DNA from: Karstenula rhodostoma CBS 690.94
Taxonomy: Eukaryota; Ascomycota; Dothideomycetes; Pleosporales; Didymosphaeriaceae
DNA length: 64,000 bases
Direction of reading: 5' to 3'
NCBI GenBank assembly: GCA_010093485.1
Contig: MU001503.1
Coordinates: forward strand, 318,224-382,223
Each line of letters starts with the position of its first letter. Position 1 is the stretch's first letter. This document shows, one piece after another, positions 1-64,000 of this stretch. The translations under genes were made by a program, and so were the position numbers. The notes under the pieces are model-generated. The model saw only the letters and a list, made by a program, of their open reading frames with translations, was not told the origin of the DNA and did no database searches.

Positions 1-250
1 AGCACTCGGAGAAGTATCCAGAACCGGGTGTTAGCTTTCTGATCGCGACACTCATCTTTTTACCTTTCAAGCCTTCCTTGGTTGACAACAACCTGACCTG
101 CACCCCATGCTGTAATGCTAGGTCAATCTTAGACTGCACCAGATCAACCGCGACAACGTGCTAAATGCCCCTATGCTTCGCTGCACATACTCCGGCAAGT
201 CCTACATGGCCTAATCCAATCACGGGTACGGCGTCATCTTGAGATGAATA
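1..250 (-). pseudogene. Zn-dependent alcohol dehydrogenase (MDR) relic, truncated by the window edge
   Basis: Translating the minus strand from about 240 down to 1 gives the nucleotide-binding half of a medium-chain zinc alcohol dehydrogenase. The Rossmann glycine motif VIGLGHVGLAGVCAAKHRG is followed by HVVAVDLVQSKIDLAL, the typical second strand with an acidic residue for NAD(P) specificity. An in-frame TAG lies between these two blocks, where family members normally have a lysine or a similar residue. No catalytic N-terminal half is visible between 250 and 413. I therefore read it as a decayed fragment rather than a gene. It lies just downstream of the P450 on the same strand and may be the remains of a former oxidative gene pair. 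The 3' part lies outside the window. Confidence 0.6.
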
Positions 251-413
251 GAGGAATCCCAAGTTACGAAAATCAATTTGGGTCACGGTGACAAAAGAGA
301 GGCCAGGCGTCGAGGTCAGCCCAGGAACCTAATCATGAATGTTGAAGCCCACCAAGCCACAAACCAGCAGGTCCAAGTTACGGAAGCGACGACCAAGCCT
401 TTCACTCCCACGT

Positions 414-2291
414 CTACAAGTAGTCTTCCACAGCTTCGAAATCCGCCTTTATAACTTGCACATGCTTCTCGCTCCTGGGCACGAACCTGACTTTAAACGG
501 CTTAGGGCAACACAACAGACCATCTTCGTACGCATCCGTATCTACCTCAAGCTCGTTTCCCTTCTCATCAATTTCGGGCTGGATGGAATAGGCCCACAGT
601 AGACGCGCGATGAGACGCCACTGCGTACGTTCGGCAAGGTGAATACCTACACAGATCCGGCGGCCCGCACCATAAGAATAGTGGTCGCGATTCTCGTAGT
701 CTGGAGACCCCGCATAGGACATTGCTAGAAGTGGACGATCGAGGTAGCGGTCAGGATTGTAGATGTTGGGGTCGGGGTAGAGATTAGAATTGAAGTGAAT
801 ATTGTAGGCTGGGCAAAACACCGTGGAGTCCTTGGGGATAAGGTAACCATCGAACCAGTCGTCGCGGCTCACGCGGACAGGTATCCCTGAGGGGAGACTG
901 ACATCTCGAATTAGTCCAATTGGTCGTGATCGAATAAAAATAACATACACTGGACGCATTCTCATACTTTCCTTCACGATGCAGTTGATGTAAGGCAGCC
1001 CTTTGAAGTCGTCCCACGTTGGCATTCTACGATCGCCACAGACGCGATCGAGCTCTGCTTGTGCTTTCTTTTGTATCCAAGGGTGTTTCGCTAGAAACAG
1101 AATCGATGTCAATACCACTGTCGTAGAGGAGTAAAGTCAGCTGAGAATGGCTCATCCTGGGCGATACGTACTAGTTGACGTGGTGTCTGCAGCTCCTTGG
1201 TGTAGCGTGCCAGTGAAGTTGCTCTCCTGTCGAGGGGTCATCTTGGTATCACTCTTCATCTCACCACTGATCAGCCTATCCGCGAGGGACACTCGATGGT
1301 CGCCCTTCTGGCGTCGCGCCATGACTCGTGATCGCGCCTCGACCCAAATCGAGGTTACAGTATCGAAGCATGTCTTCGCGCGTTTTTTAGAAGGGACGAA
1401 GAACGATGGAATGTAGTTGAGAATTGGGAATTGTTCAATAGGAAGATACGTTCCAGGGGTAGCTAGGAAGTGGTAAGCTCAGTGGTGTCGTTTTGTTGGT
1501 GTGGCAACTGAGGCATATAAAATGGTATCCCTACTCGCAAGATTAATTTGGTCGATAGCATCGTAAACGCCCTGGGGCTCGTCAGTTGCACGATAAATTT
1601 CCTTGTCGGCTCAATGCAGCTCACAATGGCCCAGAAACTATCCACCGTCGGAGCGCGGAACCCGAAGATAACGATACTGGCTACAGAAGCGGTGACTCGC
1701 CGGATGTGGTTGAAGAACTCTGCCGGGGTCTCCAGTATGTCGTGCATCGTTTGACTTGTTCTGCACGGATTAGCTGCCCGCGAGTTTTCGTAGAAGTAAG
1801 GGTATCTCACTCAGCTTCTTGGATTGCCATGATCGTCTCGTCGAGGTTCTTCGGTGACACAATATGAGCGGCTAATTTCCTACTTGCCCTCCACGCCGCG
1901 TTCGCATCCCAGAACGCAAAGTTCTCCTCGAGCGCGGTCATCGTCTGCTGGTCTTTCGGTCGCTCCGAGTATATCGCGCTTCTTTTGTCGAGCAGATCAT
2001 GCACTGTGCGTTTGTCATTCAGGAGGATTAGTGTGCCGGCACCAATCTTCAAAGAGTAGATGCTCCCATAAATGTCGGCCCATTCTTTGAACTTCTTCTC
2101 TACGTTTTGGCCGGGGATTTGATGGGCATTCCCAAGGATTGGGACAAGGCTGGTGACGACGTCAGTGCTAATAATTCCAAGCCAGGTACGTACCGCTTGT
2201 CGCGACTGCCGAATTTGTAGAGAAAGCGGAGGAAGAAGGCAACAACTACCAATGCAGCTAGACCAAAAGCATACCCGACAGACTGGCCCAT
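414..2291 (-). CDS. Cytochrome P450 monooxygenase, OrdA/CYP64-like
   Basis: Membrane-anchored heme-thiolate monooxygenase of the kind used in fungal secondary metabolism; the substrate is unknown. It starts at MGQSVGYAFGLAALVVVAFF, an N-terminal membrane anchor. Six introns can be placed with conserved frame, for example the join giving IQEAETSQTMHD near 1810 and the join giving WAIGVYDAIDQIN near 1570. Visible motifs are the I-helix HQGAADTTS (about 1165), the K-helix ExxR in KESMRMRP (about 960) and the heme loop YSYGAGRRICVG with the cysteine ligand (about 660). The C-terminus resembles O-methylsterigmatocystin oxidoreductase-type P450s (DDWFDGYLIPKDS, PDRYLDRP). No frameshift remains after splicing, so the gene looks functional, with about 510 residues, normal for the superfamily. 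No biosynthetic backbone gene is visible nearby. Confidence 0.85.
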
Positions 2292-3607
2292 TTTGACTCG
2301 GTGAGATGAACATGAGAAAAGCCCACGGAGGCTTTGCGAGGCTATCCTTCTTATACCCATTTTACACCGACCGACTCAGTATATGAACACCCACACGGAC
2401 GTTCTGGGAGTACATTTCGCTAAAGGACCTTGTCAAGGAAATGACCATCTGTTGGTCAATACAAGATTATTGGGGTTCCAAAACATTGATGCCCCTTGCC
2501 CCGTGCTAGCATTCCATGTGCCTAAGCCAAAATGATTGGTTTTCTACAAGCAAAGGAGATGCACGCAGATTACGCAGCACTCAACCCCGCTCCTCTTTCC
2601 TATTCATCGCATCTCTAGCCCTAGTGTTGACCTATAATACAGGGGTGGCTGACGCCAGTACTGAGTACGCCAATCACATGCAGCCCACAAGCATGAAAAT
2701 GTCGCGGTGATCGCTGATAAAGCAAGGATCGAGCGAATTATATATGTTTCCATTACTGGGGCGTTCCTACGTACCTTGGATGGTTAAGCGAACGGTCGTA
2801 TCGGGTGCAGGGCGAAGCCATCTGACCAGAACCCCATGCTAACACGCCTGCAATTTATCTTGTGAGACACTACGATACGTGGAGTAAATCTTCGCTTCAT
2901 CCTTACTTTTCGGTGCGCACTGCCCTCGCTTCAAGCCATGCATCTACACAAGGTTGGTAGCAGCGACCCAAGAGCTCAGCGTCTGCGCTCACGGGACTAT
3001 AGAGGAATCAGTGTAGGTTCAGCGATCCTAATATCAAGTGCTGTGTTTTCGCTCCACAGGACTGGTCGAGTTGAAGTGGGGATTGATGAAAATGTTGGAT
3101 GGACGGACGACAACATGCGACCAGTCGGTGAGGTAGGGGATGTGGTTTTCTGATTGTTGACTCGAACTACAAAGTAGTGTTCCGTAAAGTGATAGACAAA
3201 CATGGACTGCTGTCCAAAAGTGATACAAAAGAAAGCGTTGTGAGTGGATAAACAAGGTAGTGGATTTGCGGCAGCGTGTGTAAATGTTCAACAGCCCCTG
3301 TCTCGTCCCGGTGGGCTCCAGCATACAGCAACACTTCTAAAGGAATTATGACCCTTGTATGCAATTCGAAACAAATTCGCCAGCTTTATGAACGCAGAGT
3401 TTCTACCTTTGACGCTCCCACCACACATGGGAGGCGCGTGCTAGCGCGTTGTAGTCGCGTTTTGGCGCGCTATGACCATATGATCGACGCGAACCCAACA
3501 AAATACTGTCTCATCAGACCATAATCTCATCCTTTGCTCCCCTGAGCCGTGCTGCTCTCAACTCGACAACTGTAGCATCCATTTTCTTGTTGATTATATC
3601 GAACAAC
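2292..3607. other. Intergenic, no gene recognised
   Basis: About 1.3 kb between the 5' end of the P450 and the next gene on the plus strand, so it holds two divergent promoters. The open frames here are short and show no recognisable family or splice-supported extension. No tRNA, repeat array or mobile element is evident. Confidence 0.5.
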
Positions 3608-4870
3608 ATGCCACCGAAAAAGAAGCAGAAGACTGGAGTCGAGCCTGCACATGAGGAGGAACACGAATTCCTAGAGACGCGTAGTAAAACACCTAGCGGG
3701 GCGAGTGGTGAGGGCGAAGAGGAGGGGGATGATGTTGCAGGTGGCCGCAAGGCAGGGCTCGCTACCCCACGCAGTAGAGCCTGTACTGACTCGCAAAGAT
3801 CGCTGATATACCCCCTTACGAATATGTCTGTGTCTACCGCCCAAGGTTCGATTGCAGACTGGCGGTGAACAACGAAGAAAAAGGTGAAGAGAACGAAGAT
3901 GAAGATGAAGAACAAACTGCTTTCAAGGTATACAGGAAGACGAATGACGTGCTGACGAACGAAAAGTTGTTCGCGCCTGCAAGCGACATCCCTGAGTGGA
4001 AGTGGGTGATGATGATGGAAGGTTGGAAGACCTACTGCGAATGGCGAAGGCGATCGAACTATTGCCAACCTGATTATCTCCAGATGTACATCAGCAATGA
4101 CTTCTACGGCTACGGAATCCAGGAGCTACTCGAGAACCTTGTAAGATTGGCGTATCACTTCTTTGGTGCATCCAACTGACCTTTTCTAGCTGATCAAGTT
4201 TGATGCTGCGATCAAGGAGAAGACCGAGGAGGGCAGGATGGCCATGTGGGCTGTCCTTAGCACCACGGCGCTCTGGCTTACGGCGGGCCAAGGGAATGAC
4301 TACATGAGTAAGCGATCATACTTTTACTTCGAACTTAGCTGATCAATCCTAGTGACTGATGATGGCGCCCGCACCGCGGAAGTTTCGGCATTGACGGGAG
4401 CAGCGTTGCTGACCGGACTCGCCTCCATCGAAGAGTCTGGCGAATTGAAGGCCGATTCTAAGTTCCTCGATCTTGGTATCGTCATCACTTCGTTCCTCCT
4501 TTGGGCCAAGGACCACGAAGATTACGGAATCGAAGACGAAGCCGTCGCCTGGCGTGAGCACGCCGTTGCTTACTTCGACAGGAGCGGCCTTGCCTTCGAT
4601 AAGGGTATATCAGGCACGGAGGACCTTTTGAAGAAATTCAGGGGCCAGTCCTCTTCCAAACCCATCGAAATAATAGATCTATGGGGATGGACGCTAAAGT
4701 TTGTCAAGTACGGCATCCTGTATGCAACAAACGGGAAAATCGGCGGCACAAATTACGATATTACGAAAATGACGAGGAAGGAAAGAGCAAGCTACGCTTT
4801 CGACAAGACAGACCCGCTAAAGAACTTCTCCGCCAAAGACATACAGGAGGGCTACCTTGAAATTAAGTGA
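3608..4870 (+). CDS. Uncharacterised protein with basic N-terminus and acidic tract
   Basis: I do not recognise the family. The start MPPKKKQKT follows AACAAC, a good fungal initiation context, and looks like a nuclear localisation signal; an acidic stretch (GEGEEEGDD) follows. Introns 4141-4189 and 4308-4352 are canonical and preserve frame (joins ENLLIKFD and NDYMMTDD). The first intron is less certain: 3865-3935 (GTGAAC to ATACAG) preserves the frame, but it is purine-rich and has no clear branch site. The C-terminal half (after 4353) is helical, with a moderately hydrophobic patch (LDLGIVITSFLLWAK), and ends EGYLEIK. A membrane segment is possible (MAMWAVLSTTALWL, about 4240) but not convincing. 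Treat the N-terminal splice as provisional. No function is proposed. Confidence 0.6.
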
Positions 4871-5165
4871 CCAAGTCGGACTGACAGGCGTTGAAACTAT
4901 TGTGGTTTTTCCCAATGGGTTTCCAGGTCAACCGAAATTGCGGGATGGCAGTTCGCCTCCAGACATTAGGGTGGGACTTTTGTCTCTCATTCTGTGTTTC
5001 TGTGTCGCAGATCAAAAGGCCATGTACCGTAGCCTTGGAACAGTCACTTCCTAAACAAAAATAGCTCGATTTTGAATGCAATTCTATGTCGCATCTATAA
5101 TCTTTCGTGAGCGCTTGACAAGTCAGATCTGCGTTTCGACGATAGTACACAAAACACAAAACACA

Positions 5166-6104
5166 CTACTCGAGCTGCCCGTCTGTCTTGGGTTTCGCCA
5201 GTTTCTCGTTCTCGGTATCCTTGATAACGTCGTCATACTGTGGCCGCGGCAGCTCGAAGATGTCTGTCACCCGTCCATACGTGATTCCACCCAGACGGCA
5301 GATCGGCCTCAATACCTATACCATATCAGCATGTCTCCTTGTTACATGGTCTCTAATGAGTAGACTCACCGCGGGATCAATCAGCACACCCGCCTCGTCC
5401 ACGGCATCCTCTCTGACCCAGAAGTTCACGCCCTCCACAATAACTGTAACGCCCGTCTTCTTCCCGGGCGTAGCTTTGCTCTCCCACTCCATCGACTTCA
5501 CCAGCTTCGCCTCAATGTTGAACACGGCCTCTTGCACCCGGTCCGGCTTGACAATCGAGCTCTTCGCAGGATGCAGCCCGCTGAACGTCCACTCCGACAC
5601 GTCCGCCGGCGCATTCAAGCTCGTGTAGTTCGCCGCCTCGATGAAGTCCTGAGAGATGATGTTCAAAGTGCATTCTTCGGTTTTCAGCAGATTCGCGAGC
5701 GAGTCCTTCGCATTGAGAACCCCGCCGGAAAAGCCCAGCACGAACAGCGGCGGGTCATGGCTGATCATGTTGAAATAGCTGAACGGCGCGAGATTCGTTG
5801 ACTTGCCATCTTCCGAAATCGTAGAGACAAAGCCTACGGGGCGGGGCACGACGCCCGAGATGAGGAGCTTGTAGTTGTGAACCGCGGGCCGACCTTCAGC
5901 GTAGGGGTCGATCTCTCGGTGTTTCTTGGAGAGGCCGGAAGCGTTATTTGCGCCTTGTCCAGGCTTCCAGTCGGGCTTGGGCGTCTTTACAAAGTGCACT
6001 GTTCTGTCTGCCTCGAAGTCTGGGCGCGAGGCTTCGACGCTTTTGAAGTCAGGGTGCGGGTTGCGCTGTATCGCCGCCTCGGCGTCTGCTTTACCTTCTG
6101 CCAT
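5166..6104 (-). CDS. Flavin reductase-like FMN-binding split-barrel protein
   Basis: Member of the flavin reductase-like (DIM6/NTAB type) family, whose members bind FMN and reduce flavin or act as flavoprotein oxygenases. Two exons are separated by a 54-nt intron (5316-5369, GTGAGT to TATAG). Exon 1 carries the split-barrel core: YKLLISGVVPRPVGFVST, then STNLAPFSYFNMISHDPPL, then KDSLANLLKTEECTLNIIS. The join gives LIDPAVLRPICRLGGITYG, matching the family's closing motif. The product is about 294 residues, normal for fungal members. The N-terminal 60 residues are polar and probably disordered. It is divergently transcribed from the alpha/beta hydrolase at 6735, sharing about 630 bp of upstream DNA. 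The true substrate is unknown. Confidence 0.85.
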
Positions 6105-6734
6105 GTGTTCTATTTGCTATCCTACTTTTCTCTTGTCGAAGGGAGAGGCGGTAGAGGGCTTTAGTTGTGTTTGCGGAGGAACGGGTCGACGCCAACAAAA
6201 TTTGTTGCTATGGCGCAACTTGTAGAGACACACTGATTATGTCCCCCGCCACGGAATGATGCCGAGGTGTTCCTACATTTTCCAGTACCGGTCGCGCGGT
6301 AAACCGTCGAGACGTCATCTGTCTGCCGATACTAGCCCTACCCCACCACAGGGACCTACCCCGCTGCGGGTAGCGTCCAAAGCCCATCAGAAGATAAGAA
6401 GTGCTGGATGAAGACAATGCACTGAAGCTTTGAGAGTGCATCCTGCAAATTTGTTTACAAACCTGCCTGTTCAGTTGTGCTGACAAACGTGACGATCGCT
6501 GAGCAAAAGTTGAGCCATTTCGCAGCGCAACACCATCGCAAGCAGCTCGGGTATCGCTCGGAAAAGAAGCAGAGCTTCTTGTGATTACAAACATCGCGAC
6601 AATTGGACCTAAGAGAGAAACAAAGTGTTGAAAAGGTCATCTCCTTTGGGTGATAGATCGACATTGTAGCCATTTTGAACCAGAGGGGTATTTCGCAGAA
6701 CAAGTATAAGTAGACACTGTATGCATAGGAAAAG
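6105..6734. promoter_or_regulatory. Shared divergent intergenic region
   Basis: About 630 bp between two head-to-head genes, the flavin reductase-like gene (minus) and the alpha/beta hydrolase (plus). It must hold both promoters. I see no recognisable operator or repeat; the open frames here lack family features. Confidence 0.4.
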
Positions 6735-7881
6735 ATGGCATCGCAACTTCCAACCATCGACAAACTCAGCATGTCAGACGCCTACCAGACCTACCAGCTT
6801 GGCGACTTCAAGTTGCAGCGCGGAGGGGAGCTTCCGGACGCCTTCATCGCGTATAAGACACTAGGAAATCCTTCTCTCCCAGCTGTAATCTACCCGACAT
6901 GGTACTCCGGACGTGAGTCGAAGTTTGTTGTATCTGATTTCTTCCGCTGACGATGTTACTGCAGTCATATCCGACAATCTGTGGCTCACAGGATCTGATA
7001 AGACGCTTGATCCTTCCAAGTACTACATCATCATTCCAGCTCTCTTCGGTAACGGACAATCAGCTTCGCCCTCGAACAAGCCAGATCTCCGGCCGTTCCC
7101 CGAGGTCACGTTCTACGACAACGTGCGAGCCCAGTATGAGCTTGTCACTAAGCACTTAGACGTTAAGCATGCGAGAGCTGTGCTAGGTTGGAGTATGGGC
7201 GCGGGGCAGACTTTTCAGTGGGCAACGCAATACCCAGACTTCATGGACTTGGTTGCTCCTTTCTGCGGTGCCGCGAAGACCAGCCTGCACAACCAGTCAA
7301 TGCTTGAAGGCGTCAAGTCTGCTTTGTACGCGGCGAAGGGGACTAGCAGCGAGGGCGTCGGCAAACAGCACCTAAGCTCTGACAAGGCCCAATACGCAAG
7401 ATTCAACGAAGACTCCAAGCGGGTTGGACTCAAAGCGCTCGGCCGAGTATACTCCGGGTGGGGATTCAGTCAAGCCTTCTACCGCCAGAAGCTGTATGAG
7501 AGTGCGCTAGGGTTCAAGGACATTGACGACTTCATGGTGAACTTCTGGGAGACGTGGGCTTGTTCGAAAGATCCGGAGAACATGTTGGTAATGGCTAACA
7601 CTTGGCAACTCGGCGACTGTTCGAATCAAGAGCCGTATAACGGCGACTTTCGGAAGGCGATGGAAGGGATCAAGGCGAAGGCGTTGGTTCTCCCGGCTCA
7701 GACTGATCTTTATTTCCCGCCAGAAGACTCGGAGATCGAAATAAAGAACATGAGACCGGGTGTTGGAACGCTCAAGGTCTTCCCGAGCATTTGGGGTCAC
7801 TGGGCTGGGGGTCCCGGAGACAGCAAGGACGATGTGAAGTGGCTAGACGAGCAGTTGCGAGAGCTCTTCGCGAGTGACTAG
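6735..7881 (+). CDS. Alpha/beta hydrolase, homoserine O-acetyltransferase (MetX)-like
   Basis: Alpha/beta-hydrolase fold protein of the MetX-like branch often found in fungi; members are acyltransferases or hydrolases and this one need not act on homoserine. One intron, 6913-6964 (GTGAGT to CTGCAG), joins TWYSG to LISDNLWLTG. The nucleophile elbow is GWSMGAGQ (about residue 128), the acid is probably the aspartate in LVLPAQTDLYFP, and the histidine lies in SIWGHWAGG near the C-terminus, so the triad looks complete. The length is about 364 residues, as expected. The start at 6735 has a strong AAAAGATGG context. It is divergent from the flavin reductase-like gene. Confidence 0.85.
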
Positions 7882-7922
7882 AACCCCACTGCGGGATGGG
7901 TTCCGCTCCATAAATCGATAGC

Positions 7923-8699
7923 TCAGGCTTCGCGGAGTTTAATGGCACCAACAATCTTGAATCGATCTTTGAAGCCCTTGCGTTCAATGACATAGACGCT
8001 ATCGACGAGCCAAGGCAGCTCTTTCGTCTCGCTTTCAATGATGCGATCCGTGACACCCTTGTTGAGCATCCCGCAAAGCTGCGTCTGTTGAGCATCCGTC
8101 TTTGCTTGGCCTAGAGAGAGGTGTGGCACGAAGGGCCGTTGGTCATGATCGCACTCTGCGAACTGTGTCTGAAGAGCCGCCTGCAGGCTGCTGACCAAGT
8201 CGGAAGAGGGCTGCAGCCATACTGTGCGGGAGTTTTTGCTATGAATGAAAGATTTGGGTCCGTCGGTTAGTAGGCTCATGTGGAACGGTTCGATGTGTCT
8301 GGTGATTTCCATGATGCGAGAACGAATGCGCTCTTTCAATTCTGGCAAAGACGAACCTTCGCTTTGCACGGAAGGTCGCTCGAGCAACGGATATATGAGG
8401 TTTATGTGCGGAGGCCAACGCGCGAAATGTGTGTCGTGAACACGCCGCACAGTTTCTATCGGTGCCTGAATATTGGACGGCGGCAGCAGAACGAGCGCGC
8501 TCTTGTGCGATAGACGGGCCGCGGTGGACATGCGAGGATTCAGCCCGGGGGGCGGCATGGCGCGTGTGTGATGTTTTCGTCTGATCTGATGCGTCGAGCG
8601 CGCCGTTGCAGCAGCTGTGGCTGGTGCGCGGGTGGCGCTTGTCGGCTTGGCCTCTGCGCCCGTGAAAGCCAACGGCAGCGACGTGCAACAAAGTTTCAT
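7923..8699 (-). CDS. 2H phosphoesterase / 2'-5' RNA ligase-like protein
   Basis: Member of the 2H phosphoesterase superfamily (LigT, cyclic phosphodiesterase), which hydrolyses or forms 2',5' or cyclic phosphate bonds in RNA or nucleotides. The two diagnostic His-x-Thr/Ser motifs are visible: PPHINLIYPL (about residue 97) and FVPHLSLGQ (about residue 192), spaced as in the family. Here they read HINL and HLSL, so the first motif has Asn rather than Thr/Ser, a variant seen in some fungal members. Translation may start at 8699 or at in-frame methionines near 8558 or 8531; the basic N-terminus before MSTAARLSHK could be a mitochondrial presequence. It is head to head with PAP1 at 8894, only about 195 bp apart. 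Confidence 0.75.
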   Translation of the reverse strand: MKLCCTSLPLAFTGAEAKPTSATRAPATAAATARSTHQIRRKHHTRAMPPPGLNPRMSTAARLSHKSALVLLPPSNIQAPIETVRRVHDTHFARWPPHINLIYPLLERPSVQSEGSSLPELKERIRSRIMEITRHIEPFHMSLLTDGPKSFIHSKNSRTVWLQPSSDLVSSLQAALQTQFAECDHDQRPFVPHLSLGQAKTDAQQTQLCGMLNKGVTDRIIESETKELPWLVDSVYVIERKGFKDRFKIVGAIKLREA

Positions 8700-8893
8700 T
8701 CATTCACCTTTCAGTGCCGCTGCTGATCGCGTCGCCATGTGGGAGCCCTCGACATAGCCCACCACGGCTCAGCACCCCTCCCACGACAACCCGTCCGACA
8801 CGCGCCCAACCCTTCTGCTGCGATCCAGCCGCCAGCGCTCCGCAGCACCTCCGAGCTCTCGCCCGTCTGCACGCCTGCGCTCGATTGCCCCCA

Positions 8894-10827
8894 ATGGACG
8901 GCACCCAGCAACCGAAGAGGAAATGGGGCATCACGCACCCCCTGTCCGAGGCCAAACCGGAGCCAAAGGACCTCAAAGCCAATGAGCAGCTCATCGAGTA
9001 CCTGAAGAGCATCAACAACTTCGAGTCCCCCGAGGGCAATGACCGACGGTACGTGCGATGCTTTGTCTACTGCGCCGCTGCTAACCTACTCTAGGGGCCG
9101 CGTGCTCAACCACCTCCAGAAAGTTACCGAAGAATTCGTAAAGCGCGTCGGCCGCAAGAGGAACCTGCCCGAGTCGACCATCGAAAACTTGGGCGGGAAG
9201 GTTTTCACGTACGGCAGCTACACCATAGGCGTTCACGGTCCCGACTCTGATATCGACACCCTCGTCGTTGCACCCAAGACTGTCGATGTGCACGACTACT
9301 TTGAGGTTTTCCCACCGACGTTCAAAGAGATGTCCGATCCAAAGCTGATCGATAGCTTTGTCGAAGTGCCGGATGCATTTGTGCCCATTATCAAGCTGGA
9401 GTACGATGGCGTAGATATCGATCTGATCTTTGCGTCGCTACCCTCGCAATCGTCGATACCCAGAGACTTCACACTGCTTGACCAGAGCGTGTTGCGCGGC
9501 CTGGATGACCAGACTATACGAAGTGTGAACGGTGTTCGCACGGCCAAGGAGCTACTTGAGCTTGTGCCTCAGGCGCAATCATTCAGGCACGCTCTTCGGG
9601 CGATCAAGGTTTGGGCAAACAAACGTGCCGTCTATGGGTTCGTGTTCGGCTTTCCCGGAGGCATAGCCTGGGCCCTCATGGTCGCTCGCGTCTGTCAGCT
9701 GTATCCTTTTGCATGCGGCTCCACAATTATCGCCAAGTTCTTTGCTCTCATGCAACAATGGAACTGGCCACGTCCTGTCATGCTCAAAGACCTGGAAACG
9801 TCAAATATCCTGAATCTTCAGATCTGGAACCCTTTACAGAACTACGGAGACAAGCTGCATTTGATGCCGGTCATTACTCCCGCTTATCCTTCCATGTGTG
9901 CCACTCACTCTGTAACCCATTCGACTCTTGCAATCATGAAGAAAGAGTTCGAACGCGCAAACTTGATTGTCACATCGATCGCAAGCGGGAACAAGTCTTG
10001 GGCCGATTTGTTTCGACGGCATACGTTCTTCACACATGACCACAAGTATTACCTTAGTGTCATCGTCTCTTCCAACGGTGACAAGGACAAATTTGATGCA
10101 TTTTCCGGAAAAGCACAATCCAAGGTCCGCCTTCTGGCCAAGAACATCGAGAACGGCAATCCCGGTGGCATCGCTCAGCTGCGCGTCTACATGAAGGGCT
10201 TCGATCGAGTCCATCGTTGTGCTAACGATGCGGAGGTCGATGAAGTCAGGAAAGGCAGCCCAAAGTACCAGGTTCTTCCGGCCAAAGCCTCGCAGAGTGC
10301 CGACCAAAAGACGACCGTGTACACCTCCACGTGGTATATTGGCTTGGTAATGGTAGAAGGAGAAGCCAAGCTGAAGCTCGACATTTCCTACCCTGTTGAA
10401 GAGTACAGGCGCTTTGTCGAAGATGATGATGAGGTTTTTGATAAGGATTGCATGGCAACGAAGATTGTGCACACGCGCTGGTGAGTGCGCAACATCAAGT
10501 CGTATACTTACGCTAACAAATGTAGCTTCGACTTGCCTGACGATGTGTTCGAAAAAGGCGAGACCAAGCCCACGAAGCCAGTCAAGCATAAGAAAGACGA
10601 CAAAAAAAAGAAGACCAACGGCACCAAGAGTGCGAAGCGACAATTCGCCGAAACTGGTATCGAAGTGCGTAATCTGCGAGCTGCAAAGAATCCCCGTTTG
10701 ATTTTAAACGCCGTGAGAGGCGAGTCTGAAAATATATACTGACTTTGCGCTAATTTAGGACAGCGAGAAATCCAGCAAGAAGCGAGCCTCAGATGTCAAC
10801 GGTATCCCCAAATCGACCCCTGCATGA
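8894..10827 (+). CDS. PAP1: Nuclear poly(A) polymerase
   Basis: Adds poly(A) tails to mRNA 3' ends in the cleavage/polyadenylation complex. Introns 9049-9094 and 10481-10525 are canonical and preserve frame; a third runs from 10665 (or 10713) to 10758. The nucleotidyltransferase signature is VFTYGSYTIGVHGPDSDID with the two catalytic aspartates, and the third acid lies in YDGVDIDLIFASL. The central domain (FRHALRAIKVWANKRAVYG) and the RNA-binding domain up to FDLPDDVFE follow, then a Lys-rich tail (KHKKDDKKKKTNGTKSAK) that ends TPA. Length about 560 residues, typical of fungal Pap1. Start at ATG 8894 gives MDGTQQPKRKWGITHPLSEA, the conserved N-terminus. It is expected to be essential. Confidence 0.95.
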
Positions 10828-11506
10828 ACATGACAGCAGCTAGATTTATATGTATCTTACGCGGTCCTTTGCAGAAACTGGAACACCACGATCTTCTGAT
10901 AGAATCCTACTCAAAGTTGCAGTTGCACACCCCCGGTTCAATATCAAGACCATCGCTGCCAAGGCCCCCGTGAAGCGCTCAAAGGCAAGCAGCTTCTTGA
11001 ATGACGATCCCGCCACTGGTCTGCGATCCGCCGTCGCGTCCACACGCCGTGTCGCTGCGGCAACTTCAACAACAAAACCAGAAAAAAAGTGGAAAAGGCT
11101 GCCTCACCGCGCCACAAAACCAACTTTAATAGTGACAGGAAATTCGAAAAAACTCGAAAGGGTCCTTCCCAGCACCCGCCCGACTGCGGGCCATTTCCTT
11201 GTGTCGAACGGTGTCGTGCTTGGACAGAGCGGGCGTTTCTTTGTTTCTCATGCATTGGGTGTGGCGAATTGGGAAAAAGGACATCCATGGGCGACCAGAT
11301 CAACATTTTGAGCAATGGGGGGAGGGTTGGGCGGCTTCGTTTTTGCGGACCCTACTTTTGTCTGTCCGTTTGAGGGGCTGGTTAGCATCACACTGGAGGA
11401 GTACATACCTCTCGAAAGTTCAATTTATCCGATTTACAACCATTCGCGTGCCACGTCACCTACATGGAGATGGGTTGTGGCTGATCTGTTGGGTTGATAC
11501 TGGTCA
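10828..11506. other. Intergenic, no gene recognised
   Basis: About 680 bp between the 3' ends of PAP1 (plus) and the RBR gene (minus), so it should hold both terminators. A plus-strand open frame from 10850 has no family resemblance and no splice support. Confidence 0.4.
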
Positions 11507-12553
11507 TCAAACTGTATATTCTAATGTAGAGTTCCTACACAGCTCTGCGTCCGCCAAACAACTGGCGGAATCCTTCACGACCAGCTTGCCATACGATATC
11601 AATAACGCGGTCGAGCAGACTCGGGGATACTTCACAATCCCCTGGGTGTCCATCGTATATGGCATCAAAGTGTTCAAAGCGTCGACGTCTCGCAGACCCA
11701 GGCACGCTATCCTCGCTCTCTCCCAGTTGAACCACGTTCCACATTCCAAACAGCCCACAGCACTGCATCCGCCTTCCTTCACAACCACGATATGGCAATT
11801 CGGGCATCACTTGGCGACCAAGTCCGGCGGCAGATCTACCGTCGTCACCTCGTCCTCGTGGGCCCAACCAGCGCACGGCGCGTAGGGATGCCAATGATCG
11901 AGACACTTGACGCAGAAGCGCGCCTTGCAGTCGCTCGAGGCGCATTCGACTTGGGGCCAGCCGGGGTACGGACCGTCCACGAGGCCGCGATGGCCACAAG
12001 ACGGACACGCGACGATGGGTGATTCCGGGTGGGACAGGACGAGGTCGTTCAGGGCTACGGCCCATTTGTTGAGCAGGAACTTAGGAAACCAGGCGGCGAT
12101 GAATTCGGCTGACCTAAGGCGCAGGTACGGAATCAGTGTGAGTTCGGACAGGGTGGGCAAGAGACGGAGGGGTGGGGGTGGTGTGCGTACGTACCACATC
12201 GCCTCGCAACCGGGGTCGGCACAGCCAGTGACGACGCCCGCGGGGCCCATGGCGTCGAAGTCGGCGGCCATTTTGAAGCTGATACACGTCTTGCACACGC
12301 CGTTGCCCGGGTTTCCGAGACTGGGCGCGAGGTGTTCCACGCAGCTGTGGGGCACTTCGAAGGGTGGGTACTGCGAGTAGTATGAAGATGGAAACCAGCG
12401 TATGAAGTCGGAGGCGGGGAGGTCTTCGTAGCAGATGCGGCATGTGTAGTAGTAAGGGGGTCCAGGCGGTTGATCCTATTCTAACGGGGGAGGGGAGCTC
12501 GAACCCGCCTCGGAGGCGACACTCGATGTGGGGGAGGGTGTTCGGGAACCCAT
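11507..12553 (-). pseudogene. RBR (RING-IBR-RING) E3 ligase-like gene with in-frame stop codons
   Basis: One reading frame on the minus strand carries three zinc-binding blocks. A first RING-like half starts YYYTCRICYEDLPASDF (about 12450). An IBR block reads CPSCGHRGLVDG, then CASSDCKARFCVKCLDHWH, then CAGW (11990-11870). A RING2-like block reads CPNCHIVVVKEGGC then CLECGTWFNW (11805-11730). A TGA at 11807-11809 lies directly before RING2, and a TAG at 12476-12478 lies before the first RING, both in this same frame. A likely intron (donor GTACGTACGC near 12196, acceptor CGCCTTAG near 12116) is 3n long and preserves frame. The TAG could instead be a 3' splice acceptor, but the TGA cannot be spliced out without losing the first RING2 cysteines. 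I read it as a pseudogene or a gene needing recoding. The family transfers ubiquitin via the RING2 cysteine. Confidence 0.65.
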
Positions 12554-13014
12554 TAGCGATAGGCGTGATATGTGTGCGTAGCTTTGATTGAGTGAATGGA
12601 TGAGCAGATGAGGTTCAAGTCGTTCCACAGTTTGGCCTGCTTTTGGTTTGCCTTGGAGTTCCGTTTTGGCAGTTGCGCTGGAAGTCACAGATGGCAGTTG
12701 CATTTTGCCGGTGTGGCAGCTGCCATACTTGAGATAATGAATACAAAATTAGGTCGGAAGTCTGAGTACTCGCAGCCTACGTATTGCCTACGCTGGGGTA
12801 ACACACTGTACTTGAACTTTTGCCCTGGTGCTGAACTTCGAGTAATCCAAAGCGTAGTAGAAGCAGATTACAATGTCCAGCTTATTAATTAGATAGTCTT
12901 GTCTCCGTGAGAAGTTGATGCGCCCAAGTCGCAGGTGATCGGAATTCAGAGGGAAACCTCTTCTCAATTCCCTGACCACCCAGGTTATGTTGTATTGATT
13001 TTGTTAAGCTTCTG
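12554..13014. other. Intergenic, no gene recognised
   Basis: About 460 bp upstream of the RBR-like gene and downstream of the ankyrin gene. If the TAG at 12476 is a splice acceptor, a missing first exon of the RBR gene would lie here; I could not place one with consistent phase. Confidence 0.35.
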
Positions 13015-13998
13015 TTACCGACCAAAAACCTTTGCCTTTGCCATGTCCAACCAGCCCTTTCCAGCGTTTGGATGCTGCGCTTTCCACGCGTCGACATCGT
13101 CTACGAAGGCCGTATGTTCTATTTCTTTTGCTTCCTCAAGTCCTGGAGCGGGATCCGCACCTCGATCCAACAGCAGCCAGGTAAGCTCCCTGAGGTGGCC
13201 TAGGCCATTCAAATCGGCAACGTATACGATGGGTGTACCTAGGCGATCGGCCTTCCTTTTGCCAACGGGATGATCGAGGGCATTGACATCGACACCGACC
13301 ACATCGATCAGATGGCGCACCATGTCCATGCGCTCCGCGGCCTCGGTCGCTTTATCCGACTTCCCAGCTCTGCCCCCAGCTTCTCCTTCCCCGGCCCCTG
13401 GCGCACGATCCAGCGCGAGACCCGCAGCCCGCACAGCAAGGTGGAGCGGACGCCAGCCCAGCGGCGCGCCCTTGGACCACAGAAGCTCGAATGTCGCGAC
13501 GCTGCCTTCCGCCGCAGCGCATTCTAGCACCTGCCTACAACTCAATTGAGAGCGAGTTAGCTCGTTGGGATGCAGGGACTCTTGGCGGACCGGGGACAGA
13601 CTTGCGCCATGCTCAAGACACCAGGCCACCAAGTCTCCGTCACCGACAATGTGCCACATGAAAGGCTCCGCATTCGGACCTGATTCAGAGACATGACGCC
13701 AGTTGATATCCCAGCCGTGCGCGAGCAAGACTTCCAGTATCGGCGTGGACCGTCCTGCGCCCGAAACAGCCGTCGGTGGCAGGTGGTGGACATGCAAGCC
13801 CTGTTTATCGATGAGGGATTTCAGAACCTTTTCCGCATTGTTCTGGATGGCAAGGCGGTAGCTGTATTGGAGGAGATCCGGGGAACCGTCGTGTCCGGAA
13901 CAGTTGGAAAAGGCTTCGTCTATGAGAGACGTATCGTCGCGCTCGCATGCCGTTTTGGCGAGGTCCTTGGAATGTTGCAGTGCAGCATTGGCGGACAT
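13015..13998 (-). CDS. Ankyrin repeat protein
   Basis: Intracellular scaffold-type protein of 327 residues without a catalytic domain that I can see. Degenerate ankyrin units are visible: STPILEVLLAHGWDINWRH (about residue 84), GDLVAWCLEHGASLSPVR (about 120), GSVATFELLWSKGAPLGWRPLHLAVRAA (about 165), MVRHLIDVVGVDVNALD (about 225) and LRELTWLLLDRGADPAPG (about 268). A Gly/Ala/Glu-rich loop separates units three and four. The C-terminus (ENGWLD-like, GKGWLDMAKAKVFGR) is typical of Dothideomycete ankyrin proteins of this size. There is no signal peptide or membrane segment. It reads as a single exon, although a short intron near 13540 cannot be excluded. Confidence 0.8.
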   Translation of the reverse strand: MSANAALQHSKDLAKTACERDDTSLIDEAFSNCSGHDGSPDLLQYSYRLAIQNNAEKVLKSLIDKQGLHVHHLPPTAVSGAGRSTPILEVLLAHGWDINWRHVSESGPNAEPFMWHIVGDGDLVAWCLEHGASLSPVRQESLHPNELTRSQLSCRQVLECAAAEGSVATFELLWSKGAPLGWRPLHLAVRAAGLALDRAPGAGEGEAGGRAGKSDKATEAAERMDMVRHLIDVVGVDVNALDHPVGKRKADRLGTPIVYVADLNGLGHLRELTWLLLDRGADPAPGLEEAKEIEHTAFVDDVDAWKAQHPNAGKGWLDMAKAKVFGR

Positions 13999-14225
13999 GG
14001 TTCGCGTTAGCTTGTTTTACAAGGAGAGAGTCGGTGGTAGGAGAGCACGGCGGAGAGCATTGCGGAGAGGTCCGAGTGACGTAGATGTAGAAGCAGGAAA
14101 TGAAGGCACATGATCTATATTTACTCGTCCGAGAGTGGTCGCGCTGGGCAGGCTGAGTGAGCGCGCCCCCGAAGCGGCCTAGCGGGCATCCCACCTGTGC
14201 GTCGTGTGCACGTGCTGTGTACCGT
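13999..14225. other. Intergenic upstream of the ankyrin gene
   Basis: Promoter side of the ankyrin gene, bounded downstream by the MITE at 14226. No other structure seen. Confidence 0.3.
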
Positions 14226-14389
14226 CAACAGGTGGTGCAATAATTATTGAGCGCTGTAATAGTGACTAATACTTTGCCACCCTAATTCTTCCCTGCGAGA
14301 CCTGTTCTCCTCCAGTAGAATTACTAGAATTGTATTAGTAAGGTATGAGTCATTATTACAGCGCTCAATAATTATTGCACCACCTGTTG
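14226..14389. mobile_element. MITE-like foldback element, copy 1
   Basis: A 164-bp non-coding element with long terminal inverted repeats. The left end starts CAACAGGTGGTGCAATAATT and the right end is its reverse complement; the match runs on through GAGCGCTGTAAT to about 47 bp with only a few mismatches. A second copy with the same ends is at 28751-28907. The inside also folds on itself. No transposase is present, so it is non-autonomous. It lies between the ankyrin gene and the Hsp70-like gene. I could not define a convincing target-site duplication. Confidence 0.85.
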
Positions 14390-14929
14390 CTGTTGCCGTC
14401 GCTGCTGCCCGCGGCCTGGCAGAGGACAAGGACAAGGACAAGGACGAGGAGCGGTCCCGGAGGAAAAGTGGTCCCTTCGAACTGGTGGTGCATGTCCATG
14501 TCCGCCCGCCCTGGAGCAGTCGGAAAGAACAAAGAAACACACGTGCCCTCCGCGTCCTGCAATGGGCCCAGCACGGCGTGCGCTGCAGCTCGACGTGGCC
14601 GCGGCGAACGAGAGGCGGCGTAATATTCAAGCCGTACCTGGGCAGCCGGCGAACAGCACGTCTGGCAGCGCGAGTAGGTAGTCCTGGGCGTACCTTGAGA
14701 CCTTTAGGCCCGCAGCCGACGAGAGCGTCTTTTCACTCCCACTGCGCACCCAACCGTCCAATCCAGTCGCTGCGCCCCCTCTGCCTTTCCGCTCACTCTG
14801 GGGCTTTGCGGGCTGCGCTGAAGCGGGACAAGACTTCGAGTTAGCTCTGTCAGCCTTGTATCAGCCGCAGCGAGCTTCCAATTTAACACCCGACACCCCA
14901 CCACCCTTCGCTCCTCCCTCCTCGTGCTG
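14390..14929. other. Promoter region of the Hsp70-like gene, with a short hexanucleotide repeat
   Basis: About 540 bp. It contains a small microsatellite of AGGACA-type units at about 14414-14450, then CT-rich sequence just before the start codon, common in fungal promoters. No gene recognised. Confidence 0.4.
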
Positions 14930-17370
14930 ATGAACTCCATGAATGCTCGTTTCAAGAACCTAGTGGGTTCGAAACGAAGAAGTGCATCCAACAACCACTC
15001 GCCCTCGCCCCAGGGTGCCAACACGCCTGCCCAGCGCCCGACCTCGCTCTCCCCGCAGCCCTCCAACACCAGCACAAACAGCCTGCCCCAGCCAGGGCCC
15101 GCCCAACAACAGCAGCAGTCCAACATGAACCCGAACAATCCCCTCGGACGCCCGCCCTCGTACACGTACGCTCCGCCTGGCGGTCTCCAGCCCGGCCAGC
15201 AGGCCCAGGGCCGTCCCAACAGCCCGCTGCCGCCCATCAACACGGGCGCGCCTGGATACCCGCCCCAGCACGGCCAGCCCATGGGCTACCCACCACAGGC
15301 CGGCCCCCCGGGCTACCCTCCTCAGCAGCAGGGCTACGGAGGAGCACCCCCGCCTGGCCAGCAGCCCTACGGCGCCCAAGCCCCGCCGAGCCAGCAGCTG
15401 CAGTACAGGCCCGGCGGCGGCATGGCAGAGGTCGCGGGCGAGGGCCGCTCCAAGGCCCAGCTGATCGTGGGCATCGATTTCGTGAGTATTCGTAGCCATG
15501 CGTGCAAGCCTGCGCCACAAATGCTGACCTCGAATCCTCCAGGGCACCACCTTCTCGGGTGTCGCTTTCGCCTTCGCGACCAACACTGAGGCCAAGGAGG
15601 ACATCATCACCGAATGGCCCGGTGCGGGCAACCAGACAAAGCAAAAGGTACCGCCTTCGCACTCTGCCACGCGCTCCATCCTAATGCACTCTGCAGATCC
15701 CCACGGTTTTGTACTACGACCAGTACCAGAAAGTCGTGGGTTGGGGCCCTGATATCGCTGACGCCTTGGCCCCCACGGGCTACCCCAAGCCTGGTGTGCA
15801 AAAGGTAGAATGGTTCAAGCTGCAGCTCATGCTGTCCGGAAACACATACATCGACCCCATCAACCTGCCGCCGCTGCCCCCGGGCAAGTCGGAGATCGAT
15901 GTCGCCGCCGACTACCTCTTCCACCTGCGCCAGGCCATGCGCAACCAGCTGCAGAAGACGCTGGGTGAGGTTTTCAACCGAGAAGAGCGCAACATCCGGT
16001 ATTACCTGACGGTGCCCGCCATCTGGAACGATGCGGGCAAGGCTGCGACACGTGCTGCCGCCATCCAGGCCGGCTTCCTCCGTGACGAGAACGACAACAG
16101 GTTAACGCTGATTACCGAGCCCGAGGCCGCCGCCATGTTTTGTACCAAGACTGGTCTGCTGAACGTAAAGGTCCACGATGCCGTCCTTATCGTCGATTGC
16201 GGTGGTGGCACCGTCGATTTGATCGCTTACGAGGTCGAGGAAGAGCAACCGTTTTCCGTTGCCGAGTGCACAGCTGGTTCCGGTGACTCGTGCGGCTCAA
16301 CAGCCTTGAACCGCAACTTCAGCAACATCCTGCGCGCCAAGATCCGCAAGATGAAGCTGCCCGACGGCTCGAAAACAGCTGGCAAGGTCTACGCTAAGTG
16401 TATCATGGACTTTGAGAACAGAATAAAGGCGGATTTCCGCAACAACGGCCAGAAATGGGCTGTCGATGTCGGCATCGAGGCCGAGTTCCCCGAAGCTGGT
16501 ATTGAAGAAGGCTACATGACGTTCACCAACGAGGAGATTCTGCAGTGCTTCGAGCCCGTCGTGAACCGCATTTTGGAGTTAGTACGGAATCAGATCATCG
16601 CCATTCAGGCACAGAACAGATCTCTGCAGGTACGTACAATCCCTGGGGGCGCATCTTTAAACGTAAATCTAACCTCTACAGAACGTGCTCGTGGTTGGTG
16701 GTTTTGGTGCGTCCGAGTATCTCTTCCAGCAAATCAAGCTCCACGTACCGCCCCAGTTCCAGTCCAAAGTCGTTCGTCCCATGGATTCCGTCGCTGCTAT
16801 TGTCAAGGGTGCCGTTACTGCGGGTATCACCGAGCGAATCGTCACCCACCGTGTTGCTCGACGGCATTATCTCATGGCTACCCTCCAGCCATTCAAGGAG
16901 GGCCACCATCCCGAACAGTACCGTGTACCATCGCTGGACGGCAAGGACCGGTGCAAGTACACCCGACAGATTTTTGTGCAAAAGGGTCAGCGTGTCAAGA
17001 TTGGCGAGCCTGTCAAGGTTTCCTTCTTCCGACAGGTGGCACCTGGCGCGACGCTCATGTACGAAGATATCCTGTACGCCTGCGACGACGATGTATGCCC
17101 AGAGTACACAAAGGACCCACGTAAGTGCAACCACAGCCTCCACGAGACCTGCCTGCTAACAGCCAGACAGGCATCAAGGAAGTCGTCACCCTCACGTCCG
17201 ATCTCTCCCGAAAGAACCTCGAGAAGGACTTCGAGCGCATGGACACGCCCCAGGGTACCTTCTACCGTGTTTACTTTGACATTTACCTCACGCTCGACGG
17301 CTCGGAGTTCAACGCCGAGCTCGTATGCCAGGGCGAAGTCATGGGTCGTTGCACGGCCCGGTTCAGGTAG
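14930..17370 (+). CDS. Hsp70-like ATPase with Pro/Gln-rich N-terminal extension
   Basis: Distant Hsp70/actin-fold ATPase of the fungal Hsp70-like (HSPA12-type) group, not a canonical chaperone. The first 170 residues are low complexity (repeated GYPPQ and PPG units). The nucleotide-binding domain follows: phosphate-1 motif VGIDFGTTFSGVAFAF (spanning intron 1), ITEPEAAAMF, phosphate-2 VLIVDCGGGTVDL and adenosine motif VLVVGGFGASEYL. The C-terminal part is a divergent beta domain ending FNAELVCQGEVMGRCTARFR; there is no EEVD tail. Four introns (15481-15540, 15648-15696, 16630-16680, about 17120-17168) preserve frame. ATG 14930 is the first in-frame methionine; 14939 is an alternative. The length is about 740 residues. 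Substrates are unknown. Confidence 0.88.
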
Positions 17371-17545
17371 TTTGTTCGTAACGCGCATATGTGGATACTT
17401 GGGCATGGCCAAAAGTTTGCTTTCTGGGTCACATTTACTGGGAACGATAAGATAATTGCGAATACCTTATTAGATGGCTTGGATGTGGTGGTGAGGTGAG
17501 GTGCGGGGATGTTGGATGAAAGTACACACGGTCTCTTGGAGGGTT

Positions 17546-17588
17546 TGATGAGACGGGACGGGACGGGACGAGACGAGACGAGACGAGA
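17546..17588. repeat. Pentanucleotide repeat (GGGAC/GAGAC)
   Basis: Tandem five-base units, GGGAC three times then GAGAC four times, in the 3' flank of the Hsp70-like gene. The unit change along the array suggests point mutation followed by slippage. Confidence 0.85.
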
Positions 17589-17988
17589 TATTTAGCTTCT
17601 AGCTTTTAGCATACCCCCTCAAGCACTTCGTATTGTTTGTTTCTCAATCCTTCATCTTGGTCGCAGGAGCCGAAGCCGTGGAGTGGGTGGACCAGTGGAC
17701 GGGAGTGTACTCACCACATGGTTGGTTTCCTTCCCTATACACACCATTTCGAACTCATTCCTGTGCCATGTCAAACTATGGAGAAACAAGCCATCGTGAC
17801 GCTGTCGTGCATCTGGACACCTAAACAACCCTTCATGTGCGTTGCGGAGAGAGTTTGTGAGGATGCTGTCTGTCTATCGCGGACTGCAGACGGATTGGAT
17901 GTCAAGTATTAGCATTATGGTAGTATAGATGGTTATGTAGTTTGTCATTTACTGGACCCGATCCGATCCGATGCACGTCGTCGGCATC

Positions 17989-18069
17989 TGCTCCCTTCCC
18001 TTCCCTTCCTTCCCTTCCTTCCCTTCCTTCCCTTCCTTCCCTTCCTTCCCTTCCCTTCCCTTCCCTTCC
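17989..18069. repeat. Polypyrimidine (TTCCC)n tract
   Basis: About 80 bp of uninterrupted C/T on the plus strand made of CCTTCCCTT units. It lies 270 bp downstream of the PIS1 stop codon. Such mirror-symmetric pyrimidine tracts can form triplex DNA; any function here is inference. Confidence 0.85.
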
Positions 18070-18339
18070 CAACCCAGACCCCGACCCGAACTTTTTCTAT
18101 AACAAGTCCCTAGGCGAACGATATGTCCCAGAATGGTGAAAAGCGAATGCAAAAGCGAAAGAAGAGATACAACAAGTCCACCTCCCCCCTCCCCCTACTG
18201 GTGCCAAACGAAGTGACCATGTTCGAGTCGGAAATGGCGTCGCGTCCAACCCGATTTACCTCAACCTCAACCCCACCGCACCGTACTCTTACACCCATGC
18301 AAGCCCACAATTCACCCCCTCGTCTCGAGCATCTTTCAA

Positions 18340-19378
18340 TTACTGCGTCTTTTTGGAGCCGCGGCGCGGCAGACCTAGCCTCTTCCTCTCTGCCCGGTCG
18401 CCCTCGGCGAGCCACTTGCTCGCCTTGACAAGCTGGACCACGTTGATGATCTGCTTGCCGAACATGATGGGGAAGGATGTGATGCAGAGGATCCAAGGAA
18501 TGGTCGAGTCCATTTTGTTGGCCCTGGGTTGATTCGTTAGCCTGCAGTATTGACGCGTTCGTGACAGAGTTGTCCGTACCTGGCCATTTCCATAGCGCCC
18601 GCTGACCAGGGGCTCGTGAAGATCATGGAAGGCTTCGGCGCCGCGGGCGTGCCCATGTTGAAGGACGACGGGGCCTGCGGGTCCTTCAAAAGTGTGGGCG
18701 AGAGATATGGCGAAGAGAACGAGAGGAGGTAGAGGGCGATGAAGAAGAGCTCGTTGAACAGACAGAAGGTGAAGAGGACTTTCTGTACACTTGTTAGTCG
18801 TTGCCCTGGCTCTCCGACGAAGAGAAGTTGTAAGACGCACGTTGTTGGAATAATACATCTTCAAGACCCAACTCCTCGTCTCGTCGATCTTTTTGTGACT
18901 CTGGTTGCTCCCGCCCATGCTCAGTGTCGCGTACATGTGCATATAATGACTGGCGAGGTCGAGGGAGATGAGGCTTTGGAAGATGATGCTCCAGCGCGGG
19001 AAGGCGCTTGCCAAAAAGACCAGCAAACACGAGGTGGTGCAGCGGTCCGTCACCATGTCGAGGACGGCGCCGAACTTGGTCGACTGCTCGAAATGGCGCG
19101 CGGCGATGCCGTCGAGGGCATCGAGCAGGCAGGAGATGCTGTATGCAGTTGCGCAAGTGCGGGGGTGCAGCGGCATGTAGTAGAGCGAAGCGATGGCGAG
19201 CACGACGCGGCCGTAGCCTGTGCAAGAGTCAGCGGGGAAGGCTCGAAGAAGTTGTCGAAGCGTAGGTACCGATTAGATTAGGGTAGAAGAGGAAGATGTT
19301 TTCTTCTTCGTCCTGGGGAGGCTGCCTGCTCCCGAGGGCGGTCCCATTGCCGTTGGCCATTGACGGTGTCTCTGGCAT
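18340..19378 (-). CDS. PIS1: Phosphatidylinositol synthase (CDP-diacylglycerol-inositol 3-phosphatidyltransferase)
   Basis: Makes phosphatidylinositol from CDP-diacylglycerol and myo-inositol in the endoplasmic reticulum membrane. The CDP-alcohol phosphotransferase signature DG-x2-AR-x8-G-x3-D-x3-D is complete in LDALDGIAARHFEQSTKFGA followed by VLDMVTDR. Hydrophobic segments on either side fit the usual multi-pass topology (IFLFYPNLIGYGRVVLAIAS; FTFCLFNELFFIALYLLSF; IPWILCITSFPIMFGKQIIN). Four exons: start MPETPSMANGNGTA at 19378, with introns near 19219-19270, 18784-18840 and 18525-18580. The tail is basic (RAERKRLGLPRRGSKKTQ). It should be essential. Confidence 0.93.
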
Positions 19379-20045
19379 TCTCAGCGCCGAATGGTCTTGC
19401 TAACGTCGAAGGAGCAACTCTGGCGTTTTTCCAGATCGAGGTGTCGAGGTAGCCCCGCGCTGAAGGTCCCGGGGCGCGACGCGGTTGACCGAGCTTCGTC
19501 CGGTGTCTTGAAGCTCCGCTGTACGTGTAGTAGGCTGTTTGCGACACCCGTGCAGTTGCCGCAGTTCTGGATATTCCAAGAACCACCAAGTATGTTCAAA
19601 GGGTACGCGGAGACGTGCGGCGGGACGCGCGCTGGGACCGGTGCTCAAAGTTATTCAAGGAGACGCCGATAAGCCGATAAGATGGGCTAACGTGGACAGG
19701 GTTTCTCGGCGACCGTGGCCTTGCGTACGCGGGCAGGGTGGTGCTGGTCGCAGGAAGATGGATTGGCAAGAATATATAGCAAGTCGAACGAGTCTATGTA
19801 TGCCTGGAGAGCAGAGCAGATTAAGCAGGCGCAAGCGTGAGACGTGAAATTGGCTGTCGAATTGGCGGTGCACTTTTGATCCGACTCCTCCGCCGCCCTC
19901 CGCCGCCCTCCGCCTAAGCGGCCTTGGCAGGCTTACCCTAAGAACCCATTAGACAGACTCAGTCTCGCATACGACATGCACGCAATGCAACTTGAATGTC
20001 ATCTTGTATGGGTATCGAATTGTCAAAGTAGGCTACCGGATCCGC
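19379..20045. other. Intergenic: PIS1 promoter and DRS1 3' end
   Basis: About 670 bp. It holds a short CCGCCCT-type repeat near 19888-19915. The open frames here have no recognisable features. Confidence 0.4.
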
Positions 20046-22554
20046 TTAACGCCTCGGACCACCTTTGGGCTTACCACCTTTGGGCTTACCACCTTTGGGC
20101 TTACCACCCTTGGGCTTGCCACCCTGGGGCTTACCACCCTGGGGCTTGCCGCCCTTGCTACCCTCTTTGATTGCACTCAGCGTCTTCTTCCCCCGGTCCT
20201 CCTTGCCCTTCTTCCACACCTTGCCCTCCGATCGTACATCCTTGAGATCCAGCTTCTTGCGGTCCTTTCCGCTCAGCTTCTTCTTGCTGCCGTTGTCCGT
20301 TTTAGCAGGACCGTTCAGCGCAGCAGCGCCCCTTTCCTTCGCTGCCAATTTGTCTGTCTCCGACTCGAACCATGTTCGCCTGGGTCGAGCTTTGATTTCG
20401 TCTTCGTGGACGATCAAGTTCTCTCCGCGCTTCAGATCGCGCTCAGTGATGCTCATGGCCCGTTCTTCCTTCTCCTCCTGCAACACCTCCTCAATCTCAT
20501 CTGCAAGATCCTTGAGCTTCTTCGTCCACTTGTCCGACTCTTCCTGTGGCACTTGTCTGCTGACTACTTTGGCGCCCTGCGCTCGAGATGAGCGGACAGC
20601 CTGTTTGACCACTTTTCGATCCGGCTCGGCCGCAATCGTGCACGACCGTCCACTTCGTCCCGCACGCGCAGTACGTCCGACACGATGGAGGTAGATCTCG
20701 TGTGTTTGAGGCGCTTCGTAGTTGATGACCGTCGACACGTTCTTGATATCGAGACCACGGGAAGCCACGTCGGTTGCAAGGAGGAAATTTGCTTGGCCTG
20801 AGCGAAACGCTTCTACGCTTTGTATACGCTGGAGTTTCTGTTAGCAAGGGCGTGGTGTTGTATAAAGGAGCATGACTCACCTGTTCCTGGGACAAGTTTC
20901 CGTGAAGTTCAGTAGCCTTGATTCCGCAAAGCGCGAACACCACCCTGACTCGGTGGGCCTCCTTCTTTTGCCGGAAGAAAATGATGACCCGGTCTGTGTA
21001 CACCTTTGTACAGATGTACATGAGGTAGGCTAGACGCCTTTCCTCTTTACCCTTCCTTACTCTGACAAACTCTTGGGTCAGACCAGCCACAGTGTTTTTT
21101 CGGGAGTCAACCATGAGCCGCACCGGTCTGTTCATGCCAATCTGGATCAACTTGTCGACCGACGTGGACATGGTGGCCGAGAATAGCATCGTTTGTCTCG
21201 ACTTCGGAATCGTCGTCAAGATCTCGCTCAGCTGGCTCTCGAAACCTTCCTCGAGCATACGATCGGCTTCATCGAGAACAAGGATTTCGAGAGTCTCCAC
21301 CTGGAAACCCGCCGAGTTCTGCATGTGATCGATGAATCGACCAGGGGTAGCAATGACGACATCAGGCTTCGTTCGGAGGACAGCTTCTTGCTCTCGCAAT
21401 GAGAAACCACCAGCGAGCTGCGCGAAGGTAATGTCCGTGAAAGCTGCAAGTTTCTGTGCGACGTTGAAACATTGCACTGCCAACTCACGCGTAGGCATGA
21501 GGATAGCAACGCGGGTTGTGGGAATCTTCTTCGGCCGATACAGCAGACGCTCGAGAATGGGTATCAGGAACGCAGCGGTTTTACCGGAACCAGTTTCTGC
21601 TCCTCCCACCACGTCCTTGCCTTCCATCGCGATAGGGACCGTCTTGGACTGAATGGGAGTGGGTTCGGTAAAGCCGACTGATGCTAGACCTTTGAGGATA
21701 GGTCTTGATAGAGACATGCCTTGGAATGATGAGTTTCCTGCTGCACCCTTTTTCTTCTGCGACTGCACGCTCTCCTCGGGCGCGAAGAACTCGGCAGCCT
21801 TCTTCGCTTCTACAGAGTCCTCGTGTTGGCTTTCCACGTCCGATTCTGCCCCCTCAAGATCCATGGGATGTGCGACAGGAGCAGCCACAGATTCATTGTC
21901 CGAATCGTCCGCACCCTGTTCCGCGTCCTGCATGCTGGCGTCTTCGCCCGACTGTGAAGCCTCTTCTTCCTCGTCTGCTTCTTCTTCCTCCTCGCTTTCT
22001 GCGCCCATGCCAAATCCATCCTCGGCGAGCAGCTCATCGTCATCTCCGAAGCCCTCAAAGTTGCTATTGGCTTCTTCCTCATCGTCCAGATCCTCTGCAG
22101 GCTGCGACTTCTTTTGTTTGCTGCGTCTCCGCTCAATGATCTCGTCAACATCGACAGCGGTGCCCTTCCTGTCCTTTGCATCATGTGTCGCTCCCGCGTC
22201 GTTGCCCCACCCATCGAAGTCCTCCACATAGCCGATGTCAACGTCGCCGGGCGCAAATTCGAAATCACTCGCAATGTCGTCGTTGTCTTCGGCGTCCTCG
22301 ACAGGCTCTGCGATGTCGTCGTCATCGACCTCTTCGAGCTCTGGAGTTGGCTCTCTCGCCTTCTTGCCCTTCTTCTTGCTCCTCTTCGACTGCTTGGTTT
22401 CCTTGGGCTTCACCAGGGTGGTATCGTCCAGTTTGCGCTTCTTTCCGCGACCAGCCAGCTTCGAAGGCTCATCTCCCAGCTCGGCGCCGTCGTCGGAGAC
22501 ATCCTCGTGGTCGGAGATGGTGAAGACGAAGTCGTCGTCGGTTCTCGGCGCCAT
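20046..22554 (-). CDS. DRS1: ATP-dependent DEAD-box RNA helicase of 60S ribosome biogenesis
   Basis: Nucleolar helicase for 27S pre-rRNA processing. Residues 1-270 are acidic with Lys-rich patches. The helicase core shows the Q motif (GFTEPTPIQ), I AETGSGKT, Ia PTRELA, Ib [26 protein letters not shown] and [12 protein letters not shown]. Downstream are the Drs1-type helical region ([19 protein letters not shown], then [18 protein letters not shown]) and the conserved [11 protein letters not shown]. One intron, about 20831-20880, joins LSQEQ to RIQSVEAF. The tail consists of tandem GGKP repeats ending GGPRR, probably an RNA-binding RGG-like tail and unusual for the family. Length is about 820 residues. 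Confidence 0.95.
20058..20155. repeat. 15-bp coding minisatellite in the DRS1 tail
   Basis: Six to seven tandem 15-bp units (plus strand CCACCTTTGGGCTTA and variants). On the minus strand they encode the [10 protein letters not shown] repeats at the DRS1 C-terminus. Unit number is likely to vary between strains without breaking the frame. Confidence 0.85.
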
Positions 22555-23001
22555 TGTGAATGGAAACAGGGTTCTGAAAGAGGAAGATAATGTATTGCCT
22601 TGCTATTCACTTCGAGCAGGCCGCACTATAGCCAAATGCGTGTCCGGCAGCGGAAGACGACGTTGCGAAGTTGAGGTCGCGCGGCAGAAAAGTTCAGTTC
22701 GACCAGCCACGCCAAGATTTCGGCCGCTAGCGCCTCGTTTAAATTTAGGCCGCGGCTTCTGCACTAGGTACCGCATCTGCCAAACTCTACAGCATCCTGG
22801 CTCAACGCAGTTCATAGCTGCTCCAAGGTCATCGAGCTTGCATCGCACAGGGTGCGGACAGTTTGAGTGCAAATACTCTTCAATTCTGCATGAGGCATAC
22901 GGTCCAACACGAGGTGACGCCTCATGGTAAGCTATGTACAAAAGAAAAACAGCAGTCTATGTACGTATGCTCCATCTCAACTCGCTCCAGATAGCGAGAG
23001 A
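22555..23001. other. Intergenic, no gene recognised
   Basis: About 450 bp between DRS1 (5' end) and the chitinase 3' end. A minus-strand open frame at 22603-22941 has no family resemblance. Confidence 0.4.
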
Positions 23002-25168
23002 TCAGATGCGACAGATTGCCAGCTGTTGGTAGAATCTATCGCAATTCTGGCCCAATGTTCCACAGCTCGAAGGGCTAGGCCCCCCGCAGGTTGTAGCCAC
23101 CAGAGTCTTTGGCCTGCTACACCTCCTGGTAAAGCCACCGTCGCAGGTAACGGTCCCGGCAACAAACCCATACGAAGCCATGTTACCCTCGCCGACCGGC
23201 TTGTAGTCTCCCGTCCCATGGAACACGCAATTGTCGTAGAGCGTCGTCTTCTCATTATTAGGGTCCACGATCCTAGGCCAAGTCAATTCACGCTTCCCCA
23301 GGGCTGCTCAGGATACTTACTTGAACTTCTGAGGGGTGGTGGTGCCGCCATCCACAGCTGTGTCCCCCACGTTGATGTTCGTAGAACCCTTTTTCACTTG
23401 TTCGCTATCGGTGACGCCCCTATGAGCAGCGTCGTCGCCGAGTTCATGATTGCACGCGTCGAGAACGGTGCCAACTTTGACTGTCTGGATAACGTTGACA
23501 GCGCCAAACCCGGACGCACCTCCATCAGTATGCACCCGCCAAACCTGCAGCTCGACGTTGGGGAACGTGATTTCGTATTTCTTGCCCTGAAGATACACCT
23601 GCCATATCGCAGAGCCGGAGTGATCGGGAGAGTAAACCATCTACGAGGACCACGATGTTAGTGCAAAGTAATGAGTCAAACATGGCCAGTCGCAGCGGAG
23701 TAAGGACTTACTGCGGCTTTTCCCCACGCACCCCTAGTAACCGTGGCCAACTGTTTCTTGTAGTTGAACACCACCGGGTCCTGATTGAACTTCTCCTTCA
23801 GTAGTGCCACGACTTTATCGACTTTGGCTGCGTAAGCGTGACTGTCTTGTGAGTTGAAAAGACTCGAAGGGTCCGCGTCCATCCCGTTTACGCTGGAGGC
23901 CGTAGCTGCCATCACAAACACTTTGGCATCGCCGTACAAAGCGCTATCTGAACCCTGGCCAAGCAAGTTGCTGTCACGATTGATTCAGTAAAGCCTCGTG
24001 TAGTCATATTTGGTGTAGATACATACGCAAAAAGATCAATCACATCGGACTGGAACAGTTTATCTGCTTGTGGATTGTCTCTTAGGACTTGCGCTTGCCA
24101 AGAATGGGACATGAAGAAGCCTGCCGCAAAAGTCAGCAATTCGGTATTTAACCCCACATGTAGTCATATCATCGGATGCAGTTGAGAATACGTACCGTTG
24201 TGTGATACTATGAGCACACCCAGGCAGCCGGTCAGGCCTTCCATCATGACTTGAATATCCTGGCCATTTGGTACACCCGCCAGAATAGCGGTCTGGCCAA
24301 AGTCTTCATTGAATATGTCAAGCTGTTGTGCCTTTCCCTCCAGTGATGTGTAGAAGTCGTTCCTATCAGGGTCTTTGCCTTCTGGTGGGACGTCGCGTTT
24401 GACCACATGCTGCGTCAGATTGACCTCACCGGCTGAGTGGTCCGGTGTGCCGAAGACGTTGTATTGAAACCCATACGGGTCGAGGTAGCGTATACTGTCG
24501 CTGAAAGAGCTCTTCGTAGGGGAGGCAGATGGCATTCCAGTGTCGGTTGGGGCAAGACTCCGTTTTTTCGCAGCAGCTGTGCACGCGCCATTGCAACTGT
24601 CCCTATCGCAGGACCCATCAACTGTAGTGGTCGTCGTTGTTGTCGTGCTCTTAGTGGTAGAAGAGCCTGTGCAGGCTGTGACGGTGTAGCAGGAAGTGGT
24701 GGTTTGGGTGGTGGTCTTGGTCGAACTCGCATCCGGGTAAACTGTCTTGGTGACTTTGAAAGTAGACGTGCATGTCGGAAACTTGGTACTCGTCTCGCAA
24801 GATTTCGTGTTCTTGCCATCGTCCGGCTAGAATTCGAGACAATGTCAGCATGTGTGGTAATAGAGCATGAGTACTCAATATGGAGGTCAAAGCGGAGTAA
24901 ACTTACCGCGCCAGGACCGCCCCCAACCTCACCTCCCTGGGCTTGACATGAGCTGCCTGCACAACTACCATGATGACAGTCAGAGCCACTGCATGAGCGG
25001 ATAGAACATATAGGACCAGAGCAACCACCACCACCTCCGCCTCCTCCGCAGTCATCTCCTGAACAACCGATGTCGATGCAGTTGAGACCAGTGCAATGCG
25101 AGTTGCCGCCGTCTAGACGTTGTAAATTAATTAGTGTATAGTCAAAAGCATCTTGGGGCACGCATCTC

Positions 25169-25218
<50 letters not shown>

Positions 25219-27983
25219 TGCCGCCACCACCTTCGCAATCGGGGCCTTTGCAGCCACTTGTTGTACAACCCGAGCCTTTGCAGACTCCATCTACACAGTT
25301 CGAGCCGGCACAGCCAATTGGAATGCAATCCAAGCCGGTACACAAGCCGTTGACGCAATTACCTCCTGTGCAGCCGAGACTGATGCAGAGGATTCCTATC
25401 CCGGTCAGTGGATATTCCCAGTTTGAGGAGCGGATAGAGGGTCTTTAACTTACCAGTACATTTCCCGTTATGGCAATCTCTACCAGCGCAACGGCCGTTT
25501 GTAACGGTTGGGAATCCAGTTTCGACTACACCTCCGGGAACCGTTGTCGATCCGGGGTTCTTGGTGGTAGTAGAGCCACCAATGACGGAGGTGGTACCGC
25601 CCGTAATCAAGGGGACAACTGTAGTTCGCGTGGATGTGGTTCCGCCGACCACGGTGACGAACGTGCTGGTAAATGTAGTTGTCTTGCCTCCAATGACGGA
25701 AGTAATCGTGCTAGTACGAGTAGAGGTGGTTCCGCCAACAAGAGTGGTTATCGTGGTCGTCGAGGACCCTGTCGTTGTGCCTATACTCGCGGGTACAAGA
25801 TCAGCTGAGTCACAAAATCGGGTGTATGTACGAAGTTTCCAGGTCTAAGACATAGCGACTTTGTACCGGGGAGTATCTTACCGCCGACAACGGTGGTGGT
25901 GCCTCCGATTACTGTGGTGCAGCCGGACTGACAGCCCTCCGCACAGTGAGCGGGTGTACTGCCACAGAAGCCTTCCTGGCTGCAACAACCTCCTGATGCC
26001 CATCCTCCGCAGAACATGTTGTTGTTGGTCGCACCACAGGTACCATCAGTTGTTTCGCCACCTTTCACACAGTCGCCTGATTGACAGCCTGAACCGCAGT
26101 GCGTATCGCTGTAGCCGCACCAGCCCCCGCTATAAATCGTTAGAAAAGTCACTGACCAAGACGTTGGGTTGCATCAAGCTCTACTCACGCTGAACAACAA
26201 TTTCCGGCGGACCAATCCCCGCAAACAGTGTGCCCATTATTAACACCACATGTACCGTCTGTAGTCACTTTGGGAGATAGACCGTTTCCAGCGCCTGAGT
26301 TGAAGTCGACACTCCAGGCCATAGTACCACCGAAGCACTGATCGTCCGCCCAAGACTTCTTACGTGCGATGGTGCTCTCGTCGTCGTAGCCAATCCATTG
26401 GTCATCCCAGGTGATTTCCATCATCATCGCGTCCGGGAGTTCTCGTGGTGTCAGGTTTTTCTTCTTAATCAAGTCTTTGATCTCGCTGAGACCCATAGCA
26501 CCATCTTGGTGAGTACAAGGACCGGCCTTGGAAGCGCCTGAGAAAGGGCAGCCTAACGTGTTGCAACTGGGGTCGGACATGGTAAAGCCCCTGCCATACA
26601 GTGCGACTCCAAAGTTGATCTTGGATGGATCCAGCTCATCGAACCAAAGAGGAAGCGTGTCATTCGCGATCTCGCGGATGTCCGATTGACCGCGCACGAC
26701 CGGGGTGATGGTCTTCTGGTTGATGTCCCAAGGGCCGTGTAAATCGTACGCCATAAAACCAAAAAAGTCGACCCACTTTTCCATGGCCTTCGCATCAAAA
26801 TATCGCAGATACCAGTAGTCGGGGGCCAAGGTCAAGCTAATACCGTACTTGGTGCCAAATACGGCACGCATTTCTTGTACGAGGAGAACGAAGTTCTTGG
26901 TATCGTCTTCATGTCCTCCGCGCTCGGGAGCCACAGGATATTCCCAATCCAGGTCGGCACCCTGGAAGCCGTACTTTGACATGAAGTCGACAAGCGACTT
27001 GATGAAAGCTGCACGGTTTGCTGAGCTCGAGCACAACTTGCTCCATGTTTCGTGTGTTGGGGTGGGTGATGGATCGCTGAAATCGAAGCCCCCAACTGCG
27101 ATCCAAGTCTGCAGGCCGCGACTCTTCAGAGCAGTGAACTCGGTGTAAAGCGGGATATCTGCTGCGGTCCCAGGTACTATGGAATATGAAATTGGGTCGA
27201 TCGATGCAAAAGCATAGTACAAGTGGGTGTATCCGTCCGAAACAATGTCGCTCGGGAAGATGTTGTTGCACCATCGGTCGCGAGTGTTGGACCCTTGATA
27301 GTAGCCAATTGTGCGTCCTCTCGAAGAGCCACTGCCCAAGCCGCAGGTCCGGCCTTTCTTCACCTCACACGAGCCAAAGCCATCTTGGCAGGGGAGTGTG
27401 TTGTGGACAGGATCACCGTTGTGACAATACAGTTCAGATGTACCGCACCAACCTGTCGCAGAGCAACATAAGTTCATGCCACACTTGACCTTCCCATCTT
27501 TGCTGTATTTGCCACACATCGCAGTCGCACCACAAGTGGAGCCAGTACAGTTGCCTGCGCCGCAGTTATCCGGACCGTACCCACATATGCCGTGGACGTT
27601 GCAACAACTTCCATCGGCGCAAGTTCCATCCGGCAAACACTTGGTCGCATCGCGGCGGACAAGACCAGATGTAAGGCTGGCCGCAAAAGAGATCATTTCC
27701 TGCTCAGCAGCAGCAGCTTGGTCAATGATTTTTGGCGGGGTGAACTGAGGGTGTTGATGCGTGGGGTCCATTAATTGAACAATCTCAGAGCCATTCGGGG
27801 CCTGGTTCCGTGTTTCTGGAAGCTGATTAGAGAGAGTGACTTAGATCTTCCAAGTTTCAACGTACCCAGGTCAACATTTCGTGATGCGTCTAGCCATGGC
27901 AAAACGGATGCCTGAGCTGACTTTACTCCTATATCTGTGAGTAGGAGAACCCAGCACGACTTGACAAGCGTCCGGAAAGCCAT
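23002..27983 (-). CDS. Killer-toxin-like (subgroup C) GH18 chitinase with multiple chitin-binding modules
   Basis: Secreted multidomain chitinase of the class resembling the Kluyveromyces zymocin alpha subunit. Exon 1 (27983-27866) encodes a signal peptide; intron 27816-27865 preserves frame. Two ChtBD1 (CBM18) modules come first (CNVHGICGYGPDNC; CCSATGWCGTSELYC). The GH18 barrel follows, from RTIGYYQGSN with catalytic GADLDWEYP (DxDxE intact) to GGTMAWSVDFNSG. Two more ChtBD1 modules follow it (GNCCSAGGWCGYSDTHCG; GCCSQEGFCGSTPAHC), then a Thr-rich VGGTTSTRT repeat region, a C-x-G-x-x-C repeat region, a poly-Asp run, and a long C-terminal domain ending LGQNCDRFYQQLAICRI. About 12 exons, roughly 1,400 residues. 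The intron at 25781-25881 is an introner-like element. The catalytic domain appears intact. Roles inferred from the class are antagonism of other fungi or wall remodelling. Confidence 0.85.
25173..25216. repeat. Coding trinucleotide repeat, poly-Asp
   Basis: About 14-15 tandem CGT/GTC units on the plus strand. Read on the minus strand they give a run of about 15 aspartates in the chitinase, right at an exon 3' end (donor GTGAGA follows). Length variation would be in frame. Confidence 0.9.
25781..25881 (-). mobile_element. Introner-like element, copy C (intron of the chitinase)
   Basis: A 101-nt intron in sense GTAAGATACTCCCCGGTACA to TACCCGCGAGTATAG. Splicing joins the Thr-rich exons (VVGG to TTTGSSTTT) in phase 1. 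It aligns without gaps to the intron at 44659-44759 in an unrelated gene on the opposite strand, with 12 differences by hand count. Just inside the splice sites are inverted repeats, ATACTCCCCGGTACAAAGTC and the complement of ATACTCGCGGGTACAAGATC. Confidence 0.85.
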
Positions 27984-28750
27984 CGTGAAAGGCGGCTCCT
28001 AGATACTGAGGTAGGTTGTTAAGATGTCGGAGGGTGATCCACGTTTATAAATGCTCGTTCTCAAGAAAGGACCAGCTTCAGATTCGGCACGTTTTCAGCT
28101 GGATGGGCGAGTAGCGAGATTGCATTCGGCATTCCAGATTGTCCCTGTCTTCAAAAAGCTTAGGGCACGAAGCTAATGGGTCATGTAGTATCCCATCGTA
28201 GTACTAAGAAGAAAAAAACGCTTGGATGCTGCTTCCAGATGCTCCTGAGCGCATTGTTTCTGCTCTCGCACGACACACTCTTCACACCACCAGTACTCGA
28301 GACCAATGGACTAGGCTATCCAAAGCTCCTACTTCACTTTACCCTTGCTAGTTGTGGAGCTGTACGGGAACAAGGCGTTCTTGCCGTCAGTGTGACCGCT
28401 GAACAGCCGCGGTTGTGCCTAAGTGAATGACATCCGTACTGCCATCGTTGTAGGAAACTGAGTTGTAATGGTAGAGCACAAAACGAACGTGTTTGCCGTG
28501 CATGTTTTATTTCGATGTAGTTCAATCAATGGAGTGTCTAGATCCGGGATGCACTGGCCCTCAAGTGGAATGACACTGCGTTATTTCAGAACTTGCCAGT
28601 TCATGTCAAACAATTCCACTATCCCGCATTGGTGTGGATAGCACCGCTCCGCAGCGTACCGAAGCCGATACCTAATCTGTCCGAGTGGCGATGGACTATT
28701 ATTTCCTAGTTAGACTACATACCCTTTGACGCCGGTGGTGGGCGTGCCGG
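27984..28750. promoter_or_regulatory. Chitinase upstream region
   Basis: About 770 bp upstream of the chitinase start with no recognisable gene. The open frame 28176-28430 is not supported. Promoter elements are expected here but I cannot name one. Confidence 0.35.
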
Positions 28751-28907
28751 CAACAGGTGGTGCAATAATTATTGAGCGCTCTAATGATGACTAATACCTT
28801 GCCACCCTAATTCTACTGGAGGAGATCAGATCTCGCAGGGAATATAGGGTGCCAGCTAATCGCGTTAAGCTCAGACCAGCGCTCAATAATTATTGCAACA
28901 CCTGTTG
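28751..28907. mobile_element. MITE-like foldback element, copy 2
   Basis: 157 bp with the same 30-bp ends as the element at 14226-14389 (CAACAGGTGGTGCAATAATT...GAGCGCT), one mismatch between its own two ends. In this copy the inverted repeat extends outward into CCGG on both sides. The core segment (TTCTACTGGAGGAG...CTCGCAGGGAA) is in the opposite orientation to copy 1. No coding capacity. Confidence 0.85.
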
Positions 28908-29354
28908 CCGGCCCTAAACACTCTGTAGAGGAGGGCCCGGAGGAAGAGCTTAATTCGATAAGCTTTGATGGCAGGAATAGGCGAGGATATGGGGGCGCAA
29001 ACAAGCGTCGTGCGAGAGCTTGGGAGAGCTTAGCTCTGGCAAATGATCAACGCCAATAAAATTGCCGGGCGTAAAAACACGGCGGGACGTTTCCAAGCCA
29101 CCAATTGAAATATCTCCGAGCATGGGAGCGTTGCATAAGGGGGTTGTGGGTCAATGGTTCTGCCTCGAGCGGCAAATGTGGATAATGTGTTGGGCTAACG
29201 GTTCCCCTGCAGGTACTGGTGCAGAATTCTCAAGGTGTCGAGATAGCAACGTGATGATTGTACGGGATGAGATTAAGTTGCAACTAGGATTCAACCTCTG
29301 CGGAACGCCTGCGCGGAAGGAGCGTCAAAGCATCTCGCGACTTCTTCATTGAAC
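28908..29354. other. Intergenic, no gene recognised
   Basis: About 450 bp between the MITE and the 3' end of the DUF3445 gene. Nothing recognised. Confidence 0.35.
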
Positions 29355-30876
29355 TCAGCTGATCCATTTCTTAACATCATCATCCTCGTCGTCCTCGGTC
29401 AAGACTACCGACTCATCATCGCGCGCCATCGGGAACTGTTCAATAAAACCCAGCACCGCTCTTCCCCAAAGATCTCGACCCTTTACCCTTGCGACATGGG
29501 CTGGCCAGCTCCTAATGTCCTTTGCTAGATGCCTCAGCTTGTGATCTTGCATGCGAACCAATGGCTCAATCTGCAGTCTCGTTGTCAGAACGATAGCACC
29601 CGAGATCGGCAGCCTTGTGAACATCTGTCGTTCAATCCGTGCATGCAGCGTCTCTGGCTGGAGGAAGCTGATATTGCCGGAGAAAAAGTCTTTGCTTTCC
29701 TGGATGAAGTACTTCTTCGTTAAATCAATTTCATGCGGGAGAGATGTCTGAATAAATGCGACATGGCGCTTATAGCGAGAGCTGTTGCGATGCTCGTCGA
29801 TGTATGAAAGGATCTCTGGAAGTTCTGCGAATAGTCAGTGGTCAAGCAGGTCCTTCGATTTGTCGCCCAACTTACTCTCCCAGGGTAGAACTGCCTCTTG
29901 TTGGCTCTCTACAGAATAGCCAACTCGAGCTCTAAGACGCCATCCTGAAGGAAAGCATGTCGCGCCTGCTAACCTGGTTTCATCAGCATACTACCTTGCT
30001 GAATTTGGACTGAACTGCTTACAAGGTGTACTGTGCGGAGAAAGGACTCTTGATGAAGATGCAAAAGTCCTCGCGAACCAGTCGCGCCATAGTGTCAAGC
30101 GTTAGCCATCCAAATGGACCATCAAGTGAATAGCTTTCTTTCGAATTGTCGTCATAAAGCATTCTCACTCCGTTCTCCTTCTGCTCCCAAAAACGCGCCG
30201 GGTATCTCATTGCGAGGAACTTCGCAACTTCTTGCCATAACTCTCCACATGCATTTTCAGCCTCCCTGCCTGGACGCATCTGAATGCAGTTTTCCCGGAA
30301 ATCTTCCAAGATCTGGTCGCGCGCCGTGATTTGCTCGTCATCGTGGTATGTCAGCCAGTCATCACGGGCCAGCTCACTGAGACCGAGATCTTCGAAGTTG
30401 TCGTAGTGCTGAGGGAAGTGCTGCTGATTGTACTCATCAGCTGGCATGTCGACAGGCATGTCCGGGAACTCGCTACCATCACCTCCATCGTCTTGCTCAA
30501 AGGCTGGGAGTCTCGAGATGCGCTTGCTTTCAAAAATCCGCTTTCGCAGGCTCGAGCTGTCGAATTCTTGCACCCTCTCGAAGCTCATTGTAGTGACGTC
30601 GCGATTTAAGTGCCGAGAGTCCACCACTTTCTGGCTCTCACGCCTGTTCTTCTCTTCCTCGCGGGCGAGGCGCTCGCGGAGGTATAACGGCTGGATGTCG
30701 TACTTCGGGAACTTTTTGTGGAGTTGACCATCATAATACCAAAGGCGTGCGAGCCAAGCACCGACACAGCAGCACCAAATGAAGAAGGTCCCCACGACGA
30801 TAAAGAGGAGTACGAACGGCACCCAGTCAACTGGGTCGTTGTGTTTGGCAGCACTGGAGGTGTCGTTGTATACCAT
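29355..30876 (-). CDS. DUF3445 / heme-dependent oxidative N-demethylase-like membrane protein
   Basis: The C-terminal half matches the DUF3445 family, whose bacterial members are heme-dependent oxidative N-demethylases: TCFPSGWRLRARVGYSVES, then the signature IERQMFTRLPISGAIVLTTR. An N-terminal membrane anchor (VPFVLLFIVVGTFFIWCCCVGAW) and an acidic linker precede it, as in other fungal members. Start MVYNDTSSAAKH at 30876. Intron 1 (near 29972-30021, GTAAGC to AACCAG) joins SAQYTL to LAGATCFPSG. Intron 2 (near 29826-29878) joins VLPWE to LPEILSYIDEH. The product ends DDDVKKWIS, about 470 residues. It is followed upstream by a P450 and a cupin on the same strand. The substrate is unknown. Confidence 0.8.
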
Positions 30877-31164
30877 GTTTAGGGAAGCAAGGCAGGAATA
30901 CTCTCTAAGCGACAAGAGAAAGACTGAAAAAAGACGTATAAGAATAGAAAGTTCGCGACCGCTCTTAGAGTGTAAATAACGCAGTGAATGGGATGTGACC
31001 GGTTCATTCACCTACGTCGGCGACACGATACTCACGAATGTGTATTGTAGATAAGAGTTTCTATTCAATCCAGAAAGCCATCCCCCTTCACTTGCACGTC
31101 TCTCAATAAAGCAAGCCATCCACTGGACTTGGTTCGGCTCCTCGACGTTTCCAGTCCATCTATT

Positions 31165-32898
31165 TCACACGTTTGTCCGCTTGACGCATACAATGCCTGC
31201 CGTATCAGGATCCTTGACCTTCAAAGATATGAAGTGTTCCACGTCGAAAGTCTTAAACCGTAAACGCTCTATAGCCTGCACCATCGACTCGCCCTTTGCT
31301 CTCGCTGGCTGAACATCGCATTCCCTCAACAGCCTTGCTATTGCCGCCACAAATTCCACTTGGCTGAACCTCTTACCGGGGCATGCTCTTGGCCCAGACG
31401 ACCACCCTACAAACTCTGCTCCATCTGGGGTCGCAAACTGCTCCTTTCCGGGCTGGCCTGCGCTCTTGATCCATCGGCTTGGTCGGAACTCGTCGACGTC
31501 CGAGCCCCAGACTGCCGGATCGAAGTGAACAGCGTTGTAGTTGATTGATACGAAGGTCTCGGGAGGGATGACTGTTTCGGTGCCGTTGAGCTTCAGGACT
31601 TGAGGCCTATCGCCGGTGTACTTGGGATGCATGGGAATTGCGCTGAAGAAGCGTTGTGTTTCGTACTATCGCGCGTGAGTGAAATCTTCCACACAGATAC
31701 CATCGAGGCTTACCATTAACGCCAGCGTTCGAACAAGCAATGGGAAAATCTCGCTGTAGTCTTCCGTGCCAATGTCAGCAAACACTGCGTCTACTTCCGC
31801 CCTCACCCAATTCTGAATGTCGGGGTAGGTGGCCAGCAAGGGGATCGCGTAGCTAAGCGACGAGGATGTCGTCTCATGTCCAGCCATGTTGAAAATAAAC
31901 AGATTGCCGTATAGTTCATCATCCGTTAATGCCAGTCGCTTCCCCTGCTCTCCATTCTTCTCTTCTTCATTCGCGCGCACGAGGGTGCTGATGATATTAT
32001 CCTTTGGCGCCATCCCGTTTCTCAACGCGTCGAGCTCTGCATCGACAGCATCTTTCAAGAACCTGCGCACTTCCTGCACGGCAACCTGGAGTCTCTTCAG
32101 CCCAGACGGTATAAATACGCTGGGTAACTTCGCCGCCGCAAAGATAACGGGCACAAGCATGATGGACAGGGAACCGATGCACGTATGCATCGCCTCACCG
32201 AAGCTGACGATGCGCCCCGGCTCCACGACCTTGACGCCAGTATCGAAGTCGTACTCTTTTCCGAACGCAGCAGACATGAGTACGTGCATCGCGATCTTCT
32301 CCGTATCGCCTCTTAGCCCGCGCAGGGTGATCTCGTCTTCAGCCATCCACTTCTGAACCATGCTATGGACCTGCTTCGTCGTAGCCTTCCACACAAGCCG
32401 CGAATTCGCCTCCTTGAATGCCGGGGCTGTGACCTTGCGATGTCTCGGCCAATCATCTCCATTCACACTGTTCACGTTCTTCCCGTACGCATTGAACATA
32501 CCGTACAGATCTGGATTCTTGATCCACACTCGCCAGTTCTTGAACATCTCCCTGGCAGCATCGACGTCTGAGATCATGATGTTGGTCTTGAACGGCGTGA
32601 CGAGGGCGAAGGCGGAGCCGTGTTTGGCGTGTGAGGCGAAGCGGTCGAACTGTGACCAGCCGATGGTCGTGTAGTCTATTGCGGTGCTTTCCCACAAGCC
32701 TATGCGGGAGAGGAGAGAGCGGACCTTGGGCCCGAAGAGCATCCAGATAGGGTCTTGCCATGACTCTAGGCGGATGATGATGGGGATGTTGAGGGAGCGG
32801 GCGGAAAGGTAGTTTCTGTAGAGGGCGTAAAGGCGGTTGGCAAAGATCAAAGCTGCTATTGCCGTAAGGGTGCAGCATGTTGTGAGGAGGAAGGCCAT
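31165..32898 (-). CDS. Cytochrome P450 monooxygenase
   Basis: Heme-thiolate monooxygenase, probably ER-anchored by MAFLLTTCCTLTAIAALIFA. Only one intron (about 31633-31712, GTAAGCC to TACGAAACACA side) joins LVRTLALM to YETQRFFSAIP. Motifs: substrate/C-helix DDWPRHRKVTAPAF (WxxxR), I-helix FNMAGHETTSSS, K-helix ETQR, PERF-like DEFRPSRW and heme loop WSSGPRACPGKRF with cysteine. About 550 residues. The first residue of the heme signature is Trp instead of Phe, a common variant in fungal families. It is unrelated in sequence to the P450 at 414-2291. Neighbours on the same strand are the DUF3445 gene (288 bp away) and a cupin (411 bp away), which could suggest a catabolic unit. Confidence 0.9.
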
Positions 32899-33309
32899 GG
32901 TAAGATATCTCGTAGAAGTGGTTTCTGGGGAAGGAGAGCGAGAGGAGCGTAAGAAGGCATGCTTAGGCGTCTTCAATATATACACACTGTGAGGAATCGC
33001 CCATAATGGATAACGTTTCGTGCTGACCAAAATAGAAACACCTGACTACAACGTATTCATTAGATGCAGTCATTGGTTGGCTCTCCATGCATTTGAAATC
33101 AAGGGTGGAATGCGTTATCGCCTTGAGACTTATGACCACTATTGCTGTTCTGTGTTTTGCGAAAGGAGCCTTGAGGCCCTGGCCGTGGGGCCCACTAGGT
33201 CTAGGCTAGCGCTGACCTCAGAAAGGCGCATCAACAAAAGGTACCACATTAGGAAAGGTGTCCAAGCCATCTCATCATCCATTGCTGCCCTTTCACGATA
33301 GCTCCTAAA
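32899..33309. promoter_or_regulatory. P450 promoter region
   Basis: About 410 bp between the P450 start and the cupin stop. Nothing specific recognised. Confidence 0.35.
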
Positions 33310-33898
33310 CTATTTCTGCTTGGCGACCTCGTCCATGAGCGGCTTAGCAGGCATCGTCGCAAATCTCGCCATGACCTCCAAGTTCTTCTCCTTGCTCATC
33401 TTCTCATCACTCTTGCTGACCTCGGCCAAGATCTTGAAGTAGTCGATATAAAATGCAGGCGTAAACGTGTTGAAGAACTTCGCCTCCACTTCGAAGGGAT
33501 TTGAGAAGGTGTGCGGTGCGCGTATGGGTACCGTCACGTAGTCACCCACTTTGGCGTCGACGATGGTATTGTCGGGTGCGTGGAAGCGAACGGTGCCCTG
33601 TGTAACCAGGAACGTCTCGTCATGCATCTCGTGCCAATGCGCAGGAGGGCCTGCGGTTCCGGCCGGGACGGTGAATTCGGCGCTGCCGATGCGGTTGTCT
33701 TGGACTGTCAGTCGGACGGAGGGCATTGGACGGTCTTGAGAATGAGATGGTTGGTCTACCCGTTCGCGAGCCGTCTTCCATGACTCTGCATGTTATGTGA
33801 CCTAGCTTGAGAATCTCGCCCGATTTCGCAGGAACAAAGTTGATGGGTCTTCGCGGCATGTCCATCTTGGCGAGAGCTTGTCGGGCTTCGTCGTCCAT
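33310..33898 (-). CDS. Cupin-domain protein
   Basis: Small single-domain cupin of about 177 residues; such proteins are often metal-dependent dioxygenases or isomerases acting on small aromatics. Cupin motif 1 is PAHWHEMHDETFLVTQG, with two spaced histidines, a third histidine and a glutamate, and motif 2 is GDYVTVPIRAPHTFSNP, so the metal ligands are all present. One intron, 33705-33759 (GTAGAC to TGACAG), joins MEDGSRT to VQDNRIGS. Start MDDEARQALAKMDMPRRP at 33898. No signal peptide. It is co-oriented with the P450 and DUF3445 genes. Confidence 0.85.
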
Positions 33899-34041
33899 GA
33901 TGGCGATGAGGGTAGAGTGAGTAACTGGATGTGTTTATGGTTTGGAATTGCGACTTGAAATCATACGAGATGGCTTGTACACAGGACTCGAGGAGGAGAA
34001 TGGACCGACGACGCGAGGAGGAAGCTAATATACGGCAGCAG
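33899..34041. promoter_or_regulatory. Cupin promoter
   Basis: Short upstream stretch between the cupin start and the TIR element at 34042. Nothing specific seen. Confidence 0.3.
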
Positions 34042-34373
34042 GTACTACTAGGCGATTGCAAGAAATCCGGAGCTCCTGCGGCGCTAGTACGTCCTAATTG
34101 GGAAACGCTAGCAACTAGCGCGCCTAGTCAGCAGCAATTTTTCGCAATTCTCTTCTTTTTTTTTCCTCTATTTTCTTATATTTGCGCCCTCTATATATAA
34201 TAAAAAGTAGCTAAAAAGAATTTAATATATAGCTATAGTATTTAAAAGTATTTATTTACTATTAGAAAGTTTAAAAATATAATATTACGTGAATATAGGA
34301 TTTTTAGTGTTCCTGCCCCTGCAGAAACGTGACTTTCACGTGAGCTCCGGATTTCTTACAATCGCCAAGTACT
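34042..34373. mobile_element. TIR-bounded AT-rich element
   Basis: A roughly 330-bp segment with inverted ends: left GGCGATTGCAAGAAATCCGG followed by AGCTC (34051-34075), right the reverse complement with one mismatch (34342-34366). Its middle (34140-34310) is strikingly AT-rich compared with the surrounding DNA. No coding capacity. This fits a MITE or a decayed transposon remnant whose interior has been AT-biased, possibly by repeat-induced point mutation. It lies between the cupin and ubiquitin hydrolase promoters. Confidence 0.7.
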
Positions 34374-34584
34374 GCGGAGAGCCGATCAAGCTGCAAGGCG
34401 GCCAGATGCGGTTAGTGCGGGGAGGGTAGGCCTCCCCCGAGTGACACTGGAAGCTTCAGGCAATACAGAAACGCGTCACGCTGTCGCCTGTCGCTCTTTG
34501 ATCTCTACTAAACCCACCACTCACGCAGTATCCAACAGAACCACTCCCCACACTGTACGAACAGCTTCGGATCAACCAGCAACA

Positions 34585-35313
34585 ATGGCAGAACGCTTTG
34601 AAATGCTCGAGAACAACCCAGAGGTGATGAATCACCTTGCCTATTCACTCGGTCTGGACAAGTCACTCTCCTTCTACGACGTTTATTCGCTCGACGATCC
34701 AGAACTCCTCGCCTTCATCCCGCGCCCCGCCCTCGCACTCCTTGTCATCATCCCTCTCACACCGAGCTGGCACGCAGCCCGCACGGCGGAGGATGCAGAC
34801 AAGCCAGACTACGCAGGGAAGGGCGAGGAAGAGCCCGTCATCTGGTTCAAGCAGCTGGAAACTATCGGACATGCATGCGGATCTATTGGTCTTACGCATG
34901 CTTTGTTGAACAGCGAGGCGTCCAAGCACATTCAGCCTGGCTCAACGCTGGATCAGGTCCGCAAAGATGCGCTGCCCAAGGCAATGATGGAGCGAGCGAA
35001 GGTGCTGGAGCACTCGGACGCGTTCGTGAAGGCCCACGCAGATGCGGCCAAGTTGGGTGATACCGTGGCACCAGCATTTGAAGTGGAAACCGGACAGCAC
35101 TTTGTTGCATTCGTCAAGGGTAGAGATGGTCATCTTTGGGAGCTGGAGGGCTCGAGGAAAGGGCCGCTGGATCGTGGGGCGTTGAACGAGGACGAGGATG
35201 TACTGAGCCCGGCAGCATTAGAAAAGGGTCTTGGCAACTTGATCAGGATCGAGGCAGCAAGCGGCGGAGATCTGAGGTTCTCTGCCATTGCACTTGCCGA
35301 GAATTTGGACTGA
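34585..35313 (+). CDS. Ubiquitin C-terminal hydrolase (peptidase C12), with altered active-site residues
   Basis: UCH-family cysteine protease, related to yeast Yuh1 and human UCH-L3, which trims small adducts from ubiquitin. Start MAERFEMLENNPEVMNHLA at 34585, after AACA. The order of motifs is conserved: nucleophile region IWFKQLETIGHACGSIGLTH (Cys about residue 101) and histidine region GQHFVAFVKGRDGHLWELEG. Two deviations: the usual oxyanion Gln sits six residues before Cys, but here that place is Glu, with two extra residues after the conserved KQ; and the catalytic Asp of the ELDG motif is Glu (ELEG). Length is 242 residues, normal for the family. Activity may be reduced or altered. No introns. 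Confidence 0.88.
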   Translation: MAERFEMLENNPEVMNHLAYSLGLDKSLSFYDVYSLDDPELLAFIPRPALALLVIIPLTPSWHAARTAEDADKPDYAGKGEEEPVIWFKQLETIGHACGSIGLTHALLNSEASKHIQPGSTLDQVRKDALPKAMMERAKVLEHSDAFVKAHADAAKLGDTVAPAFEVETGQHFVAFVKGRDGHLWELEGSRKGPLDRGALNEDEDVLSPAALEKGLGNLIRIEAASGGDLRFSAIALAENLD

Positions 35314-35527
35314 GTCCTTCCAATCGAGTCTGGTCTAGCTAATTCTTCCGGGCAAACTTACGAATACCAGAGATGAGGGTCGGAATCGGAGCGGCATCGC
35401 TATTCGGTCGTCGGTTCGTTGGGCCGATACCGGAGGCCGCGGCTGGTAGCGGGGTGCGTGGGGTAATCTCAGCCACGAGAAACGTTTTTGAACGCGCGAC
35501 TGCCCTCTGATTCTGTAAAATTGCAAA

Positions 35528-36935
35528 ATGTCCAACTTCAACATTGTTGTTCTTGCTGGTACGTCTGCACGTTGCATAACATACATGCCATTTCTGACTT
35601 CACGATGCAGGCGATGGTGTCGGGCCTGAGGTAGGAGCTCCAGCAGTATTGTGAAAGGGAAGAGCTTACGCATAGCTTCTAGATCATAGCAGAGGCCATC
35701 AAGGTAGGCTTCAAGTCGAAATTGACGCACGCGCGCACATGGCTGACGGCTCCAGATCCTCAAAGTGGTCGAGAAGACTACCGACATCAAGTTGACCTTC
35801 CAAGAGCACCTTTTCGGAGGCGTACGTTCGCTGGCCTCCCCTTCTTACCTTTTCCAAGTCTAACGATTGCAGTGCTCAATAGACGAGCACAACAACCCTC
35901 TGACCGACGAAGCCCTCGCAGCGTGCAAGTCTGCAGATGCCATCCTCCTCGGCGCAGTCGGAGGCCCTGTAAGCCTTCCATATGCACAGTGTTGCAATAC
36001 CGAGCGCTGACATGCGCAGAAATGGGGAACCGGCAAGGTCCGCCCAGAGCAAGGCATTCTCAGACTCCGCAAAGAACTAGGCACCTTTGGCAACCTGCGA
36101 CCGTGCTTCTTTGCCTCGGACTCGCTCGTCGACGCGTCGCCGCTCAAGGCCGATATTGCACGCGGGACAAACTTCACCATCATCCGTGAGCTTACTGGCG
36201 GCATATACTTTGGCGAGCGAAAAGAAGATGATGGAGACGGCAAGGCTATGGACACAGAGCCCTACAGCGTTGAAGAGATCGAGCGTGTCGTACGGTTAGC
36301 GGGCAACCTTGCCAGCGTAGAGGACCCTCCGCTGCCTGTATGGAGCTTGGACAAGGCCAATGTACTCGCGACGTCGCGGCTCTGGCGGAAGACGTTTGAG
36401 CGCATCATGAAGGAGGAGTACCCGAACCTAAAATCTGGCACCCATCTCATCGATTCGGCGGCGATGCTCATGATCAAGAACCCCCGCTCGCTGAATGGTG
36501 TCGTTGTCACGAGCAACCTGTTCGGCGACATCATTAGCGACGAGGCGAGCGTTATCCCAGGCAGCCTGGGTCTACTCCCCAGCGCTAGTCTGGGTGGTAT
36601 CCCAGATGGAAAGACGCGCATCAACGGTATCTACGAGCCCATTCACGGTAAGTGTCGCTCAGCCCGGTGCATTTTGTTGCGTTTGCTAATTTTGGCCAGG
36701 TTCTGCACCCGACATTGCAGGGAAGGGTATCTGCAACCCCGTAGCGACCCTCCTCTCCGTCAGCATGATGTTCAAGTACTCTCTCTGCCGTCCCGAAATC
36801 TCGAAACACATCGACGAAGCCGTCAAGATAGTTATCGATAAGAACATCCGGACGGGTGATATTGGCGGTACAGCAAATACCTCCGAGGTTGGCGATGCCG
36901 TCGCGGCGGAGCTGGAGACTCTGCTCAAGAAGTAG
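35528..36935 (+). CDS. LEU2: 3-isopropylmalate dehydrogenase (leucine biosynthesis)
   Basis: NAD-dependent oxidation and decarboxylation of 3-isopropylmalate, third step of leucine synthesis. Start [18 protein letters not shown] across intron 1. Six short introns (the first near 35559-35610, the last near 36648-36700) preserve frame. Family motifs: [29 protein letters not shown], substrate and metal-binding [40 protein letters not shown], and cofactor-site [15 protein letters not shown]. Ends [11 protein letters not shown]. The first exons are unusually small: exon 2 is under 20 nt. Length is about 365 residues. It should be functional. Confidence 0.95.
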
Positions 36936-38328
36936 AAACCTAAATTTGATTTCAATTTTCCGTAGCTCTAGCACATGGGCATCGTGGTGCCTGCATGCTG
37001 AGTCTGTAAGCTGACTTTGAGGTTGGCATAAGATGTCTTGATGTTGACTCATTGGTTTCAATGCACAGCCTCCCCACACGTTGGACTATCTGAAGGGGGA
37101 TACGTATTCCGGCGTGACCATGTCTTGTGCAATGGTCGGTACCGAACGCCGGAGTTTGTCCGCGCCACAACAGCCGCCACCTGAGACTGTCTGGGAGCCT
37201 GTATCAATTCCGTCGAAAGCGTAGCCCACAAGCAGGAGAAGCTTCCACTAAATGCTGTATCAAGGCTTTGCTGGTGAGATCCGCCTGTATTCGGTACTCG
37301 GAAGATGGCACAAGAGTGCCATGTGATGCGAAGGACCGTTCTACATGTTCGACAGCAGCTCCTGTTGTAGACAAAAGTATATCTCCATCTTTCCTTCGAG
37401 TGAAGTGTTTGTAGCTGGGTAAGCCATTCAAGATATAGACGACGGCAGGCCCAGTACGTAGCCGACTGCCAGCGCGGCGTTTGAGATCACCTTACGTCGC
37501 TGAATCACCTGCAGTGATTCCAGTAAGGGCGTCTCGTAAATTCGCCGTGTTTTTGTCCAAAGCGACCCTTTGCGGAGGAGAGGAGGCGAATGAGAGTTGC
37601 TTCACCGCCCCGCGTCCGCGCTCAAAGAAGCGCCGCCACCACGGAAGCAGGAAAGCGTGAAACGTTGCCGCGAGAAAGCACAACCAAACGCGAGCCCAAC
37701 TCCGTCATCGACCAACCAACATGCTACATCATACAGACACAACGGCTGGATGTGAACGCTGCAACTAACCGTTTCGAAACGCAGGCCTGGTTCCACGCTC
37801 TAGCCCGACCCATACTGACTCTCGCGCACATATTGGCTACGGGTCTGCCAGGGCCCTCTCGAGATCCACTTGCGTGTTCTGTTCAGCAGCTTGTGGTAGT
37901 ACAACGGCTGAGACCATGTCCAAATTTTACGGCATTCCAATCCCCTGGGCGCGCTTTAGACCTGAGTAGTCCGCTTCTTCCATAAAAAGGTGGAAGCTCC
38001 CGTGAAGGTAGTTTCGGCATCCTATGAAACACTCCTTTGTACATCTTCTTCACCGGGACGCGGGGCCGTTTCTCTTCTTTCTGTTCTGACATTGCCGCTT
38101 CGGGTAACCTTGTCATCTTTTGGCTTTCTCCCTCCTTCGAGCCACATTGTCGACTGACTACGTTGACGACTTCCGCGGCTCCTGAGCATTGTATAGAGCA
38201 GCTCCTTGGTTCATCGATATCCTGAATGTTCTATGTAAGGGCACCGCGCTCTCCTGCACTTTCAACAAAACAACAAAAGAATATTTCCAAGCAAGCAGTG
38301 CAAGCTGAAAGAAAAATATCTTACAACC
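36936..38328. other. Intergenic, no gene recognised
   Basis: About 1.4 kb between LEU2 and the AA11 gene, containing the AA11 promoter. Several open frames on both strands lack family features, codon continuity or splice support. No tRNA or repeat recognised. Confidence 0.45.
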
Positions 38329-39372
38329 ATGCATACAGCCAAGCTGCTGCTACTTGCGCTGGCAGGCATTGTCCAGTCACACATGCACCTTCACTACCCT
38401 CCCACGCTGAAGGGTGAGAACAACCCACATACGCAAGGCGAATCTGACCCGTACCTCAACTACAATTACGGCTGCTGTGGGCGTGAGGTACCCGGGCCTT
38501 GTAAAGGTCACCTCGATCTCGTGGACACAGACGAGGGCAAGCCTGTCGTCACCTGGGCTCCTGGTCAGAAGGTCAACTTCACGCTATCTGGATCTTCGAC
38601 TACCGGGGTGAAGGGTGGCACACATTACGGTGGCTCCTGCAGTGTTGGGTTTTCCACGGACAAAGGCAAGACGTTCAAGGTTGCCACTACTTGGAACGGA
38701 AATTGTCCTCACCGCAAGGGCAGCACCGATCCTTCCACGCAGTCGTTCGATTTCACGGTTCCCGCAGATCTTCCCGCCGGCGACCGCACCATCTTCGCAT
38801 GGACATGGCTCAACCGGGAGAAAGAGTTCAACATGAATTGTGCAGTGGTTACTATTGCCGGCTCCGAAAGGCCTCAGGACCCGGGCTATCAGCCAGCGTC
38901 TAGCAGCGCTGCTCCGAAGCCGTCCTCCTCGCCGCAGTCTCAGCCGCCCAAGAGCCAGTCATCCAAGGCCGCGCAACAGCCGACTGGGACACAGCCGTCG
39001 TCCAGCCAACCTACGGGCTCTGCGCAATACACCATCGAAGGCTGCACTTGCTCCTGTCCTTACCAGACCTGGTCGCCGGCGTGCAGCTGCTACGGATGCA
39101 AGTCGCCTACCACCAAGCGCCATCTGGTAGAACGCAAGGCTCTGGAAATGCACAAGCGTCATATGCAAAACGCTGAGAAGCTCAATGTGCCCGTTCGGCG
39201 CGCCGAGACGGTCGCCTGGACTTCGCGCCCCGACATGCTTCTAAGCATCGACTTCCCGGGCGCTTCTTGCCACTCCAAGGGCAATCCGTTTGAGCTTGAG
39301 TTCCCGAACCCTGGCCCAGATGTCGTTGAAGGCGATGGCGAGTACGAGCTTGCAGTCCCTGATTGCAGCTGA
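38329..39372 (+). CDS. AA11 lytic polysaccharide monooxygenase (chitin-active type)
   Basis: Secreted copper enzyme that oxidatively cleaves chitin. The signal peptide MHTAKLLLLALAGIVQS ends directly before HMHLHYPP, so the mature protein starts with His, one arm of the copper histidine brace; the second is in KGGTHYGGSCSVG. The AA11 core runs to FAWTWLNREKEFNMNCAVVT. A Ser/Pro/Gln linker follows (about residues 185-240), then a Cys-rich segment (CTCSCPYQTWSPACSCYGC) and a C-terminal stretch ending ELAVPDCS; AA11 enzymes often carry such extra modules. No introns, 347 residues. With the chitinase at 23-28 kb it suggests a chitin-degrading capacity. Confidence 0.88.
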   Translation: MHTAKLLLLALAGIVQSHMHLHYPPTLKGENNPHTQGESDPYLNYNYGCCGREVPGPCKGHLDLVDTDEGKPVVTWAPGQKVNFTLSGSSTTGVKGGTHYGGSCSVGFSTDKGKTFKVATTWNGNCPHRKGSTDPSTQSFDFTVPADLPAGDRTIFAWTWLNREKEFNMNCAVVTIAGSERPQDPGYQPASSSAAPKPSSSPQSQPPKSQSSKAAQQPTGTQPSSSQPTGSAQYTIEGCTCSCPYQTWSPACSCYGCKSPTTKRHLVERKALEMHKRHMQNAEKLNVPVRRAETVAWTSRPDMLLSIDFPGASCHSKGNPFELEFPNPGPDVVEGDGEYELAVPDCS

Positions 39373-39891
39373 GCCTATGATCTTTCTTTTTCTTCTCCGC
39401 GCTAGTGTTTGCTCGGTGTTGACCACTCGAGCATCACATTTTCTTCGCTTCTGTAGATACTGTTTGATTACTTGAATTGATTAGTTCTTCCGCGTCCGAA
39501 TGATTGTTTGTATCCTGCATTGCGGTGCTTGTAAGTGATTTGCATCTTTCTAGTCTGCGTATCAATTCCATGCTTTCCAAAAATCATTACACACTCATGG
39601 TGTCTTTGATCATTGCTTCTGCGCTTGTGTGCTGCGCCGCGCATGCGTCAACTGCATTGAAGGATATTGATGAAAGACTTTGCACCGATGAATTCAGGTG
39701 CTCTTCCAACAATGTTCTCTTCCGGAAATTCATTGGCTGACCAGCATATTAACAATATGCCTGCGCTTTCTAGTGGCCCCACACAGTACTTTGATGAAGC
39801 TGCACTTGCGTAGGTGCAATGTGGGGTTCACTCGATGATGCACACACTTCAGAATGGTAAATCGTCCTACCTCTTTTTCATCAGAGTGAAC
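39373..39891. other. Intergenic between AA11 and DUF1996 genes
   Basis: About 520 bp holding the AA11 terminator and the DUF1996 promoter. A plus-strand frame at 39504-39740 has no recognised family. Confidence 0.35.
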
Positions 39892-41348
39892 ATGAACAAA
39901 CTGACAAAGATGCAATACTTGATACGCGCCACCGTCATAGTAGGCATAGCTACATTAGCCAGCACGCAAAATACGTCCACCCCAGGGGGTCCCACGTTCA
40001 ATGACTTTCTGCGCTTCTCCTGCTCCGAGCTCAACATTCAACGTATCGATCCGTAAGCCCTGAATCTTGCCAAATCTCACCTTTGCAAAAACCAAACACT
40101 AAACCTCCTAGCCTCGTGACTCCCGGCGTAGTCCCCTCACCACACCTCCACCAATTCGTCGGTGGCAATGCCCTCGCACCGACCATGGACCCCTCTATGA
40201 ACATCTCCGACGAAGCGACCTGCACAACCTGCACCTACACCGAAGACTTCTCGAACTACTGGACCGCGGTGCTTTTCTTCAAGGCAAGGAACGGGAGTTT
40301 CCACCGCGTGCCGTTGATGGAGAATTTAGGACTAGAGGGACAAAGAGGCGGGATGACGGTGTACTACACCGCGCCGTACGACAAGAAGACCAAGGTCACC
40401 GCGTTCAAAACTGTAGGCCTCGTACATTCTCCCAATATTGCTTGACCTGAACTGATCTTTCCCAAGGGCTTTCGAATGCTCATCGGGGACCCGGGATACC
40501 GCGCACCCAGCCCGATCGCCCAAGAATATAAAAGCATAGCTTTCCGCTGCTTCACCGAGCCCTGGGGCCCCGCGCCACCTGCGTCGGAGATAGGCGGCGA
40601 CTGGGATACGCGGTATTTCCCGAACAAGCCGTGTCCGTATGGGTTGCGTGTGAATAACTTCTTTCCCACGTGCTGGGATGGCGTAAATGTGGATAGTACG
40701 TATGGCCAATGTGCGAGGGTGTTTCTTAGGTGGGGCGGGCTCTTGAAACTCGCATCTCAGCAGCTACAGGAGAAGACTTTACCTATCCATTCTTTCCTGC
40801 TGGCTACTTCGAAGCTGACTTGGAGGGGGTGATAGGTCCGGATCACAAGAGCCACGTGGCCTATCCGAGCAAAGGGACGTTTGAAACGGACTGGGAGTGT
40901 CCGGATACGTGAGTGGTTGTTCTCATCATCCTCATAATCATCCAGACAGTTGCAGTTGAACCGCCTTCCTTGGTCATCCAACAATCGAACACACTAACGC
41001 CTACCCCTTCCCCCCAGCCACCCAGTAAAACTCCCCCAGATTCTCTACGAAACAATCTGGAATACCTCAGCCTTTAACGACGCCTCAATGTGGCCCACGG
41101 ACGGGACCCAACCCTTCGTCTTCAGCATGGGCGACCCCACCGGCTACGGCTGGCACGGCGACTATCTGTTTGGATGGAAGGGCGATGCGCTGCAGAGAGC
41201 TATGGATAGGTACTGTGGGACTGATTGTCCCGTGCTGGAAACGCAGAGTATAGAGAAGGCGAATACGTGTGCGAAGGCTGTTGTTGTGAATGAGACTGTG
41301 GATGGGTGGCTGGGGGGGATACCGGGGGGTGTGAAAGTTACGTCGTGA
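39892..41348 (+). CDS. Secreted DUF1996 protein
   Basis: Extracellular protein of the DUF1996 family, common in ascomycetes and sometimes linked to WSC domains; the biochemical role is unknown. Signal peptide MNKLTKMQYLIRATVIVGIA at 39892 (or start at 39910). Family motifs: PLVTPGVVPSPHLHQFVGGN, TCTTCTYTEDFSNYWTAVLF, GFRMLIGDPGYR, CWDGVNVDSPDHKSHVAYPS and GYGWHGDYLFGWKGDALQ. Introns: 40054-40111 (join IDPLVTPG), about 40410-40470 (provisional), about 40693-40833 (140 nt, join NVDSPDHK) and 40911-41018 (join DTHPVKLP). About 380 residues. The second intron's acceptor is CCCAAG, so that boundary may be off by a few residues. Confidence 0.8.
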
Positions 41349-41609
41349 GCATGTGAAGTGTTGGGTTGTTATATGTTGGAGTTGGAGTTGCCAATCTTGT
41401 CTTTCGCGTAGCGTCATCTGAATGAAAGATGTACCAGCACAGGTCATCTTTTAGCAACAAGATACATCAAACGGCCGACGCTCGATTTAAGGTTAGGGTT
41501 GGTTTATCAAGACAACGTCACGCATGCACACAGCGTAACAGCCGGATTAAGTCTGTTTCATTGCCCAACAACTAGATCGCCATGACCGAAAGTATTAGCA
41601 GCATTATAA
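41349..41609. other. Intergenic, no gene recognised
   Basis: Downstream of the DUF1996 gene; a lone TTAGGG occurs near 41494 but is not a telomeric array. Nothing else seen. Confidence 0.3.
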
Positions 41610-41729
41610 TTACTTGGACCCGCCCTTGCGGCCAGCCTCCTTCGCCGCCTCACTGCCCGGCTCGAACGATCCAGAGGACGCCTTTCCGCCCATCGATGCA
41701 ATCTCGCGCTGCATCTTGTCGTCACAGGA
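41610..41729 (-). CDS. Small KGG-motif (conidiation/stress-type) protein, last exon
   Basis: On the minus strand a short exon ends at TAA (41610-41612) and encodes SCDDKMQREIASMGGKASSG, then SFEPGSEAAKEAGRKGGSK. This is the GGxASGGSF...KEAGRKGG pattern of the small KGG-repeat proteins (con-10-like, similar to bacterial stress-induced GsiB repeats) that accumulate in conidia or under stress. The exon starts after a TGACAG acceptor at 41730-41735; upstream exon(s) must lie between 41736 and about 41900 but I could not fix the start. An alternative is an internal start at 41714 giving 34 residues. Too short for a usual ORF cutoff. Confidence 0.5.
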   Translation of the reverse strand, partial: SCDDKMQREIASMGGKASSGSFEPGSEAAKEAGRKGGSK

Positions 41730-41735
41730 CTGTCA

Positions 41736-44407
41736 GGTCAGTACGGCTTGTTAGCACCATACAGCGTCAAAGCGAGGATAGCATGCATCATGATGTGTAG
41801 ATTGCCGGACACTGCTATCCCTGCACGTTGATCTCGTTCCCCGGGCACCCCATGGAAACACGGATGGTTAATTGAGCCATCTACATCATGGATGGCCGCG
41901 AAACTCGCTGCTGCGATGCTAGTAGCTCCTCACATAATAAACGTGACGTCTACATGTCGCGTGTCTGAGGTGACAACGCGGGCACGTTTCAGGTACCAGG
42001 GATGGATTTGGATAGATCTAGCGCTAGCGAGGGCTCGCATTCTCGATCGAGGTATCGGGAAGTGGATTTTGCGGGGATCATGGAAATTCCATGATGTCTA
42101 GACGAAAGCACTTATCGGGCAATAGCGTTCGAGAGCTCTTTACCGTCTCGTCGGAAGCCGGGTTGCTGTCAATTGTTGCGTGCATACTTTGAGCGCTCCG
42201 CTGAATCGCAAACGACATAAGAATTATCTTACTATAGAATTTTAGTGATTTTACCGTGGCCGCCCACTGCGTAGAAAGAATCTTTGCATACGACGGAGGG
42301 GCTGCGAACTCTACATCATTCACCACACCATTACCGACTAGCCTCTCATGCGCACCTTCACCCAATCCCTTGTCTTTTTCCTTTCCACCGCAACTCGCTC
42401 AATCGGTCCAAGATATTGCGAAAGTAAAAGCAAGTAAACAGCACACAACAGCAAGTGGGGCGGCCACTCGTTTTTCCCTTTCTGGAGTGAATGCCAGTCC
42501 AATAAGAGGAATTCGCTCCTGGAATCCATGTTCGGGTGGACAATGGCCTTCGGAGTGATCGTGAAGAATTGTATGCGGAAAACCAAGAGGGTAGTAACAT
42601 CACTTAGGTCGTTCCGTTCAGAAAGATGTCGTTATTGCTAAATGCTGAGGTGGGGTCGACATTGGGTTGAGTGAGCGTGGCTACGCGAATGCCATATTGT
42701 AAGCGTGGAACGCGATTAAACCAATGCAGATGGGCGATTTACACAGTATTTGACGCAACTTGCGACTTTTCGGCTTGGAAAGGGCCCAGATCATACCAAG
42801 CGGTCATGAAGGCGTGGCGAGGCGGTGCATTGTTGGGGCCAAAGATTGCCTTTGCTTGAGCTCCAAGAGACAGTCAAATGATAGTCTCTACAAAGTCGTC
42901 AAAGAGAAGCTGGAAGTCTTCTGACCAATCATCCGATTTCTTCTGGCCAGATTCGATATTGCGTTCAGATTCTGTGCTTTCTCCCCACGTCCACCTCGTC
43001 ACGGTGAAGACCGAAACCTTCGAAACACTAAGCAGGGTATGCACAAGGCTCGCGATGGAATCAAACAATGGCATCGTGAAGTCCTTTGGGAAGTGTAACT
43101 GCAGATGAAAGAAAAAGAAGCAAGAAGTATTGGGAATTAGGTCCAAGGCCTCGTTGATGTAGAACATGAATAGATGGGGCTATGTTGAACGCCTTGTCCG
43201 TGTTCAGGGCGAAATGGGGTGCCTCAGGTACGTCGCGGCAAGGCAGCTGCATTTACGATAATTTGATTGGCAATTCTCTCTTAATCCTAACGTTCTCTGT
43301 TGTAAGATTTCCCTGCTGCCTAGATTATGAGATCTTGGGGAAAACACAGCCGAAAAGCTTTACGTTGATATGTGTATTCAATTCAAGAGCAAGTATTCTA
43401 TGTCTGCTGCTGGCAGATGCACAGGTGATTTGTGAGGAAAAGATTCTACAAAACCGATCAAGACTGTAACTTCAACACGTACGAGTCTTGTGTTATCGTA
43501 CTTGGAGAATCTGTATATGCATTTTGCTTCAGTTCTTTATCGTGGCTAAGCTCTCTCTGCGCCGTCCGAATTGAGTCAGCGATCAAACCAATGAATCTAC
43601 GATGGAGCAGAACTTCCATGCTTTAGCACCGTACCATGATAATTCTGGCCCAAGATAGTAGAAGGAGCATCGTAAAGCATCTGGATCCGTAGTTGATGAG
43701 AGCCTCAGTGTACATGAGCAGTACAAGACATATGCATAAGGGCGAAGTGAATTTCCTTTCAGTTACGGCCGTAAATCGATAGCACTATAAGTAGAGACAT
43801 CGCGAACAAATGAAAGGCACCTGCAAATAGTGAAGCTCGCAGTTTTCAGCTTTACCGTACTATGAGTATACAAATCATTTCCAAATCGGCCAATTCTACT
43901 CTAAAATTAGCTCCTTCAAAGAAGCACAGCCCCAGGCCAACGTTTTAGCCTAAAAGAGTAATAACTATGCAGGAAGATCAACTCCGCCCTCCTTGGCTAG
44001 CGGGGCTGAACAGCGCAACATCGAACAAAGACCCTCACACAAACCAAGTATTCTCCGCTCTCTAAGATAATACTGTCGATCGTAAGGTGATCAAAGTAGA
44101 GCGACGCGTCAGAAATTTTCCCCCGAGGGTTGCACGAGACGGGGGGCCTTGTCCATGGCCCTCACTCGTTGGGACCCTGCGATCCCAGTGTTGCACGCCT
44201 GATTGGGTACCTCGTATTACAGCCTTGCGGCGGGCTGTGATGAGGCCAAGAGATGCTGTGTAAGGCTAATCGCCGGTGAGGCTAAAAGGTGATAAGTACT
44301 GCGCAGTACGCTGTGATGGACGGCTAGCTATTCCATCACACTGACAGTCGTCGCGACATACCACTACCTCCACCTCCACCAACACCACTCTACTCTATAT
44401 CCCCACA
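41736..44407. other. Gene-poor stretch of about 2.7 kb
   Basis: No gene recognised on either strand after the first few hundred bases, which may hold the missing first exon of the KGG gene. Minus-strand frames at 42874-43167 and 43061-43252 are unsupported. The last 150 bp carry two perfect palindromic motifs upstream of the gene at 44408. No transposon ends or arrays seen. Confidence 0.5.
44296..44340. promoter_or_regulatory. Tandem palindromes in the promoter of the 44.4-kb membrane-protein gene
   Basis: GTACTGCGCAGTAC at 44296-44309 is a perfect 14-bp palindrome, and TGTGATGGA ... TCCATCACA (44312-44340) is a perfect 9-bp inverted repeat around an 11-bp loop. Both lie 70-110 bp before the start codon. 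They could bind dimeric regulators or form cruciforms; no factor can be named. Confidence 0.4.
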
Positions 44408-45199
44408 ATGGTCACCTGGTATCCCCGCGACACCCGCTGGCACGGCGTCCAGAAACACTACTTCAACGTCTCGACCTTCAAGTCCCTCGTCCTCGTCGTC
44501 TATGTCGTCCTCATTATCGTCGAAAGCAGCCTCATGCGCCGCTGGTTCCGAGAGGGAAACAACGACCTGAGCACCACCTCTGGACCGTAAGCCTTGCGCC
44601 CGCACACTTAACCCCAAAGTCATCCACTAATCCAGCTGCAGATGGGCATTCTGGGCCCGTAAGATACTCCCCGGTACAAAGTCGCGATGTCTTAGGCATG
44701 GTAGCTTCGTACGTCAACCCTCTTTTGTGACTCAGCTGACTTTGTACCCGCGAGTATAGGCACGGGCATCTACCTCATCATCGACGCCGCCTTCTCCCTC
44801 ACTATAGCGTATTTCATCATGAGAAACAACTGGCACCCCGTCGCTGCACTCGTAACCTCCATCCTACTGTTTGGCCTGTGGTTCGCGGGCTGTGTACTCA
44901 ACGCCTTTTCTGTGTACAACAACGAGTACTACTTCAAGCAAATGGATGAATGGAGGGGCATCGTATATGGGGAGGCGGGACTGCAGGGCACGATCGCGGC
45001 GTCCTACATTGTTATGACGGGGTTCGCAGCGAAGGCGGTGCATGAGTGGAGGAAGAATAAGGCTGGGATGAATGTCAAGAGCCAGGCGGATCGCAGGGTT
45101 GATGAGTTGGTTTTGGAGGAGAGAGGGGAGGCGAAGGAGAGGGTGAGTGAGGGGGATTTTGTGCAGAGTGGTAATGAGGGACAGGGGAGGGCATTCTGA
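44408..45199 (+). CDS. Four-pass integral membrane protein, uncharacterised
   Basis: Family not recognised with certainty; the layout resembles small fungal four-transmembrane (MARVEL-like) proteins. Membrane segments: SLVLVVYVVLIIVESSL, TGIYLIIDAAFSLTIAYFIM, PVAALVTSILLFGLWFAGCV and GTIAASYIVMTGFAA. Exon 1 ends at 44586; intron 1 (44587-44641, GTAAGC to GCTGCAG) is conventional. A 17-nt micro-exon (44642-44658) encodes PWAFWA. Intron 2 (44659-44759) is an introner-like element. The join gives SGPWAFWARTGIYLI. The C-terminal tail is charged (RKNKAGMNVKSQADRRVDEL). About 210 residues. Confidence 0.75.
44659..44759 (+). mobile_element. Introner-like element, copy B
   Basis: A 101-nt intron from GTAAGATACTCCCCGGTACA to TACCCGCGAGTATAG in the four-pass membrane-protein gene (phase 1). 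It carries inverted ends, ATACTCCCCGGTACAAAGTC and the reverse complement of ATACTCGCGGGTACAAAGTC (18 of 20 match). It is about 88 percent identical by hand count to the intron at 25781-25881 and also aligns with 58096-58196. Removing it would merge a 17-nt micro-exon with the next exon. Confidence 0.88.
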
Positions 45200-45748
45200 T
45201 GAGCAATGATGTCATGAGCATGCTGTAGATCCAAGACCCTCAAGATGATGATAATGTATAATTGTGTAGGAACGACCGTAACTAAATGTGTACAACCTGA
45301 AATGAGATATGCACTGTCGTAGTTACCGGTAGTGGGACGTCCTTTCCGGCTTATTCAGATGAGTGTACCTAGCGAAGAACGCCTTGTTATGAAGGGGACG
45401 TACCTGTGAGAATGCCCAATCGTCGAGGACAGGTGCTTGACATGATGAGATCAACGGGAAGCAACGTGGCTGTTAAGTATCGTTCAGCTGCCCAGGAACA
45501 TCACCAGCCACCTCGGGTCTATACAAAAGACTCATGCATCTTCACCGGAATTGTGTTGCTTGATAGGTTGTAGGTTGCCCCATAGATCAAGCGTATGCTA
45601 AACACATGATGCTGCGTCGAAAGCTGGCCGTGAAGAAAGAGCCGCAAGAATTATATATCCGTTCACTTTGGTCATCTAGATCATTCTGGGGTCTGACTTT
45701 CTCTGTATTCATATCCTCGTTTATGTATTCATCTAAATACCATGCCTT
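45200..45748. terminator. Convergent intergenic region
   Basis: About 550 bp between the 3' ends of the membrane-protein gene and DHODH. It should hold both polyadenylation regions; no other structure seen. Confidence 0.35.
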
Positions 45749-47443
45749 CTACTTCTTGTTTCTTGCCTCTTCTCGCATCTCTTCCTTGATCCTGCTTATC
45801 GTACCGACGCCGCCGTATATGATTGCAGTGTAGACTTGCGCCACGCTAGCACCTGCGTCAAGAATCTCTCGTGCCTGGCGTCCGTTCGTGATGCCACCAG
45901 TTGCGAATATGACTTTCCTTGGGCCAGCCGTTACCGGGGCCGGAGCAGGATTACGCGCCGGGACAGAAACAGGCTTTGCTGTGACGATCGGCGCAGAGGC
46001 ACTCAGATCATCAATATTTGTTGGTGGGGGTGAAGCTTCTGAATGCAGTTCTACAGATGCAGGGGGAAGTTTCGACGCCACCGAGTCGAGAGCTTCTGAA
46101 GGTGAGATGGAAGACTGGAGCTTCGCGACAATTGAAGAGTCGGGTTCGTCGCCAGTCGAGTGACCTACTGGGGGGAGGCCAGGTTTCGACGAGAGCGGCG
46201 GAAGCTGTTTTGGGCCATCATCGAGCGTCTTCCTGTACTTCTTCACGAGGCTCAGGGTGCGCTCGAACATTTGTGGTCCAGAGTAGCCTCCTTGTTCCAA
46301 AAGAAGATTAGCCTCCTCCTGGGGAAGGAAGTAGCCCTTGGGAATGGGATCCGGTCGCTTCTTGGTGGTGTTCCCAACGATCACTCCGTCCACGCCAGAA
46401 TCCCAGACAGCCTCGCAGATGCCAGACACTTGTTCCTCGGAGTCCTCATCCGGGCTCACCTTGACCATGATGGCGGGCTTTGTCTTCCGGTCTACCTTCT
46501 GGGCAGCTTGCACGACGCTGTTCAGCAGCTGTGTAAGTGGCTCCACGTTCTGGAGAGCTCTCAGGCCGGGCGTGTTGGGACTCGAGACGTTGACAACGAT
46601 GATGTCGGCATATTTGGCCAACTGATTGACGCAGGCGGTGTAGTCCCTCTTGACGGCCTCAATGTCCTGCTCAGAGGTGGTCTTGTTCTTCGCGATCTGG
46701 ACTGCCAATAGCCGGCCTGGAACGAGCGAGCCAGGCGGGACGCCAGCTTCACCATCCAATACCTTACGCTCGGCCTCCTCATCAATGCCGAGCCCTACGT
46801 GGTATGCGAATTGCCTCACGCGGTGTCGTAGCCTCATGGCAACCGTCTCTGCGCCCTCGGAGTTGAAGCCATAACGGTTGATGAGGGCATTCTGGGATGG
46901 AAGGCGGAAGACCCTCGGCTTGGGGTTTCCCTCTTGGGCCAGCGGAGTGACGGCGCCGACTTCCACGAGGCCAGCACCCAGCTCGAAGACGGGCGTGGCA
47001 ATGTCGGCGCCCTTGTCCATGCCTGCGGACGTGCCAATGGGGTTGACCAATGTGTGGCCAAACACCTCTACCGCGAGGTCGCCAGCAGCATCGGGGTCGC
47101 CTCGCTCTCTCGGGTTCAAGCCAAAGCTGTGCAGCGCCTTGACGATTTTTGTGCCCGCGTGGTGCGCATCTTCTCCGTCGGGGTAGATCTGGCGCAGCGC
47201 GGGCACGATGAGCCATTCGTGGATGCTCGAGCGCGTGTCGGTGACGTAGAGGTATCCGAAAGAGAGCGCAAGCGTGAGGGCAGTGCCGTATACGAAGTTC
47301 TTGGTGCGCGTCGCCACGGAGCGAGCGTCGGTGGCAGCTGTCGAGGCCTGTCGCGTGGGGTGCACGAATGGGCGCTGCGACGGGCGCAGGCGGGGCACCG
47401 AGGGCCTGATGCGGAGGGCGCGCATCTGGGCGGCCGAGTTCAT
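45749..47443 (-). CDS. URA9: Dihydroorotate dehydrogenase (quinone), mitochondrial, class 2
   Basis: Fourth step of pyrimidine biosynthesis, oxidising dihydroorotate to orotate at the inner mitochondrial membrane. The start MNSAAQMRALRIRPSVPRLR at 47443 gives a mitochondrial presequence, followed by a membrane anchor (NFVYGTALTLALSFGYLYV). FMN and substrate motifs: NPIGTSAGMDKGAD, GAVTPLAQEGNPKPRVFRL, NRYGFNSEGAE, the catalytic serine in VNVSSPNTPGLR, KVSPDEDSEEQV and GVIVGNTTKKRP. A low-complexity insertion of about 95 residues (PLSSKPGLPPVG... to TAGPRKV) separates these from FATGGITNGRQA and AQVYTAIIYGGVG, as in other filamentous ascomycetes. No introns; 564 residues. Confidence 0.94.
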   Translation of the reverse strand: MNSAAQMRALRIRPSVPRLRPSQRPFVHPTRQASTAATDARSVATRTKNFVYGTALTLALSFGYLYVTDTRSSIHEWLIVPALRQIYPDGEDAHHAGTKIVKALHSFGLNPRERGDPDAAGDLAVEVFGHTLVNPIGTSAGMDKGADIATPVFELGAGLVEVGAVTPLAQEGNPKPRVFRLPSQNALINRYGFNSEGAETVAMRLRHRVRQFAYHVGLGIDEEAERKVLDGEAGVPPGSLVPGRLLAVQIAKNKTTSEQDIEAVKRDYTACVNQLAKYADIIVVNVSSPNTPGLRALQNVEPLTQLLNSVVQAAQKVDRKTKPAIMVKVSPDEDSEEQVSGICEAVWDSGVDGVIVGNTTKKRPDPIPKGYFLPQEEANLLLEQGGYSGPQMFERTLSLVKKYRKTLDDGPKQLPPLSSKPGLPPVGHSTGDEPDSSIVAKLQSSISPSEALDSVASKLPPASVELHSEASPPPTNIDDLSASAPIVTAKPVSVPARNPAPAPVTAGPRKVIFATGGITNGRQAREILDAGASVAQVYTAIIYGGVGTISRIKEEMREEARNKK

Positions 47444-47906
47444 GCTAACGAGCGTGTCGTGTAGCCCGTGGGAGGGCCCGTTGCGATTCAATGGCTGCTT
47501 GATGCTGGCGTTGGAGCCGTGTCGCAACCTGCCGCATGTGACGTTGGTGCTTGGCGCATCCACGCTTCTTCGCTCGCCCCCAGGCCTCCTGCTCCCGACA
47601 CCACTCCTCTCGAGATTAACAGTACACGCTTGAACATTTCCAGTATAGCCCTGCTGGTATTCAATTCCCTGCCTTGTCTGCACCACATATTTCAATCTGC
47701 CGGCAGTGGCGTTGGCCCAGCATTTCAATCATGATAGATTACTACACCTAGAGCACCTGAACAACAACCGGTTGAACCGTCATGATGCTTTTTACAGCTG
47801 CGGGACGCCCGGACGCACCCCACAATGCAGTTGTCATAAAGCTTGACTACGAGATGGCCAGGAATATGCTCTATTGCATAGCTTGTATTGACTACAGCTC
47901 ACCGAG
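47444..47906. promoter_or_regulatory. Shared divergent intergenic region (DHODH / GH28)
   Basis: About 460 bp between the heads of DHODH (minus) and the GH28 gene (plus). The frame upstream of the DHODH start is open to 47728, but the first ATG with a presequence-like sequence is at 47443. Confidence 0.35.
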
Positions 47907-49407
47907 ATGCTACTTACATGGACATTGCTCACTCTCTTCGCCGTGCCAGCTCTGGGTGGCATGAACAAGACCGGAACCCTCTGCACCGTAACCCCCTCTG
48001 GCAGCAAGGATGACAGTGGCTCTATCATGGATGCGTTTAAACAATGCGGGCAGAATGGGCAGATCGAAATCACCGAAGGTGATTTCACTATCGCAAAAGT
48101 AATGGACGTCTTGAACCTCAAGAATTGCGACATCAGCATCAAGGGTAAATTGACATGGTACGCAATACCGGGGTACAAAGTAGTCGTTCCTGGCGTCGTT
48201 TCTGTTTGAAATTGTCAGACATTGGTCACGAACTGAAAATAAAACACCTACTTCCACCTAGTCACCTTAATGTTTGACGATTTCGCTGACTCTGCACTTC
48301 GCCCTTTAGGAACGACGATATCAACTACTGGACGAAGAACTCTATTGGCGTAAGCTATGCGCAGCGCAGCACTGCCTTCCGACTGGGTGGAGACACTTTC
48401 TCCATCCGAGGGCACCAGAAAGCGCTCTTCTTTGGCAACGGCCAAAAGTGGTATGATGTCAATAGGAATGGATCGAACATGGCCGGTCGACCCATCAGCT
48501 TGACACTGTGGAAGGCGAAAAACGTGTTCATCGATGGGATCACGTGGAGGCAGCCGCAGTTTTGGTAGGGCTTTTCGGTCCTGGACTTTGCAGGCAACTA
48601 AGTGCGGTGAAGGCATACATTCGTTGCGTACTCGGAGAACGTGACAATGACCAATCTCGACATGAACGCCACTTCGACCTCGCAATGGAACACTGTCAAC
48701 ACGGACGGCTTTGATTCCTGGAATTCCAAGGACATCACTATCAAGAACTGGGTTGTGAAGTGCGGTGATGTTTGTCTCTCTGCTTAATCTAGCCCTCTCA
48801 CGATCTGACCATAAGGACAGGACTGCATATCCATCAAAGGCAACAGCAGCAACGTCTATGTCAAGAACGTAACCTGCTACGAGTCCGGCGCGGCCTGCAT
48901 TGGTTCGCTTGGAAACAACGCGATAGACTACGTCGATAATATTCTCTTCGAAGACTTCACCGCCATCCACTCGTCTAACGCTGCCTGGATAAAAACGTAT
49001 CCCGGTCAGGGCCATGTCCGGAACGTCACGTTCCGGAACTTCAACTTTCAAGACGTCAACCAGCCGATATACATTTCACCTTGCATCTATTCCTACAGCA
49101 ACTGCGATGCGAGTAGGTTGAAGATTAGTGATATTACGTGGGAGAATGTGACTGGGACGAGTCGGTACAATGTTGCTGCGGGGATTTACTGTAGTAAAGG
49201 TGCGTATGATTGTACAGGATGGAGGGCTGACACTGACGATGATCAGGGGCGCCGTGTACCGGGCTGAAGTTCAAGGACATCAACATCAAGCCGAAGAATG
49301 GAGGGACTGCGAAAGTGCTGTGCAGCAACATGAACAGCGACAGCGGGTTATCGTGTACGGGAACGTGTCCAAGTGGATGGAAGCAGCAGTTGAGCGGGAA
49401 CGCATGA
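47907..49407 (+). CDS. Secreted GH28 glycosidase (exo-polygalacturonase-like)
   Basis: Right-handed beta-helix pectinase-family enzyme with signal peptide MLLTWTLLTLFAVPALG. GH28 motifs: NTDGFDSW (about 48700) and GDDCIS, split by intron 3, so the three catalytic acids appear present. The G-x-HG motif reads SGAACIGSLG, without histidine, and the RIK motif reads WIK, so it is a divergent member. Introns: 48158-48309 (152 nt), about 48566-48617, about 48769-48823 and 49200-49247, all frame-preserving (joins LTWNDDINYW, FWHTFVAYSE, CGDDCIS, SKGAPCTGL). It ends SGWKQQLSGNA. About 390 residues. The pectic or other substrate is uncertain. Confidence 0.85.
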
Positions 49408-50173
49408 GATGAGATGTGCCACGACATGTCAAGCCCTTTCTTATGTAACAACCCTCAATCGACGTCGAGACTCTTGATTCCGTGCTATTGGTGATGATTC
49501 GCCCACCCAAACTGATACTTGACCTGCAATGTATGTACCATGTGGCCAGTTGTGGAGGTCTTCCGAGCTGGTACGGCACTTTGCTCACAGGATGGGTAAG
49601 TTTCTCCCTAACTCACCAGAAAACCTCTCACGCAATATATCTGGCACGACACGAATCTGAGTATACGTCTTCCGTCCTTGTCACCGCGTCGTCCTATGTT
49701 GCACCTGCTGTGCCCCTGCTTACGATCACGGCTATCGGCACAAGGAGCCTCCCGCTTACCAGAGGGGACAAAACGAAGCTCTTGCGCCTCAAACTGTGAC
49801 TGCTTCTTCAATTATACTTCGAAGCCTTTCCAATAAGATGCTTGTGTTCTCTATGTTGTTTGCTCTATAGATCGAAGAGGGCACCGGGGGCTGTGCAGAA
49901 GCGTGAGTATCCATTGTGGCGCCTGCCAACCAGCTGAACTGCGCACAACCTTTCTATTACGACCAGCTCACAAAGCTAGGAGGCAAGGGCTACCCGTACG
50001 TCTCCGTGGGCAGATCTCACTGTCCGTTGCGCCCGAATACACTCGACATCACTTGCTCACCTCAGCAGTTCCAGAAAGTTCGGCTGCCGCCACACAAAAG
50101 ACAGGCGCGACCCCCCGCGCCTCGCCCCACCATCGCGTGCTCCCTAACCCTTGGGCTCCGAGCCACGTCGACG
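49408..50173. other. Intergenic: GH28 3' end and CHIP promoter/5' UTR
   Basis: About 770 bp. The frame of the next gene is open from 49916, but that stretch has no TPR-like character and the first convincing start is 50174. Nothing else recognised. Confidence 0.4.
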
Positions 50174-51110
50174 ATGCCGCCAGGCAACGAATACGCGGCG
50201 GACCAGCTCAAAAACCAGGGCAATGCGCACTTTAAGAATGGCGACTACGACCAGGCAGAAGCGCTGTACGGCCAGGCCATCCAGAAGAACAGCAAGAACC
50301 CGCTGCTGTTCACCAACCGCGCCAATGCCCGCCTAAAGCTCGAGAAGTGGGAGGGCGTCATCAACGACTGCCTGGCCAGCATAGAGCTGATGACGGAGAA
50401 CATGAAGGCATATTTCTATCTGGGTATGTGAGGGTGCAGCCGCGTGGTGGAGTGTACCAGAGCTGGGCTGACGTGTCTCTGCTGCAGCGCAGGCGCAAAT
50501 CGCCATCAACCACCCCAACGAAGCGCTCAGCAGCGCGCTCCGAGCGTACGATCTCTGCGTCAACTCCACCCAGCAGACGTCCAACGCAGCCACCATCTCC
50601 GCGCTAGTCACCCGCTGCAAAAAGGCAAAGTGGGACATCCGCGAGCGCGAACGCATACGGCGCCGCAAAGGCCTCCTCCCCGAGCTCGAAGCATCCCTCG
50701 AACTCGCCCACAAGAAAGACGTCGACGACATCGAAGCACGGTTTGAAGCCGGCGAGATTGGCCGCGTCGAAGCCACCGAGGAGAAACAACAGCTCCAGAC
50801 AGAGTTCGAGCAGAAGCGCGACGACCTACGTACCGCCTTCGCCCTGTCCGACCCTGAGAATCTCGAGATCCGCGAAGTGCCAGACTACCTCATCGACGGC
50901 ATAACTTTCGAAGTGATGACAGATCCGGTTGTCACCAGAAACGGACGAAGCTACGAACGCGCGACTATCATCGAGCACCTGAAGAGGAGCTCGACAGATC
51001 CGCTGACAAGGGAACCGTTGACGATCAATGAGCTGAGGCCAAACATTGCGCTGAAGGAGGCGTGTACCGAGTTTATGGAGAAGAACAAGGGCTGGGTTTA
51101 CGAGTGGTAG
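50174..51110 (+). CDS. CHIP/STUB1-like TPR and U-box ubiquitin ligase
   Basis: Co-chaperone E3 ligase that ubiquitinates Hsp70/Hsp90 clients; the family is missing from baker's yeast but present in filamentous fungi. TPR units are visible: ADQLKNQGNAHFKNGDYDQA, then YGQAIQKNSKNPLLFTNRAN, then RLKLEKWEGVINDCLASIEL. After intron 50425-50487 (join YFYLAQAQIAINH) the third TPR and a charged coiled-coil (KAKWDIRERERIRRRKGLL) follow. The U-box runs from VPDYLIDGITFEVMTDPVVT to DPLTREPLTINELRPNIAL. It ends ENKGWVYEW-like (KNKGWVYEW), a conserved CHIP ending. Start MPPGNEYAADQLK at 50174. About 290 residues. Confidence 0.9.
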
Positions 51111-51615
51111 GTTGCAACCTCCATCGGCATCGGGTACGGTGTGAGGACCAAGAAGGATGGGGGATATGAAGCGGCTTACTTGTGGCTGCTGACACTAAGC
51201 AGTGAGGACGGTGAAGAGGATTCGGCGCCGCGGTGGGCGCATCTCTCTTGCGGCAGAAGAGACTACGGGGCGAGCTGAAAGGAACTGCACCGATTGAGCG
51301 AGCATTGCAAGGAGTTGGAACCAAGAGCACTTTCGCTGGAGTTTGGATACCCATGCCGTATCGTCGAGGCTGTATTTGACCGTGAGCCACGCCTGGATCT
51401 GAAATACAGTTGAGGAACCGTGGCGGTTCTCTCGGCATGTTGTAGTCTGTGTATTCATACACTATGGTGGTAACATACTGTGCTGTCAGCTTGTGGTGTC
51501 ATCCACTTTCCAGCTGCACAAGCCGCACTAAAGTATCAAAGGGTATAATCCCAAACGCCATCCAACCATTCCCATTCAACGCCAAACCCAAACACCACAA
51601 CCAGCCCATGCCACT
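51111..51615. terminator. Convergent intergenic region
   Basis: About 500 bp between CHIP and the RS-rich gene, 3' ends facing. Nothing else seen. Confidence 0.3.
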
Positions 51616-52179
51616 CTACCCCTCTTGTACGGCAGCAGTCGCCCCCTGCTTCACCTCCACGCCCTTCTCCTTCTCCGCCCCCTGCCGGTACATGTTCGGA
51701 TAACTCCTCAGCCGCCTAATCGCATTCTCCACATCCTCCCTCCCGCGCTCCCGCCCCCGACTAGGCGGCTGACTCCTCTTCCTGACCCCCCTCTCCCCCT
51801 CCCGCTCTTCCTCCCCCTCCGCAATCGGGCTCCGACTCCGACTCTCCGACCGGTTCCTCACGCGCCCGCGGAACGTGTGGTCCGGCTCTGCGTCGCTGCG
51901 CCGGCGGTTCTTCTTCGCGGCCGGCGGCGTCTCGATGAACGTAGACGACGAGGACGAGGCGCGCTGGTGCTTGCGGTAGTGGTGTCTGTGGCGGCTGCCG
52001 GAGTCGCGGTCGTGGCCGCGCGAGGGGGAGGATGCACGTGGGGGCGTGTGCGAGGAGAGGCGGCCGCGCTTGAGACGGCCGCGGGGGACGTCGTCGCCGT
52101 GGACGGGGTCGTTGGGGGCAGGTGGATTGGTGGGGACGGCTGTGGGGTCGTCGTGGGGTTCGGGTGGTGTGGATGCCAT
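51616..52179 (-). CDS. Arg/Ser-rich protein of unknown function
   Basis: A single frame of 187 residues from MASTPPEPHDDPTAVPTNPP, strongly biased to Arg, Ser, Glu and Pro: PRGRLKRGRLSSHTPPRASS, RVRNRSESRSRSPIAEGEE, KRSQPPSRGRERGRED, then a less biased end, VENAIRRLRSYPNMYRQGAE. The RS and RNRSESRSRS stretches suggest a nuclear, splicing-associated or otherwise disordered protein. The GC-rich composition could also produce a spurious open frame; the ordered C-terminal helix with NMYRQG supports a real gene. No intron seen. Confidence 0.55.
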   Translation of the reverse strand: MASTPPEPHDDPTAVPTNPPAPNDPVHGDDVPRGRLKRGRLSSHTPPRASSPSRGHDRDSGSRHRHHYRKHQRASSSSSTFIETPPAAKKNRRRSDAEPDHTFRGRVRNRSESRSRSPIAEGEEEREGERGVRKRSQPPSRGRERGREDVENAIRRLRSYPNMYRQGAEKEKGVEVKQGATAAVQEG

Positions 52180-54292
52180 GGTAGGATGTATGGAACCTCT
52201 GGTGAGGGTGCTTCTAGGATTGGGTTGTGTCTGCAACAGCTTGAGATGCTATGGAGGCTCTCGCAGGAGACACGGTGTGGGAAGACATCTGACTGTCTGA
52301 GACGGTGCGAGGTCCCGTGCAGGAGGGGGCAGTAGCGTTGTGTTGCTCGTGTGACGCCGTGCGCGGTGATCTGACCGCGAGGCGTCATTGGGATGGGAAG
52401 GATGTGCGGCTAGGCCGGATAAAGAGAGAGGCGTGATGGCCGTAGCGTGAACGACACACGGCTACCGTTGGGCGGCTGGCGGGCGACCTCACACAACGTC
52501 ACCGCCATACTTCGTTTCATGTAGACAGGTGTGATATACCTGGCCATGGTTTCCTCGATGGGTGTATGGTCCTGGGCATATCTTGCCTTTCTACTGGCAA
52601 TCGTACTGCTTTCCCTCGTTTACTTGCTCTTTTACTTGCCCGTCGGCTAATCTACATGACCGGATATCTCGAATTCCGCGCTCGGGGAGGTATTCAACAA
52701 AGGAACAGTAACAGAGCCCATCTCGACGCCACTGCATCGTGGTTGGTTCCCCTGCCGCGTATGTATCCGCGTACCTGGATGCACCTGAGAGCGCGGTGCA
52801 TTCGAAGCGCCTCCTCGGTGCGAGGCTCTCACACCGCTGCTTCGGATTGCGCGCAAAGAGACCGCGCAAATCAGGATCAGGGGGGCAGGTGCCTTCACAA
52901 GGAGAGGAGTAAGAGGCGACGAACCATGTGGACGCATTGGTGGACCGGTATTCTATCGTCCGCGTCCCGTGCGTTGGCATTCGCCTGTTCTCAAACTCTG
53001 CAAAGGGTGGACATGCACACGATAATGCCCCAAGGCTTGGACTAAGGCTTTGCTACGAGATTACAGGTCGAGGCACTATGGGAAGGCTATCGTCGTCAGT
53101 TGTCTCACAGCCTCGAGCAAGCCCCATATTCAAGGCGCACCGGACTTCTCGGAACTTTCAGCCTCGTCCCGACACGTGGTAGTTCAATGCCCCTTTCCTG
53201 GCCCTAGCAACGCAGAGAACGCCGTAGCTGCATCCCGAGCGCATGCTCCCGCTCCGTTCTCAGCCTCGACCCAGCGCTCGAAGTTCCCCTTGTGGCCTGA
53301 TTGATGATGATTCCCTCGATTGCAGCCTCGATAAAGACCAACTTTTGCTTCTTAGGTCATGAGATCATGTGCGATCTGATTCATTGGCCATGCTGCGTTT
53401 TGCCCCGTCTGCCTTTTTGCTTTTATACACCTTAACGCATCGAGTCCTTAATTCTATAAAGATTGGAAGGAAAGGAATTCTTCCGTCTTCAATCGCAACG
53501 CAGTATTGCCCCCAACGTCAGTTTTCATGGAAATATATAAAATACGGCGTCGCCCGCGGGTACCATCCGCCAGGCCATGGATATCCAATATCGGCTCATC
53601 ACGTGCCATATCTTTCAAATATGTTTCCAATGCCTTCGGAAAATGATGATGTCTGGATTGGAGACTTGGGCCGACCGAAATCGACTGTTGTTGGGCGAAG
53701 CTTGACAAGCACTTCATCGAACTTACCAACCAATTATAATTAAAGGTGCCATCCTCATCACCACGCTGCTTCTACGACTTCTGATAGCCGAGAACACTTT
53801 ATATACGCTTCTCCAGACGAACCATACAGTGAAGCAGGTCAGGTCATTATATAAGGACCTCACTCACTAGATTGCTACTGGTGTAGATGCTTCGGCAGTG
53901 CTACGACTTAAGGGGATAGCTGGGTCTATACACAAATGCTGCTCATATCCATACGGTAGGCAACTCCAATCACGACCAGTCACCAATTCCGGATACAGCC
54001 TGCGGAGTAGCCTAGACTGGTGGATGTACTTTCGACAACGACACCCTTGTAATGTCGCCTCAGTCTTCAATCTGGGTATGTTACACATATTCATTACTTC
54101 ACCACGTAGTTCTAAGTCAGACCTCGGCATACAGTCAAGTGGCCTCGACCAAGCGTATCCGATGGTGGGACAGTCGTTCGTGGATATGGGCGCCTGTGAA
54201 TAAGACGTGAATGCGCAATTCCAGTCAAAATTCGACTTTGAAAACCTGAACATGGAACCCTCTCATGGCACCCTTCAACCACCTCAGACGAA
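52180..54292. other. Gene-poor stretch of about 2.1 kb
   Basis: Upstream of both the RS-rich gene and the zinc-finger gene, so both promoters are here. Open frames at 52566-53045, 53369-53743 and 53867-54253 lack family resemblance and splice support. No repeats recognised. Confidence 0.45.
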
Positions 54293-54908
54293 ATGAACTT
54301 TGCTACACTGGATACGGCGTTCCTCTGGTCCGTCGATGGTTACCAAAGTGCCCTTGATGTTGCAGGCAGTGCCCCTTATGATGAGAACGGCGAGACTGAA
54401 TCGGCTCCATGGTATCAACTCCAAAGCATCGGCGCAGACCAGTCTACATCTTTGCGGTATGAGCTGCCTCCCTATGGAGGTATGCCTACCAATGATACCA
54501 GTGTAGACCGGCTCCCTGATAACCAGCTCGACCCCAACAGTGTGTCTTCTACAGGTACCTCGTCGTGAGTTTGCCATTCACTTGCTCTGTTTTGTATCCT
54601 CGTTGCTAATCTGATTTTCCAGTTCGGGGAGTCCGCAGTCACAGTCCTCCGCACGCGAGCGCCGCTTCCCTTGTCCTCACCGTCCCTGCGAGGCTCGATT
54701 CGCCTCTAGAAACGACCTTGAACGCCACCTCGGCACGCGAAAACATCGGAAAGACGAGGGCAACTGGAGTGAGCGCGCCAACAACTATCCGTGCAAAGTT
54801 TCCGCATGTAAGAGGAAAAATAAAGGGTTCGCAAGGAATGACCATTATCTCAACAATCTTTGGAGGATGCATCCAGGCCTTGAGCTTGACGAGGACGTGT
54901 ACGGTTGA
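54293..54908 (+). CDS. C2H2 zinc-finger protein
   Basis: Probable nucleic-acid-binding protein, perhaps a transcription regulator. Exon 1 encodes an acidic, Ser/Thr-rich N-terminus (MNFATLDTAFLWSVDGYQSA). Intron about 54566-54622 (GTGAGT to TTTCCAG) joins GTSS to SGSPQSQSS. Two fingers follow: CPHRPCEARFASRNDLERH with a second histidine in LGTRKH (C-x4-C-x12-H-x5-H), and a variant finger CKVSACKRKNKGFARNDHYL ending WRMH. This RERRFPC...FARNDHY pairing is common in Dothideomycete C2H2 proteins. About 185 residues, ending ELDEDVYG. Confidence 0.75.
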
Positions 54909-55458
54909 GAGAAGTTGTGAGTTCCTGCTCTTTGTTAGCATGGCATGGCATGCGCAAAGTTAGCACAGCCAGCCATGATCTTTCCCGAAAGATCAGAGCC
55001 GGATGGATCGGAATTTTGGCGTGACCTGCTTCTTCCATTGATGGATGCCCGTGGTCATGGCACTGTCTCTTGATACCTGCCAAACGCCCAGTTTGCACAT
55101 TGTTAGGTATCCGCTACACATGTATCCTACCCCCAGCATTATTCAAACCCTTGCATTGCACAAAAGCGAGCTGACAGGTCTTAACCTTTAGCGTGAGATA
55201 CAGTGTAGTTCGATTCGCCAATTGGTTCGCTACGCCAACTAGCCCCATTCACACCACCATACCTAATGCGGTAATCCATCGTAGGAGCTGGTTCGCTCGC
55301 AAGGCAGGCGGATTCAAGCGCTATCGAAGGTCAAATAAATCTCTCCAGATCAGAATCTGCGTTGCAAAGGTTTTCCCACGCTGTTTCGTATTTCCCCTCA
55401 CGGCAAGGTTTTGTTTAGTTTGTAACAGGAATCTCGCATCAGCAATCAATCAATCAAG
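54909..55458. promoter_or_regulatory. Upstream region of the PAQR gene
   Basis: About 550 bp without a recognisable gene. It ends with CAATCAATCAATCAAG immediately before the start codon, a short tetranucleotide repeat. Confidence 0.35.
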
Positions 55459-56555
55459 ATGCCCCGAATACTATCCTTCGACGAACTGCCCGCATGGATG
55501 AAAAAGGACCCGCGCATCCGAAGAGGGTACAGAGAGGAGCTCCGCAACGTCTGGAACTGCTTTCTGTCGCTCTTCTACATCCACAATGAATTCGTCAACA
55601 TCTGGTCGCACCTACTACCGGCGCTCGTGTACGGGACAATTCTTGCGAAAGAAGCTCGCTTTGCTCTGGTAGACAGCAACAGCGACACTGGGCCGGAGAA
55701 AAAGTTGATTCGGTTCTACGTCGTCACCAGTTTCGCTCTAATGTCTCTTTCGGTACGTACTGTGTGATGGTCAGCCAACATCATTGACAAGAGACAGAGC
55801 ATATACCACATCTTCGGCGCCCATTCCGAGCGCGTAGCACGTCACGTTTTGAAGTTGGATTACCTTGGGATAATACTTAACGTATCTGCGACATGGCAAG
55901 TCTCCCATACAAACCTACTCGAATAGAAGACAAAGGGTCTTTTGTTTGACTGTTGAGCTATGAGCGAAGTGCCATTGCAGCACCCATCTGAGACATACGC
56001 TGACTTGTACCTCCGGGTTGGTAGTATAACAAGCTCGTGGTTTGGCTTTAGACATCACGCTCACGTCGCCAACATGTACATGAGCCTCACGTTGGGATTG
56101 TCCATCGCTATCGTGTTTCTATTGCTCAAGCCGAGTGCCGACGGTCCCAAAGCTGCGAAGTGGAGGTTAGAATACTCTCTACATTCGCCATCATCAACAC
56201 TAACCTGATACTACATAGGGCCCTGATCATCGCCGGACTGATGGCAACGGGCTACACGCCTCTGATGCACGCGTATCTGGCTGGTGGTATCGAGAGGCTG
56301 CAGCATTTCCCCTGGCAGGCTGCGGTAAAAATGCTCTCCGCCGATCTCGTTGGGGTGCTTTTCTACATTACCAGATTTCCTGAGAGTCGGTTTCCCGAGA
56401 CATTTGACATCTGGGTAAGTCTGTGCGCTGGTCTCATGCTGTGTTTCCGCTAAGAAGTGCGATAGGGTGCGAGCCATCAGATCTTCCACATCACGGTGGT
56501 TGTGGGGCGGGTCGTGTATCTTCGTGGCTTGAAGGAATTGGCCGGTCTTGCGTAA
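55459..56555 (+). CDS. PAQR/IZH (hemolysin III-related) seven-pass membrane protein
   Basis: Progestin/adipoQ receptor family protein; the yeast IZH members act in zinc and lipid homeostasis. Start MPRILSFDELPAWMKKDPRI. Family motifs: IRRGYREELRNVWNCFLSLF, YIHNEFVNIWSHLLPALVYG, SIYHIFGAHSERVARH, LDYLGIILNVSATC, and the last-helix zinc motif GASHQIFHITVVVG (H-x3-H). Introns: about 55754-55797; about 55894-56030 with donor GCAAGT and acceptor TTGGTAG (GC-AG type, provisional); about 56166-56218; about 56415-56464. It ends RGLKELAGLA. About 290 residues with several hydrophobic segments. Confidence 0.82.
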
Positions 56556-56772
56556 GGGACGCACTGTATCCGAAGCGCCGCCTACCGAGCTATCTTATAA
56601 AGATACTTCAGCGCCTCGATATAGTATCTGCGGGAGTAAGGGTGAAGTCACTGTTCTGGTCTGTGAGGACAGTCGTAATCACTTCTCAATAATCGAGCTC
56701 GTATATCTAGACCAAGTCGCTCATATGCCATATGCTGTGTTCAAACAATCCCGCACAGTAACCCCAGATCCG

Positions 56773-58466
56773 CTAATGGGCAATCTGGAGTCCTTTCAGG
56801 GACACGCTGGCCCTCACAGTCGCTCCGTTACCGACATCGAACGCATTCGCAACACCATCCGGCCCGTTGAGCACATCCGCAAAGGGGATGTCAACAGCAC
56901 CAGTTTCAGTCTCCTTGTTCAGCAGCGCAATCCTGAAACTTGCTCCGCTGTCCAACAGATCCCTTGTGACGGGGATGCGGAAAGCCTGGTCGAAGGAAGG
57001 ATTGAAGATGTCAGTGCCCGGAGTGTATGTCTTGACCGCAGTACGGAACTCCTTGGCACCCCAGGTCACCTTGACGCTGGGACGGAGCTCATCACGCTTC
57101 CCGTCCAGACCAAGTACACTGGCGACGAGTACGGTAGCCAGACCGCAGAACTGACCCTCTCCTTGACTGTCGGAGGTAGAGAGTGCCGAGGCATCGCTCA
57201 CGAGGTTGAAGAACTTGGCATGCACCGTTAGGTGAGCTCCGGTGGGTTCGCCCTTGTGCGAGAGAGCAATGTCCTTGCTTCCACCACCCAGCAAGATGTC
57301 TTTGATGGAGATGGAGCCCTCGCCTATGTCATCATCCGCGCCGACATCGTCATCGTCGACATCAAGGACGATGTTTTGGTCGAAATCCGAGACAAGGAAA
57401 TCGCGCGTTTCGTTCCATTCCGGGTCACGGTCGTTCTTCTTGGTCGTCGTGCGCCACACCTCCTCAGCACCCACGGTTACTTTGCAGTAGCAGTCAGGTA
57501 CATCCTTGACAATCTTGGCCAGAAGTCGTTTCGCGCCGCTCTTCTTCGGCCCTGCGATGCCGACAGCTCGTTCTATGGTCACGCGCACGACGCCAACGTG
57601 GGGTTGGTAGGTCTTGAACCAGTCACTGGAGTTGTCGAGTTTGACGAGGAAGCGATTGGGAAGAACGGCCATGCCGCCAATGATGCCGAGGATGGTTTGG
57701 CGGACAGTACCTGAGATGATTCCCAGATCGGCAATGTTTGCAGCGTCGGTGAAATCGAGATCGAGCTTCGGAGGGTTGATGAAAGCAACCTGTGCAGCGC
57801 CAATCTATCCCCACGTTAGCATATGGCGACCTTGCGGGAAAGAACCGCTTACGCAAGGGATCACGGTCGTCAAAGGAGCGAGGAGGACCGACAGTCTTCC
57901 CTTGAGGTGGATACGCTCGATGCCCTGTTGTCATGTAAGTAACGTGTAACACTGTATAGGAAGGCTAATATCCACAATCTTGGGGACCATGCTGCCGTCT
58001 AGCTCGATGTCGCTCTTGCTATCCCAAGTCACGTCCATCTCAAGCTGAATTCCTCCACCGGAGGTCTTGTGAGTGTCTACCTCTGAGAGATGCATCTATA
58101 CACGCGGGTACAAAGTCAGTCAAGTCAGAAAAGTGGGGCAAGATACGAGGTATCTATGTCTAAGACATAGCACCATCGTGCCGGGGCGTAACATACGGGA
58201 ACATCACCCAGATCGATCTTGACGAATTTCAAATTTTTCAGCGGGCCTGGGAGAGTAGAGGCTAGGATGGGCTCGACGATATCCTTCACCATCTTACAGC
58301 CAGCGATGTTGATGTTCGGCCATAGCTGAGCAACGAGATCGTTGAGAAATCCTGAACGCGTGTCAGTCGATATGATCAGGTAGTCAATTATCTGGTCAGC
58401 TGTACCAGCAGACTCTGTGCCGCCAGAAGCGTTCAGCGTCTGGGCGAGGGATCCCATGTTATCCAT
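56773..58466 (-). CDS. SMP and double-C2 domain protein (extended-synaptotagmin-like)
   Basis: Likely lipid-transfer or membrane-contact protein. Start MDNMGSLAQTLNASG at 58466. The SMP domain follows: FLNDLVAQLWPNINIAGCKM, LPGPLKNLKFVKIDLGDVP, then after the introner MHLSEVDTHKTSGGGIQLEM and INPPKLDLDFTDAANI. Two C2 domains: VGVVRVTIERAVGI with Asp-rich loops (DRDPEWNETRDF), and FCGLATVLVASVLGLDGKRD. Introns: near 58347-58396 (GTACAG to GTTCAG), 58096-58196 (introner, phase 0), about 57918-57974 and about 57805-57852. No N-terminal membrane hairpin as in yeast tricalbins. It ends SVSLKGLQIAH. About 465 residues. Confidence 0.8.
58096..58196 (-). mobile_element. Introner-like element, copy A
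   Basis: A 101-nt intron, sense GTATGTTACGCCCCGGCACG to TTGTACCCGCGTGTATAG, splitting the SMP domain between LGDVP and MHLSEV in phase 0. It is exactly the same length as copies B and C and aligns without gaps, but is more diverged, mainly in the 5' arm. It contains an internal hairpin CTATGTCTTAGACATAG shared in part with the other copies. Confidence 0.8.
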
Positions 58467-59385
58467 GGCTACTCTGAAATTGCCGGGTAGTTGCGAAGGA
58501 GGTAATAGATTGGTGGTTAGTAGGTGCCTCGCTAACGTCGGCGATGATAGCAAAGATCAGTCTGTTGTACTTGCTGATGATGTTGTGATCCGCAAGTTGA
58601 TCCGGGAAGAAAGAAGCTCGGAAGTTAGACGAGGAAGGTATTCAGCGGACAGTCGAGTTTTGTTAGTATCGGTGGCGAGGATTGTTCATGCGTGACCGCT
58701 CTGTGATAGCAGGTGGGGTAAGAAGATGAATCCGAAACCAGGAGAGGGATCGATCGCAAGGATGTGAATTGGGCCTAGGTACGCGGTGTGTGTGCACAGC
58801 AAACAAGAGAGAACGCGTTGTTTGCATGCATGACGTTCGACGGCTCCTCCCACGTCACTTGTTAGGAGGGTCAAACAGGATTAGGCAGCGTCATTGGCCA
58901 CTAACACCTGCTGCGGGGGCCAAGGCTGCCACTAGCGCGCGCGGAGCGGAGGTGATCGCTTAATGAGAATGTTGAGTGACAACATCTGCTTTCCAAAGAC
59001 ACACGTGCGCCTACAGGTTGATTGAATATGTCAACATTATGGGCTGCAGCAAGCGCAATGCATCAGCCTCACTCGTCCGACACCTCGTTCACATTCCCCG
59101 CAAGCAAGTCTAGTCAGTTAAGCTAAGACGAGACACGTCACTCGAGGCGGATACCAAGGCCGACGGTGATTTGGCTGCTTGCCCAGTCCAAGGAAAGGCG
59201 CACCGTGGAGCTTGTTCCTAAAATTCGCTACTGCATTGGCCGTACGGAATCCCTTTCCTTGAAATACCGCACCTTGTCCAAAGGCTCAGTACGTTGTGTC
59301 AACCTAGGCTAAGCCGTGCAGTATCCAAATACTTGATGCAGTGTGTATATAGAGAAGGGTGTTGGAGTTTCGTCCCACGATCCTG
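58467..59385. other. Intergenic, no gene recognised
   Basis: About 920 bp between the SMP-C2 gene (5' end) and the 3' end of the 2EXR/F-box-like gene. Small open frames only, none with features. Confidence 0.4.
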
Positions 59386-60159
59386 TCACGTGGACACCAA
59401 CCAGAATGCCGGCTGGGTTCTTCTCTGCATGAACCAGCTGAATCTTCTCTGCATGTCTACCTCATCTGCGCTCTCTAGCCACTCGCAATTCTCGTTCGCC
59501 ATCTCTTCGCTCATCTCTTTACTGGCTACACCAATAACGAGCTGCTTTAGGTCCTGTCGCTGGATGCCCATGCGTCTCAACATCAGATCCACTTCACCGG
59601 GCTTGACAATCTTATCGCGAACCCAGTCGGGCGGTCCTTCTGGAAACAACACAAAGCGCTTTATCCAGGGCAGGTAAGTATTGATAGGACCCGGTTCAAT
59701 AACATAGGTTGAAGATTCTGCTTCGTAAAGCTCGTCGGCCCAGGAGAAGAACTTAACAGGAGCGGCGCTAAACCAGGTATTCTCCCCGTACAGTATGGCT
59801 GCGGCTTCATCGTGGACTTGTTTGTTCGCTCGAAGAATTGCTGTATATGGTATTGTGCTTGCTTCGAACCTATGCACCCTTCGCATATGCACTATAAGAG
59901 GATGTGTGTTCAGCAGCAATTCCCGATAGATCAGGTTCCTTATCTCTCTCGGAAGCCCCAGGAATCGAGATGGGCGTGCAGGAGACCTGGGGACCGTTGC
60001 AACTGGCATGTAATTCTGAGAGGAGCGGGAGCGTGAGAGCCAGCGGCGCAATTTGTGGGCCAACTTGGGGCTTGATCCGGCTTCCATGGTGTAGCGTGTG
60101 TAGAAGTGGCCGTCAACCCCCCACATGCACAGTGGCGTGGCGCCAAACGAGTCACTCAA
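59386..60159 (-). CDS. 2EXR/F-box-like uncharacterised fungal protein
   Basis: A 257-residue protein of a family very abundant in Dothideomycetes and often annotated as F-box-like or 2EXR. The core is RFLGLPREIRNLIYRELLLN, followed at the usual distance by AILRANKQVHDEAAAILYGE then NTWFSAAP. The rest is a fungal-type helical region (DWVRDKIVKPGEVDLMLRRM; WLESADEVDMQRRFSWFMQR). No signal peptide or membrane segment. Biological role unknown; if an F-box, it would recruit substrates to an SCF ubiquitin ligase. Single exon. Confidence 0.75.
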   Translation of the reverse strand: MSDSFGATPLCMWGVDGHFYTRYTMEAGSSPKLAHKLRRWLSRSRSSQNYMPVATVPRSPARPSRFLGLPREIRNLIYRELLLNTHPLIVHMRRVHRFEASTIPYTAILRANKQVHDEAAAILYGENTWFSAAPVKFFSWADELYEAESSTYVIEPGPINTYLPWIKRFVLFPEGPPDWVRDKIVKPGEVDLMLRRMGIQRQDLKQLVIGVASKEMSEEMANENCEWLESADEVDMQRRFSWFMQRRTQPAFWLVST

Positions 60160-60644
60160 TATACGCCCTCAATGGCTTGATGAAAGTAGTAGTAGCGTCT
60201 TAGCAACGGTTCTCTGCAGACACAACTTGATGGGGGAGGGCGCGAGCAGTTCGAAATGTGGGGAGGTCACTCGGCTACAAAGCGCAGTCATCTCGAGCTA
60301 CGTCATCCATCCAGCCAATCATCGACATTTGGATTTAGCCGCGCTCGCACGTGATTTGAGTTTTCGAATACACAGCACAATACCTGTGCGTGGTCTGTTT
60401 AGCAATAATATCATCACAACGCCGCGTGCAGTCATAACATGTAGCTCGAGTCACCCAGGGATGTACTTGCGTTGTCTCGCAAAAAATGAATTGTCTTTTT
60501 CTCGGCGAAAGCACATCATCGCTTAGCGTCTTCAACCAACCAGACAACCGACGGCGACATCATACAAAATGCTTCTATGAAAGAAGGAAATTCCTATGCA
60601 CCTGGCCCGCTTCGTTCTGATCCCATCTACCACAGGCGCTCGCC
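60160..60644. promoter_or_regulatory. Divergent promoter region
   Basis: About 485 bp between the heads of the 2EXR/F-box-like gene (minus) and the amino acid permease (plus). No recognised operator or repeat. Confidence 0.35.
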
Positions 60645-62258
60645 ATGGAACACCACAAGTTCTCTAATGACTTTCCTGAAGAGGCACCGTCAACCAGCGG
60701 CAACCGCGACAATGATTTTCAGCGCATTGATCCAACATCCGGGGTGAAGCGCGGCCTCAAAACGCGACATCTCAGTATGATGGCCTTGGCTGGCATCATT
60801 GGACCTGGTCTTCTCGTTGGAGCCGGAGGCGCGTTGGCAAACGGCGGACCGGCATCTCTACTCATCGGCTTCGGCGTCATCGGCATCATCGCATTTTCAA
60901 TCATGCAGTCACTTGGCGAACTCACCACTCTGTATCCCACTGGAGGCGCATTCACGCAGCTGTCCGACCGCTTTGTCGACAAAGCGTTCGGTGTTGCGGT
61001 AGGCTGGAACTACTGGCTTATCTGGGGCTGCGTCCTCGCCAACGAATACAACGTGGTCTCCTCCATCCTTGTCTTCTGGTCCGACAAAGTCCCTCTATGG
61101 GGATACTTTCTCATATTTTGGTTCTTCTTCCTCGGCTTCCAGATGCTTGGTGTCGAAAGCTTTGGCGAAGCGGAATTCTGGCTTGCGCTGGTGAAGCTTG
61201 CAGGGCTCTGCGTGTATTTCATCTTTGGCATCATCTATGCAAGCGGGGGATTGATTGGACAGAAAGAGGCCTTAAGATTCAGATACTGGCACGACCCAGG
61301 GCCTTTTGTGTCTGGTTTCCGTGGCGTGGCTTCCGTCTTCGTTTTTTGCTCCACATTCTATGCAGGTGTGGAAAGCGTTGCCGTCGCTGCTACCGAGACG
61401 AAGAATCCGGCCGTCGCTGTGCCCCTGGCAATTCGACAGGTCTTTTGGCGCATCTTGTTCATCTACATGGGCTCCGCCTTCTTTTTCGGTCTCACATGCC
61501 CATCGAACGCTGAAGGCTTGGTCAGTGGTTCCAGTCGTGCGCTCAAGAGTCCCATGACGATAGCTATACAGAATGCAGGCTGGGAGGGCGGAGTGCATCT
61601 GGTCAACGCATTCATCTTCATTACTGTGTTATCAGCCGCCAACAGTTCTATCTACATCGGATCTCGCACGCTACTTTTCATGGCTCAGGATGGCAAAGCT
61701 CCGCGTTTCTTGGGCTACACAAACGGCCGTGGTGTGCCCGTTTATGCCATCATCCTCACTAATTTGTTTGGCGTCTTGAGCATGATGAATGTTTCTACGG
61801 GAGGAGGCAAGGCATACTCTTATATTGTCAATCTTTCAGGTGTTTCGACATTCCTCGTCTGGGGTGCTATCTCCTGGACGCACATTCGTTTCCGACAGGC
61901 CTGGTCAGCACAAGGTCGACTTCCGGATGAGCTACCATTCAAATCCTTGTGGTATCCCTGGAACGCGTACTTCGGCCTGTTCGCAAACATCTTCCTTGCC
62001 TTGGTGCAGGGATGGACGACTCTTAGTCCATTCGACGCCGGAACTTTCGTCGACGCCTACATCTTGCTACCACTGTTCTTCATTATATGGTTTGGATACA
62101 AATTTGTCTTCAAAACCAAGTTCCATGGGAAGTACGAAATCGACCTAGATGCAGGACGCAGAAAGGACCTCGACAGACGCGAATTACTCGATGAGCCGAG
62201 CGGAGAACAAAGGCAGGTTAAACTACCCATTTGGAAGAGGCTGTGGAGAGATATCTAA
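60645..62258 (+). CDS. Amino acid permease (YAT/APC family)
   Basis: Plasma membrane proton symporter for amino acids. The start of the first transmembrane helix has the family pattern: RGLKTRHLSMMALAGIIGPG followed by LLVGAGGALANGGPASLLIG. Other signature blocks: SLGELTTLYPTGGAFTQLSD, GVAVGWNYWLIWGCVLANEY, FCSTFYAGVESVAVAATETK and SAANSSIYIGSRTLLFMAQD. About 12 hydrophobic helices. The C-terminal tail is cytosolic (YEIDLDAGRRKDLDRRELLD). No introns, 537 residues, normal for the family. Specificity cannot be told from sequence alone. Confidence 0.93.
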   Translation: MEHHKFSNDFPEEAPSTSGNRDNDFQRIDPTSGVKRGLKTRHLSMMALAGIIGPGLLVGAGGALANGGPASLLIGFGVIGIIAFSIMQSLGELTTLYPTGGAFTQLSDRFVDKAFGVAVGWNYWLIWGCVLANEYNVVSSILVFWSDKVPLWGYFLIFWFFFLGFQMLGVESFGEAEFWLALVKLAGLCVYFIFGIIYASGGLIGQKEALRFRYWHDPGPFVSGFRGVASVFVFCSTFYAGVESVAVAATETKNPAVAVPLAIRQVFWRILFIYMGSAFFFGLTCPSNAEGLVSGSSRALKSPMTIAIQNAGWEGGVHLVNAFIFITVLSAANSSIYIGSRTLLFMAQDGKAPRFLGYTNGRGVPVYAIILTNLFGVLSMMNVSTGGGKAYSYIVNLSGVSTFLVWGAISWTHIRFRQAWSAQGRLPDELPFKSLWYPWNAYFGLFANIFLALVQGWTTLSPFDAGTFVDAYILLPLFFIIWFGYKFVFKTKFHGKYEIDLDAGRRKDLDRRELLDEPSGEQRQVKLPIWKRLWRDI

Positions 62259-63174
62259 GTGACACTCGTATGTGTGGTCGGCTATTCCGAACCGTTGCCC
62301 GAAAAGCTAGTTTATCAATGCCACGCAATGACATTCTTGTTATCAATACGTTTTCTGACAGAAACACATGGTCCGCCACTAAATAACTTTGCGGCTGTCC
62401 TTCGGTACTTTACACATTGGCATTGTCCGACTTCATCTCCACTACAAACAGCCAATCAGATTGTGCCGAAGTCATTCACCTTGGGTGGTCTGTTCTTGAT
62501 GGGGCCTAATCCCCTTCGGGAACATACTTGAGAAATACCGAAACGGCTAGCGTCTGCTAGTTGCAGAGTGCATAAATCAGTCGCCGATGTACACTATACC
62601 GTGGTATGCTTGCATCGCCGCGATTGATGTTAGCATGGGCTTCCCGATCGACTCGTTCGGTTCAATTGATGAGCAGACTTCTAGATGCAGTGGATGCATT
62701 CAATTAGGCCCCCTGCATGCGCGTTCTCCTGGCCCCAAACAGATGCCGGCTTGGCAGACATGCAGCAGAGCCTCTGTTCACACCAGGTACGGTTTAAGCA
62801 TGACATCGTAGGCCGCCTGAACGAACTTTCCGTTTTTGTATACAGAGATGCCATTTCGATACCTGTGTAATGTCAACGACATCCGGTGCTCTTTGCAAAT
62901 ATTCGAACATTTCTAAGTCGCACCAGGTAACGACCATGACGCGGCTGATTGTCTGCAGGTTCTCTACGTTGCGCTGCAAGCCACACACCAACTTATGCTG
63001 AACGCAAGGTGTGGATTGTGCGTCATGTCACACAGAGTTCCCAAATTACAACACCTAACACGTTGCTCCAGGGAAGGTGCGAATAAATGCAATCCTGCAA
63101 CCAATCCCAGCATTCCAAAGGTGCGGTAGAGCCTTCGAATCTTGCGTTACACGTTCTTTTCTGATCATTGTTAG
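62259..63174. other. Intergenic and possible missing first exon of the rhodopsin-domain gene
   Basis: About 900 bp. The next gene's first visible exon starts at 63175 after a TTAG acceptor, so an upstream exon with the start codon probably lies here, but I could not identify it. No other gene recognised. Confidence 0.35.
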
Positions 63175-64000
63175 ATTCTGTTGGCTACTCAAGTGCTGTA
63201 TGCACTGGCCCATTTCACGATCAAGTTTGCCTTTCTTGCATTTTACGTACATCTATCCCCGGGGCGCACGTTTCGCGTTCTGGTGTATGTTAGGGCGGCC
63301 CTGAATGCATCTGTGTTCATCACCAACGAGTGAGTTATCACATTCGCTTCGTACTCCAGTCCACCACGATCCACTGACCTACAACAGACTCCTTATCGTG
63401 CTGCGCTGTCAACCCCCAAAAGAAGTGTTCTCGCCAGGTTCCACACCAGACGCAAAGTGTATGTCACAGGCCGTAACATTTTGGTCACCCGTCGTATTTG
63501 TAGGCTCAAATCTTCCCTCTGCAAGCTGTCACCGAGCTAACAAAATTCGAAGAACATCATTGTCAATGTCTACATCCTCATTCTCCCAATACCCGTTATC
63601 TGGGGCCTTTGCATGCCTGCCAGACGCCGTCTCGCCGTCCTCGCCATCTTCAGCTCAGGCTTCAGCGCCATCCTAACATCGGCGTTCTGGGTCTTCGCCT
63701 GGGGCAAGATGCGCGCCCATCAGACTTCACCCGCGCTCGCGATCAACACCATCATCTCTTTTGTCGAGCTCTTCTTTGCCGTCGTGGCCATCAACATGCC
63801 GACGTTCAAACCGCTTTGGACACGCATGGTAGGCGACGTGTCGATTCGGCCGGCTGCATCGTATAAACTGCATGGCTGGTCACGCGAGAAAAGCACACCG
63901 AGGTCCAGAGCCACACCCGTGGAAAGCTCAATCGTTTCTCCTATCGGGAAGCCGGCGAGAGGTTCGAGGGGTGTCCTCGGCTCGGAGTCCGAAGAGGACC
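63175..64000 (+). CDS. Rhodopsin-domain (SAT4/PTH11-type) integral membrane protein, partial
   Basis: Fungal seven-pass membrane protein related to PTH11-type receptors. Three exons: 63175-63329 (LATQVLYALAHFTIKFAFLA, then RTFRVLVYVRAALNASVFIT), 63388-63499 (CQPPKEVFSPGSTPDAKCMS, VTFWSPVVF) and 63553-64000 (NIIVNVYILILPIPVIWGLC, then SGFSAILTSAFWVFAWGKMR). The order and the motifs CxPxxxxWxxxxPGxC and ILxLPxPxLWxLxM are diagnostic. Introns 63330-63387 and 63500-63552 preserve frame. The 5' exon is not identified and the 3' end is beyond the window. The ligand is unknown. Confidence 0.75.

Follow-up and report, generated by a model that had tools for sequence, protein, structure and literature searches.

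Introner-like introns with near-terminal inverted repeats in Karstenula rhodostoma and their favoured route of spread

The origin of new spliceosomal introns is unsettled, and for fungal introners the dispute lies between RNA and DNA routes. The question arises in a 64-kb stretch of DNA (the window, which here means the whole of it) from the 44.3-Mb genome of Karstenula rhodostoma CBS 690.94 (Didymosphaeriaceae, Pleosporales). An earlier note had described three 101-nt introns with GT...AG ends in the window, and all three were found at the positions and on the strands given below, where they align without gaps.

25781..25881, minus strand: introner copy 1, 101 nt, GTAAG...ATAG, in a GH18/chitin-binding chitinase-like gene, 92% identity to the consensus; genome position G000:C12:344004-344104
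25857..25876, minus strand: 5' inverted-repeat arm of copy 1, element positions 6-25
25783..25802, minus strand: 3' inverted-repeat arm of copy 1, element positions 80-99, two changes
25800-25804, minus strand: branch-site-like CTGAT of copy 1, overlapping the 3' arm
26185..27771, minus strand: ORF upstream of copy 1, GH18 and Chitin_bind_1
44659..44759, plus strand: introner copy 2, 101 nt, GTAAG...ATAG, 91% identity to the consensus; genome position G000:C12:362882-362982
44664..44683, plus strand: 5' inverted-repeat arm of copy 2
44738..44757, plus strand: 3' inverted-repeat arm of copy 2
44736-44740, plus strand: branch-site-like CTGAC of copy 2
58096..58196, minus strand: introner copy 3, older, 101 nt, GTATG...ATAG, 79% identity to the consensus, in an SMP/C2 (extended-synaptotagmin-like) gene; the intron splits ...GDVP / MHLSEVD...
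58172..58191, minus strand: 5' inverted-repeat arm of copy 3, degenerate
58098..58117, minus strand: 3' inverted-repeat arm of copy 3
58115-58119, minus strand: branch-site-like CTGAC of copy 3
56776..57672, minus strand: C2-domain ORF downstream of copy 3, 91% identity to Paraphaeosphaeria minitans

Copies 1 and 2, for which about 12 differences had been claimed, are mismatched at 12 aligned positions, and copy 3, said to be more diverged, shares 74% identity with either of the two. The inverted-repeat pair described just inside the splice sites is intact only in part: ATACTC[CG]C[CG]GGTACAAAGTC is unchanged at both the 5' and the 3' ends of copy 2, but on alignment the 3' arm of copy 1 shows two changes and the 5' arm of copy 3 is degenerate. 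The chitinase assigned as host of copy 1 is borne out by GH18 and chitin-binding exons, the upstream ORF and the exon adjoining the copy apparently belonging to the same gene, and the SMP-C2 label for copy 3 holds. The host of copy 2 had been called a four-pass membrane protein; its downstream exon has no Pfam match and the label is unconfirmed. An Rfam search of the 64-kb window returned no match.

A genome-wide search recovered at least 83 related copies, so that the family is not limited to the three in the window, as the first refuting outcome named in the note would have required. The inverted-repeat arm, with at most two mismatches, had 108 genome matches against one for a reversed control, the 24-base 3' end, with at most three mismatches, had 64 against none and the 5' end pattern had 53 against none; with matches so far above control, the family is not a product of chance. 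GT..AG ends are present in 66 of the 72 copies that were cut out and absent, as aligned, in the other six. The 5' end is mostly GTACG or GTAAG, and the A of the CTGAC branch site lies 20 nt before the final G; the element is a U2-type intron, complete in each copy, with a near-terminal hairpin of 18 pairs. The similarity of the copies ends at the splice sites, and outside them the shared information is at most 0.09 bits per position, positions +1 to +5 excepted. The host genes identified are of many different families, near-identical copies forming complete introns in unrelated genes, and two copies from different genes have the same sequence. These observations contradict the idea that ordinary introns have come to resemble one another through gene duplication, gene conversion or convergence, in favour of which nothing was found and which we regard as vanishingly improbable.

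The 101-nt element is almost certainly an introner family, and the claim of an introner-like family in a Dothideomycete stands, with many copies bearing terminal inverted repeats in a member of the Pleosporales. It is a further member of the fungal introner-like elements (ILEs). Those of the Capnodiales (van der Burgt, 2012; Torriani, 2011), as related in the available portions of PMC4457414, PMC8469720 and PMC3443670, belong to another order and are compared here by description only. According to the accessible text of PMC8469720, Torriani and van der Burgt had already described inverted repeats or stable folds in such elements from fungi, so the architecture has precedents; in sequence the family appears to be new, published ILE families being known here by description and not by sequence. 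Other repeats common to the examined loci were set aside by eye as candidates for further introner families, and a scan of viral contigs for the introner 3' end gave no match.

The hairpin and the splice signals age differently. In 40 young copies the arms pair at a frequency of 0.939; in 17 old copies the value is 0.722, against 0.718 expected for independent arms, and folding of one old copy gave no significant hairpin (z = -1.4). Covariation analysis of 31 sequences found no hairpin pair changed on both sides. With 65 sequences, seven cells were changed on both sides and paired, 44 were kept by a change on one side and 147 were broken, so that there is no sign of pairing being kept after insertion. 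Among the copies missed by the 5' pattern (n = 20), 19 still begin with GT; the 14 missed by the 3' pattern include 13 with a CTRAY branch-like site and 11 with AG at the alignment end, the remaining three, which lack a terminal AG as aligned, having another AG close by as judged by eye. Further GT and AG counts (2/34 and 3/22) were dropped because the underlying alignment was already restricted to GT..AG copies. The 3' arm seemed to decay slowly in old copies (0.141 versus 0.285 in the middle), but this was dismissed as an effect of ascertainment; among the copies missed by the 3' pattern (11 of the 14), changed cells numbered 39/165 in the arm (83-97) and 83/550 in the middle. As the splice signals are mostly kept while the arms decay independently, the hairpin probably serves spreading rather than splicing, the copies themselves being predicted from their sequences to be spliced.

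How the copies enter their hosts can be read from their borders. Flank pairs of the cut-out copies have no similarity above chance that would indicate a target site duplication (TSD). A possible 3-bp duplication is the GCA on either flank of the fold-back copy L104, which starts with CT. PDB sequences align across the joined exons of five host proteins, among them the plasma-membrane H+-ATPase (PMA1); four of these alignments (PMA1, GGT, an OYE-type enzyme and a desulfurase-like enzyme) have no gap at the junction, and that of a CbbX-like host has a one-residue gap beside it. Relatives were checked for the intron at the site of copy 3 only: environmental relatives read straight through this site, one of them running into the introner itself, and these sequences show an intron gain there.

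Just 3' of the insertion, CA is enriched at positions +2 and +3 of the downstream exon, with C at +2 in 37 of 53 copies against 17.7 expected. This C is found in 32/40 young versus 10/25 older copies (Fisher p = 0.0015), and since it falls with copy age it looks like a target-site mark, one that can account for the phase-1 excess. At +1, G alone is enriched and T is not, G or T together having the same share in young (29/40) and older (18/25) copies. A first phase count of 20/35 was rejected, as it was based on longest open frames, of which that of L026 at least was judged by eye to be wrong; the predicted ordinary introns used as a control are a weak one (n = 17).

Strand scoring took in 70 copies, 12 of the 83 in the family never having been read. 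The sense strand had the higher coding score in 66 of the 70, with a lead above 10 bits in 57, the antisense strand leading by that margin in none, so that all 57 strand-decided copies are sense. The strand was undecided in 13, in four of which the antisense score equalled or exceeded the sense score. When 60 exons were read on the introner's strand, 32 carried a Pfam family (E up to 1e-4), 28 of these reaching or exceeding Pfam's own cut-off; ten long antisense ORFs carried none. Two previous measures were superseded by this score, namely ORF length, by which sense was longer in just 54/65, and a first codon model with a 15-bit margin, which decided 48/72, all sense. The coding fraction is estimated at 0.44 for the window and is 50.75% in a related genome (PMC8872350, in the portion available).

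The earlier note saw here a short element with TIRs, its ends serving as the splice sites as well; the TIRs and the splice ends stand, but the DNA transposon that such wording suggests fits the data less well than an RNA-based route. The inverted-repeat arms were followed in this assembly at up to two mismatches, 100 of the 108 being listed. Of these 100, 99 lie inside or adjoin introner copies, and only two inverted pairs span more than 150 bases within 15 kb, each joining separate short copies; no longer or autonomous element with the same ends is present among the listed arms of this one assembly at that stringency. A nonautonomous DNA transposon (a MITE-type introner) with 18-pair TIRs, a transposase acting in trans and a TSD that is lacking or hidden would explain why the TIRs are unbroken in young copies, why a target motif lies beside the insertion (a sequence-specific target being also typical of DNA transposons) and why L104 has GCA on either side; in the accessible part of PMC9860276, moreover, 78.5% of introner families outside the ascomycetes have TIRs or TSDs. 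Selection would then have left the sense genic copies. We nevertheless consider it rather unlikely, as a transposon with symmetric ends would not be expected to shun intergenic DNA, and non-coding sequence makes up about half of a related genome. The lack of a TSD in the flank comparison and of a longer same-ended element among the listed arms, together with the sense orientation of every strand-decided copy, likewise count against it, and it is for these reasons that an RNA-based route fits better.

In the parts of the survey by Gozashti (2022; PMC9860276) that were available, ascomycete introner families are stated to be without TIRs. The Karstenula family resembles the introners of Alternaria alternata and other ascomycetes described there in its direct insertion without a TSD, but differs in having TIRs. 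These it shares with the MITE-like TIR/TSD introners of algae and dinoflagellates, unlike which it lacks a TSD, carries both splice sites within the element and has no antisense member among the decided copies.

RNA could also enter by repair: an excised hairpin intron RNA would be ligated into a double-strand break and then made DNA, breaks and not sequence setting the site. This is the model proposed for the stwintrons of Hypoxylaceae in the available portions of PMC8469720 and PMC12403724. As described there, stwintrons also have terminal or near-terminal inverted repeats, unbroken when young and degenerate when older, and insert seamlessly with no TSD, so that break repair agrees with how the present family inserts seamlessly, carries a near-terminal stem and loses its repeats in older copies. 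Unlike stwintrons, the element is a single 101-nt intron, with 18-pair arms that stop 5 nt and 2 nt short of the intron ends; by eye, its consensus lacks the TTTCTAGAAA palindrome of the [D1,2] stwintron type-2 form, and no second nested intron overlapping at G, as in a [D1,2] stwintron, was recognised in it. The site and phase bias is likewise unseen in the accessible text of those two papers; it partly resembles that of Capnodiales ILEs, which are described as favouring AG/GY sites and certain codon phases. Break repair predicts random sites, whereas CA is enriched at +2+3 with the +2 C strongest in young copies, and we judge it distinctly improbable.

The best explanation overall is probably that of a recently, perhaps still, active introner-like family spreading via RNA. 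We favour RNA-mediated insertion into the sense strand over a cut-and-paste MITE, and for the step of insertion taken by itself an RNA route is modestly probable. Along such a route, the intron would be spliced out of the host transcript, and its hairpin would stabilise the freed linear RNA and keep both ends together. The RNA would re-enter the coding strand of a transcribed gene, either by insertion of RNA at a nick or by reverse splicing into a transcript or R-loop, and its DNA copy would then become fixed. A cleavage or priming step would have left the CA mark, and with selection after insertion acting on the splice signals alone, a copy would decay to an ordinary-looking intron. More tentatively, the element may be a spliceosomal intron mobile via its own RNA, directed to the CA site at +2+3 on the coding strand and using the near-terminal hairpin for mobility only. 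If so, the site mark, lying on one side only, would go back to a step of target priming or reverse splicing, roughly a nuclear counterpart of retrohoming.

The family is a useful new case for the question of how introns arise, and its TIRs contrast with the published statement, in the accessible part of PMC9860276, on TIR-less ascomycete introners. It is small enough for a full catalogue, the two identical copies included, and three age-dependent marks, the inverted repeats, the target motif and the splice signals, separate what an intron needs to move from what it needs to be spliced.

The introner, a family of 101-nt introns with inverted-repeat (TIR) arms, has three copies in the window, which spans G000:C12:318224-382223. 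The earlier note had placed three GT..AG introns of exactly 101 nt here and had estimated about 12 differences between copies 1 and 2; the positions, strands and lengths are borne out by the sequence in a gap-free alignment, and a hand count gives 12 differing positions.

Introner copies and other repeats in the window and in introner-bearing loci (L numbers)
25781-25881, minus strand: introner copy 1, 101 nt, GT..AG, in a GH18/chitin-binding chitinase-like gene
44659-44759, plus strand: introner copy 2, 101 nt, GT..AG
58096-58196, minus strand: introner copy 3, 101 nt, GT..AG, in an SMP/C2 gene
14222-14390 and 28744-28912: palindromic MITE-like element, 169 bp, two copies, by eye unlike the introner
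3141-3248 and L074 2070-2177: 108-nt repeat, two copies, 88% identical
12758-12833, L001 1165-1254 and L019 211-297: 76-91-nt repeat, about 79% identical; two copies readable by eye as a Cys-containing peptide

A search of the whole 44.3-Mb assembly (29 contigs; G000), proposed in the earlier note, yielded at least 83 distinct introner copies after the listed places from all searches were merged, the two halves of a fold-back copy at locus L104 being counted separately. The consensus query gave 71 first-look candidates and copy 3 gave 49; 40 were scored in each case, and these matched. Genome-wide, the 3'-end pattern occurred at 64 places and the 5'-end pattern at 53 (reversed controls, 0 each), and the TIR pattern at 108 versus 1 in the control; 99 of the 100 listed arms lie within or adjoin the 83 copies. 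A lone arm at G000:C7:249430-249449, outside these copies, is possibly a further degenerate copy. Seventy-two copies were read in sequence (71 of the 83 and one extra at locus L049), and 66 of them, including one L104 half, start with GT and end with AG as aligned. Among the other 65, identity to the consensus is 62-99%; 40 copies are at least 90% identical (young copies, the remaining 25 being older), and two copies in different genes are identical. Movement as a cut-and-paste transposon is possible; pairing of 100 of the 108 arms in this assembly revealed no longer element with introner ends, and in the range from 150 bases to 15 kb the only two inverted pairs, with spacings of 3.9 and 12 kb, link arms of separate short copies.

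Mean spacing is one introner per ~530 kb, versus four in 44 kb at G000:C12:344004-388295 (the three in the window and one 6 kb past it). Ten pairs of neighbouring copies lie less than 20 kb apart; the L104 halves make up one of them and the L049 group another. The latter (near G000:C8:1546555-1547940) comprises three same-strand copies in about 1.4 kb, possibly within one transporter gene, one copy being without the usual 3' end. The fold-back copy (L104 400-620; G000:C7:1510785-1510916) consists of two 3' halves head to head, apparently from two subfamilies, which join in the centre at the palindrome ATGTCTTAGACAT. The copy starts with CT instead of GT, has GCA on both flanks and by codon-model score lies in clear coding sequence on neither strand.

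Strand relative to the host gene, which the earlier note had wished tabulated, was called for 70 copies (the L104 pair excluded) with a codon model whose training set was the host exons, the tested copy being left out each time, and at a margin of more than 10 bits. Sense scored above antisense in 66 copies and was ahead by the full margin in 57, antisense in 0, so that all decided copies are sense. With ORF length as the sole criterion, the sense ORF was the longer one in 54 of 65 copies. Of 60 exons read on the introner strand (both L104 halves included), 32 gave Pfam families, 28 of them reaching Pfam's cut-off; 10 long antisense ORFs, taken from the first thirty loci, gave none. Were about half of the genome non-coding, with survival limited to sense-exonic or intergenic copies, roughly one third of copies should fall in sense exons; on that basis p = 8e-20 for all 40 young copies lying there, a guide figure for which strand is taken as decided in all 40. 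Among the host genes, those at L093 and L051 encode proteins of the snoRNP/spliceosome kind: an L7Ae-family member, by eye SNU13-like, and one with a Nop domain. Two proteins encoded in the window share 91% and 94% identity with Paraphaeosphaeria minitans, a pair of matches that suggests a host in the Didymosphaeriaceae (Pleosporales).

Joined PMA1 exons align with 1mhs with a gap-free junction, and the junction is likewise gap-free for a gamma-glutamyltranspeptidase, an OYE-type FMN enzyme and a desulfurase-like enzyme, each aligned with a solved relative; for a CbbX-like AAA protein the alignment skips one residue next to the junction. The copy 3 junction is in register with G[DAN]VP-[ML] in four annotated orthologues (four compared of 120 listed). 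The ORF upstream of copy 3, which continues through the introner as VCYAPARWCYVLDIDTSYLAPLF, matched 60 proteins, many resembling unspliced gene calls from contigs. By a scripted rule 31 of the 60 read straight across the site, among them P0256, an annotated protein uninformative on introns; 11 more, scripted as 'other', cross it uninterrupted by eye, and 17 are without an anchor. At this site P0243 continues VRYAPARSRYVLDI..., which we interpret as this introner in an identical position. Since P0241 and P0242 visibly read through the preceding ordinary intron, they represent genomic sequence without the introner. With P0243 on one side and the read-through relatives on the other, this genome has the insertion in common with one environmental relative, and others lack it, as judged from the protein sequences of these relatives.

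The 5' flanks show no paired similarity to the 3' flanks (the highest z in 1255 tests being 3.4), and a 1-nt flank-identity test gave 26/65 versus 20.1 expected (sd 3.5). In the first downstream-exon bases of 53 copies with decided frame, compared with a codon-position background, G was enriched at +1 (22/53 versus 11.6 expected), C at +2 (37/53 versus 17.7), A at +3 (27/53 versus 13.6) and G at +5 (25/53 versus 14.4); T was not enriched at +1, where C was found in 5/53 versus 14.7 expected. CA at +2 and +3 follows 27 of 66 copies; the comparison values are 2 of 17 for ordinary introns as predicted and 7.4% for positions within exons. C at +2 is present in 32/40 young and 10/25 older copies (p = 0.0015), CA in 20/40 and 6/25, and G/T at +1 alike in 29/40 and 18/25; the drop of +2 C with age indicates that it is no standing splicing need. 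Introner phases 1, 2 and 0 number 35, 12 and 6, which fit the phase shares of [G/T]CA in host exons (0.54, 0.24 and 0.22; p = 0.12) and do not fit equal phases (p = 1.7e-6). Purely random break repair is another conceivable insertion route, against which this target mark, confined to one side, argues.

The consensus arms form 18 base pairs. RNA folding gave z of -3.1 to -5.4 for three younger copies and -1.4 for one old copy, and in the fold of the L004 copy the stem includes the branch-site A. The fraction of stem pairs formed is 0.939 in the 40 copies of at least 90% identity and 0.722 in the 17 below 86%, versus 0.718 expected for independent arms, the 8 copies in between belonging to neither group. 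The GT start is kept in 19 of 20 copies missed by the 5' pattern; of 14 missed by the 3' pattern, 13 have a CTRAY site and 11 an AG end as aligned. Among the GT..AG members of these two sets, arm changes affect 87/340 (n=17) and 39/165 cells (n=11), respectively, and CTGAC changes 3/55 cells in the latter. As the arms decay while GT, CTRAY and AG are largely kept, the splice signals, and not the hairpin, are maintained after insertion, the hairpin apparently being dispensable.

Ascomycete introners have been described without TIRs or TSDs (PMC9860276), Xylariales stwintrons with TIRs and no site bias (PMC8469720, PMC12403724) and ILEs as transcription-linked with stable folds (PMC4457414, PMC3443670). 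No earlier description of the 101-nt family was found among the papers listed for Pleosporales introners and for the host family, in a mainly open-access collection without bioRxiv preprints. From sense placement, full length, the lack of a TSD and the dispensable hairpin, we infer that the introner would pass through an RNA intermediate that is put back into the coding strand of the gene.
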